Origin: Opeltia flavorubescens
Lineage: Eukaryota > Ascomycota > Lecanoromycetes > Teloschistales > Teloschistaceae
Direction of reading: 5' to 3'
NCBI GenBank assembly: GCA_000442125.1
Contig: KE546977.1
Location: 620,001 to 684,000, forward strand
DNA: 64,000 nucleotides
Shown here: positions 1 to 64,000 of the stretch, one piece after another
Position numbering within the stretch: position 1 is the stretch's first letter
Layout of the letters: each line of letters starts with the position of its first letter
Notes under the pieces: generated by a model
Told to the model about the DNA's origin: nothing
Database searches by the model: none
Seen by the model: the letters and a program-made list of their open reading frames with translations, nothing else
Program-made: the position numbers and the translations under genes

Positions 1-3000
1 TTTACTTTTATAATAAAAAAAATTTTTATTTTATTATAAAATATATTAAATAATATTTAGTAAATTATTAAAAAAATATATATTAATAATTATTCCTTTA
101 ACTATTTATTTAAAATTTTTATTAATAATTTACTATTAAATATAATAATTAATAATTTTATTTAAAATTATATATATATTATAAACTAGTTTATAAAAAT
201 AATAATTATTTAAACTAGTATAATAATATAAATTTTTAACTTATATATAAATTTTTAATAATAATTTTTTAAGTAATTAATAGGTTTTATATAGTTTACC
301 CCTTTTTTTTTTATTTTTAAATATACTTTTAATTTTAGTTTTTATTTTTTTTAATATACCTATTTTTAGTTTTATCTATTTAAAATCTTTAATAAATTTT
401 TTTATATTATCTAGATTATTAATTGATTTTTAAAAACTTTTAAAAGGTATAGTATTAATTTAATAAATTAAATATTAAAGTTTATTTTTAATTATATATT
501 TATTAAATATTTATTTTATTTTTTACTCTTTTTTACTTTTTATTAAAATAGATTAAAATTTAAAATTTTTATTATAAGAGTATTATAGTTTAAAAAAACT
601 AATATAAAATATAAAATAAATCCTCTTTAATTATTTAAATAATTTAAAAAAATAAATTTATTTATTAACTTTTTTTAAAACTTTAAAAAGCTTTAATTAT
701 TTATAATCTAGCTTTTTTTTAAATTTTAAAGTACGAATATTAATATTTTATAATAATATTTTATTATTTATTTAAAATTTTATAATTTTATAATAAATAT
801 TATAATATTTTATTTATTATTTAAAAACTTTTTTATAAAGTTTAATTAAATATTTTTTTAAATTTTTTAATTAATTTACTTTTTTAAATATTAAAAGCGC
901 CTCTTTTTTAAAAGCCCTATTTTTAAATTTAATTCCTAAAATAGTAATATATTTTTTAAATAATTTATTTAACGGTTTATTAATATATATATATATATTA
1001 TTATTATAAATAAACTTTATTAAAAATAATAATTTTAATTAATTATCTTATTTATAATTATAATAATTTTATAAATAATATTTTAAAATTTTATTCTAAT
1101 ACTTTATTTAACCGTTAAGTTAAAAATAAAATATAATATTAAATTTTTTTTTAATATCTAAATAATAATAAAAAATATTTTAAAATTTATTTATAAAAAG
1201 TAATTTTTTATTATTAATAATTTTCTATATAACTTTATAATATTTAATTAATTCGCGCTATAATAGCTTTATAAATCTTTTTATATTAATATTTTTAATA
1301 GTAGAAATATAAATTATATATTTAATTAACTTATTTACTAATATAAAAGTTAAATTATAGGTCTTTTTTATATAAAAATTAATTATAAATAATAGGTTAG
1401 TAATAAAATCTATTATTATTATATAAAACGGCTTTATATCTTTTAATAAAATTAATTTTAATTAATTATAAAATTTATAATAATAAATTTATACTTTTTA
1501 ATAATTAAAATATATTTTATAATAATTTTCTATTTTTTTAATTATATTTAATTAATAATATTTTTTATAAATTAAATCCTTTATTTTTTTTTATAAAATA
1601 ACCCACTTTAAAATTATTATAATTTATATAAAAAATTTCTTTTTTAATTATTAGATTATTAGATATATAAATTATTAGATTTTTTTAAAATAATTTATCC
1701 TTTTTAACCCTTTATTTTAAAAATTCTTTTTAATTAATAGTAAACTTTTAATATTATTTTTTCTTTATAATAAAAATATCCTTTTATTAAAATTTATAAA
1801 AAGTTATTTTATTATAAATAATTATATATTTAAAAAGGATTTTTTTAATTTAATAACCTATTAAATTAAAAATTAGAAGTTTATAAAGTTTAAAAATCTA
1901 TAAATTTTTTTAAATTTTTTTTTATTTTTATAAGTTATAAAAATATTTATAATAATTATACTATTTAATTATACCGTTAAAATTATTATAAATTTAATTA
2001 TTATAAATATTTTATTTTCTTTTTATAATAAAAGCTAGTAGTTTTTATTATAAAATTTATTTTATAAAATAAATAGGAAGTTATTATTATTATCTTTATT
2101 ATTATTAAATTTTATAATATTAAATCTTTTAAATAATATATTAACTAGGTTTATTAAGTTTTTCTAGTATTTTATATAAAAATTAAATATAGCTAGTTTT
2201 TTTATTTATTATATTTATTTTATAATAAACTTTTTTATAATTATAAAGTATTTAAAATTATTATAATTTATAATTATATAAATTACTTTTTTAATTTTTT
2301 ATAAATAATATTACTAATTTTTAAAATCTAGTATTATAATATAAAACTCTTTTTAATATATATTTTAATAGAATTTTATACTTTTAAATTTATAGCTAAA
2401 AAATACTATTAATTACTAATATAAACTCTCTTTTAATTTTTAATTAAAAAATTCCTTTATTCTACGCTTTAACGTATTTATTTTTATATAAATTTTAATA
2501 TTTATATTATAATATTATAAAATAAAAGTTAAAATAAAAAGTTTTTATAATTTTTTAAAAGTTTTTTATATTTTTTTAAACTAAATAAATTTAGATTTAA
2601 CTTATTTTTTTTTATACCTCGTATTAAATCGATTAAAAAAATAGTTATTTATAAAAAACCTTTTATAAATTACTTATAAAATCCTATAAATTCTAAAAAT
2701 ACTAGAATATCTTTTATATTTTCTAGTATTAGTTATTTACTTATAACTTTAATTTTTAAAAACTCTATATAAATTTCTCGCTAACCTATTATAAAATCTA
2801 AAAATAAAATTTTATTATAATTAAAAATATATTTTAAGAGTTTTATATATAAATAATATTTTAATAAAGCTTTAATAACTATATAAATAAATTTCTAATA
2901 TTTTTATTCCTTTTTAAAATAAATTAATATATTATTTAAATAAATTATATAAAATATATTTAAATAAAATTATAATACTTTATTAATATATAATTAAAAT

Positions 3001-5702
3001 ATAATAAAAATATTTATAAAATTAAATAATATAATTTAATATTTAAATTATATATAATGAGTTTAAAATATAATTTTTTATTTATTTTCCTACTTAATTT
3101 AAATATAATAATAAATATTATAAATATTAATTTTAATAAATTATTTTATATATATAAACCTATTTAAAATTCCCGATAATAAAAATATTAGATATTTATT
3201 TTTAATAGTAATTTTATTAAAACTTTTATAATTTATATATAATTATAAACTATTATATATTTTTTTAATAAATAATATTTATATATTAATTAAACTATTT
3301 AAAAGCTTTATCTAATTTTTAGTTTATATATTAATAAAATAATTTTAAATTACTACTAATTTATTTAATAATATATTATAAATTAGATTTATTTTTAACT
3401 ATTTATCTAGCTTTAAATCTATAGAATACTCTATTTAATTATATATATTTAAACTATTAGTAAATTCTTTTAAAAAAAACTCTATTAAGTTTTATAAATT
3501 TAATAAAATATTAAGATCTTTAACCTATATTATACCGTATTTTATTACTTCTAAAATAATTACTTTTATTTCTAGATTAGATATTAGTTAGTAAAAATAT
3601 ATAATTTATATACTACTCTTTTTATTTATTACTAGTATTATTAATTTAATAAATTCCTTTATAATATAAATACTAACTTAATTTAATACTATTTTATAAA
3701 TAGTAGGAATACTTTTATAAATTTATTTCTAGTTTTACTAGCGAATATTAAAATCTATTTCTACTAGCTAAAAATAGTTTAAAATTGTATTATATTTATA
3801 TATATTTATTATATAGTAATTATTCTTTTAATATTTTTTTACTCTATAATTATCTATAAAATTTATATTTAATAGGTAGAAATTATAAAACGAGATTTAA
3901 TAATTATTTACTACTTTAATTTACTTTAAAACTATTCGATTTTTAAATAAAAAAAATTTTTTAATAAATATTTATAAAATAAAATTTTTTTTAGACTAGA
4001 ATTAATAAAATAATAAACTATTTAAAGCTTTATAAAGGTATTAATATATAAAAAAACTATTATAATAAATACTTACTATTAAATAATAAATAACCCTAAT
4101 ATAGTAGTAGTATATACTAAAATTTACTTTTTTTTTATATTCCTTTTCCTTTATTATATTTTATTTATTTTTTTATAAATTTAAAGTATATAGAATTATT
4201 TATTTTATATTTTTAAATTTTATAAATTTAATACTTTACTTTAAATATTATTTTTTTATATTTTTTAAAATATTTAGTTAAATTCTAATTACTATTTTTA
4301 TTATAATTTAAATCTTTTTTTTTTTTATAAATTTTTTTTTTAACTATTTTATTTAAAAGATTAAATATTTTTATTAAATATTCTATACTTTAATTTAAAT
4401 ATAATATCTATTTTTTTTAAATATTATTTTAGCGTAATATATTATATTAAAAAGGTTTAATAGATTTTTAATTTTTTAAAATTTTATAACGCTTTATTAC
4501 TAATTCGTTTATCTATTTTAATTTATAAATAAAAAGTTTTTATAAATTAATCTATTAAATAATTTAAATTATTATATTATTATTATAAATATTAATCGAA
4601 TATAAATATTAACTATAATTCTAGCTATTTTATAAATTCTAACCGGGCTTTTATTTATATATTCTAGATTATTAGATTATTAAATATATTTTAATAGTAT
4701 TTAATAAAATTATTTTAAATAAATAATTTATTTTTAATACTTAATAATTTAATATAATTACGTTATTAAGTTTTAGATTTACTATTAAACCTAAAAACTA
4801 TCTAATAAATCTTTTTTTTTATAAAAAAATCCTCCTATAAAGTATTAATATATTTTTTATAATCGGTAAACTATTATATTAAGTCCTTATATTTAGTATA
4901 TAGCTATTCGCTAGATATTTTTAGCCTATTAGCTTTCTTTTTAGTATTTAAAAAAGATCGGTAATAATTATTATTATATTATTTTCGATAGCCTATACTA
5001 ACTTCTAGTTTAGTAATTTATAAACGAGTTTTTAATAATTTATTTTTTAACTCTAGTTCCTAGGTATAAAATTAAATTTATAGTATTTATATTCTAGTTT
5101 TTTTTTAATAGAATCGATTCGTTAAAAGCTTTATTTATTTAATTATTTATTATTTTAATATTTTTTTTACCGGATAAAAATTCATTTATTAAATTATTTT
5201 TATTATTTCCGTCCGGGTTTTTAAACGGATTTTACTCGTTATTACTAAATTTTATAATTCGGTCCTTTTATAAAGCTTCTAGCTATTCTAAAGTCTATAT
5301 ATAAGGTTTTTCTTTTTAAGCTCCTCTTATTATTTTATTAGATAACTCCTTATATTTAAAGAGTAATTAAAATTATAAAATCGATAAATAAATAGTTTAT
5401 AAATTTCGGGTTAACGAAGCTGCGTAATAGAATATAAAAGACGTTTATCTAGATAATAATAAAATTAATTACTAAAGAATTAGTAGCTTTATAAGATCGC
5501 TAGGCAAATAGCCTACGAACCTCGGGTTAACGAAGCTGCGTAGTAGAATATAAAAGACGCCTATTTAAATAATAGTAGAACTAATTATTAAAGAATTAGC
5601 AGTTTAGAACCCGTAAAATTTTTATTAAATATAGGCGCTACCTATATTAGATATAGCCCTATTTTCTACGAATTTTATACTTATTAGGCCTTCGGTTTTA
5701 TA
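1..5702 (-). mobile_element. Ty3/Gypsy LTR-retrotransposon fossil, copy A (3' end beyond window start)
   Basis: A broken Ty3/Gypsy element read on the minus strand: gag lies at high coordinates, reverse transcriptase near 2.65-3.4 kb and the presumed integrase near 1-2 kb. The RT is recognised from short residual motifs on the minus strand, such as a FLGF-x-x-FYRRFIKGF-type box at about 2,660-2,725, the KLSKCEF-like strand just upstream and a DDILIY-like box near 2,935. The high-coordinate edge on the minus strand starts TGTAAAACCGGAGGCC-like, as an LTR would, but no second LTR is visible. Copy B repeats the whole interval; a sampled 140-bp stretch differs at roughly one base in seven, all transitions. 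The element is riddled with breaks, cannot be active and is old. Confidence 0.85.
5381..5606. repeat. 116-bp tandem duplication inside copy A
   Basis: Two adjacent units (5,381-5,496 and 5,497-5,606) both contain a CGGGTTAACGAAGCTGCGTA core followed by a run ending in AAAGAATTAG. Copy B has a single unit at 12,666-12,775, so the duplication arose in copy A or was lost in copy B. The unit lies near the 5' side of the minus-strand Gypsy element, in the LTR/leader/early gag zone, and keeps more G+C than its surroundings. Confidence 0.85.
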
Positions 5703-7280
5703 ATTATATCTCTTTTAATTAGATTTAATCCTTTAAATTCTATTAATAAATAATAAATTTATATAATAAACTTTTATCTTTTACTAGCCGGTATATAGCT
5801 ATATTAAAATCTATAAAAGTTAATTTTATAAGTATTAATAAACGGACTTTATATATAATTATAAAATCTAAATATTTTATAATTTAGCTAAAAGTATAAT
5901 TATTTTTTCGATTTATTTACTTAATTTAAGTAAATTAAATTAATTATTTTAACTTTACTTAAATATTTATAAACTATAGGCTTTTTATTTATAATATCTA
6001 TTTAATATTATTCTATAAAATTTTAAAAATTAAACTTATAAATAAATATATTAAAATTTTATTTTTTTATTTACTATAAAATAATTTAAAATAATATAAA
6101 ACTCTTTTAAACTTTTTTTAAAAAATAAAATCTATAAATTTTAGCTTTTAGCTATATTAAGTTATTTTTAGATATTAAATTTATAAATAAATAATACTTT
6201 TATTATATAATTTTCTTTTCTAGAATATTATTTTATTTATTATATAGCGATAAAATATTTTAAGCTTATCTTAATAGTATTAAACTATTTTTTATTATAT
6301 AAAATTATTTAAAGCTCGATTTTCGACTTTAATTTACTTTTAAAAAATATATAATAATAGATATAAAATAAACTAGAATTTCTTTTAGAATTATATTTTC
6401 TAAAAAGCTATAAATATAATAAAAAGGTAAATAATTACTTTTTTCTTTAATTATTATTTATCGAGCCCTTTTTTATTTTTATAATATTTTTCTAGCGAAT
6501 ATTTTTTAAAATATTTAGATAATTATATTTTTTTTTAGATTTTTATTTTTTATTAAGCTACGAACTTTTTATAACTTTTTTTTTTATTTTAAACTTAGAG
6601 TTATAGTTTATTATATAAGTATAAATTCTAGCTATTATTAAAATTAATTAATAAAATATAGTATTAAAATTATAAATTTCTTTTATTTCTTTAAAATTTT
6701 CGTTTAATTTTATAAATTCTAGTTAATCTAGTAGATAAATAGGTTTAAATTTAATTTTTTCTAATTTTTTATATAACTTTTACTATAGCCTTTTTATTTA
6801 AAGAAAACTATAAAAAGAAGTCGTAGTTTAAAAATATATAAAAAATAGATTTTTTAAATATTTAAATTATAATTTTATAATTTATTATTTTAATAATACT
6901 TTTAAATAATTATTTAAATTTTTTAAATTTTTTTAATTAAATATTAATATAATATTTTATAATTAATAAAAGCCTAATTTAATATATATAATATATTAAA
7001 TATTTTATAATAAATTCTATATATATCTATTATATATTTATAGAAAAAATTATTAAATATAATTATTATTCTTTTATTAATTATTAATATAAATAAAATA
7101 TTTATTTTTTAAAAAAATAATATATATTTAAAAATTTTTACTAATATTCTTATTTAAAAGTAAACTTTAGAGTTATTCTTATTTTTTAATAATAATATTT
7201 TTAGGAATTTAAAGTAAAACTTTTTATAGAGTAAAGGCTTATTAATACTACTACTTTAATAGTAATAGATATAATTAAAC
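5703..7280. other. degraded stretch between Gypsy copies A and B
   Basis: No open gene is visible. The minus strand of about 6,480-6,840 looks coding-derived: a charged, coiled-coil-like composition survives across several frames, which would suit a gag-type protein, but no domain is recognisable. The interval should include the 3' end of copy B, because B continues to the left of the point where copy A is cut by the window start. It may also hold the 5' end of A or a remnant of D. I found no LTR pair in it. Confidence 0.4.
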
Positions 7281-10200
7281 CTTTTATTTCTATAATAAAA
7301 AAGGTTTCTATTTTATTATAAAATATAGTAGATAATATTTAGTAAATTATTAAAAAAATATATATTAGTAATTATTTCTTGAATTATTTATTTAAAGTTT
7401 TTATTAATAATTTACTTTTAAATATAATAGTTAGTAGTTTTATTTAAAAATATAAGTATATTATAGACTAGTTTATAAAAATAATAATTATTTAAATTAA
7501 TATAATAATATAAATTTTTTAATTTATATATAAATTTTTAGTAATAATTTTTTAAATAATTATTAAATTTTATATAATTTATTTTTTTTCTTTTTACCTT
7601 TAAATATATTTTTTATTCCAGCCTTTATTTTTTTTAATATACCTACCTTTAGTTTTATCTACTCGAAATTTTTAATAGATTTTTTAATATTATCTAGGTT
7701 ATTAACTAGCTTTTAAAAATTTTTAAAAAGTATAATATTAATTTAATAAATTAAATATTAAAGTTTACCTTTAATTATACGCTTATTAAATACTTATTCT
7801 ATTTTTTATTTTTTTTTACCTTTTATTAAAATAAGTTAAGGTTTAAAATTTTTACTATAAAAATATTATAGTTTAAGTAAACTAATATAGAATATAAAAT
7901 AGATTCTTTTATATTATTTAAATAGTTTAAAAAAATAAATTTATTTATTAATTCTTTTTAGAATTTTAAAAGGTTTTTATTATTTATAGTTTAATTTTTT
8001 TTTAAACCTTAAAATACAGATATTAATATTTTATAGTAGTATTTTATTACTTTTTTAAAAGTTTATAATTTTATAATAAATATTATAATATTTTATTTTT
8101 TATTTAAAAACTTTTTTATAAAGTTTAATTAAATATTTCTTTAAATTTTTTAATTAATTTATTTTTTTAAATATTAAGGGCGTCTTTTTTTTAAAAGCTA
8201 TATTTTTAAATTTAATTTTTAAAATAGTAATATATCTTTTAAATAATTTATTTAATAGTTTACTAATATTTATATATATACTATTATTATAAATAAACTC
8301 CACCGAAGGTAATAGTTTTAATTAATTATCCTATTTATAATTATAATAAACTTATAGATAATATTTTAAGGTTTAGTTTTAATATTCTATTTAACCGTTA
8401 ATTTAAAGATAAAATATAATATTAAATTTCTTTTTAATATCTAAATAATAATAAAAAATATTTTAAAATTTATTTATAAAAAACGACCTTTTATTATTAA
8501 TAATTTCCTATATAATTTTATAATATTTAATAAATTTATATTATAATAATTCTATAAACCTTTTTATATTAATATTTTTAGTAGTAGAAATATAAATTAT
8601 ATATTTAATTAATTTATCTATTAATATAAATATTAAATCGCAGGTTCTTTTTATATAAAGGTCGGTTATAAGTAATAAATTAGTAATAAAATTTATTATT
8701 ATTATATAAAACGGCTTTATATCTTCTAGTAGAATTAGTTCTAATTAATTATAAAACTTATAATAGTAAATTTATACTTTTTAATAATTAGAGTATATTT
8801 TATAATAATTTTCTATTTTTTTAATTATATTTAACTAATAATATTTTCTATAAATCGAATCCTCTATTTTTTTTTTATAAAATAACCTACTTTAGGATTA
8901 TTATAATTTATATAAAAAATTTCTTTTTTTATTATTAAATTATTAAATATCTAAATTACTAGGCTTTTTTAAAGTAGTTTATTCTTTTTAATCCTTTATT
9001 TCGAAAGTTTTTTCTAATTAATAATAAATTTTTAGCGCTATTCCTCTTTTATAATAAAAGCGTCTTTTTATTAAAATTTAAAAAGCTACTTTATTATAAA
9101 TAATTATATATTTAAAAAGGATTTTTTTAATTTAATAACCTATTAAATTAAAAATTAAAAGTTTATAAAGTTTAAAAACCTATAAACTTTTTTAAGTTTT
9201 TTTTTATCTTTATAAGTAGCGAGGGTATCTATAATAATTATATTATCTGGTTATACCGTTAAAATTACTATAAATTTAATTATTATAAGTATTCTATTTT
9301 TTTTTTTATAATTTAAGCTAGTAGTTTCTATTATAAAGTGTATTTCGTAGAATAAATAAAAAGTTATTATTATTATTTTTATTATTATTAGATTTTATAA
9401 TATTAAGCCTTTTAAATAATATATTAATTAGATTTAATAAACCTTTTTAATATTTTATATAGAAATTAAATATAGTTAGTTTTTTTATCTACTATATTTA
9501 TTTTATAATAAGCTCTTTTATAATTATAAAATATTTAAAGTTATTATAATCTATAATTATATAGATTACTTTTTTAACTTTTTATAAATAATACCGCTAA
9601 TTTTTAAAATCTAGTATTATAGTATAAAATTCTTTATTATATATATTTTAATAGAATTTTATACCTTTAAATTTATAGTTAAAAAGTACTATTAAATATT
9701 AATATAAATTTTCTTCTAGTTTTTAGTTAAAAATCCCCCCTATTTTATATTTTAATATATTTATTTTTATATAAATTTTAGTATTTATATTATAATATTA
9801 TAAAATAGAAGTTGAAATAAAAATTTTTTTTAATTTTTTAAAAGTTTTTTATACTTTTTTAAATTAAATAAATTTAGACCTAGTTTATTTTTTTTATACC
9901 TTATATTAGGTCGGTTAAAAAAGCGGTTATTTATAAAAAACCTTTTATAAATCGCTTATAAAATCCTACGAATTCTAAAAATACTAAAATATCCTTTATA
10001 TTTTCTAATACTAGCTATTTATTTATAGCTTCGATTTTTAAAAACTTTATATAAATTTTTTACTAATTTATTATAAAGTTTAAAAATATAATTTTAGTAT
10101 AATTAAAAATATATTTTAATAGTTTTATATATAAATAATACTTTAATAAAGTTTTAATAATTATATAAATATATTTTTAATATTTTTTTTTATTTTTAAA

Positions 10201-12871
10201 GTAAATTAATATATTATTTAAATAGATTATATAAAATATATTTTAATAAAATTATAATATTTTATTAATATATAATTAGAATATAATAAGAATATTTATA
10301 AAATTAAATAGTATAATTTAATATTTAAATTATTTATAGTAAATTTAAAATATAATTTTTTATTTATTTTTCTATCTAATTTAAATATAATAATAGGTAT
10401 TATATATATTAATTTTAGTAAATCGCCTCGTATATATAAATCTATTTAAAGTTTTTAATAATAGGAGTAAAAAATATTTATTTTTAATAGTAATTTTATT
10501 AAAACCTTTATAATTTAAATATAATTATAAATTACTATCTGGCTTTTTAATAAATAGTATTAATATTTTAATTAGATTATTTAAAGGTTTTATCTAACCT
10601 TTAATTTATATATTAATAAAATAATTTTAAATTACCGCTAATTTATCTAGTAATATATTATAGATTAGGCCTATTTTTAGCTATTTATTTAGCTTTAAAT
10701 TTATAAAATATTCTATTTAATTATATATATTTAAATTATTAATAAATTTTTTTAAAAAGAACTCTACTAAGTTTTATAAAACCGGCGGAATTTTAAAATC
10801 TTTAATTTATATTATACCGTATTTTACTACTTTTAAAATAGCTATTTCTACTTTTAGGTTAGATATTAATTAGTAAAGATATATAATCTATATACTACCT
10901 TTTTTATTTATTATTAGTATTATTAATTTAATAAATTCTTTTATAATATAAATATCGATTTAGTTTAATACCGCTTTATAAATAATAGGAGTACTTTTAT
11001 AAGTCTATTTTTTATTTTATTAGCGAATATTAAAGTCTACTTTTATTAATTAAAAGTAGCCTAAAATCGTATTATATTTATATATATTTATTATATAGTA
11101 ATTATTTTTTGAATACTTTTTTATTTTATAATTATCTATTAAATTTATATCTAATAGATAGAAATTATAAAACGGGATTTAACGGTTATTTACCGCTTTA
11201 ATTTATTCTAAAGCTATTTAATTTTTAAATAAAGAAAACTTTTTAATAAATATTTATAAAATAAAATTTCTTTTTATATTAAAATTAACTAAATAACGAG
11301 CTATTTAAGATTTAGTAAAGATATTAATATATAAAAAAACTATTATAATAAGTATTTAGCGCTTAATTATAAGTAATTCTAATATAATAGCGGTATATAT
11401 TAAAATTTTTTTTTTTATGTTCTTTTTTCTTTATTATATTTTTCCTGCTTTTTTATAAATTTAAAATATATAGGATTATTTATTTTATATTTTTCTATTT
11501 TATAGATTTAATATTTTATTTTAAACGCTATTTTTTTATATTTTTTTAGGCGTTTAATTAAATTTTAATTATTATTTTTACTGTAATTTAAATCTTTTTT
11601 TTTTTTATAAATTTCTCCCCCGATTATTTTATTCGGAGGATTAGGTATTTTTATTAAATATTTTATATTTTAGTTTAAGTATAGTATCTATTTTTTATAA
11701 ATATTATTTTAATATAATATATTATATTAAAAAGGTTTAATAGGTTTTTAATTTTTTAAAATTTTATAACGCTTTATTATTAATTCGCTTATTTATTTTA
11801 ATTTATAGATAAAAAATCTTTATAAATTTATTTATTAAATAATTTAGGTTATTATATTATTATTATAGATATTAATCGAATATAGATACTTATTATAATT
11901 CCAGCTATTTTATAAATTCTAACTAAACTTTTATTTATATATTTTAGATTATTAAATTATTAAATATATTTTTATAATATTCGGTAAAATTATTTTAAAT
12001 AAATAATTTACTTTTAGCGCTTAATAATTTAATATAATCGCGTTATTAAGTTTTAGATTTACTATTAAGTTTAAAAGCGGCTTAATAAACTTTTTCCTTT
12101 TTAATAAAAAAATCTTTTTATAAAATATTAATATATTTTTTATAATTAGTAAGCTACTATATTAAATCCTTATATTTAGTATACGGCTATTTATTAAATA
12201 TTTTCGGCCTATTAGCTTTCTTTTTAATATTTAAAAAAAACCGGTAATAATTATCGCTATATTATTTTTAGTAGTCTACGCTAGCTTTTAATTTAGTAAT
12301 TTATAAATGAATTTTTAATAATTTATTTTTTAATTCTAGTTTCTAAGTACGAAACTAAGCTTATAGTATTTATACCCTAGTTTTTTCTTTTAATAGAGTC
12401 GATTTATTAGAAGTTTTATTTATTTAATCGCTTATTATTTTAATATTTTTTTTATTAAATAAAGATTCGTTTATTAGGTTATTTTTATTATTTCCGCCTA
12501 GGTTTTTAAGCGGATTTTACTCGTTATTACTAAATTTTATAATTTAGTCTTCTTATAAGGCTTTTAACTATTTTAAAGCCTATACGCGAGGTTTTTTTTT
12601 TTAAACTTCTCTCGTTATTTTATTAGGTAACTTTTTATAATTAAAGAATAATTAGAATTATAAAATCGCTAGATAAATAGCCTGCGAACCTCGGGTTAAT
12701 AGAGCTACGTAGTAGAATATAGAAGACGTTTATTTAGATAATAATAGAACTAATTATTAAAGAATTAGTAGTTTAGAGCTCGTAGAGTTTTTATTAAATA
12801 TAGGCGCTACCCGTATTAAATATAGCCTTACCTCCTATAAGTTTTACACCCGCTGGGCCTCCGGTTTTACA
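7281..12871 (-). mobile_element. Ty3/Gypsy LTR-retrotransposon fossil, copy B
   Basis: This is the second copy of the family seen at 1-5,702, in the same orientation at an offset of about 7.2-7.3 kb. It has the same layout: RT motifs near 9.93-10.25 kb, presumed integrase near 8.2-9.1 kb, and a gag-like region at 11.4-12.7 kb. The right edge is sharp: homology with copy A stops after a TTTTACA/TTTTATA end, which reads TGTAAAACCGG on the minus strand as an LTR start would. The five bases attat follow in both copies. Beyond this edge element D begins, within its RNase H region. The left edge is not resolved. The copy is heavily broken and old, and its differences from copy A are almost all transitions, as expected for RIP. 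Confidence 0.85.
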
Positions 12872-12876
12872 ATTAT

Positions 12877-14060
12877 AATAAATACTATAAAATATAAATA
12901 AAATAATAATTAAATTTATTTATAACTAAAAAATTAAAAATAGTTTAATAAAATATAATAATATTAAATAAATAGTTTATAAAATTATAGTTTTTATATT
13001 AAATGATTTAATTATAGGGTATATTCTATATATTATCTATACTATATATATAACTTCTAGTTCTATTAGCTAGGAGTATAATTTTACTAAAAATAGAAGT
13101 TTTAAAAGAAATATAATCGATTAAATATTATTTTTAAAGAAATCGGGGTTTTTTTTTTAATATAGTAAATTATAATATTTAAGCTATATTATTTAGACCT
13201 ATTTATATTAATATATAGCTAATAATTCGAATTAAAATAGCTAAAAAAGTTTAAACTATTGAAAGACTCTTATAAAAGATTAAAAGAATTAAAATATAAA
13301 GGTTTTTTTTTATTAGTATAATTTTAGTATAATATTTTTATTTTTATTTAATATTCGATAAAAAATCTTTTAATAGTCTTATTTTAAAATATAAAAATAG
13401 CTTCGCTATTTATAAATAGTAAGGAGTTTTATTATATAGATAACTAATAAAATCGAGGTAATATTCTAAAATTTATAGGTTTTTTAGAAAATTAATCTAA
13501 TTTAAAGTTTTAATTTTTTTTTATAGTTGATAAATTAATATTATTAATTTTTCATTTAAATAAAATAATAGATAAATAATTAAAAAATATCTTTTTAGAA
13601 TTTAGTATAATATTTAACTCCTAAAATTTAGTAAAGAGAAGTTTAAAATATAAAATATATTTATTAAAATTATAAAAGAAAACTATAATATTATTAATAT
13701 ATATTTTAATAAAATTTCTAAAATTTTATAACTAGCGGTTTATTACGCGCTAAACGTATAATAAAAAATTTTTATACTCTATATAGACTATATTAAAGGA
13801 TTCTAGTCCTTTATAAGTAATTATAGTAGATTTATTACGATTTAATAACTAGATTTCGAAATATTAAAAAAATTCTAAACTATTTATAATACTAAAATAT
13901 ATATAGCTTTAGATAATATTAATAATATTATTTTTTAAAGGAATTAAATATAAATTCGTAGTTAAAATTTTATTTAAACTTTTAATATTAATTATTATAT
14001 ATATTTTTCGTATAAACGTTCTATCCGACCTATTATAAATAGTATACTATATAATAGATA
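12877..14060 (-). pseudogene. element D pol relic: RT and RNase H region
   Basis: Short stretches on the minus strand match the order of a fungal Gypsy polymerase. A DIRGLNKI-like box and the following PLP-type segment lie near 13,990. A YxDD-type box (seen as YINNI) lies near 13,680, with the thumb region down to about 13,450. An RNase H-like region follows, with a YIN-x-DASK-like start near 13,220 and a STDKLNLR-like stretch near 12,920. It is one of the better-preserved patches of D, but it is a fossil with many breaks and cannot be translated through. Confidence 0.7.
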
Positions 14061-14749
14061 TAGGAAAATTAAATAATATAACTAGCTTAAACTATTTTAT
14101 ACAGTTTTATTTATTTAATTTATTAAATTCCGCGTTAATTACTTCGCGGTCTTTAATTCCTATAGAATATATTTTATAAACGAGCTTTAAAGCTATAAAG
14201 AAATTTTAATTACTATTTAAAAAAAAATATATTTAATTTTTTTTTATAAATATTTATAATTAATTCTTTAAATTTCTAAATACTTCTAAATTTATTAACG
14301 AGCTTAGATATTTTAAAAATATCTTTATCGCTTTTATAAATAGTAATATAATTAAATAGTATATACTTATATCCTTTATATAAACAATCTAGTAGTTTAA
14401 TATTAATATTATTTATAAATATATTATTTTTTATATTTATAGAAAAATATCCTTTAATATTATATTCTATATATCTATTTAATAGTATATAACATTCTAA
14501 TATTCTAAAATTCAATTAAAAATAAACAATAAATTTTTAATTATAATTTATTAAATATTAATCTCTATTATATAAATATATATACCGTTTATCTCTAAAT
14601 TAAAAAAGTAGTTATAATCTAGAAAAAATCTAGATTTTTAAATTTAATTATAATTTTTATAATAGACTTTAAGAAAAGGAATACTTTATATTTATTATAT
14701 ACTATTTTATAAACTTTAATTTTATTTTTTAAAGTAATTTTAATCTAGA

Positions 14750-15010
14750 TTATTAGATTTTAATAGCTTTTTATATATAGTATACCGGTATCAAAATGAA
14801 ATATTATATATTTTAGTATAAATATATTTATTTTTATAAAAAAATTAGTTTTAAAGTTATTAATAATATATACCTCGCGGTAAATATAAATAATTACTTT
14901 TATTTTATTAATTATACCGTTAATATAAATATTTAAAACTATATATTTATTTATTAAATATTTAGTTATATTAATACCTCGAATATTAATAAAAATAATA
15001 GTATTTCTAA
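14750..15010 (-). pseudogene. element D aspartic-protease-like relic
   Basis: The minus strand shows a short pattern typical of the protease/pre-RT part of this Gypsy group: a charged REV-h-hh-D-h segment, a LKAN-x-LIG-x-DIL-like box and a HxIFDFD-like end. Element C carries the equivalent at 21.25-21.52 kb on the plus strand. The small open frame at 14,276-14,515 lies between this region and RT and is a residue of the same polyprotein, not a gene. Confidence 0.55.
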
Positions 15011-16994
15011 TCTATTTTTCTAGTAAATTTATTTTTAGAAATCGCTTATTAATAAATAATATAATATAATTTATATTCGTATAAATAGTAATTAAAGGAC
15101 CTTGTAAAATAAAATTTATAATAAAAATTATATAATATTAAATTTAAAATACTAATCTAGTTTTAAATACTAGCGGAATATCGGATTTAATTATCTATTC
15201 TATAACTATTATATAATAATATACTATATCTTTTTTTATCTATATTATATTCTTTTAATAAATTTTTGAATATTTACATAAATTATTATTAAAGCTAAGA
15301 CTTTTATTATAAAGTAAATAGCTAAAAATTCTAATAGACGGTATTTAATACTAGAATAGTATAGAAACGAAATTATAATAAATAAAATATAAATTTTTAA
15401 GAAGTATTATTTTTACTTTTATTTATATTTTTTTTATTTAATATTATTTTAGACTCTTTTATAAATTAATCTTAATAATTATTAAAAAGATCTTTTTATT
15501 AAATATTCTAATAAAATAAATTAGATTATCTTTTACTCTAATATATTTAAAAATTTAAATATAAAGTCGGTTAGACCTATAAATTAGGAATAGCGAAATA
15601 AATAGGCTAAGTTATAGATTAAGCTATAGGCTATACTATAGATAAAAAGGGTGATTATAATAGATAATTACTATTACTATTATTAAATTATAGATTTCTA
15701 TTTCTTTAATAATTATTTTATATTCTACTATTATATCTATTTCTATTACTATTATTATATAAAAGGGCTATTAATAAAACTATAATTACTAATCGATTTA
15801 TATTTAATAGTACTATAATTTATAATTATTAAGGATTTAAAGCGTAAATTTTTTATTCTATTTAAAAAAATAGAATATTAGATATTTAATACTAGAAAGG
15901 ATAAATAAAAAGGAAAAACTATTATATTTACTAGATAAAATAGTTATTAGAGTAATATAGCGTTTATCTATAATTTTAGCCGTTTTATTTATACTATCCG
16001 CTTTATTTATAACTCTATCCGCTCTATTTATATCTTTAATTATAGGGGGGATAATTATTATAATTTTTTAGCTATTAAAATCGACGACTATTAAAAGTAG
16101 TATTTTAATTATTAAAATATTTATTTCTATTATTAATTATTTTATCGATATTTCTACTTTTAATTTTATAATACTAACTATATATTTTATTATACCTCGA
16201 TTTCTTTAATAAAATTTTATATTAAAGTTAAACTTTTTAGAATTTTAATAAATATATATAGTTTTATATCTATTTATTACTAAATCTAGATTAGTTAAAT
16301 ATATTAATTATTAATTTTGGCTGTAATAGATAATTATAGAATATTTTAGATATAGCCGTACGGGATTTGTATATTATATATATTCTATTTTATATAGCTT
16401 TTAAATTATAGCTTACTTATAGCTTTAAAAATAGATATTTTAAATTTTTTAATAAATTTATTAATAAAATTTTAAAACGGTAAAACCTTAAATACTTTTT
16501 TTTAATATTATCTAGTTTTTTAAAATATTATATTATAGCGCGTTTTTAGAAATATAAATATAAATTATTTTTTATATCGGATTTAATAATAATATTAATA
16601 TAGAAATTTATTCGATTTATAAAAGTATAAATATTTTAAAAAATCGTTTTATTATAAATAAAAACGATATTATTTATATTATAAAAATGAGGCGCGATTA
16701 AATATAGAAATTCTAATTTTAATATTTTAAATCGTATAGACTACCCTATATCTAGGCCGATAGTATTTTCCTCTAGGTTATTTAGATCTAGGTGGTTCTA
16801 ATAGACCAGGTGGTCCTTATCTAGTAGTATTAGCTATTTTCTAGTATATTATAAAGCGGAGTTATTTTATAAGCTCTAGTATAAAATTTAAGCCCGGATT
16901 AGCGTTATTATCCGGTATTTTAGATTTATACTAGCGCTGAGTATATTATCCTTTAAAAGGTTTTTACTAGGTATATTACTCTTTATATTAACGT

Positions 16995-17135
16995 TTAATA
17001 TATTATTTTTTATAAATACGCTATTTTTTACGGGTACGCTATTTTTTATAGGCACGCTATTCTTTATAAATACGCTGTTCTTTATAAGCACGCTATTTTT
17101 TATAAATACGCTATTTTTTATAGGAACGCTATTAG
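16995..17135 (-). repeat. 18-bp minisatellite (hexapeptide repeat) in element D gag region
   Basis: About six to seven copies of an 18-bp unit, ACGCTATTTTTTATAAAT and variants, lie head to tail. On the minus strand the unit is in frame as KNSVPI/KNSVFI/KNSVPV hexapeptides. The length is a multiple of three and the variation is mostly transitions, so the repeat was probably an expanded low-complexity part of the D gag protein. It accounts for the 67-codon open frame here. Confidence 0.75.
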
Positions 17136-18362
17136 TTTTATTAGATAAACTATTTTTAGTAGATAAACTATCTTTATTAAATACGTTATTTTTAAATTTT
17201 TTTTTCTAATTAACAAATTTATTTTTCTTTTTATTAAATTTAATAAATTATTTCTAAACTATAAATTATTATCGGCTTTTAAATAAGAAGTAAAATAGTT
17301 AAGTATTTAGAATAAATAGCTAATTTTAATTTATTATAAAAATATTATAAAACGAGTTTAATCTAATAGTAATAAGGTAATTTTCTATTAAAAATAGTAT
17401 AGAGGCTTTAAAACTATAATAGTCCAAAATAAATAGCTATTAAAAGGATAAAACAGATAGATTTTTATTTATAAAAGGGCTTATTTCTTTAATAAAAGCT
17501 ACCGAAGTTTATTTAATCGAAATTTTAAATTTAGCTAAATTATATAAAAGCTAAATTTTTTTTAAAACTCGTCTAGAGCTTTTTTTAAAATTAGTTTATA
17601 TTTTTAAACTAAAGAGTAAATAGTAGTTTAAAATAAATTAGATTTAAATTCGTTTAAAAAAGCTGATTTTTCTTTTTAAATTAGTAGGTTACTCTATAAA
17701 ACGTTTTATAAAGGATTTTAATAACTAGTAATATATTAGACTAAAAAACGATAGAATTTATTAATTAATAGAAAGGTTAGTTTTATTTGATTAATAAATA
17801 AATTAAACTATTAGATAAAATTTAAAATAAGCTTAAATAGTTAAAAAAATTTTAAAAATTTAAATCTATTAACTAGCGGTATTAACTAGGTGTATTATAT
17901 CTAGTATTATATTCTATATAATATTAAATAGAGATAACTAGATTAAATATATAAATAAAAATAGAAATCTAAAGATTTTACGAAAAGGTTTTTAAAAATA
18001 AAATAAACGATAATAGAACTTATATAATTTAAATAAATATTCGCAAAAAAAGCGTGAAAAATATAATAAAAAGTACGGCCTTTTTATTTACTATATAGAT
18101 TATAAAGGTTACTAAAGCTTTTATATAAAATATAGGCTGTATAAGCTATATAATTAAAGGAATTTATATAGATTTTCTATAATAAAATAATTATTCTAAT
18201 AGGTAGGCGGAATAGAATATCTAGAAGTCGTTTAAATAAAATATACTATTTAATAAAAAGCGAAATAATAGATAAAATAGGATTAAATAAAATTAATTAA
18301 TTAAAAATTCTAGTTGATTTTTAATAGTATAATTACTATTATATATTATAGTAATAATATAT

Positions 18363-18367
18363 AATAT
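18363..18367. repeat. candidate 5-bp target-site duplication of element C (left)
   Basis: aatat immediately precedes the 5' LTR, and aatat also follows the 3' LTR at 52,903-52,907. Five bases is the usual Gypsy duplication length, but in sequence this A/T-rich a chance match is likely enough to keep the call modest. Confidence 0.5.
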
Positions 18368-18565
18368 TGCGGCTATACCGTATAGACAGAAGGTTAATAG
18401 GGCAGGTAGGGCTAAATAGCTACTATAGCTCGAAGGAGGCCTTTTAAATATATTTACCCAGTTAGATTTAGCGCCTTTTAGCACCTATATTTATTTAATT
18501 ATAGATTTTATAGGTAAATAATTTCTAACCTTTAATATAATACTATTATCCTATACCTACTATAT
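18368..18565 (+). repeat. 5' LTR of Gypsy element C
   Basis: A 198-bp sequence starting TGCGGCTATACC and ending CCTACTATAT is repeated at the same length and orientation at 52,705-52,902. Counted by eye the two copies differ at about 24 positions, all C/T or G/A transitions, with no indels. Homology stops abruptly at both edges. The two copies enclose a plus-strand Gypsy gag-pol, so they are its LTRs. The minus-strand open frame of 63 codons here is a chance shadow. Confidence 0.85.
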
Positions 18566-21220
18566 AATAAATAGTAGTAATTAAAGGTAACCCGTATAAA
18601 ATATAGTACTATTAACTTCCGTATATATATATTATTAAATATTATATAGTACTAGATTCTTTAAATAAACTTAATACTCTTTTATTTATTAAATTACCGC
18701 TTTTATACTAATACTCGGTTAATAAAATTAACTAAAATATACTCTAACTTTTAATCCTTCTAGTAAAGTTCTAAATATTTTTTATAATAATTCAGAGAAT
18801 TTAATTAACTTTATTATTATACTAGCTCTTATTATAGCTATTTTTTATATTAAAAAGTTTTAAAAGTATATTAAATAGTTTTTAAAATAGGATCGAGCTT
18901 TTATAATAATCTTTAAAGCCTATATTAACTATATTTATAAAAAAAGTCCAGACTTATACCGTTATTTAATATAGAAATCTTCTAATAGTTAAATAATTTA
19001 AACTAGTATAATAAAAGCTAGTATAGTTTTTATTACTACTTACCCTATAAATTAGAACGAATATCTACAAATTTTTGTTAAAATAATAAACGATTTCTAT
19101 AATAACGCTACTATAGTCCTCGAAAACGAAAACTTTTAAATTTATACTTAAAAGCTAGCTACGAATTTTATCTAGAATAGTTTAAGTTTTTATCTTTATC
19201 TTTTAGTTTTATTAAAAGATTTATAATAATTTAATAAATTTATAAATATTACTGAATTTATTAATATATTTAAATAGCAAAACTATATTTTTAGTATTAA
19301 ATCTAGCTTATTTTATTTAGTAAAATTAGAAAAAAGCGCTATACCGCTATTAAATATAGTAGGAATTCTACTATAATAATAGCAGGATAGATTTATAAAT
19401 AATAGTAATTTATTATAATAATAGTAAACTCTTTTAAATAAATAACTATTTATAAATACCTATCTAGTTTAACTACTAGAATTTTTTATATAAAATTTCT
19501 AGAATTAAATAATTATTATACCGGTAAATCTAATAATTATACTAGCGATTACTAAATTATAATAAAAGGCTTATAATATTAGATTATTTTAATATAATAG
19601 CGATAAACCGCTTATAAAGTTTATAAAGTTATATAATATCTATTATATTATATACGCTTTTATATAGCGTATAAAAATTAAATATAAAATAATAAATATA
19701 TCGTTAATATATTATAACCTGGATTTTTATTTATAAAATAAAATAGTTATAAAATTTACTACTATAATTAGTAAACCTAATTATAAGTTATTATAATTAG
19801 GCGTTAGTATTAAACTATAATATATATTTTTTAAAAACTATTTTAGCGAGCTATCGTCTATTATATTAATATAGCTAAAATAAATATATTATATTATTAA
19901 CGATATATAGGTTTAAAATAACCTTTTAGAATATTTTAATAATATTATTATTAAAGTAAAAAATAAAAAGATAATACTTACTAAAAGTATTCAAGTAATA
20001 ATTAATATTAAATATCTTAACGCTCGGCTATAAATATTAATTCCGGATAAAACTATAATAATTATTATTAAAGCTTTTAATAAGTTCCTTTAAAATAAAA
20101 AGAATAATTAATTTAATATTTATAATAATAATAAAAACTATAAAGCGCTAAAACGAAACTTTTTATAGAAAGATAAAAGTAAATAATATAAAGGAGTAGT
20201 AGTATACTAGCCGTTATAAAATAACCTTTTTTATACGTCTAAATATTTATTTATATATCTAAACTATATATAAAAAAACTAATTAAATATATTTTCTATT
20301 ATATATTAATACTAGAACCTTTTTATAGCTTTATAAGCTCTATTAATTAAAAGCGAGCCGGGTATATAAAATAATTAGTATATTATTTAAGACGCTCGTT
20401 AATAGTTTCCGTTTAAAACTATTACTCCGCTATAATAAAATTAAGCTAGAAACTAGTAAAGTTACAGCTATTAATAGCGTAATAATAGCCGGAATCTATA
20501 TAAAAGCTATTAGCTGAATAACTAATAAGTTTACTTTTAATAGAAAGCTTCTAGCGAGTAGATTCTAGATAATAGAATAAAATATTATTAAAATTACGAG
20601 AATAGCTTCTACTAATTAATAGACTTTACTAGAGCCGAATATATAGTAGATAAGAAGCCTAATAAAGCTCTATATATTACCGCTAAAAATTCTAACTAGT
20701 ATCGTAATATAATAGAATTCTATTTTATTATAATAAAGCGTATAAAACCTAAATTTAAATTAATAAAAATATACTAATATAATAAATATAATAAGATTTT
20801 TAAATTAAATAACGCTTTATATTATTATCTACGCGCTAGCTATAATAAAAAACTACTTTTAACTATAGCTACTACGGTTAAACCAACTATTAAGCTAAAC
20901 GTTCTAGTAATACTAGAGTAAACTTATTTAAAACTAGTTAAACTATTTAAAAATATACCGGAGGTTATTAAATTAGAGATTATTAAACTAGAGGTTATTA
21001 AATAACTACCGCTATAAATACTCTAATTAATTCGTTTAACCGTATAAAATATATTACTTTATCTTTTAAAAATACCGTTATATAACCGTAAATATTCGTT
21101 TATAATTTAATCTAAAGAATTATAGCTTTTATTAGAATATAGGCTATATAATAAGCTTAATTAACCGAAAATTTCTACTAGAATAACTACCGTAGGCTAT
21201 AATTTAGAAGATACTAGCTT
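18566..21220 (+). pseudogene. element C leader and gag region relic
   Basis: This interval lies between the 5' LTR and the protease of element C. It holds degraded plus-strand coding-like sequence without a motif I can name with confidence. The position, the length of about 2.6 kb and the absence of any other recognisable element make it the leader and gag. I saw no convincing primer-binding site: the bases after the LTR are too altered. Confidence 0.5.
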
Positions 21221-21229
21221 TTATAACTA

Positions 21230-22852
21230 TTAAAAGTATTAGTAAAAGGCGATATAATATTATTAAATTTATTATTATCGAAATTTTCGTATCTAATAAA
21301 AGGGTTATAGAGTTTACTATTATTATATATAAACTTTATCTAGTAAACGATTTAAACGCTAATATATTCATTAATATCGATATTATAAAGCTTAAAAATA
21401 TCGATATATATCTATTTATAAATATTATAACTATTAGCTTCTATAATAATATAGTAGTACTAATCGCTACTAGTATTAAAAATATTAGAATAAATATTAT
21501 TATTTATAGTATTTAATATATTATAGTACTATTATACGCTAATAGAGCTATTAAAATTACTAGCCTATACTAAAGCCTTTTAAACCTTCTATATAACCGT
21601 AACTTTATTTATAAAATAAAAATTTTAAATACCCTCGCTAATTATATATATATTATAGATTATATATTTAAATAGGTCTATATTTAGAATAAAATATTAT
21701 TTTTTATTTAATTAGTTATAAAAACTTAACTAGGCACCGTTTAAGAATATAAAACTAATAAATACTATTAAATTATTTGGCAAACCTATAAATTAGCTAT
21801 TAAAATATTAAAATAAAAATTTAAATAGTTTTTAAAAAACTTTAAACGCTATATAGCAGCCGCTATAGTAGCTGCTATAGCCTTAAATATCGCTATTATA
21901 CTATTTATTAATTCTAATTATTTAACGGAAATAGTATATTTTATAAATATAATAATCTTTAGAATATAAATTAAATAAACTATTTTAATTATTTTAATTA
22001 AACGTTACTTATATTTATAGTAAAATACTAGTAATATAATTAATATACTAGAATTAAAGTATATAAATATTTTATTAATAAAAAACTAAAAGTAAATTTA
22101 TAAGTTTGAATAAATTTATATATACTTTATTAATACCTATAATAAAAAGGTTATTAATAAAACTTTTAATAAATTTTATAAATAAAATTAGAGAAAATAG
22201 ATTATTATAGCTACTTTATTTTCGTTTTTTTATTTTATAATATAAAAAAATACTAATTAGAGCTTTAAAGGCTATATTATTATTAATATTTAAGTATTTA
22301 ATAAAATTATAATATTAAATACCTATTTAATTTTACTATAAACGGAAATTCTAGCGTAAATTTATAGCGCTAAAGTCTTTTTTATAGTTAATTTCGCAAG
22401 CTTTTTCTATTAATAATAGATTAATTAATAGTATTACTATTATCTAATAATAGTCTTCTATTAAAGGTAAAAAATATTTAAAATACTAGTAATAAACTAC
22501 TATAATTTACTAGTCTATATATAATAAATAATAGATAGGACTTTATATTTATTTTACTCTTTTTATAAAGTTTATATTAATAATATTATAATTTTTTCTT
22601 TTTTAATAAAAGAATATACGGAGTATTTTAACTAGATTTTTAGTATATTCGATATTATAAATCTATTTTTATTATTTATAAAATCGTTTATTAACTATAT
22701 ATCTATATATCTATTAAACTAGAAAGTTAATATTTTCGGGTTTATTATAATAAAAAATAAGCTAAAAGTAATTTTAAAACTTTTATTTCTATATACGCTC
22801 TAATAACTAGAAAAATATTTAAATTTAATAGGTTATCTTCGGTAGTATATTA
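21230..22852 (+). pseudogene. element C protease and RT relic
   Basis: The plus strand shows a VNDLNANIFI-like protease-region box near 21,340 and an RLGTVQEYEA-like segment near 21,735. An alanine-rich patch lies near 21,850 and a DIRGLNKI-like RT motif near 22,290. A YxDDI-type box followed by IFS is near 22,570, and the thumb region ends near 22,850 with a GYLR-like remnant. The last is the point where the hAT-like element sits. The region is a fossil with many breaks. Confidence 0.75.
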
Positions 22853-22860
22853 GTAATTAT
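22853..22860. repeat. 8-bp target-site duplication of hAT-like element 1 (left)
   Basis: gtaattat directly abuts the left terminus and is repeated exactly at 36,992-36,999 next to the right terminus. Eight bases is the hallmark length for hAT transposons. Confidence 0.75.
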
Positions 22861-23055
22861 TAGATTAGTTAGTCGGCCGGGTTTTCTAAATAAAATCTGG
22901 ATCTGGAACCGACTTAAGTCGGGTTAAAGATTTATAGAACCTAATTTAAATTAGGTCGAATTCTAATCGGGTCGGGTTCTTAGCGGGTTAAATTCTAGTC
23001 GGGTCAGGTTTTTAGCGAATCGGTTTTAAATTAGGTTAAACCCGATTAACTTATT
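22861..23055 (+). repeat. left terminal/subterminal arm of hAT-like element 1
   Basis: This is the terminal inverted repeat followed by repeated GGGTTR/RGGTCGRR motifs (about 195 bp). Surviving CGGG and GTCGGG blocks contrast with the adjacent A/T. Subterminal clusters of short motifs are known transposase-binding sites in hAT elements; that role here is inferred. Confidence 0.65.
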
Positions 23056-26000
23056 AAAAGCTCGCTTAAATTTAATAATATAATTTATAATATAAGTCCT
23101 ATAGTACTAGTTTTCTTTACTATAGTTAAAATCGTATTAATAACTGTAATTATTACCCTTATATTACCCTATTATATTATCCTATTATATTACTACTATA
23201 TTAAGATAGAATTATATTTAATAATAGTACTATTAATTTATTATTATAGGATTAACTAGGTCCTTTTTATAAAAGGAATAATACGAATAAATCTAATAAA
23301 AAATTAATATTAAATTCGCTAATTAATAATATTTATTTAAATTAATTTATAAGTTAACTTTTAAATCGAGATACTAATATATTTACTACGCTAATATATT
23401 TATTTTAAAAGAAACGAGAGTAAATTTAAATAAAAATAGAAGAAATTTAATTCTAGTACCTAATTTTAATTTTTTAGACTAAGGGCGAATATATTTAATA
23501 GAGTAATAATACTTATAAAACCTTTAAAGTTTAGTAATTAACTATTTTTATAGTAGTTTAAATCGAGGATACTTTTAATAAGTTAGTATATCCCTTATAG
23601 ATATAAAAGAGAGATAATTTAAATAAAAATCATTTAAAATTCTAGTTCGAATTTAAATAAACTACTTCGGTTTTTAATAATAAATTTATAATTATTTATA
23701 AAAATTACTTTAAAAGTTTTAATTATTTTATTATCTTTAATTTATCGACTATTTTAACTATAAATAAGTATTTAATCTCTACTTCTTATTAAAAATATAA
23801 ATAACCGTATTTTTAATTAAATATTAAAGCGAGTCTTAAATATATAAATATACTAAATAATATTTAAAAATAATATATTATTAATATATTATTTTAAAAG
23901 AAAAGTTATATAAATAATAATAAGGATTTCGATTAAAAGACTTAGAACCGCTAATTATATAAAACCTTTATATAACTCGACCTCCCTTTATAAATTATCG
24001 ATAATTCTATTTTTTAAAATTTTTTTTAAATATTTTATCCTAATATACGGTTCGCTAGTTAAATAACCTTAATTAATTAAATTAAAAAGGATTATATTAA
24101 TATTTATAAAAAAATCCGTAATAAGCTATATAATATAAATCGAATTTCTTTTATAATAAATACTTAGTCCAGCCTTTAAAGGATTTTATATCTAAAAATA
24201 CTAGTATATTAAATTAATAACTAATATTAGTTTTAAAAATAATTATTTAGATTTATATTATTAAATATTAATTATTCTAGTAAAATATAATATAATAAAG
24301 TATTAACCCTTTTTAATTATTATAATATTAGGCGAAAACTTTTTAATATTATTACTAATAATATAAATTTTAATAATACTTTAAAAATAGAATTAAAAAG
24401 TAAACTCTCCCGATTTAATTAAAAATAAAAAAAAACTAAAAACTTTTTACTATATTTAGTTTATATTATTAATTTTATAGTTTAAAATTTTATTATAATA
24501 ATCGAATCTTAAATAATAAATAATATTTTAAACTAGGATTTAAAAGATAAATATTTTAGTAATTTTAGTATAAGGTTATTAAATATAGTTAAAAAGATAA
24601 TATAATAAAATAATATATTAAAAAAAATTAAATTATTAATAATAATTTAGGTTCGCGCGCTTACCGTCTATATAAATATATTTTTTTAGTATAAGTTACG
24701 TTTTAAAAAATTTTAATTAAAAGAGAATTTAAATTATAAACCGAAGGGTTTATTTTAAAATATTTATATCTAATAGAATTTAATATATTTAATAATCCGT
24801 TAAATATATTAACTATATAAAATTTTTACTACCTATATTAATAAATAAAAAGGTTCGGATAATAAATTTAATAAAATCTATTTTAATATCGATAATTAGT
24901 AATTCTTTTTATTTTTTAATACTATATTTTATCTTTTTTATAATTTTACGTTTATTATTTTATAAACTATTAATATAAATATTTATTTAATATTCCGTGT
25001 TTTTATTAAAATATATAACTATTTTAAAATAGTTAAAGAAGCTTTTAAAATATTATATTATTCTATAAAAGCTATTATAATAAAAGCCTATTAAATAGCG
25101 ATCTAAAAATTTAAAAAGTATTATTTATATATAAAAAAAAAAGCGGATTAATATATAATCTAGTAAATATTTTAGATTCGATAATAAAATTAAATTTATA
25201 TTATAATTAAAATATTAAAAAAATATTTAAATCCGGCTAATAAAATTTTATAGATTATTATTAAAAAAAATTTTTAAAGTATTTTAATAAAAATTATAAT
25301 AACTTTTTTAATACTTTAATATAAAATAATTAACCTATAAAGATTTAATAAATAATATATATAAGTAATATATTTATACTTTACTAATTCTATATAACTA
25401 CTTATACTAGCTTTAACTAGTATTCTTTAACTACTTATATATATCTAAAAGAATTATATAAAAATAGAGCGATATTTTAATATAAACGTTACCGAGTATA
25501 TATTAAATTAGTAATTTTAAAAAGATAATACTTCTAATTTTTCTAGATTAGCTTAGATAACTTAAAATATTTTTTTTTATTTAATATCTTTTATTAGAAT
25601 CGAGCGGGTATTTAATTTTATAAAAAAAATCTATTAATAGAACCGAGTTTAATTAAATCTATTATATATAAAATAGATTATAATAATTAAATATAATAAT
25701 CGTACTATAGATCTAAAATTAAAAAAAGCGATTAATAAATTATAGAATTTATTTTATTAATTAAAAAAAATAGATAAATTATATAAAAATCCTTTTTATA
25801 ATATTAAACTAGGAGATATTATTATTAAAATACGCTAGTTAATAGGCTATAATAATTAATTTTTTTATATTTTTTTAAAAGATTTTATAAAGAAGTAATA
25901 TAATATTATTCTTAAAACTTTAAAATATAGATTTTATATTTCCTTTTTTTTTATTCTATTCCTTTTTCCTTAATTAAAATAACTATTTAATCCGTCTTAC

Positions 26001-27100
26001 TAAATATAAAATAAACGCTATATCCTTTTATTATATCGTAACCCGTTTAATATAGATAATTACTAGATTAATAACTATTTATTTTTAGTTTTATATTATT
26101 AGTAATATATATAAATAATATACTTATATTTAAATACTAATACTATATAAACTTCGGTACTTTTTTAGAGCGCTAGTAAAGTCGAGGTTTAAATTTTAGT
26201 TACTATTTTTTCTTTAAAAGATTATATTTTTAGTATAAACTTCCGGATAAAATAATTAAATAGTATTTTAAGTATTAAATTCTTTATAGATTTCTAGTAT
26301 CGATAAATTTTTTTTAAAATTATATATCCTAGTTTAATTCGGCGTTTTATTTAATAAAATATTAGTACTTTGTACTTTAATATATTATTTTTTTATATTA
26401 TTTTTTCTATACTTAATAGTTTAAAATCTTTAGAAAAAAAATTTAAAAATTAGATTACTAAAGCGTTATTAGTATATTAAATTTATAGGGTATTTAAGTC
26501 TTATATATTACCTTTTATAATAGATATTATTATTAGTTATTATAAATAATAGTTATAGAAGTAACTAAATTAAAAAGAAGTAATAAATTATAAATTTTAT
26601 ATACGGTTTTATAGGTGGTCTAAACTATTTTAAAATTTAGTTTTAATAGTATCGATTTAAGTTTTATTAATAATTTATTTAATATATATAGCCTTTTATA
26701 ATACTACTATTCTATTATTTTTTTATTTTAAAAAATATAGGTTTAGAGTTTAAAGGTTTATATATAACTTTATAATTAATACGCTCCCGCTCGCGGGATA
26801 ATTAATAGTATAATAACTATATAAACCTTTATATATAAATTATAACTAATTACTAGACCGAGTTTTATATTATTATTAATTTTAAAATTATAAATCGATA
26901 GGAGAACTTTATAAAACCGTATTTATTAAAAAAGTTAGCTTAATTTTAAATTAAAAAGAATAGGATTATTTAAAGAATATATAATAATATATTTAAATAA
27001 TATAATTATTTACTATATTAAATAGATTTTTAATATTTATCTATAAAAGTTTATTATAGTAAAAAGCAGCTATAGAAAACTATAATATAGACGCTGCCTT
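23056..27100. other. degraded interior of hAT-like element 1, left part
   Basis: About 4 kb without a recognisable gene. Several stretches (for example 24.1-24.6 and 25.0-25.3 kb) have the uneven codon-like texture of former coding sequence, but I see no diagnostic motif on either strand. A small G+C-rich palindromic patch, GCTCCCGCTCGCGGGATAA, lies near 26,782. Confidence 0.4.
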
Positions 27101-27169
27101 TATATTATAATTAGTAGTAGTATAAACTATTAATTTTTTTTAAATATTATTTATTAATCCTTTTATTAA

Positions 27170-27570
27170 TCGCGCGAGAAAAGTAATTAAAACTCTAGAT
27201 AATTTTATTAAATAAGTATTAAAATCTTTTTATTATTAGCAGATAGATTAAATAAATAATATAAAATCGCTAGATTAGATAACTCTAATTTTTTATAAAC
27301 TTAGATAACTAGGATTATAACTTTAATTATAAAACGTATTATATATTACGCGAATATTTATAAAACCGTTTTAAAAGATATAAAGTTAGATTTTATTTAA
27401 TAAAAGGATAAAATAAATATATTAAATATTTTAAATAAATTAAGCTAGATTAAACTCCTAATTCGTTTATTTATTAACGACTATTTAGATATTAAAAAGC
27501 GAGATAATATTAGCGGCCGAGTCCTAATAGTTTATATATTATACTATTCCGCTGAAGCTAATATACCCGA
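27170..27570 (+). pseudogene. unassigned coding-like relic within hAT-like element 1
   Basis: One plus-strand frame reads protein-like over about 130 codons with relatively few stops for this window. It is rich in Lys, Asp and Leu and ends in a clear segment SGRVLIVYILYYSAEANIPE at about 27,512-27,571. I do not recognise the family. It could be part of the element's own transposase or of cargo. Retention of an alternating hydrophobic/charged pattern suggests real former coding sequence rather than chance. Confidence 0.35.
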
Positions 27571-27867
27571 AATATAAGTATAAAAATAATATAATAAAAA
27601 CTTTAGTAATTATATTCTTTTAGCTAGTATATTTAATATATATTATTATAATATATTATTTAAAAAGAATATAAAAGTTATAAATATACTATTAATATAT
27701 ATTATTTAACTACTTAAAACTATAATTTTAATAAAAACTAATCTATTTTTTTTATATACTATAATTCTAGTATTAAACTTCTTTTAAATAATTTCGACTA
27801 AAATTAAAATATTTTAAAAAATTATACCTTATTTTCGCTGTCGGATTTTAAGAATAAATACGCTAGA

Positions 27868-27946
27868 CTTCTATTAAAATTCGAACCTAGAACCTTTAAA
27901 ATATAATAGAAATACCCGAAAATTATAACTACTAAATTATAGGAGA
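27868..27946 (-). tRNA. tRNA-like relic (pseudo-tRNA or tRNA-derived element)
   Basis: The minus strand has a tRNA layout of about 77-79 nt. A 5' TCTCCTA stem strand comes first, then an A-box-like TTTAGTAGTTATA, then a B-box GGTTCGAAT in a T-arm context, and a 3' strand TAGAAG. The last pairs with the 5' strand apart from one C/A pair, as G-to-A mutation would give. The anticodon stem is too altered to read an anticodon. It could be a mutated tRNA gene carried in the transposon or the head of a tRNA-derived SINE. Confidence 0.4.
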
Positions 27947-28859
27947 TATTAATAAAATTTACTAAATTAATATAATATAATAGTTTTTTATATAAAAATA
28001 AAACTTAAATTTTATAATTTATAAATTATATATTATATTATTTATACTAATTATAATAATAATTAATAGAATTTATTTAAAATATTTAATAATAAAACTA
28101 TTCGTTAAATATCTAGGAACTAATCGCGTATTTAACGTACTTTTAGCTCTAACTACTAGAGTAAACGCTTTAATACTAAGAACTTTTAACTCTATAAAGC
28201 TAGCCGGATTAATATTTTATAAATAGACCCGTTTTATTAACTAAACTAATTATTTTAATTAAATTTTTACTATTATATAAAAGGTTTTATTTAATCTCTT
28301 TTATTATAATAGCCTCTTTTATAAAACTAAAACTATATTCTATTAACCTAAAAACTATAACTAGTAGAAAACAAGGATTAAAATAGAATAAAAATAAAAC
28401 TAAGCTTTATATATAATAAAAAACCAACCGTATAATAATATCTAAGAGGTTTAAGAAATTAAAAAAAATAGATAAATAAAAGTAATCTATAGATAAAAAA
28501 GTACTAAAAATATCAGTTCGAATAGAAATAGAAGACAAAAGAATAGCGAATAGTAAATATAATAATATATCCGGATAATATAACTACTAGTTTTATTAAT
28601 TATTACCTAGCGTTAGTATTTAAATAGAAGTTAAAAGCTAAAATATTAGTAGAAAAAAATAAAAAAGTAGATATTATTATAATTACTCCTAAAAAAACCT
28701 TTAAAAAGGTAATATATATAAAAAATATAATATATAATAATTATTTTTTTTAAATTTAATATTTATCTAGTTTATATTTAAACGATTAAATTTACCTAAA
28801 ATTTTAAAATATATAACCCCTATTATTAATATTATCGCCTAACGGATTATCTATTATAC

Positions 28860-29225
28860 TAGTACCGCGGAATTTTAAAAAATAAGCTTAAAAAACTTTA
28901 TAAATAAATTAAAAATATTTAAAAATATAGTTAAAAATTTTATAAATATTATTAATAAAAAGATTAAATCGCTTTATTATAAATAAAATCTAAAAAGATT
29001 ATTAAAAAAAGTTAATAAAAAAATAAATAAAATTCTAAAAATTTATATAGAAAAAGACGATATAATATTTATTAAAAAAGATAATTCCTATAAAAAAAAT
29101 AAGAATTAAAAGGAAACGGGTAGTAAAAAAATTAATAAAGAAGAGGAGATTAATAAAAAGAAGAAGACTAATAAAAAGAAGGATAGTAAAAAAAAAGAGA
29201 ATAGTATAGAAAAAAAATAGTTTTA
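28860..29225 (+). pseudogene. unassigned coding-like tract, charged tail, in hAT-like element 1
   Basis: The plus strand reads as a long, strongly charged protein segment: Lys/Asn/Ile-rich now, and probably originally rich in Glu and Asp, since G-to-A change turns GAA into AAA and GAT into AAT. It ends in a purine-only stretch (about 29,095-29,215) like an acidic tail. A CxxCxxxGHxxxxC-like spacing follows at about 29,223-29,262, but no zinc knuckle can be confirmed. The family is unknown. Confidence 0.3.
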
Positions 29226-29262
29226 TAGATATAATAGATATAAATAATATATTACCTTTATA

Positions 29263-32200
29263 TATTATTTATTAAAAAGTCGATTTAAATAATAATATTT
29301 ATTATTTTAATAAATATAATTTTTAATTAATTTAATCGACGATTCTAGATTATATAATTAAATAGTATAATTTAATATTAATATTTCTAGTTATTATAAA
29401 TATACTTTAATATTTACTATTATCTATCGCCCTTTTAAAATTTTTAATTTTAGAATATTACTAGTATAATATCTAAATCGTTTATAACCGTTTATAAATA
29501 TAGTTTCTTTATTAAACTATTTTTAATAATAATTAAAAATCTTTTATTAATTATTAAAGGACTAGGTATTTTTATTTTTATAGCTTTTCTAGTATATACT
29601 ATTCTTTTTATCTCTATTTTCCAATTATTAAATATATTATCCGCCTTTTTATTATCCACGCCCGTATAAAAAAAGATCTGCTATATAATTAAAGGTATAA
29701 TAAGTATAGTATTTTTATTAATCTTCTCCTTTATTAATTAAATCGAATTCTATATCGATATTAGAATAGGATTATACTATAAGTTTAAAGTATATTATTT
29801 ATCTATATTACTATTAGATTAGCTTCGGCTAGCTAATATTTTTAAATATTATTAGCTAGGCTTTTATAGCTATTATTAAATAGCTAATACGAGTTTAAAG
29901 AATTCTAGTATATAAAAAAAATAGTAGTTAAAAAAGTAGTAAAAGGTTTATTTATTAATTTTTAATTTTTATAACCTATTTTCTCGCGTAATTAATTTTT
30001 AAAGATATATACTAATTAAGAATTAATATAATTTATACTTATATTATTTAATTAGATCATTATACTCGCTATCTATTATTCTATTATTATTACTATTAAT
30101 TTATACTAATTCGATTAATAAATCCGGATTTTTTATAGATTTATAATCTTCAACTCTTTTAATTTTAAATATCGCTTTATATCGGGCTACTATATTTATA
30201 ATATAGCGATAAAAAAGAATTTAATACTAAAAGTACTAAATATTATATAGCTTATAATTTATAATAGATATTAACGTTAAATCTAGTATAATTAAATAAT
30301 AGCTTAATTTAATAACCCTATTAAAATTAAATAAAAAATATTATTAAAGTTATTATCTCTAATAAAAATTATATAACTTTATTTAAAGTTTTACGGGTAT
30401 ATTAATCTATAAAGAATTAAAATAAAATTAGATATTACCGATTTTTTATAATAAATTTACTTTATCTCTATTAAATTTTATTCTTTAAAATTTTAAACTA
30501 ATATAGTTCTTAAAAGAATTAAAGACTATTAATAATAATAAATAAAAAAGTAGGTTAATATATTTTACCGCCTATTTATTATTTTAAACGACGATTCTAT
30601 TATATAATTAAAAGCGAATAGTAAATTAAAAAAAACCGCGGTTTTTAAAACCGTTAAAAAAGAAAAATTTAGTAATATAATAAATATAATTTAAACTTTT
30701 AATATTATTATAAATAAAAATAAAATTCAATATATAATTTATAATAATATACTCTAATAATATAAATTTTAGTTTTATTAATTATTTACTAGTTTTAAAC
30801 TTCGAGAATATCCTATAAACTAAAATTAAAAAAGAAAATTATAATTTTATAATAAAGATTCAGGTACCGAGCCTATAAAGTAATTATAATAAATATAAAA
30901 ATATAAATAGTACGCTCGATATTTAAATAGGTATCTTTTTTTAATTTTAGTTTTATATTTTTTTTAAAACCTAATTATTAAAGTTATTATTAATAGGATT
31001 ATTTTTTAATCTAGTATTCGAAACCCGATATTTAAAAAAATAATTAATTATTATAAAAGTTAGATTAAGCTTTTATATAGTTTTACTAATAGTAGAGCGA
31101 ATAATAATAGCTTAATTATATATAAGAAGCTATTTACTTTATCTTCTCGCTAAAAGTATATAATTAAATAACTAGATAATTAAATAACTAAAGATAAGTT
31201 TAAAAAAAAAAGTTAGTAATAAAAATAGAGATAATTTAGTCGACGATATTTTTAAAATATTTTAAATCTAGATATATATTATTAAATAAAAAAAATATCC
31301 TTAAATTATATCTTTAAAAGATATTATATTAGAAGTAATTAATTAAATGATTTTTTAGTATTATATCTATTTACGTAATACGTAACTATTATATACTATA
31401 TAAAAAGGTAATATAAAAAAGTAATATATTATTATTTATCTAGCTATAAAAGCTATATTTTTAGTTTTATCTACCTCTATTAAACCCCTAGCTAACCCTA
31501 TAATAATTAATACCCGAATAACTATTTATTAAAATAACCTAAATTACGTATAAATAAAAAAATAAATTCCGTATTTTTCTTCTAAATAATAACACGCTTA
31601 GTATAAATAGCTATAAACCTAATATTTACTAATAATTAACAACTCCATTTTAATAATATAAAGCGGTAATATATTTACTATTAAAAAAAGCGATAATATA
31701 AGCCTCTATCGCTTTTTAAAATATATATAAAACTTATAACTAAATATAAAGCTCTATATTAGAATAATAATTTAAAATAATCTCTTTAATAAATTATATA
31801 AAAATTACTTTAAAGATAAAAAATTTTATTATATATTATAATTTACGGATTTTTTAAAAGGCGATTATACTTAATTTAAAGCGAAAACGATACTTAAATT
31901 AATAAAATATTAGTTTAATATAGTAAATTTAATTAATTATCGTACCTACTTTAATAATACTATTTTAGTTAAACTTCGCGCTAAAAAAAATTTCCTTTTA
32001 TAGCTAAAGTATTTTTAAAATACTAGAATCTATAAACGCTTTATTTATTAAAGTATATAACTTTAATATATTATTTTTAGTTAGCGCTATAACTTAAATA
32101 ATAGTATACTATATACTATATAATATATTTTTAAATAATAAATACTCTATATAGAAATAATATAATAGAAAATTAGTAGTAGTAGTATTAAAATTAAGAA

Positions 32201-35200
32201 ATAATAAATAGTTATAATATTTTAATTCTATATACTAAGGCCGTAATTATTTAAAACTTTACTTATATAATAAATCTTATATATAATAATTTTTAAAATA
32301 TTAAATTTACTATTTAAAATTTTTTAATTATATATTATAATTTTATTATTTATAAAGCCTCTACGGATTAAAAGCTATAAATATATAGTAAAAAGGTAAA
32401 AATTAAAATCCCTTTAATAAATACGAATACTTTCTATAAATAATATAAAAAGGTAATATAACTATAATAATACTATCTAGTAGTATATTCTACTTATTAT
32501 TATCTTTAGAGCTTTTAATATAAAAAACCTTTATAGCGAATTATATATCTAGGTAATTATCTTTTATATAGAAATATATTTTACCCGTTTTATTATTAAT
32601 TATAATTAACTTTCTATTATAAATAATAGTAAAGCGGTCTAGAATAATTATTTTAATACTATCCCCGCTATAATATAATTTTTTTATTTTATTTTTTTAC
32701 TAATAATAAGCTTTATTTAAACCGGGTATTAAGTCGCTACCTTTTGTATAGTATAGAATTTACTAGATAATTAGGTCTATAATTAACTATTCGATCTATA
32801 TAAAAATAATTAGTATATATAATATTCGTTATAATATAGTTATAGAATTTATATTTATAGGGTTGAATATTTATTATTAACTTTTATATTCTATACTTAT
32901 TTTTATCTGTAAAATTAACTCGAGATATATAATTAAAAGATTATTAGTATATAAAGAATTTATATTATCTAGATATATTACTCTAAAGTCCTTGATATTT
33001 ATAATTTTTATTTACTTCCTACTATTTATCCTTTTCTAACGCCTCTAGGTTTACTAATAATCTCTACTAGTTAATATTATATAATTATATTATAATATCG
33101 TATCGTATTTAAATATCGAGTAAAGACTTTTTATAAATATTATACCTAGTTTTATACTATTCTTTTATATATTTAATTAATTTTTTTAACTATAGCTCGC
33201 TCTTTAACTATAGCTTACTCGTTCCCGATATAATAACTAGTAATAATAATAAAGTTATACTAGCGCCTAAATAGTAAATATTTAAAATAAATCGATACTA
33301 TTTATAAAATAAGAAATAATTCTATTATAAACTAATTTTATATAAATTAAACTACTTATAGAACTTTAAATAAATTATTATTTATAGAACCGTTTTATTT
33401 TTAATAATTATTTTAACGTTTATTATTTTTATAATTTAGTATATATAAAATATAGTACTAACTATTAAAGGTAATATACTCTATTAATATATTATTAACG
33501 ATTTTAATATTAATCCGTCGAAGTAGCTATTAAAAAAGCTATATATAAAAGAAATAGTATACTAGATAATTATAATATAAATAAAGTTATTAAAATAATA
33601 TATTTAAATAATATATTTAAATATAATATATCTAATAGTATTTAAATAAAGCGTCTAATTAAACTAGAAAAAGCGGCGTTTTATAAAATCGTTCGTTATT
33701 AGAAATCGATTGATTTTATTATTTTTAAAACTTTATTTACGCGATTAATACGAGGGTTAATAATAAATTACTCGAATAAAAATAAATAGATTTAATTTAT
33801 AGTGTTAGCTATACTATAAAAAGCCGTTAAAGTATATATATATAATTTATTTTATAATAAATATATTATCTCTATATATTATTAAAATTAAAATACTAAA
33901 GTTTTTTTAAATATTTAATTAATAGCGATTTATAGAAAATAGATAATTATTTAAAAGAGAGATATAAAATTTATTTTTAAAATTATAATAAATTTTAATA
34001 TATTATTTAAATAAATAGGCCTTAATTTTAGTAAAATATTGGATAAGTAATATTAGACGGGTTTTTAATTTAGATAAAAAAGAAAGTTTAAATCGCGCGT
34101 TTTTTATAATTAAAGGAATTTAATCGCTTTATTCTATTTTTATATTTTATTATTAAAAAAGGATTAAAGATTATTTAAAACCCTTAAACTTATAATAAAC
34201 CGGGTTTTTTTTTTAAACCCTATTAGTCTCTTTTTATAAAAAGAGACTATAATATTTATAAAGTTTATTTAGACTCTAAAAGCTTTTAGATTATTTAATA
34301 GTAGTAATCTATAAAGTTAAAAACTAAATAGTAGAAATATTAGAGTAATATTTAAAAATAATATATTCTAGATTTTTAAGCTATTTTATTTATTATTATC
34401 TTCGCTATATAAATCGCTTTTTAAAGGCTCTGTATTTCCTTATATAGTATACTTCTTAATAATTTTTTTTATTTTTTTATCGATTTTTTTAATTACTCTA
34501 TTATTATTGCTAGTATATAATAAAAGGATTTTTTTACCTTTTATATTTACAGCGGTCTTAAACTCTTTTATAAATTTATTCTATTTTTCTTTTAGGTTTT
34601 AAACGCCGGTAAGTTTTAATTTATTAAACTTTATTTTATAGATAACGCGTTATATAATATACTAGACCGTTAGCGTTATATATTTTAATACTATTATTAA
34701 CGCGCTATCCGCTATTTTAAATATTTTATACTATTTAAAATTAGCGGCTATATTTATTATATTATTAAATTATATTACTAGTAAAATTAGTATTATTATA
34801 GTAAATTATTCTTTAATTAATAATACTATTCTCTTTATTTAAACTATTTCCTTTTAATTTTATAACTTATACTGTTTTACTTTATAATTTAATATTAAAA
34901 AGTAGTTAATAGGAATATAAATTATATTACTTTAATATATTACTATATAGGTTATTTATAATTTAAGAATTATCCTCCTAAACCCGGCGATTCTATTTAA
35001 ATACTTTCTTCTTTTCTTTATCGGCTATTTAATAGGTAGTAGTTTTTTTAAATTTTTATACCGCTTTAAATCGGGTCTAGAAGTTTATATTCGCCTATAT
35101 ATATAATTTCTTTTCTTCTAGTATTATATTATTAAATCGCTATATATTATATATCGACGATAAATTAGTAGAGCGAGATATAGTAATATATAATAGAATA

Positions 35201-36769
35201 TAGTTAAATATAATAGAGTAGAACTTTATATATAATAATATATATAATTTAATATTAAAATAAAAATTTTAAATATAATTTAAAATTATTTATTAAAGGC
35301 TAGGGTTTAACTATAAAACTTTATTTTAATTAATTAACTAACTTTAGTACTTCCTTTATTTTATATATTACGGAATTATATTATTTAATAGCTTTAATAT
35401 ATTTTTATTTAACTAAAGTACTTATATACTTTATATCTATTATATTTATTTTTACTAGTTATTCCTTTATCCTATTTACTAGTTAGATTACCGCGTATTT
35501 TTATTAGTAATAATAAAAAACGCGTCTATATAGCTACTAGGTATTAAAATATAGGAGAAATATACTAGTAATATATTATAGTAATATATTTAAAATATTA
35601 TTATTTATTAACTTTAAATAAATCCGAATAATAAAATACGTATAATTAAAAATAATAATTTACCGGTTTATCTAAATTTATAAAAGGGTAATTATTTATT
35701 AAATAATAAAACGCTATTTTTTTTATATTCGCGCGAGGGTAATTACGTTTTTAGAAATACTTTAAACTATATATTATATAATAGTAGTTGAGTTTTAAGC
35801 CGTAAAAGTTTACTAAATATAGGTTTATTTAGTAGTAAGAATACTTTTAATTAGCGAAGTTAACGTATTAAAAAAAAAGACCGCTTTAGATTATTTTAAA
35901 TTATAAGTACTCGGAATAAAGGAAATATATAGAGTAAAAAGTATAATAAAAAAATAATTACTCGCGGTATAGGAATTAGTCGTAGAAAAGAGATTTATTA
36001 TAGCGAAAGAGTCGGTTAAAGAGAAGTTAATAAAATAATATAAAATAGTAATACTTTATTTATATAGCGAAATAAATTAATATTTATAATAATATTACTT
36101 TAAACCGGGTACTATTATTTTATAAAAAATCTATTAATATTAAAAGACTATTGAACTATTACTTTTAAAGGTACCGTTTAACCGTTTAGTATAGAAATTA
36201 TTTTTTAATATATAAGGTCGTAAAGTCGGTAATTATAAAAATTTTATAATTAATTGTATTTAATTAAATATATTAAATATATTATATAAAGCTACGGAAG
36301 CCTATATAATAATATTTTTTAAAAGTAAATATATTACCTTTATATATTACTAGTGCTATAATTCTAATATATAATAGATATCTAATTTATTATAATATAC
36401 GCGAAACGCGTAACTATTAAAAATAAAAATATATAGTTTATTTTTAGTTTTATAAGTCGGCTCGGTATTATTATTAATTAGGTATAATATATATTTAAGT
36501 TAAGTAGAAAACTTAGGTATTTAAAGTTTATTACTATTTAATAATATTATATATTTATTATAACTATAAAGAAGAGAAATAAATATATTTCTTTTTAATA
36601 TTAGTAATAAAATTTATTTAAGGCCTAAACTATTTAATTTTTTTTATAAAAGTTTAGTCTACTAGTAAATATAATTAAGCTAAAACTAGAAATAATATAA
36701 TTTAAAGATAATAATAGAGTAAAAAATTTATTTAAATCCTAGAGCTTAAATTTTTACTAATATAGCCTA
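29263..36769. other. degraded interior of hAT-like element 1, right part
   Basis: About 7.5 kb without a recognisable gene. Coding-like texture occurs on the plus strand around 29.3-30.3 and 31.6-32.1 kb and on the minus strand around 34.9-35.2 kb. I could not assign any of it with confidence to a transposase, LINE or host gene. The right 1.2 kb (about 35.8-36.99 kb) aligns in reverse with 53,169-54,400. Confidence 0.4.
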
Positions 36770-36991
36770 TAAAAAAGTTAGATTAAATTAGATTATTAGG
36801 TTAGGTTATTAGTCTAAGTTTTATTATCCGACCTAATTTTCGGTCTAAGAATTAGAATCTAAAACTAACTCGATTCGCTAGTAACCTAATTTAAATTCAA
36901 CCCGACTCGCTAGTAACCCGATCTAAAACTAATTATTAAGCTAAAAACCCGGGTTCGACCCGACCCGACTCGACCCGACTTAACCAGTCTA
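36770..36991 (-). repeat. right terminal/subterminal arm of hAT-like element 1
   Basis: Reads inward on the minus strand from TAGACTGGTTAAGTCGGGTC through repeated GGGTCGGGTC and TAGCGAGTCGGGTT motifs. It is the counterpart of the left arm, and it aligns almost base for base with the start of the second copy at 53,169. Of the first 41 positions nearly all differences are C/T or G/A. Confidence 0.7.
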
Positions 36992-36999
36992 GTAATTAT

Positions 37000-39112
37000 A
37001 TAACTATTATAAAGCTATTTTAAAAGCGTAAAATATATATAAACCGCGATATTATTATTAAAAGTAATATTTATAAAAAAACTACTACTCGGAGTTTATT
37101 AATAATATTTATACTTAAAAAATTTAACGCGTTTTATTATCTATAAAAGTTTTTTTTATCGCTATTAATTTTAGCGTACTTTAATAAAAGCTTAATACTA
37201 AATATAAATTTAAATATTAGTAAAAAGTTCGGTTTTATAATTTATATCTATTATAATATAAACGAAACTATTTATAAAATAGGCGAAGAATTTAAATAGA
37301 AATCTAAACGATTAATTTTATTCTTTAATTATTTACTATTAAACGCTAAAATATATTATTAATTTATAAAATTAAAGATTATAAGTATTGTTAAAATAAT
37401 TAAAAAATTCCGCTATATAATTAAAATAGTTAAATATATTATTATTATTTATACGGACTACTTTACTATAGTTAATATTTTACGTTAAATTAATTTAAAT
37501 ATAATATTTATAAAAAAATTTAACCTCCGTTTAATATAAGCTTCTAAATATTTTTAATACTTTAGGTTTAATATCCGTTATAAATCTAAAATTATAAATA
37601 TAGTTTTAGATATATTATTAAAGCTTACTAGCCGTAAATACTATTTAAAAATATATAAATCGTAAGATATAAATATTTTTATAGTATATTACTTTTTAAT
37701 AAATCTAGTAAAAATATTAATCGAATTCCGCTAATAATTAATTAATAAATATATAAAAAAAGGCCGCTAAATTAAAATTAAGGAATTTATTAAATATAAT
37801 ATAAAACTAGATAATAATATTATTAAATTATTATATTATATTATTAATATATTACTCTATTTTAATAATAATAAATAAAGCCTGCGCTTAATAATACCTA
37901 CGGATATAGAAAAGGAAGTATTCTAAGTAGTATATAATAACATAGGCTATTTTAGCTATATATATACGTACGAATACTTAATAAAAGACCTCTATATATA
38001 TAATATATCGACGAAACTATATAAGTTTATTTATTATAACCCGCAGTATTAAATTAATTAAATACCTTACTACTACTTATATAAAATCCTATAGCTAGTA
38101 TTTAGCCCGGTAAAACCGTTCTATACGTTTACTATTAATTTTATCCTTACTCTACTAAAATTGTATAAAGGATACGATTATTATATATTAATAATAGATA
38201 AATTTATTAAAGTAGTTACCTATATATTTAAAAAGATTATCTAAAGCGGTAAATAATAGGCTAAATAGTTATTAGATAAACTAGTATAGCTAAATTAAAG
38301 CGTACCGCGAGTAGTAATTTTAAAGTATAATAGGAAATTTATAGGTTAGTTATAATACTAGATATTGAAAATATTAAAGGTAGATTTATAATATTTTATT
38401 ATTTAATACCTATAAACTAATAAAATATTAAAATAGTTTAATTAAATTACTAAAATTTTTTTATACTATTATATTAATATATTAAACGACTTTAAATTAT
38501 AGTCTACTATTTTTTTATAAATATTAATAGCTTTTAATAATTCTATAAATTATAACTCTATATTTAAATTACCTAATTAAATATTATTTAGATTTAAAAC
38601 TCGCGAAATACTAAACCTTTTATATCTACTAGACCTTAAATAAACTATCTAGTTAAAAAATATAATAAGCTTTAAAACTCCTATTAACGCTTCTATTAAA
38701 GAACTAGCTGCTTTTTTAATTATAATATAAATAGCTCGACGTTATAATCCGACTATTTTAAAAGTTAATAAACCCGTAAATATATTTATAGTATAAAATA
38801 CTATAATATTAATAACTGTAAAAGAATACTAGCCTATATATATTAATACTAAAAATACTATTATTTTTACTATAATAAAAATAAAAGAATAATATTATAT
38901 ATATTACTAACTAATTTACTTTAAAGTTAGCAATTTTATAAAAATATATTTATATCGAAGCTATAATATACTAGAGCTTATTTTTAAAAAAATTAAATAA
39001 TAGCTAGTACGCCCTTTTAAAATTATTAAATATATTAAATTATTAGCCTATTATTTAAAACTACTACCTTATAGGCTTATATATAAAATATATAATTATA
39101 GTATAACAGCTG
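37000..39112 (+). pseudogene. element C RNase H, integrase and GPY region relic
   Basis: The plus strand resumes the Gypsy polyprotein directly after the hAT-like element. An RNase H-like start (SKKFGFIIY pattern) lies near 37,225. An integrase-core box (FTINFIL pattern, G-Y-x-x-h-h-h-D-K-F nearby) lies near 38,130-38,200, with the second catalytic region near 38,310. A RPFKII-x-x-I-x-x-LAY GPY/F-type segment lies near 39,010-39,060. The region ends where the CACTA-like element begins. It is heavily broken. Confidence 0.75.
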
Positions 39113-39180
39113 CACTATAGTAGCGCTATAGTTGCGGGTTGCGCCACAATAGTATAACGGTTGCAAAAACGTACGTTAAC
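39113..39180 (+). repeat. left terminus of the CACTA-like element
   Basis: CACTATAGTAGCGCTATAG is followed by TTGCGGGTTGCGCCACAAT and ACGGTTGC. It is strikingly G+C-rich against the surrounding A/T and keeps several CA and TG dinucleotides, which suggests it escaped RIP. The right terminus at about 52,140-52,238 carries related GCGGTTATACAGCGGTTG motifs. Confidence 0.6.
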
Positions 39181-39404
39181 TACAATAGTAGTATTCTATT
39201 ATACGATTAGTTACGAAAGTAATAGTATATTATTAATTTTAAACTTAGTATAGTTATAAGTTATAATTTTAAAAACAGTAGTAGTGTTATATTATAGCTA
39301 TAGATACCTTATAGTAGCTATACAGAAATATAGATATAGTTATAGTTATAGTTATAAATACTATAGTATAAGTATATATAATACGTAATATTTTACTTAA
39401 GGTA

Positions 39405-39805
39405 TAAAGAGAAATTCCTTAATCCAGGGCAGTAGTATATACCTAATAAGAAGAATACTTTCCGAATCCAGTATTATAGTATATACGGAATAAGAAAAGC
39501 AATTCCTGGATCTATTATAATAACCTATACGTAATAAAAAAAGTAATTTATAGATATAGTATTATAGTATATACGAAATAAAAAAAGCAATTCCTAGATA
39601 TAGTATTATAGTATATACTAAATAAGTAAAGTAATTCCTAGATCTATTATAATAACCTATATATAATAAAAAAAGAAATTCCTAGATATAGTATTATACT
39701 ATATACGTAATAAAAAAAACAATTCCTAAATCCAGTATTATACTATATACGCGATAAGAAAAGGAATTCCTAGATATAGTATAATAATATATATATAATA
39801 AAAAA
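39405..39805. repeat. about 45-bp minisatellite array 1 in the CACTA-like element
   Basis: Roughly nine units of about 44-45 bp, each with AATTCCTAGAT near its start, then TAGTATTATAGTATATAC and a purine run. Two variant unit types alternate (ending in CTATTATAATAACCTATA or TAGTATTATAGTATATAC), suggesting higher-order duplication. Confidence 0.8.
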
Positions 39806-40644
39806 AAGACTTTTAAAAACCTTATAAATAAATTAATACTATTTAAATAATAATTAAAAGATCCTTTATTATTATATTTTAAAAAAGTACTATTTAACCA
39901 ACTATTACCTTTATAAATTATAAGACCTAGAGGGTCTATAAAAAAAAAACGTACTATTTAACTAACTATTATCTTTATTAATTATAAGACCCAGCGAGTT
40001 AGTAAAATAAAAAAGAAAAACCATCTATTAAATAAAAAAAAAAAAAAGTAGAAAAAAAAAATAATCTATTAATATATTATTTTATAGCTTTAATTTATAT
40101 AACGTTTAACCTTTAATCTTTTCCTTTAAAATATCCTTTAAATTTCCTATACTAACGTATATCCAGCCTTCTAAGCTAATATTATAAATTAGCTAGCGTT
40201 TAAAGCTAAATTTAACTTTTTTATATTAATAAATAGGACGTATATCTATTAGTTATACGTTAAGTTTTTTAAAAAAGCGAATTTTATTTAAATCTTATTG
40301 GTTAAAATAAAAGTCTAGGCCTTTTAAATAGCTCTACTATATATTATTAGTATAATCTATTTTCTAGAATAGGGTAATAGAGTACTAACTTTTATATCTA
40401 CTAGAGGTTAGATATAAAATATTAATAGAAGTCTTTAATTAAACTCTTATTTTTTAATTTCTAGTTATATTTTTTTAAAATATACTACTTTATCTACTAA
40501 AAGCGTATTACTATTATTTATACTATTTAATTTAAAGTTACTATTATAGTAATATTCGGTTTTATACCTTTTATTATAACTATTATACTTATTTTAACTA
40601 GTTAATAACTATAAAATCGTATTAAAATATTAATAGTTAAAAAC

Positions 40645-41000
40645 GCTAAAGTACTTAAACTAGAAAATAGAATAATATAACTATAAAATATTATAGATAA
40701 TAAATAACTTAAATTAGAAAATAAAATAATATAACTATAAAATACTATAAATATTAAATAACTTAAACTAAAAAATAATAGAATATAATAATAGAATACT
40801 ATAAGTACTAAATAATTTAAGCTAGGAAATAATAGAATATAATAATAGAATACTATAAATATTAAATAACCTAAGCTAGGAAATAAAATAATATAAAAAT
40901 AGAATACTATAAATATTAAATAACTTATACTAGAAAATAAAATAATATAATTATAGAATATAATAGATATTAAATAACTTAAATTAGAAAATAAAAGATT
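40645..41000. repeat. about 55-bp minisatellite array 2 in the CACTA-like element
   Basis: About six units with the core TTAAGCTAGGAAATAATAG followed by AATACTATAAATATTAAATA. The CTAGGAAATA core is the reverse complement of the TATTTCCTAG core of arrays 3, 4 and 6. Confidence 0.8.
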
Positions 41001-42224
41001 TATTTTAATTTATTCTAATTTCTTACTATCTTATATATATAGGCTCTTCTACTACTATTAATAGCCTACTACCGAGTTTTTAAAACCTTTCTTATTAAGA
41101 TCGGTATTTTAATTAAAATATACCGCCTTATTTTTTAATTTATTAAAAGCGCCCTTTAACTTATTAAACTTTATATATAAACGATTATTCTATAGTATAA
41201 TAATATTAAATAGCGTTATATCGCGTTATAGTTTATTTATTATCCTATAAATAAGATACAACTTAAAAATAATCTATATTTTACGTTTATTAGTGTATAT
41301 ATTATTATAAGTCTTTTAGGCGCTTACAGTTATAGATCTTCTTCTTTATATTAATTAAATAGAGCTTAATAGATAATAAGCTCTTATTATAATCTATAGA
41401 ATTTTATCCGTTGTATCCTATAATATTTATTTTACGATTTATACTACGATATCTATATAAACGCGGATAAATTTTTTTTTTATTTTAATAAACTAAGCTA
41501 TAAATCCTTAAAAAGCTTAATTAAATAATTCGATTTTTTCTATATTCTTTTTTAAATATTTTTTCGCGATAAAACCGTTCTTTTAAAAATAAGTTATTAG
41601 AAGATCTAGACCTATATATATAACTAATAGAGGTTTTTTATAAACTCGATAGAGTTTAGAATTAATAAGTTTTTTAATTTTAGAAACCTCGATTTTTATA
41701 ACTATATTTAATTTATCTTTTAATTCGGGCTTAACTTTAATTAAAGGTATAATTAAAATAGGAAAATTAGCTTTAAAATATTAAACTAGGAATTTTATAT
41801 ATTAAATATAAATTGTAAGTAAAGTTTAAAATAATACTTACCTAGATATTTTAACGCGTATAGATCTATTAAAGTATACTAAAGTATATTAAATTAAATA
41901 TTCGAATATTTAAATTTAGAAAATAAATTATTTAATATAAGTTTAAAAGTAATTATTAAAAATAATATAGTAATTTAAACTTTAAGGGATTAAATTAAAA
42001 CAATTCTAAAATATAGTATATAAATTAATTTAAAATTAGAAACGATAATTATATTTATATAGATAAAAGTAATATATAATTATAAAGAGGGGTATTAAAA
42101 AAAGAGGAATATTAAAAAGAAAAGAGGTATTAAAAAAAAAAGTAAAATTAGATAAATAAAGGAATTCTATTAAATTTTAATATTAGTATTACTATAATTA
42201 AAGGTCCTTTATATATATTTATAC

Positions 42225-42625
42225 GCTTTTCTTTCTATTTTATTTCCTAGCTTATAAAAGTATTAGATACTACGTTAATATACCTTCTATTTTATTTCCT
42301 AGCTCGTAAAGGCACTAGATACTATATCGATATATTTCCTATTCTATTTTCTAGCTTCTAGGGGTATTAAATATCACGCTAATATATCTTCTATTCTATT
42401 TTCTAGTTTATAAAAGTATTAAATACTACGCTAATAAGTATCCTATTTTATTTCCTAGCTTAACTAATAGCTGCCTATAATACTAACGAGCCTCCTATTT
42501 TATTTCCTAGTATAAAGCACCGCTAGTAATTATACTAATATATATCCTGTCTTATTTTCTAGTTTAAATAATAACTACCTACTATACTAATAGGCCTCCT
42601 ATTTTATTTCCTAATATAGATAGAA
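42225..42625. repeat. about 55-60-bp minisatellite array 3 in the CACTA-like element
   Basis: About six to seven units starting CTATTTTATTTCCTAGC, then a diverged tail (AAAAGTATTAGATACTACGC in the first four, AACTACCTACTATACTAATA in later ones). Confidence 0.8.
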
Positions 42626-43250
42626 AATACTTCTATTAGCGATAATAGCTATAATAGATTTCTTAATATAGCTATTAGCGATACTATATACGATAATAGC
42701 GCTATATAAATTCCTAATCTAGTATATAAACGCTACTATTAATAATAGTTACTAAATCCTATTTTCTAGTATAAATTATCTACTAGATAGGCTTCGATAA
42801 AAAATAATAGATATTTTCTAATATAGTATACTAACTCTACTAATAGCGATAAATATTAAAAGGTATTTCCTAGTATAAAAAACCTACCAGCGATATAAAT
42901 AAACGCTAGATTATATTTTCTAATATAAAAGTTTTATAGGCTTTAAATAATAAATATTAGATCGGAATTCCTAATATAAAAGGCCTACTAATAATATAAA
43001 TATACGTTAAATTATATTTCCTAAAATAAAAAGTTTTTTAACCTCGAGCGATAAGTATTAAAAGGAAATTCCTAGTATAAAAGGCTTATAAACTTTATAA
43101 AATATATACTAGATTATAATTCCTAATATAAGAGACCTACTAGCGATATAAATATATAATATATCGTATTTCCTAATATAAGAGGGTTTTTAGCCTTTTA
43201 GAATATATATTAAAATATACTTCCTTATATAAAAAGCCTACTAGCAATAA
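42626..43250. repeat. array 4, diverged TTCCTAGTATA repeats in the CACTA-like element
   Basis: Continues from array 3 with units of about 55-60 bp, each carrying TTTCCTAGTATAAAA, then a short linker with GCCTACTAGCGATATAAATA or a variant. The order is irregular, and it looks older or more diverged than array 3. Confidence 0.75.
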
Positions 43251-44240
43251 AAAGTATTATAAGTAAAAAGAAATACTTTATTATAGTACAAGGACTTAAT
43301 AAATTTTCTTTATCTCTAACTTTATTTAGCGCCTTAGTACTATAATAGAATAAAAGATTTAATACGCTTTTCTAGCCTATTAATTATAGCGTTTTATTAT
43401 TAACTATAGTTTTTTTTTATTATTTTTTTATTATAAAAAACCGCTGATATTATACTACTATTAAAAGGTTATAATTTATAAAATTAGTCGTCCTATAAAA
43501 TATAAAGCTAGTCGGCTAGTAATTTATAGAATTAGTTAAAATAAAGTTTATAAACTTAAAAAAAAGTAATTTTAAAAACTACTTAATTATTACTTTATAA
43601 TATATCTTATAACCTTTTATAAAATTTAAGATCTAGTTATAAAATTAAAAGAATAAAAAATAAAAATATTAAAATCGAAAATAAAAATAATAAGATATAA
43701 TCGCTAGATTAAGCGACTTATAAAATAAAATTTTATAATTTTTAGTTTTTTAATTAACTTAATAACTAACGTCCTTTAATAATTAAAGCTAAAAATAATT
43801 AATACTATTTTTAAATTATTATATTTAATATATAATAAAATATTTAATTTAAACTTTTAATATATTTTAATTAAAGCGATATCTAGTTTAAACTTCTATT
43901 ATAGCTTTTTTAAAGTTATATCTAAATTAAACTTTTAATATACTTTTATTAAAATAATATTTAAATTAAACTCTTAGAATAGTATTAATAAAGAAATATC
44001 TAATTCCTTATATAAAATAATACTAAAAAGTATACTACTTTAAATAGGCTCTTTAAATTTAGTTCGTTATAATAAAGTATTAAAATTATTACTTATTATT
44101 TAAAAGGAATTACCTACTAGTTATACGCTTAAAAAGCGTAAGGCCTAAAGCTAGATTAGCTATACTATATTTTAGGAATATAGTTACTAATATATTCCTA
44201 GCCTAATCTTTTTATAACTACCCTAGCGGCTAAAAGAAGG
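43251..44240. other. degraded spacer in the CACTA-like element
   Basis: No recognisable coding sequence. Around 43,830-43,990 three related segments of about 55 bp share AAACTTTTAATATACTTTTATT-like text, probably another decayed repeat array. From about 44,250 the texture becomes coding-like. Confidence 0.4.
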
Positions 44241-44249
44241 AAAATAAAC

Positions 44250-47200
44250 TTATTAGAATTAAAGAGCGAATATATCCGCTATAATAATAGTAATTATAGT
44301 AATAGTAGTTATAATAATAGCAGTTACAGTAGTGGAACGATCCTAATATCTATATCTAAAAAAAATATATTGAAAGAATTAGAGAAGAGGATAAAACGTT
44401 ATTATTTAATATATTTATTTACTAAAATAATTAACGAATAGCTAGTATCGCTTTTATTTTTTAATATAAGCCGAAATTATAATATATATAAAAAAGTATT
44501 TAAAAAAGCGAGAGATTTTATTAAAACTTAAAAAGGTTAAATACTTAAATATATATAAGACTAGATTTCTAATTATTTAAAAAATAATAATAGTATATTT
44601 TTAATTAATCTCTAAAACTTTAAAAGTATTAAAAATACTTTTATATATAATTACCGATTTTATTAAATAAAATTACTCTTTTTTTTTATAAAGAATACGG
44701 TTAACTAGAATAGAATTATAAAAAATAAAAGGTTATTTTTTAAATATAAGATCTTTTCTAAAAGGTCCTAATATAATATTAATAGCGGTAAACGTATTTA
44801 TTATAATTACTACGCTTATATAGTATATAAATTTAAAAAAAATATATTCTATATTAATTTCGATTATTAAATTTAACCGAGCTTTTTATTTTAATATTAT
44901 TAAAGGCTTATTAATAAAAATTAAATTTAAAGATAAAATAATACTAAACGATTTCCCCCTATTAAAAAAGACTATTATATCGTTAAAATTTAAAAAAAAG
45001 ATTAATTTAGATAATAATTCTAACGTAAATATTAAAAGTAATATTTTTAACTATACTAAGCGGCCTTATAAGAAAGAAAAAAGGAGTTCGTTATTAATTA
45101 AATCTAATAAAAAAAAAGCTATAAAGGCCGTTAAAGCTATAAAAGCCTCTTTAATTATAATTAATAATAATTTACTCTAAATAAATTATATAATATTTAA
45201 TTTTACTAGTAAAGTATAAAGCAATAAAGTAGAAAATATAATATATATAAAGAGCTTTATAGTATCTAAGAATAATTATAATAAAGATAATAATAGTAAA
45301 AGAGATATTAAAAAAGATAATAATAATAAAAAAACTTCGTATACTAAATAAAAAAGTAATTATTTACTAAATAATATAGTTTAATAAAATAATTATTTAG
45401 TATAATTTATTTTTATATAGTATAAGCTAGGCTAGCGCTATATTTACTTATTTAATATTTTATAGCCTCGAGTAAATAAACGATATACTATAAATTAAAT
45501 ACTATATAATATTTTATATACCTAAAATAGCTTTTAATTAAAATATATTATATATTTTAAATTAATAATAGAAGCTCTAGTAGTAAAGCGTAATATATAT
45601 TAAAAATAATTTAGTCTAGTACTATATATATTCCTAAATATCTCGTTTAAACCTTTAAATTTTATTATAATTTCTTTATATCTATATATCTACTATCTAT
45701 TATTATAAAAGAATATTAAACTTATCTATTTAAACTTTTTATTATATTATATAAAATACTAGTTTATAAACCTCTAAATAATAGAATAGCTCTACGAAAT
45801 TTACCTATATATAGAATAATTCATTAAAATACTAGTACTATTATTAAAAGTAATAGTATATAATCCGATTAATAAGGTAATAATACTAGTAATAAATTAG
45901 ATATTACTAGTAATAGATTAAAGGTTACTAGTAATAAATTAGATATTATTAAAGATAGCTTCGGTTTTATAAATAATAAAATAAACGATATTGGTTATAA
46001 AGTAAACTAGGATATTTTAAAGGATATTATATATAATTAAAATAATAAATTATCGTTAAATATAGTATATTAATAGAGAAAAAAGCTATTATAAACTAAT
46101 TAAATATCCAAAAATAATAAAAATAAAGATAGGTTTAGATTAAAAGATAAATTAACTTAAGCTTAACTAATATTTATATTAATATACCTTATAGATTTTT
46201 TTAATAATTTAGAATTAGATATAAAAATAAAAAATAATAATTTAAAAAGATTATTTTATATAGCCTACTTATATTAATAGTCTTTTCCTATAAATAAATC
46301 TTTTTTCTATATACTAGAATCTATATTATATAATCTATTATTTCTAATATTTAGGCCTATAGCAACCCTATTTATATTATCGCTACCCTTATTAAATATA
46401 GAGATTATTCCTGGCTTAGCCCGTAGAAGGTTATTATTTATATTTTATTTTATAATCGACCTCTAGTATAAAAAAGAAAATATTTTAAAAAAGGAATATA
46501 TTAAGTTATAATAAATCTTCTCGCTACTTATAAATTACAAAAATAATAATAAAAAATTAAATTTATTTTAAAAACTAGATATTTTAAAAAAATAAATCTA
46601 GTAATATTTACTACTACTATAGCTAATATAAAAACCGATTCCGATTATTTTAAAAAAATAGTTTTCCTTTACTATAATAAATAAATTATTAAATATTATT
46701 CGAAAAACTAGCTAGCTATATTAATATAATCTAATAGACTTTATTAAATTTATCTTTTGTATATAAAAATTAAAGGATAAAATATATTTTAAAATAGTTT
46801 ATTATATTAATAAGCTAATAAAATTATAGTACTCGCGAGTATAAAGCTTATTTATTTATTTAATATTTAATAAAGTAGTAAAAACTATTAAAAAAAATTT
46901 ATTAATTTTAAATAATATTATCTAATTTAAACTATAAAAGAGATTATTATATAGTAGAATTATTTTTATTAATAGCGACTTTAGAAAGAATACGGACAAG
47001 CTAAAAAATATAATAATTATTTTAAAGGCTATTATAGTTTAAAATTAACTATTCCCCGAGATTATTTAAATTATCCCGGAAAAAGACTATAAGCTATTTT
47101 TTTATAAGGATATACTAGTTAAAATACCTTTATAGAAAATTATAAGATATATTAATATATATCTCGATTAAAATTACTAGAATAAAAATAAATAATCTAA

Positions 47201-48550
47201 GCTACTTAATAATAATTAGTTTTTTATCTAGAAAGTCTTTAATAATATATTTTTAAAGTTATTCCGCTCTTTAAATAAATATTTTTTAATTATAAAAAAG
47301 CTAGAAGTTTAGGAATATAAAAGGAAGTATTTAATATAAATAATTACTAGTAATATTATTAAGATAATATCGTTACCTTTTTTATTATTTATTAATAATT
47401 TCGGCGTATATCGAAATATATATAAAGCGATTAAAGCGTTTTATTAAATTTTAGTATTACTTCTTTATTTAGAGAGGCGAAAGATTATTAATATCTTTAT
47501 TTTTTACTTAAAATTATATAGGGCTATTATTAAAAATATTATAAAAGCTATATAAAAAGAATTTCGGGAATTAAATAAAGGGATAACTATAAAAATAAAT
47601 AATATAATTCGACTATATAATAAAAAATATTAATTTCCTTTAAATAATATTTAATTTATTATCTTTATTTATTTAATAATATTTATAAGGGATATACTTT
47701 AATAAGCGGAAAATATTAAAGTCCTTTATTATACTATACGCTTCGGTTATAAAAGCTATTATTATTTTTTAAAAATTAGAGAGGATTTAACGTATAATAT
47801 ATCTTAAAATAGGCGGTATTATTTTAAAACCGTACTTAAATAATTTCTAATTTTTAAACTAAAAAATAAATTAGTAAAAGAAAAGTATACTAAAAAAACT
47901 AGGATATAAAAATAACTACTAGCTATTTAATTAATTACTTTATACTTTAATATAATTATATTAAAAATATATAACGCGCCCTATTTAAAATAGAAAAAAT
48001 TAGGCCGAATCTTATAAGGTTTTTTATTCTTATTAATTTTAATTAAAAAAGGTATTAAATTATATCTAAAGTCTTTTTAAAATTTTTCTTTCCCGCTTAA
48101 ATAGTTAAGAATATAAAGTCTAGGTTATTATATTTAATTATAGTTACTATTAAAAGCTAGCCGAGTATTAATTCTAACGCTACTAATTTTATAATATTAT
48201 AATAAAGTAAGCTAGTATAAGATTAAATTCTTATAAATAGCTAAAAAATATTTTAATAATAATTAACTATATATATTAATAATTAACGCGATAGTAAATA
48301 TATATAGAATAATTATAAAAGAAAATACGATAATTTATATTTAATAATTTACTCGACTAGATTTAATATAATAATAAATTATTAAATTAAAAAAGGTTTA
48401 TTAGAAGTTTATAAAGTACGTGGATAAAATTTAAAAAAAAATTAAAAATATTTCTAATTAAATAGCTTCGACGTATAATATTTTAGATAAGGTAATTAAA
48501 GAAGATAATAAACTACTATTTTTACTATTTGAATTTATATTCTAATACCT
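44250..48550 (+). pseudogene. Tnp2-like (CACTA/EnSpm) transposase relic
   Basis: The plus strand holds a long decayed coding region. The clearest part is near 47,370-47,430, SLPFLLFINNFGVYRNIYKA, which corresponds to the LPF-hh-x-D-x-F-x-h-x-RN-x-Y core of Tnp2-family transposases. A Y-x-x-x-RFGYKSYYYF segment follows at about 47,735-47,770, matching the Cys-rich CR-x-CY part with Cys now Tyr. A run of REDLTYN comes next. An upstream Asn/Lys-rich stretch (45.25-45.35 kb) was probably acidic. Family knowledge: Tnp2 proteins mobilise CACTA elements by acting at their subterminal repeats. Many stops and frame changes from C-to-T/G-to-A mutation make it non-functional. Confidence 0.6.
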
Positions 48551-48659
48551 AGGTAGATTTAAGCTAATTCTTTTTAGGTTTAGATAATAACCAGATATTT
48601 AAAGATAAGTTCCCGCTTTACCTACTTACTACGAAAACGCGATTTATAGTAGCTAGGCT

Positions 48660-49110
48660 AACCTATAATAACTTCCTATTAACTTTAGATATTTATTCTA
48701 ATAACGAGGCGGATATTAATATAAATATCCTTTTTATCCGAATCGTTAGATATAATACTTTAAAATCTAGGCTAATATCTAGCGCTTCTATTATAGTCTT
48801 AAATATCTATTCTGATAATAAAGCGGATATTAATATAAAAGAGCTTTGGTTATAATATTATCGCCCGGTATATAAACTAATTTTTTAAACTTTAATATAG
48901 TATCTAATAATTAGCTTAATAACTAGAAAGTTTTTAATAAATAAATAACCTTTTATTATTAGTTATATAATATACTATATAACGTATAAGCTAATTTTTA
49001 AAACTTTAATATAGCGTCCGATAGCTAGCCCGACGATTAGATAACTTTAGATATAAAAAAAGCCCGCTTACGATACTTATAAGATATATTATATAATATT
49101 TAGGCTAATA
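48660..49110. repeat. about 115-125-bp duplicated units in the CACTA-like element
   Basis: Two neighbouring segments share TATTCTAATAACGAGGCGGA-like text (48,685 and about 48,810). Two others share GCTAATTTTTAAACTTTAAT followed by ATAGCGTCCGATAGCTAG-like text (about 48,877 and 48,990). The periods are about 125 and 115 bp. Confidence 0.6.
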
Positions 49111-49121
49111 TAATAACTTTT

Positions 49122-49590
49122 TTCCTAGTACTAGATAGTTATTAAAATAAGTAGGTAAGTTTTAATATAATTTCACCCCTATACCTTATAATTTAAGACA
49201 AGAGCTAGATCACTTAGGCTGACTTTTAACTTTTCCTTTTAGTACTAGACAGTTAGCTAAATAAGTAGGCACGTTTTAGTATAATTCCACCCCTATATTT
49301 TATAACTCAAAATAACAGCTAGATTATTTAGGTTGATTTTTAATCTTTCCTCCTAGTATTAAACGGTTAGCTAAATAAACGGGCAGGCTTAAGTACAATT
49401 TCGCCTAGTATTTTATAATATAAGATAATAGCTAGATTATTTAGGCTAACTTTTAATTTTTTCTTTTAATATTAAACGTATATCTAAATAAGTAGAGAGA
49501 TTTAAGTATAATTTTACCTTATACTTTATAGTACGAGATAAAAACTAGAATACCTAGGCTAACTTTCGATTACCTACTACTAGGCTTAGA
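49122..49590. repeat. about 114-bp minisatellite array 5 in the CACTA-like element
   Basis: Four units of about 114 bp starting at the TTTTCCTAGTACTAGACAG type sequence (about 49,120, 49,235, 49,350 and 49,463). Each contains AAATAAGTAGG, TATAATTYCACCCCTATA and AGCTAGATTATTTAGGCTGA. Transitions dominate between units. Confidence 0.85.
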
Positions 49591-51184
49591 TAAAAGGTAA
49601 AAAGGATAAAAGATTTTTAATACGTTACAATTTATATTTAAACCTATATAGATATATTATAATATATTTAGGCTAACTTATTATACCTTTTATTAAGTAT
49701 AGATAGTAAATAGGATAATAAAAGTAGATTTTTAATAAAACGAGAGTATTAAAATAAAATTTAAACTATCCAGGCTAATTTAATCTACTTTAGTTATATT
49801 TAAAATAATAGAAATAAAGGTAATTATATAAATAGGCCGCTTTTTAATATACGGTATAATATATAAGCTAATTATTTTTAGTAGAAGATAATCTAGGGGG
49901 TAAAATTCGATATTTACTATATTTACTTATAATTAATTTACTTTTAAATTTTATCGAATTAACTATAAAAACGCCTAATTAAAGTTATATAAAAAGGCGA
50001 TTTATTCTAAATACGATTTTAGATTTAATACTACCGGCTAAAAGTTAAATAAAAAGATAAAAATAAACAAAAATAAAGGGGCTAAATACTAAAGTTCTAA
50101 AAGTTACTAAGCCTATCTAACGTATATATAGGCTTATACCTTTATAAAATAGCCGTTTAATATACTACTATTATAAATTATAATATTCTTCTTAATAAAA
50201 GAATCCTATTTTTTTTTATTTATAAATTAAAGAATTAATATTATTTTAAATAAATTTAAATATAAAGATTTTAAGTAGTTAATAGACTATACCGCGCTAT
50301 AAAATTTAATAGGTTATTTTTTTATAAAAAACGTATTTAAATAGTTAATAAGGTTAGAATTTATAAAATCCTAAAAATATAGTAATCTAGATTTTATAAT
50401 AGTACTCGAATTCTTTAAATTATAATATCCTATTTTATTAAAATCCTTTCTTTTAATTTTAGAATATATAATTATTAATTATAATAAAAATAATTTTTAA
50501 CTTTAAAGCCCTAAATACGAATTTATTAATAATAATAGATATATAACTATTAATTTAATATTATAGAATTTTATTTTTAGTTATCGGAATTTCTATATAT
50601 TTAAACGACTAATAAATTTATTACGCCTTAGAATAAGAAATAAATTTATTTAAAATTTACGCTTAGTATATTAAAAAGATTATAGTTTAAAGTAGGTAAT
50701 AGATTTTAGTATAATATCGTTAAAATAATATAAACGTATTATCTATACTAATTTATAAGCCTATATATACTAGAATTTCGCGAGGTATTATATTTATAGT
50801 AAAAGAGTAATAAAAAAGTATTAAGTTTTTTAAATAGGAGACTACCTAAAAATTTAATATTATAATAGGTAGATATAACTTATATAATATTTTATATACG
50901 TTTTCTAATATTAAAAATATCTTTTTTTAATTAGTAATATAGTTATAGTTAAATTTATTAATAATAATAATAATATCCTACTCTATAATATAGTACTAGA
51001 TCTTTCTATATAAATAAGGATAGATAGATAATAAATTATAGGACTTTCTAGAATTATTAATAAATTAAGCTATATTATTTTAAATCCGCGTATAGAATTA
51101 TAATAAATAGATTTTAATAATAATCCGTTTAATAAAAAGTATATCCTATATTATAATTAAAGTATCGATTATTTATAAAATATA
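49591..51184. other. degraded spacer in the CACTA-like element, right side
   Basis: About 1.6 kb without a recognisable gene. Patches at 50.2-51.1 kb have coding-like texture on the plus strand, but no motif could be assigned. Confidence 0.35.
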
Positions 51185-51485
51185 TAAGCCGGATTTTTTA
51201 GTTCGGTATATAAGTGTAGTATAAATATAAAAGCTAGATTTCCTAGTTTAGTATATAAGTATAGTATAAATATAAAAATAGGACTTCCTAGTTTAACGAA
51301 TACCTATAGTATAGATATAAAAACCGGATTTCCTAGTTTAATATATAGATATAGTATAGATATAAAAATAGGACTTTCTAGCTTAATAAATACCTATAGT
51401 ATAGATATAAGAGCCGGATTTCCTAGTTTAGTAGATAGATATAGTATAAATATAAGAAGAGGATTTCCTAGTTTAATATAATAAA
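51185..51485. repeat. about 46-bp minisatellite array 6 in the CACTA-like element
   Basis: Six to seven units of about 46 bp: GGATTTCCTAGTTTAGTATA followed by AGTATAGTATAAATATAAAA. Two subtypes alternate (AGTATATAGATATAGTATA and AATACCTATAGTATAGATA), as in array 1. Confidence 0.85.
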
Positions 51486-52139
51486 GAATAGATATATAAA
51501 AATTAGAATTCCTTATTTAAAATACTAATAATATAAATAGGATTTAATAAAAGGTTTTTTATTTTCTAATTAATAGCCTCCTAACTAAAAGGTATTTATA
51601 TAAGTAAGTTTTACCGATATAAATATTCCGATTAGCTAATAATTTTAAAATACTATTAAAATAAGCTTTCTAGTATATTTCCTAGTATAGGAAAAAGGAG
51701 GGCGGAAACTCCTTTTTATTAGAATAATATATAAGGCTTAAAGATATTTTCGCGCTATTTTATAAGGGTTAAATAGTTATAAAAAAGGATAAAAAAGAAA
51801 TATAATACTACTAAATAGGCTTTCTATATAATTCCGTTACTAATTAGTCTACGGGATTAATTAAATTAAGGAGGATTAGGATTAACCCCTTTAATAAAAA
51901 TACAATAACTATAGCCTTTTTAATACTAGTATTTACTTAGGTATAAAGATTAAGAAATATATATTTAATATAAAAAAATAGCGTTATATTAATATATAAG
52001 TGGTTTTTTTATTTCCGATAGCTGCTACTTAATACTAATTTTATTACTATTATTATAACTACTTTTATAATTTATAACTATTTTCTACCTATATAACGCT
52101 ACTATTATAACTATAACTATATTAGTTATACTATAATAA

Positions 52140-52238
52140 TTTAAGTTGCGTAACTATTATATAACTGTTTTAATACCGTTGTATATCTATTATATAACTA
52201 CTATATAGCGGTTATACAGCGGTTGTACTGCGATAGTA
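52140..52238 (-). repeat. right terminus of the CACTA-like element
   Basis: Reads inward on the minus strand from TACTATCGCAGTACAACCG, with further GCTGTATAACCGC and GTAGTTATATAATAG units. It matches the left end over the first eleven bases, apart from two C/T changes and one A/C change. Beyond that the match is through short related motifs rather than a long inverted repeat. Confidence 0.55.
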
Positions 52239-52704
52239 AAAATATACGGAGTAGCTATTAGGTATTTATTATAAAAACTTATATTATAATATTAATAATA
52301 TATTTATAGTCTATTACTAACTTTAATAATAATCTCTATTAGTACTACTATATATCTATACCCCTAGTTATTATCGATAGTAATAAAAAATTTAAAATTA
52401 AATAAATCCTTTAAAAATATCGTATTTATAAAAATAGAGATTTTTTTATTTAATAGCTTATTTATTAGATTAGTTATAGATTTAAAAATAACTAATAAAT
52501 ATTTAAATACCGTTTAAATAATATTAAAGTACTAGTAAAAGAGTATAAACGCTATTTTAACTCGAAATCGGTCCTAGACTATAATAAAGCCGCTAATAAT
52601 ATTAATATTAATATTAAGTAGTAGAAGTAAGCTAAAAAGCCGCTTATTAATAAGGAAGAGCTTACTATTAAAAGCTAATAGCTTTATTCGTTACTAGTAT
52701 CTAT
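52239..52704 (+). pseudogene. element C post-integrase region with chromodomain relic
   Basis: Immediately after the CACTA-like element the plus strand resumes Gypsy sequence. A chromodomain pattern is visible near 52,430-52,570: hydrophobic-rich start, a WKGYG-type middle, then a N-h-K-h-L-V-K-E-Y-K-R-Y-F end. The 3' LTR follows at 52,705. Chromodomains on fungal Gypsy integrases are thought to guide insertion to heterochromatin, which fits this setting. The region is a fossil. Confidence 0.65.
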
Positions 52705-52902
52705 TATAGCTATACCGTATAAATAGAAAGCTAATAGGGTAAATAGGGCTAAATAGCTATTATAACTCGAAAGAGGCCTTTTAAATATATTTATCTAGTT
52801 AGATTTAGCACTTTTTAGCGCCTATATTTATTTAATTGTAGATTTTATAAATAAATAGTTTCTAACCTTTAATATAATACTATTACCTTATACCTACTAT
52901 AT
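52705..52902 (+). repeat. 3' LTR of Gypsy element C
   Basis: A 198-bp direct repeat of 18,368-18,565. It starts TATAGCTATACC where the 5' LTR has TGCGGCTATACC, and ends CCTACTATAT. All differences counted by eye are transitions. It is followed by aatat, the candidate target duplication. Confidence 0.85.
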
Positions 52903-52907
52903 AATAT

Positions 52908-53168
52908 ATAAATAGCTAGATAATTTAATAAAATACTATATACCCTAATTAAACTATATAATATATAGTATATATATATTAAACTTGATTGATTTATCTA
53001 TATACCGTATACTTTATATATACACGAGGCTAACTATAATAGGTCCAGGCTATTATATATAGTATACTGCGCACGTAGTATATAAATGGCAGTATATAAA
53101 TAAAAGTACAATAATATATTTACAACTATAATAAAACAAATAAATAAATAATAATAATCTATTATAAT
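52908..53168. other. spacer between element C and hAT-like element 2; candidate LTR remnant of element D
   Basis: About 260 bp that keeps CA and TG dinucleotides (GCGCACG, ATGGCAG, GGTCCAGG), so it is less RIP-affected than either neighbour. On the minus strand it would read TGTAAATATATTATTGTA at its start and contains TATATAAAG. If element C inserted into element D, the 5' LTR of D would lie here. I found no second copy in the window to prove it. The last eight bases, attataat, are the expected target duplication of the next element. Confidence 0.3.
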
Positions 53169-54399
53169 TAGATTAAATAAATTAAATTGGATTAAATTAA
53201 ATTAAACCCGGGTTTTTAATTTAATAATCGATATTAAATTAAATTATTAATAAATCGAAATTAATTTAAATCGGATTATTAATAAATTAAACGAGTTTTA
53301 TATTTTAATTTTAAAATTGAAAATCGAATTGAATTATAAAATTTAATTTAATATTTTAATTTAATAATTTAGCTTAATAATTTAATTTAATAATTCAATT
53401 TAATAATTTATTTTTTTAATTTAATTTTTTCATAAACTATATTAGTTAAAATTTCAATTTTAAAATTTAAATAATTTTTTTTGTTTTATTACTATTTTTA
53501 GATTATATTATTTTTAATTTTAATTTAGTTATATTTATTAATAAAAAAAATTATAAATAAAAAAAATTAAATAATATATATTTTTAATAAATATTATAAT
53601 AAATTACAAAAAATATATATATATATATATTTATATATAATTACTATAAATATATAATATAGTTAAATAATAATAAATTTTAAATATTTAAATTTTTTAT
53701 TTTTTTTAAATATATATTATATTTAATTAATAATATTATTAAACCGATTTATAAAAATAAAAATATATTATAAATTTTAATTTCAAATAGTTAAACAATC
53801 TAGATAAATTATAAAAAGTTAAATATTTATTATATATTATAATTTTAATATTAATAATATATAAAATTAATATTTTTATATTTAAAAATAATTATTATAT
53901 AAATTTTTATAATTTAATAAAATATATTTACTATTTTTAGTTAAATATTATATTTAATTTATTTAATTGAATATAATAATATATAAAAGTTTTATAATTA
54001 TTAATTTTATAATTTTATATATTAAAAAATAATTTTTATATTAAATAACTAAATAGTATCTTTGAAAATAATAATTTAACAGTTTTATAATATTAATATA
54101 TTTTTTATAAAATAATAATACCCGATTTAAAAGAATACTATTTTGAATATTCGTTTATTTTATTATATAAAAAAAGTATTACTATTTTATATTATTTTAT
54201 TAAATTTTCTAATCGATTTTTTTATTATAATAAATTTTTTTTATAATTTATTTTTATATTATAAATAACTATTTTTTTATTATATTTTTTATTTTATACA
54301 CTTCTTTTATTCTAAATATTTATAATTTAAAATAATTTAAAAGGATTAATTTTTAATTTATTAATTTCGTGTAAAAAAAATATAATAGCAGGAAAATTA

Positions 54400-57300
54400 T
54401 ATAAAAATATAGATTATAATCTAGCGTTTTACTATTATATATACGAAGTTATATATAAAGTATATATATATATATATTAATATCTATACAACTATAAATA
54501 TTAAAAAAACTTTTTTTAATTATATAAATATCTTTTTTTATAGTATAATAAAACGATATAATACTTTAACCGAAATTATATAATAATTTTATAATATTAT
54601 AATAGACTAGACTATTATTAATTATAATAATATTTTTTTTTTATAATAATATTTTTATTATTTTAAAATTAAACGATATATATATAATAACTAATTAAAC
54701 TTTTTATATAAAATATATATATTTAAAGAAATATTAATAAAATCAATAATTTAAAAATATAAAATATTAATATATATTTAAATATAAAGTACTTTATTAT
54801 AATATATAAAATATTTCAATAATTTTATTTTATATATAATAAATTATTTAATATTAATATTAATACTAGTTATTATACTATAATATATTATTAATATTTT
54901 TTAAAAATTATTAAACGTTTATATTAAAATATATTTATAGAAATTAATACTATTTAATTATTTTATTTAATAACTATATTATATTATAATAATTATTATA
55001 GATTAAAGTTATTAAATTTAAAATAATTCTATTTATATTATTAATATTAAAAATCTTATATTAAATAACGTAATTTTATTTCTTCTATATAAATATATAA
55101 TAAATAATTTCTTTTTAATATTAATTTTTTTTTAATTTAGATTTTTATTATTTTTATTATAATTTATTTTTATTTACCGGCTCTATTTTTTATAAATTTT
55201 TTTTAACTTTTATATTTTTTATTATAAATTTTAAAGCTTTTAAAACTTTTATAATTAAAAAACTTTTTAAAATATATAAATATTTAATATTTTAATTTTA
55301 TTAAATATTCTAGATTTATAAAAATCTAATTATAATTAATATATTAACGTTAATATTATAATATATATTATTTATTTTAAATTATTATTTGAAAATTTGT
55401 AATAAAAAATATATAAAAAATAATATTATTATTTATTATACTTTTATTTAGTATATAAAGCTTAATATTAACTTTTAATATTATATATCCTATTACAAAT
55501 TTTAAAAAAATATAAATTAGTATATTAAATTTATATATTATAGTAATTTTTTAAATTTATATAAATTTTTTAAAAATTTATCTCGGTTATTAATAAAATT
55601 ATTTTTATAATTATTACTACTAATATTATTAATAAATAAAAAATATATTATCTAGTATTTATATTATATTATCCTATTTAAATATAAATAAATTAAAGTT
55701 TAAAAAAAAACTAAAATATAATAAAAAAAAACTATTAGTATTTTTAAAATTATTAAAAATCATTTAAATCTTAAAAAAATTAATTAATATAAATATTAAT
55801 ATAATATATTTTATTATAAACTAATTTTTTTTATATAATTTTATATATTAATTTTATACTAGAATTATTTAAATTTTTTAACTATTTAAAAAAAATTAAA
55901 TTTAGTTAAAAAAGATATTTCTATTTTTAAAAGCAAAATAAAAAAAAATAAAATTATTATATAGTTTTATATTTATTTAATATTTTATATTTATTTTTAA
56001 TTATTATTTTTAATTATTATTTTTAATATTTATTTTTGATATTTATTTTTAATATTTATTTTTAATATTTATTCCTATATTTTATTTTTAAATTTATATA
56101 ATTTTTAAATTATTATAGGTTTAAAATTTATATTTTGATAAAAGTTTTTTTTAATTTTAATTTTTTTTAAATAATATATTTTATAATAAATATTTTTTAA
56201 TATATATTTTACTAATAAATTCTAATAATTATATAAAATTTAATTTTTATTATTATTTTATATTTTTAATATTTTTTATTATTTTAATTTTATATTTATT
56301 TATAATTTTACTATAATTTTATTTTTTTTTTAATTTTTTTTTAAAAATTTTTTTTATTATTATTTAATAATTTTTTAAAATATATATAATAAAAGTTTTT
56401 TATATATTTATAAATATTTAATATTTTTCTAATATTAAATCAGTTATTATTTTTAAAATTATAATTAAGTTATTTTTTAATATTATAATTTTCTATAATA
56501 TTTCTATAAATTAAATATTTTTTTTATTTTATATTACTTTTTATTATTAATAAATAAAAGTAATAGATATTTTTTAATTTTTTTTTATTATTATATTTTA
56601 TTAGCTTTTAAACTAAATATATATATATATATATATATTTTTCATATATTATCGCGAATTAAATATTCAATCTTTAATATTATTAATTTTAATATTTATT
56701 TTTTAAATTAGATTATTTATTAACAGTAATAAAAAAAATATTTTATTAATAAAAGTATATTTATTATTTTTATACGTTAATTCTATATAAAATAGCTATT
56801 TATTTTAATTATTCTAATTTTTATTGATAAAGTTTTTTGAAAATATTTTAAAATTTAATTTTATTATTTAATTTTTCTGTAAATCTATATATAAAAAATA
56901 GTATTTAAATAATTTTTAATATTTAAATAATAGTAAAAAATAGATTAAAATTATAAAATAAAAAAAGTCCTTTAATTAAAAATCAGCGATTAAAATATAT
57001 TATAATAGCTATATACTTTATTAATAAAAATATCCGCTAGTTTGTTTAGAATTATATTTATTTAATATAAAATATATATAATATATTTTATATTATAATT
57101 AATTACTATAAAAATCTAATGATATATAATATAGAAATACTTTTATAAAAATAGATTAATAATAAAACTTATAATTAAATTATTAATCGGATTTAAAAAG
57201 TTTTTTAATAGTTATATTTCGCTGTATAATTTATATTTTATAGATTTTATTTAATAGTATATATTAAAGATATATATATAATATTTAATATCTTTTATTA

Positions 57301-57897
57301 TATTTTACTAAAAATATTTTTAATAAATAAACTGTATTTTTTTATAGCTAAAATAACCCGTTATAAAATTATTATAATTATATTTAAAGGTTTTTTATTG
57401 AGTTATACTAATTAAAAATACTATTTATCGTTATAATAAAATAAAATAAAATTTTATTATTATTTATAATTTTAATTAAATTATTTTAATATTTTAAAAA
57501 TTTTTAATAAATTATTAAATAATTAATTTTTAAAAACTACTAATTTTTTAACTATATTATTAAATTTTTAAAAATCTTCTAAAATATAATAGAAAAATAA
57601 TAGAAGTATATTATATATATTTTTTAATACCGCTTTTTTAATTATTTATCGCTATAATTATTAATTTTTAAAGCTATTAAAATTATTTGATAAAAATAAC
57701 TAAATATTATAATATATAATATTATTAGATATATAAAAAGCTAAAAGGTTTTTATATATCTTAAAAATACGAGTTTTTATTAATATTTATTTTTATTTTA
57801 TTTTAAAAGACTTCTCTTTAATTATAAAAAGCGGAATTAATATTTTTATATTTTATTTTAAAATATTTTTATTTTTTTCTAAATTAATATTAAAAAT
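54400..57897. other. A/T-saturated sequence without recognisable genes
   Basis: Nearly pure A/T with scattered single C/G. It contains simple (TA)n runs, for example 53,617-53,632 just before it and 56,610-56,640 within it. I see no coding relic on either strand. Part or all may be the interior of hAT-like element 2. Confidence 0.5.
55965..56080. repeat. A/T minisatellite, about 15-16-bp unit
   Basis: TATTTTTAATATTTAT-type units follow each other about seven times (variants TATTTTTAATTAT and TATTTTTGATATT). It is a low-complexity repeat with no obvious function. Confidence 0.7.
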
Positions 57898-58520
57898 ATC
57901 TATCTATTCTTTCTATAATAGATTTGGTAAAGAAAAGGTTCAGCTGATAAAGAAATTGATTTCTACCCGCTTATCTATTGGTAATAAGCTGCGTTTACTT
58001 AAATAAGGAATACTAAAATTAAGCTAGATTTTGCAGTTCGTATAACTCCTTTAGTTTTTTATACAGTAACGTAAAAAGTTGCTTAATTTAAAGCGCTTAA
58101 TAAGCGTATTCTAATAATTTAAAAATTTTAAAATTTTAATAAATATTAGTAGCGCTATTAGCTATAGAAGATCTGCGCTAGCGATTTTCATTGTACGCTC
58201 GCTGAATAAGCTAGTAGATTTAAAAAGTCTAGTAGGGCTAAAAAACCTAATAGAACTGAAAAGCCTAGTAGGGCTAAAAAATTAAATAGGGCTAAAAAGC
58301 CTTATAAGGTTAAAAAAATAAAAAAAAAAATTTTAAAAAAAAATTTTTTAAAAGATTATTTAAAAAGGAAAAATTAATATATTTAATTATTCCGAATTTT
58401 ATAATATTTAAAATTTTTAATTTTTTAAATATAATATAGTAAATATAATAAATATAAATATAAATTTTTTTAAAATTTTTTTTGAAAAATTTAAAGCTCT
58501 TTTATTAATTATAAAAAAAT
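57898..58520. repeat. direct repeat unit R1
   Basis: About 620 bp, repeated at 58,741-59,430 with a period of about 842 bp. Landmarks in order are TTCTACCCGC, AAGCTGCGTTTACTTAA, AAGCGCTTAATAAGCGTATT, a GATCTGCGCTAGCGATTTT block, an 18-bp minisatellite and a poly-A/poly-T inverted stretch. It is richer in C/G, and in CA/TG, than anything within several kb, so it appears younger or RIP-sheltered. No coding function was recognised. Confidence 0.75.
58203..58320. repeat. 18-bp minisatellite (GGGCTAAAAAGCCTAATA) in R1
   Basis: About six units of AGGGCTAAAAAGCCTAGT and variants. The unit is itself palindromic (GGCT...AGCC with an AAAA spacer), so each repeat could fold as a short hairpin. The equivalent array in R2 is at about 59,042-59,140. 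It ends in a poly-A stretch in both copies. Confidence 0.75.
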
Positions 58521-58740
58521 ATAAATAATATAATATTATCGCGCTTTTTTATTTAAATATTTAATACTCGATTTTTTATAAAAAATTTATATTTAAAAAA
58601 ATTTTTTAAAATTTTTTTTTTTTTAAAAAATATTAATTTTTTTTTTAATTATATAATATATTACTACTACTTTTTTAATATTTTTATTAATAATTTTATA
58701 TATTTTAAATAATTATTATATATATTTTTTTATATTTATA

Positions 58741-59430
58741 AAATCTATTTTTTCTATAAAAGAATTGATAAATAAATGGTCCAGTTAATAAAAAAATTAA
58801 TTTCTACCCGTTTATTTATTAGCTATAAGCTGCGTTTATTAAGCGAGGAATATTCAAATCCAGCGGAAATTTATAGTTATTAGAATTTAATTATTTTTAT
58901 ATATAGTAATATATAAAATAGCTTAATTTAAAACGCTTAACGAGCGTATTCTAATAGTATAAAAATTTTAAAATTTAGATAAAAACTTGTAGCGTTACTA
59001 ACTATAGAAGATTTACGCTGGCGATTTTTATTATACGCTTACTAAAAAAGCCTATAGGGCTAGGATAGCTTATAGGGCTAAAAAGCCTAGTAGGGCTAAA
59101 AAATCTAATAGAGTAAAAAAGCCTAATAAGGCTGAAAAAATAAAAAATAATTTTTTTACAAAAAAAATTTTTTAAAAAATTATTTAAAGAGGAATAATTA
59201 ATTTATTTAGTTTTTCAATTATTAATTATTTTTTTATTATATTTAGTAGGAACTGCTAAATATAAAAAGATTATAATTTAATTAGAATACTAAAAAAATT
59301 AATTATTTCAAATTTTATAATTTTTAAAATTTTTAATTTTTAAAATATTAATTAAAATATTAAATAAAATTACTATAAGTATTAATTTTTTAAAAATTTT
59401 TTTGAAAAAATTTCGGGCTCTTTTATCTAT
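58741..59430. repeat. direct repeat unit R2
   Basis: Second copy of R1 with the same landmarks in the same order and a related tail, AAAATTTTTTTGAAAAAATT followed by GGGCTCTTTTAT. It contains an extra segment of about 70 bp (about 59,225-59,295) relative to R1. The short spacing between units argues against LTRs and favours a tandem duplication. Confidence 0.75.
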
Positions 59431-61132
59431 TAATAATATTTTATTATTAAAATAGTTTTTTTATTATATTTTAATAGTTTTTTAATATTATTTAAAACTT
59501 TTTATAAATATTTAAATTTATTTTTATTTTATTCTATAAGGATTTTTATTAAATAGCGTTAAAATTTTAAAAGGTATATAAAAAGTTTAATACTTTTCTT
59601 AAAATTTAATATAATTTTATTAAATATAGATTAGAATAAATATATTTTTAATTTATTTTATTAAATATAATATAACTTCTAAACGCTTTATAATCGTTTT
59701 ACTATAATATAATATTAATAAAATTTTATTTAATTAATCTATACTTGAAATCTAGATTAAAATTAGCTAATTATTTTTATTATCTAATATTTTTATAACT
59801 AAACTTTTTTTCAATAAAATAATTATAAAAGTTTTTATAATTAGTAATAACCTATAGTTTATAAAAAGCTTTTTTATTATAATACTACTATTATTTATAA
59901 ATATAAATAATAATTAGTATTTTCGGATTTTTAATATTATAATTATATTAAATTTTTTTTTAAACTAGTAAATAATAAAGTACTAATAGATTTATATACT
60001 AATATTAAAATGCTATAAAATATTTATCAGAAGAATATAGTTTAAAGCGTCGATTTCAATATAAATTTAAAATATATAATTAGACTTTTATTAAATAAAT
60101 ACTATTGTAAAATATTTCTTTAAATATTTTAAATATATTAATTATTTATTTCTGTAATTAGAATAAATTTAATATTAAATTTTCTTTTATTATCGACTTT
60201 TAATAATAATATTAATAGTAATACAACCCGCGAGAATATTTTAATAAAATATTAGTAAAAGTTTATAAATTGAAAAAAAGTACTATATATTATAATATAA
60301 TTTCGGAAAAAACTAATTTTTTATATATTTGATACAGGATTTTTCTATTATAACACTATTAAAGCGAATAATAAATTATATAAATTTTACTTTAAGTAAA
60401 TTAAATAAGTACTTCTTTAAATTAATATATAATCTATATTATAATAGCCTCGCGAAAACCTTTTATATATATATTAAATACTTAATTTTATTTTTAAAGT
60501 AGACTGATAAATTATTTATATATATTATAATAAAAAAATCTAGAGAAAATCTAAAAATATTATTAATATAAATTTATAAAATAGCTGGAATATTTATTAA
60601 ATTAAATAGTATAATATAATTTCTAAAATAACCGTACTAAATATAGAATACTATTTTTTATTTATCGCTTTTTAAATTCGAATATAATAGTAGATACCTT
60701 AAAAATTTAAATAAATAAAAATTATTATTTTATATAATCTATTTAAAGCTTCTAATATTAGAAAATAAAGGTATTATTTATTAATATTAACCTGGTTTTA
60801 CTTTTAATCGTTAATATAGAAATAAAAACTACTATTTTTTCTTATAAATAGAAGTAAAACGCTAGTTTATAATATAAAATATTAGATAAACTTTTTTTAT
60901 TAAACTTTTATTAATATAAATATATAAAACCTTGTATTTAATAATTCAAAAATTATATAAAAATTTAAATAAAAAATTACTAATTATTTTAAAAATATAA
61001 TTATTTATAAAATATTTAAAAAATCTATTAGCTTTTCAAAAATTATAAACTTTTTATAAATTACTTTATAGCTATATCGATGATTTAAAATACTCGCTAA
61101 AGAAGGACTAGAGGAAATATTAACATCTATTA
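59431..61132. other. A/T-rich sequence without recognisable genes
   Basis: No coding relic could be assigned. Weak coding-like texture occurs at 60.2-60.9 kb (minus strand), but it is too decayed to call. Confidence 0.4.
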
Positions 61133-61616
61133 TAGAAGGTGCTAGCACCGTTTAATACCTTTTCGATACCTATCTAGTAGGGGCTTAAAACCTACTTTTT
61201 GTATTAAACCTTTTCAGATATTAGGTGTTAGGTATTAAAAATAAAAAAAATAGTTTTATATAGAAGAGTTTATAATATAATACTATTTTCTATAAATACA
61301 TTAATAAATCGATTTAAATTCGTTTTTTATAAAGAAATTATCTAATTTAAACTTATATAAAAAATTTTTAAAGCTATTTTCTAGGCGACTTATAATAGGT
61401 ATACAATTTTAGATTAGAATTATATAAACTATTTAGTCTAGACTATACGCTAATAATATAATATTAAAATAATTTAGCTTATTTATATAACGTAATATTT
61501 TATAAATTTAGAAATTTCTAAGAAATTTATTTGTAAGCACTTTTAAGCATCTAAATCCTAGTACTTAACTTCTAAAAAATACTTAAAATCTAATACCTAA
61601 TATTTAGCACCTTCTA
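61133..61616. repeat. imperfect inverted-repeat unit, MITE-like (about 484 bp)
   Basis: The left end reads TAGAAGGTGCTAGCACCG and the reverse complement of the right end reads TAGAAGGTGCTAAATATTAG. Both run on into GGTATTA-type words. GGTGTTAGGTATTA and TAATACCTAATA words recur inside. It is shorter than 0.5 kb and keeps CA/TG dinucleotides, as expected of a unit too short or too rare to be RIP-mutated. No target-site duplication is evident. Confidence 0.5.
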
Positions 61617-61779
61617 GAGAGAGATTTAAACTAGATATTTTTTTTTTAGAATATAGGCTTCTAGGGTAGCTATTCTTAGTATATAAAAACTAATTATATA
61701 AGCTATAAAACTTATAATTTTTTAATTATATTAAGAATAAAAAATTTTTTTAACCCCTTTTAATAAAACAATATTTTAG

Positions 61780-61930
61780 TATTTAATACCTAATATTTAA
61801 TACGGTATCAAGAAAGTATATATCGAACATTTACTAGGTAATTCCCTAGTATTTCCTTGATTAATATTTAAATACTCTTTCTAATCTAATTCGATACTAT
61901 CTTAAGAAGGTATTTTAATTTATCGATGGG
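61780..61930. repeat. related palindromic unit downstream of the MITE-like repeat
   Basis: Repeats the TTAATACCTAATATTTAATA word of the previous unit. It contains a palindrome TACTAGGTAATTCCCTAGTA near 61,831-61,850 and two TATC-AAGAA-type motifs. It may be a fragment of a second copy of the same MITE-like element. Confidence 0.4.
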
Positions 61931-62379
61931 CCTATAAGGAAGTAAATATTTTAAATAAAATTGTTTTTTAAAAATTATATAAAATAATTATATCGTTTAT
62001 ATTATATAGTTTTATATTAAACAAATATAATTATTTGAATTCTTTTATTTTTAATAAATATTTTAATTTTTTAGCCGGGACTAGTTTAATATTTCTCTTT
62101 ATTAAAATAACGCCGGAATCGCGCTATACCTATTATATACAAGCCTATTTAATATTAAAAGTATATTAATATAATTATAAAAGGCCGAGTATAAAATTAA
62201 CGGACCTAATATAAGTTTTAATATATTTATTTATTAATATTTTCAATTTTTTTTTATTAGCGAAGCGGATTAAAAATTTATATATTTAAATATAAATTAA
62301 ATTTATATTATTTACAGTTCTAAATAATGTTTTAATATTATATTTATCTTTTAATTTTAACTCTTTTCATATATATATT

Positions 62380-64000
62380 GAAAAACGTCCTTTATCGGCT
62401 TCCCGACCCGAAATAAATATAAACCTTATCGGTTAGTATCGAATAAAAGCAGATACGTTTCCGGTTAATCCAATTTTAAAAGTTTTAACTATTAAAACTA
62501 CTAGATTCTATATAATTACGAGTTAATAATATTTATAAATATATAATAGATTAATTAGAATTTTAAATTATAAAGCGTAACGAGTATATTTAAACGTATC
62601 TTTTAACTTCTAGATATAATATTATTAAAGCCGCTAGTATTATTATAAAGTTTTCCCTTCGATTTTATTATTTCATTTATTTTTTATACTCGGTTTTATA
62701 AATTATACTATAAAAATATTTTAATTTTATCGCGTTTCGACCTAAATTAATTTAATTTTATTTATTTTCTTTTTATCGTATATTTATATTATATCCTTTA
62801 TTATACTATTATTATTATTTTAATATTTTTCTATATCCTTTTAAATCTCGCTTTCTTTATTATTTATTCTATTATTTTTAGATTCTTCTACTATATTAAT
62901 AGTATTAGTTCGCTGTTATAATTAATATAAATATTTTAAATACTAATCTAATTTTAAGAAATCTTTACTAGTATAAGGATTAAATAAATATTATACTATA
63001 TATAATACTTATTAAAATAAAATAGAGCCGATTCCTCTTTAAATTCTAATAACTAATATTAAAGTAATAATAATCGCCTTTAAAAAGCTTCGATATAAAT
63101 ATCTAGTTGAATCGAACCGAATCGTTATTTTTAAAATAGCCCTTTTTTTCTAGCTTTTATCGCTCTCGCTTTTATAATATATAAATACTATATTAGTAGA
63201 TTCGATTATATAAATAACTATATATAATTCCGCCGCTGTATTTATAGGCCGAATTTTTAATATATTATATATTCTTTTTACCTAGAAATATTAATCGAAA
63301 TTTAAAAATAATAATTTTTATTTTACCGCGAGAATCGTATTAGATATATTAAAAATAGTTTTTAATAAAAATAGCTAGAAGTTATAATTTATAACCTTTT
63401 ATTTTTTTATAAACGATAATTTTAACTTTAATTCTAATTCTAATTTTATTATTAATAATAACTCTAATTTAGATTTTAAAATTAATTTTCTTTATATTAA
63501 TATCTTTAAAAGTTTTATTCTATTTAAAATAAATTCTAGTATATTTTTAAATCGATTATTAGCGTTTTTTAATTTCTTTAATTACTTTTAACCTATTATT
63601 CTAAAGTTTAATTTAAATTTTATAAAAAAAAAGGAATTATTTTAAGAAAAACCTAGTTAGCTAGATCTGCTATATTATCTAGCCGGGCTTTACTCTAGCT
63701 AATAAAGCTTTTAAAAAAATAGGTTATTATTTATATTAGCTAAATATAAATCGAAATTATATAAAATAATTTTCTATTATATCGGCCTTTATAATATATC
63801 GAATTATACTAGGGTATAAATATATTTTACCTACTCCTATTACTACGCGAAATACTAAACCGAAAAATATATTTTAAATATATTAGCTTTTATTATAAAA
63901 TACGAGTTTTATTATAAGAAAGGCTAGTTAGTTAAATTAATAAATCTTTTTTTAAAAATATATTAATTTTTAAAAAATCTTTTTACTAAATAAATATTAT
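62380..64000 (+). pseudogene. unassigned coding-like tract at window end
   Basis: From about 62,400 the C/G content rises and plus-strand frames read protein-like. A region at about 63,410-63,530 is rich in Ser/Asn/Asp/Phe (probably Ser/Asp/Pro originally, given C-to-T and G-to-A change). At about 63,640-64,000 it becomes Tyr-, Lys- and Leu-rich. No domain is recognised. A low-complexity acidic stretch before a structured part would suit a gag-like or cargo protein of another transposon that continues outside the window. Confidence 0.3.

What the first reader, a model, noticed from the sequence alone, without database searches (positions are those of the whole stretch)
18368..52902. A Gypsy element split by two giant DNA transposons of different superfamilies
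Matching 198-bp LTRs lie 34 kb apart. Gag-PR-RT, RNase H-integrase-GPY and chromodomain relics appear in order in three islands, and each gap is one element with its own inverted ends. This resolves 35 kb of apparently featureless A/T into a dated nest: Gypsy first, then hAT-like and CACTA-like insertions.
Basis: partly seen in the sequence, partly recalled or inferred. Interest (0 to 1): 0.75.

Follow-up and report, generated by a model that had tools for sequence, protein, structure and literature searches.

The report
Retrotransposon split by two large transposons
In a fungal-type genome, an old 7-kb retrotransposon was interrupted by two larger DNA transposons, and all three were then wrecked by a genome-defence mutation process; the nest is real and precisely mapped, but nests of this kind are ordinary in such genomes.

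Summary
The nest is real. One Gypsy-type LTR element spans 18365-52906, with 205-bp LTRs and a 5-bp target duplication (TATAA). Six of six full-length copies fetched from elsewhere in the genome (about 7.2 kb, each with its own 5-bp duplication) are collinear with the three islands and lack both inserts. Insert 1 (22861-36991, 14,131 bp) belongs to a multi-copy family: the window plus 7 of 8 tested end pairs have short inverted ends and 8-bp duplications, and six short elements (379-465 bp) share those ends. The ends are hAT-like, but no transposase was detected, so the superfamily stays open. Insert 2 (about 39068-52262, 13.2 kb) has few relatives; one stretch was protein-coding and matches a recalled fungal CACTA/EnSpm motif above all nulls run. 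Its inverted ends could not be shown. Every part carries extreme RIP: the window's LTRs differ by 24 transitions and 0 transversions, so LTR divergence dates nothing. Only 'Gypsy before each insert' is established, not the order of the two inserts. Elsewhere the Gypsy and 14-kb families inserted into each other. An ordinary TE nest containing one interesting unclassified 14-kb family.

The parts
18360..18364 (+). 5-bp target duplication TATAA, left copy (right copy 52907-52911)
   Evidence: six other full copies also have matching 5-bp flanks
18365..18569 (+). 5' LTR of the Gypsy-type element, 205 bp (TG...CA in less mutated copies)
18570..22860 (+). Gypsy internal island 1 (ends in the RT region)
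   Evidence: collinearity; RVT_1 at the corresponding part of copy L010, E 0.0072, under cut-off; no Pfam match in the window piece itself
22853..22860 (+). 8-bp target duplication GTAATTAT of insert 1, left copy
22861..36991 (+). Insert 1: 14,131-bp TIR element of a multi-copy family; ends TAGATTAGTTAG / complement of TAGACTGGTTAA
36992..36999 (+). 8-bp target duplication GTAATTAT of insert 1, right copy
36992..39067 (+). Gypsy internal island 2 (RNase H onwards)
   Evidence: RT_RNaseH E 0.006 in the window; RT_RNaseH 1.9e-4 and SH3_Tf2-1 0.0014 in L010, all under cut-offs
39065..39067 (+). Target duplication of insert 2, left copy TAC (right copy TAT, 52263-52265); 4- or 5-bp readings possible
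39068..52262 (+). Insert 2: about 13.2-kb CACTA/EnSpm-like element, few relatives; boundaries uncertain by about 2 bp
39465..43245 (.). Tandem arrays (44-, 54-, 52- and about 51/101-bp units) in the left part of insert 2
47089..48440 (+). Transposase-like coding relic in insert 2 (CACTA motif match ends at about 47546)
52266..52701 (+). Gypsy internal island 3 (no domain detected)
52702..52906 (+). 3' LTR of the Gypsy-type element, 205 bp
52907..52911 (+). 5-bp target duplication TATAA, right copy

Best explanation
A 7.2-kb Ty3/Gypsy-type retrotransposon inserted here and duplicated 5 bp (TATAA). Later two cut-and-paste DNA transposons inserted into it at different points: a 14.1-kb element of a multi-copy family with short imperfect inverted ends that duplicates 8 bp, and a 13.2-kb CACTA/EnSpm-like element that duplicates about 3 bp. 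RIP (C-to-T mutation of repeated DNA) then stripped almost all CpA from every part, so the genes in the nest are broken by many stops. Shown: one Gypsy insertion, both inserts, their boundaries (insert 2 within about 2 bp), replicated or related copies elsewhere, transition-only LTR divergence. Inferred: which transposases moved the inserts, the superfamily of insert 1, and a filamentous ascomycete-type host.
For: Six of six full-length copies are collinear with the islands and read through both insertion points. Matching 5-bp duplications at the window element and at all six copies. Similar divergence of every island piece from each copy. Insert 1: inverted ends and 8-bp duplication in the window and in 7 of 8 tested pairs, 12.2-14.5 kb long; six short elements with the same ends. 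Insert 2: coding signal (transversions 51, 40, 108 at codon positions 1, 2, 3 against relative L078) and CACTA probe scores of 28.5 and 27.7 against Markov-null maxima of 22.7 and 18.7. RIP: 178 transitions and 2 transversions in 1,435 LTR sites over seven elements.
Against: One of 8 candidate pairs of insert 1 ends (C6) lacks a matching duplication. No transposase domain in insert 1. Insert 2 lacks demonstrable inverted ends and its target duplication needs C-to-T changes. The CACTA probe is recalled, was tried after I had seen the likeness by eye, and its second half (C2) was not above null in the window. The L078 alignment has gaps of 4 and 14 bases, not multiples of three. Gypsy domains score under Pfam cut-offs.
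Confidence: 0.92

Rival explanations
1. Insert 1 is not a hAT but a large element of another superfamily that makes 8-bp duplications (for example the Kyakuja-Dileera-Zisupton group, recalled), or a giant non-autonomous element moved by a transposase encoded elsewhere.
For: No Pfam match in six frames; six recalled hAT motif probes at null level; PF05699 over the genome gave one sub-threshold match, E 0.132, not in a 14-kb copy.
Against: RIP also hid the RT of the Gypsy in the window, and the PF05699 search rang in none of its 14 control genomes, so absence of a hAT hit is weak. 8-bp duplications and short inverted ends are usual for hAT (PMC12730594, passages).
Confidence: 0.45
2. Gap 2 is not a CACTA-type element but another large element without inverted ends, or a composite.
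For: Inverted ends not shown; the 3-bp duplication depends on RIP changes and could be read as 4 or 5 bp; PF02992 found nothing, although its controls also rang nowhere; no Pfam match.
Against: Coding stretch with a CACTA-like motif in both the window and a diverged relative; two relatives run collinear over about 10 kb, which argues against a composite.
Confidence: 0.25
3. The two LTRs belong to two different Gypsy insertions or solo LTRs, and the islands are chance neighbours.
For: The LTR is repeated, with 41 listed matches (a capped list).
Against: Identical 5-bp flanks, ordered islands with exact empty-site continuity in other copies, similar divergence of all pieces.
Confidence: 0.01

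Closest known systems
Nested TE clusters in RIP-affected ascomycetes, e.g. Mycosphaerella graminicola (PMC4522978, passages seen)
   Same: LTR element as base with a 5-bp duplication, later insertions inside it, transition-type RIP damage; that paper reports 78 putative clusters, one of 47 kb
   Different: Here both inserts are single DNA transposons of 13-14 kb; the M. graminicola example shown held class I elements only
ToxhAT, a 14.3-kb hAT-associated TIR element (PMC6737239 and PMC9594970, passages seen)
   Same: Size class, TIR element in RIP-prone fungi, can be nested with other elements
   Different: ToxhAT has 74-bp TIRs and no identifiable target duplications; insert 1 has short TIRs, 8-bp duplications, many copies and short derivatives. 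No gene content shared with ToxhAT was tested
Fungal CACTA/EnSpm elements (PMC12730594, passages seen)
   Same: Short (3-bp) target duplication and a CACTA-like transposase motif (recalled probe)
   Different: Termini do not read as CA...TG here, and inverted ends were not demonstrated
Ty3/Gypsy LTR retrotransposons
   Same: TG...CA LTRs, 5-bp duplication, RT then RNase H then a Tf2-type SH3 stretch
   Different: Nothing distinctive; all domain scores weak because of RIP

Membership tests
Ty3/Gypsy | LTRs with TG...CA ends and a 4-6 bp target duplication | tested here: met
   Window plus six copies, 5-bp duplications in 7 of 7; TG...CA ends readable in less mutated copies such as L014
Ty3/Gypsy | RT and RNase H upstream of integrase | tested here: inconclusive
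   In L010, RVT_1, then RT_RNaseH, then SH3_Tf2-1 in order, all under Pfam cut-offs; integrase core not detected
   Island 3: no Pfam match in three forward frames of the window or of L010
hAT (insert 1) | 8-bp target duplications | tested here: met
   Window and 7 of 8 tested pairs; six of six short elements
hAT (insert 1) | Short TIRs of the hAT terminal type | tested here: inconclusive
   12-bp imperfect TIR TAGACTGGTCAG-like; terminal consensus of hAT is recalled and the fit is imperfect
hAT (insert 1) | hAT transposase with C-terminal dimerisation domain | tested here: inconclusive
   Not detected, but RIP hides even the Gypsy RT in the window
CACTA/EnSpm (insert 2) | 2-5 bp (usually 3-bp) target duplication | tested here: met
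   TAC/TAT against the empty site, one C-to-T apart; 4- or 5-bp readings possible
CACTA/EnSpm (insert 2) | CA...TG (CACTA) inverted termini | tested here: inconclusive
   Ends do not read CACTA; 8 of 12 purine/pyrimidine matches between ends, near chance; RIP blurs the ends
CACTA/EnSpm (insert 2) | EnSpm-type transposase | tested here: inconclusive
   RIP-aware score with a recalled probe: 28.5 in the window and 27.7 in L078, above all nulls; no Pfam match; PF02992 search uninformative
RIP-mutated repeats | Transition-only divergence with loss of CpA | tested here: met
   178 transitions to 2 transversions over 1,435 sites in 7 LTR pairs; insert 1 keeps 21 CpA among 1,190 C-initial dinucleotides

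The most novel reading that the evidence does not exclude
The 14.1-kb family is a giant TIR transposon lineage outside the described superfamilies, precise in its 8-bp duplications and with its own 379-465-bp short elements, which together with this Gypsy family builds one large AT-rich block on most chromosomes, possibly the regional centromeres.
Probability: 0.15. Interest if true: 0.5.

Novelty: new member of a known kind. Interest (0 to 1): 0.28.

Why it matters
It turns 35 kb of near-featureless AT into a nearly base-exact insertion history, and shows that RIP rather than time made the LTR divergence, so ordinary LTR dating would mislead here. The 14-kb family, with clean duplications and short derivatives but no recognisable transposase, is the part worth classifying from an unmutated relative.

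Tried and rejected
Chance pairing of LTRs: rejected by flanks and empty sites. Islands from different families: rejected, similar divergence in all pieces. LTR dating: rejected, 2 transversions in 1,435 sites. Order of the two inserts: no evidence either way; insert 2 keeps a few more CpA (52 against 21 in insert 1), but that may only reflect low copy number.

Led nowhere: Pfam on all six frames of insert 1 and on two whole forward frames plus seven chosen pieces of insert 2 and one piece of its relative L078; the remaining four frames of insert 2 were not searched whole. PDB search with a piece of insert 2. PF05699 and PF02992 over the genome, both with silent controls. Shared-stop analysis of the terminal 2 kb of insert 1, which RIP saturation makes uninformative: in the Gypsy control most window stops in every frame were shared by all copies. 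Codon periodicity in the terminal 2 kb: three right-end loci (L054, L057, L065) share only about the last 500-750 bp with the window; the L054 interior is a Gypsy copy. First paper query returned nothing.

Rows dropped: the clustering count used 40 of 41 LTR hits, 20 of 26 left-end hits and 24 of 42 right-end hits; short, partial or weak hits were left out, and those lists are themselves capped. L015 and L016 were fetched but not used as empty sites because they are rearranged or partial.
Full report
SETTING. The window is G000:C13:620001-684000 of a 34.4-Mb assembly in 23 contigs. G+C per 2 kb is 7-22%, while a gene-bearing flank in the same genome is about 55% (L069). Dinucleotide ratios in the nest (TpA/ApT 1.29-1.48; (CpA+TpG)/(ApC+GpT) 0.05-0.10) against 0.54 and 1.36 in that flank are those of extreme repeat-induced point mutation (RIP).

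THE GYPSY-TYPE ELEMENT. The two repeats align over 205 bp (18365-18569 and 52702-52906) with 24 transitions, no transversion and no gap (first alignment). Both are flanked by TATAA. The LTR has 41 listed matches in the genome, a capped list, several in pairs about 7.0 kb apart. Six such pairs were fetched. Each is a full copy with matching 5-bp flanks (TTTTA, CTAAT, ATTAA, TAATT, TAATA, ATTAT), and all six are collinear with window 18365-22860, 36990-39069 and about 52267-52906. At the first junction the six copies read straight through the point where the window is interrupted, and a seventh, partial copy, L017, does so too. At the second junction 6 of 6 read through. Divergence from the six copies is alike in all five pieces compared (transitions 13-19%, transversions 0.8-2.5%), so the islands are one element. 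In L010, the most G+C-rich of the six, pieces searched apart gave RVT_1 (E 0.0072), RT_RNaseH (1.9e-4) and SH3_Tf2-1 (0.0014), in Gypsy order. In the window only RNase H models scored (E 0.006 and 0.054). All are below Pfam's cut-offs. No gag, protease, integrase core or chromodomain was detected.

INSERT 1. Window 22861-36991 (14,131 bp) starts TAGATTAGTTAG, ends with the complement of TAGACTGGTTAA (12 of 12 identical in purine/pyrimidine code), and is flanked by GTAATTAT on both sides. Of 26 left-end hits, 20 cover most of the query, and of 42 right-end hits 25 cover 330 bp or more, the window included in both. Of 8 left-right pairs tested, 7 have matching 8-bp duplications (6 identical, 1 with a single transition) and 1, on C6, does not; the 7 are 12,183-14,450 bp long. 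The shortest, on C14, lacks about 1.9 kb of interior. Interior sequence is collinear in other copies, although only 5 of 830 candidates were scored. Six short elements (five of 465 bp, one of 379 bp) share the ends and have 8-bp duplications (4 identical, 2 with one transition), so these ends were evidently moved by some transposase in trans. Among 17 copies compared over the left 2 kb, differences from the window are mainly transitions (12-16%, against 0.1-5% transversions). No transposase was identified: nothing in Pfam in six frames, one sub-threshold PF05699 match elsewhere in the genome with silent controls, and six recalled hAT probes at null level. It works like a cut-and-paste TIR element with hAT-like ends; whether it is a hAT is open.

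INSERT 2. The empty site and the family's right end as seen at C14 and C15 place insert 2 at about 39068-52262 with a 3-bp duplication TAC/TAT, one C-to-T apart; a 4- or 5-bp reading is possible. Its left end has one other match (C10, 78%) and its right end three weak ones (71-76%). In a search with the whole insert (148 listed matches, 38 of 382 candidates scored, many of them short matches to its tandem arrays), two diverged relatives, at C14:562-572 kb and C15:977-986 kb, run collinear over about 10 kb. A 1.3-kb piece of the C14 relative (L078) aligned to window 47089-48440 shows transversions of 51, 40 and 108 at codon positions 1, 2 and 3, with some gaps not divisible by three: this stretch was a gene under selection before it decayed. 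I recognised a fungal CACTA/EnSpm-like motif by eye from memory and then tested it with a codon score that allows for RIP. The first probe scored 28.5 in the window (100 Markov nulls, maximum 22.7; 60 shuffled probes, maximum 18.7) and 27.7 in L078 (maxima 18.7 and 17.8), at the same place (first run, 40 nulls, maximum 22.6). The longer probe scored 33.4 and 31.0 (null maxima 25.2 and 21.0). The second half alone was not above null in the window; in L078 it scored 16.8 at the expected place, for which no null was run. The probe is recalled, so this is support, not proof. Inverted ends were not shown. Tandem arrays lie at 39465-43245; repeats near the ends are common in CACTA elements (recalled).

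ORDER AND AGE. Each insert came after the Gypsy. The inserts are at separate points, so their order is unknown. LTR pairs of seven Gypsy elements together show 178 transitions and 2 transversions in 1,435 sites, so LTR divergence measures RIP. Elsewhere Gypsy copies sit inside 14-kb elements (L013; L054) and a 14-kb element sits in a Gypsy copy (L065), so the two families were active over overlapping periods.

LOCATION. Of 84 chosen hits, 72 fall in the best 200-kb stretch of their contig (500 random placements: mean 38.8, maximum 46). This may mark regional centromeres or large AT-rich islands and was not tested further; several contigs have only one or two hits.

LITERATURE. Passages only were seen of each paper. 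Nests with an LTR base and a 5-bp duplication under RIP are described in Mycosphaerella graminicola, which also mentions nests in putative centromeric regions of other fungi (PMC4522978). AT-rich isochores and nested insertions are discussed for Pyrenophora teres (PMC5915480). ToxhAT is a 14.3-kb hAT-associated element with 74-bp TIRs and no identifiable duplications (PMC6737239; PMC9594970). Traits of fungal EnSpm and hAT elements are from PMC12730594. Six library searches listed no paper that I recognised as describing this 14-kb family; without the organism's name this is weak.

VERDICT. It is a well-resolved example of a known kind of structure.

Noticed in passing
window 1-5489 and 7283-12774: Direct duplication about 7.28 kb apart, 86% identical over 5.5 kb, in the left flank of the nest; flanks of two Gypsy copies elsewhere (L009, L011) match both copies.
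   Followed up: partly
window 53169-54369: Just downstream of the nest lies the right end of another member of the 14-kb family, inverted and even more heavily mutated; 53388-54369 matches 35855-36811 at 74.5%.
   Followed up: partly
L013, L054, L065: Mutual nesting: Gypsy copies inside 14-kb elements (L013, L054) and a 14-kb element inside a Gypsy copy (L065).
   Followed up: partly
L038, L040, L041, L071, L072, L073: Short elements (five of 465 bp, one of 379 bp) with the ends of the 14-kb family and 8-bp duplications, G+C 27-35%, less mutated than the large copies.
   Followed up: yes
G000, contigs with hits: 72 of 84 chosen Gypsy and 14-kb-family hits fall in one 200-kb stretch per contig; candidate regional centromeres.
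   Followed up: partly
window 39465-43245: Several tandem arrays with 44-, 54-, 52- and about 51/101-bp units inside insert 2.
   Followed up: no
window 50045-51381: A second stretch of insert 2 conserved in the C14 relative (69%); no family found in three reverse frames.
   Followed up: partly
L069 1996-3496: A nearly pure A+T (3-6% G+C) copy of the 14-kb family ends abruptly at a gene-rich stretch of about 55% G+C with an open frame of at least 387 aa.
   Followed up: no
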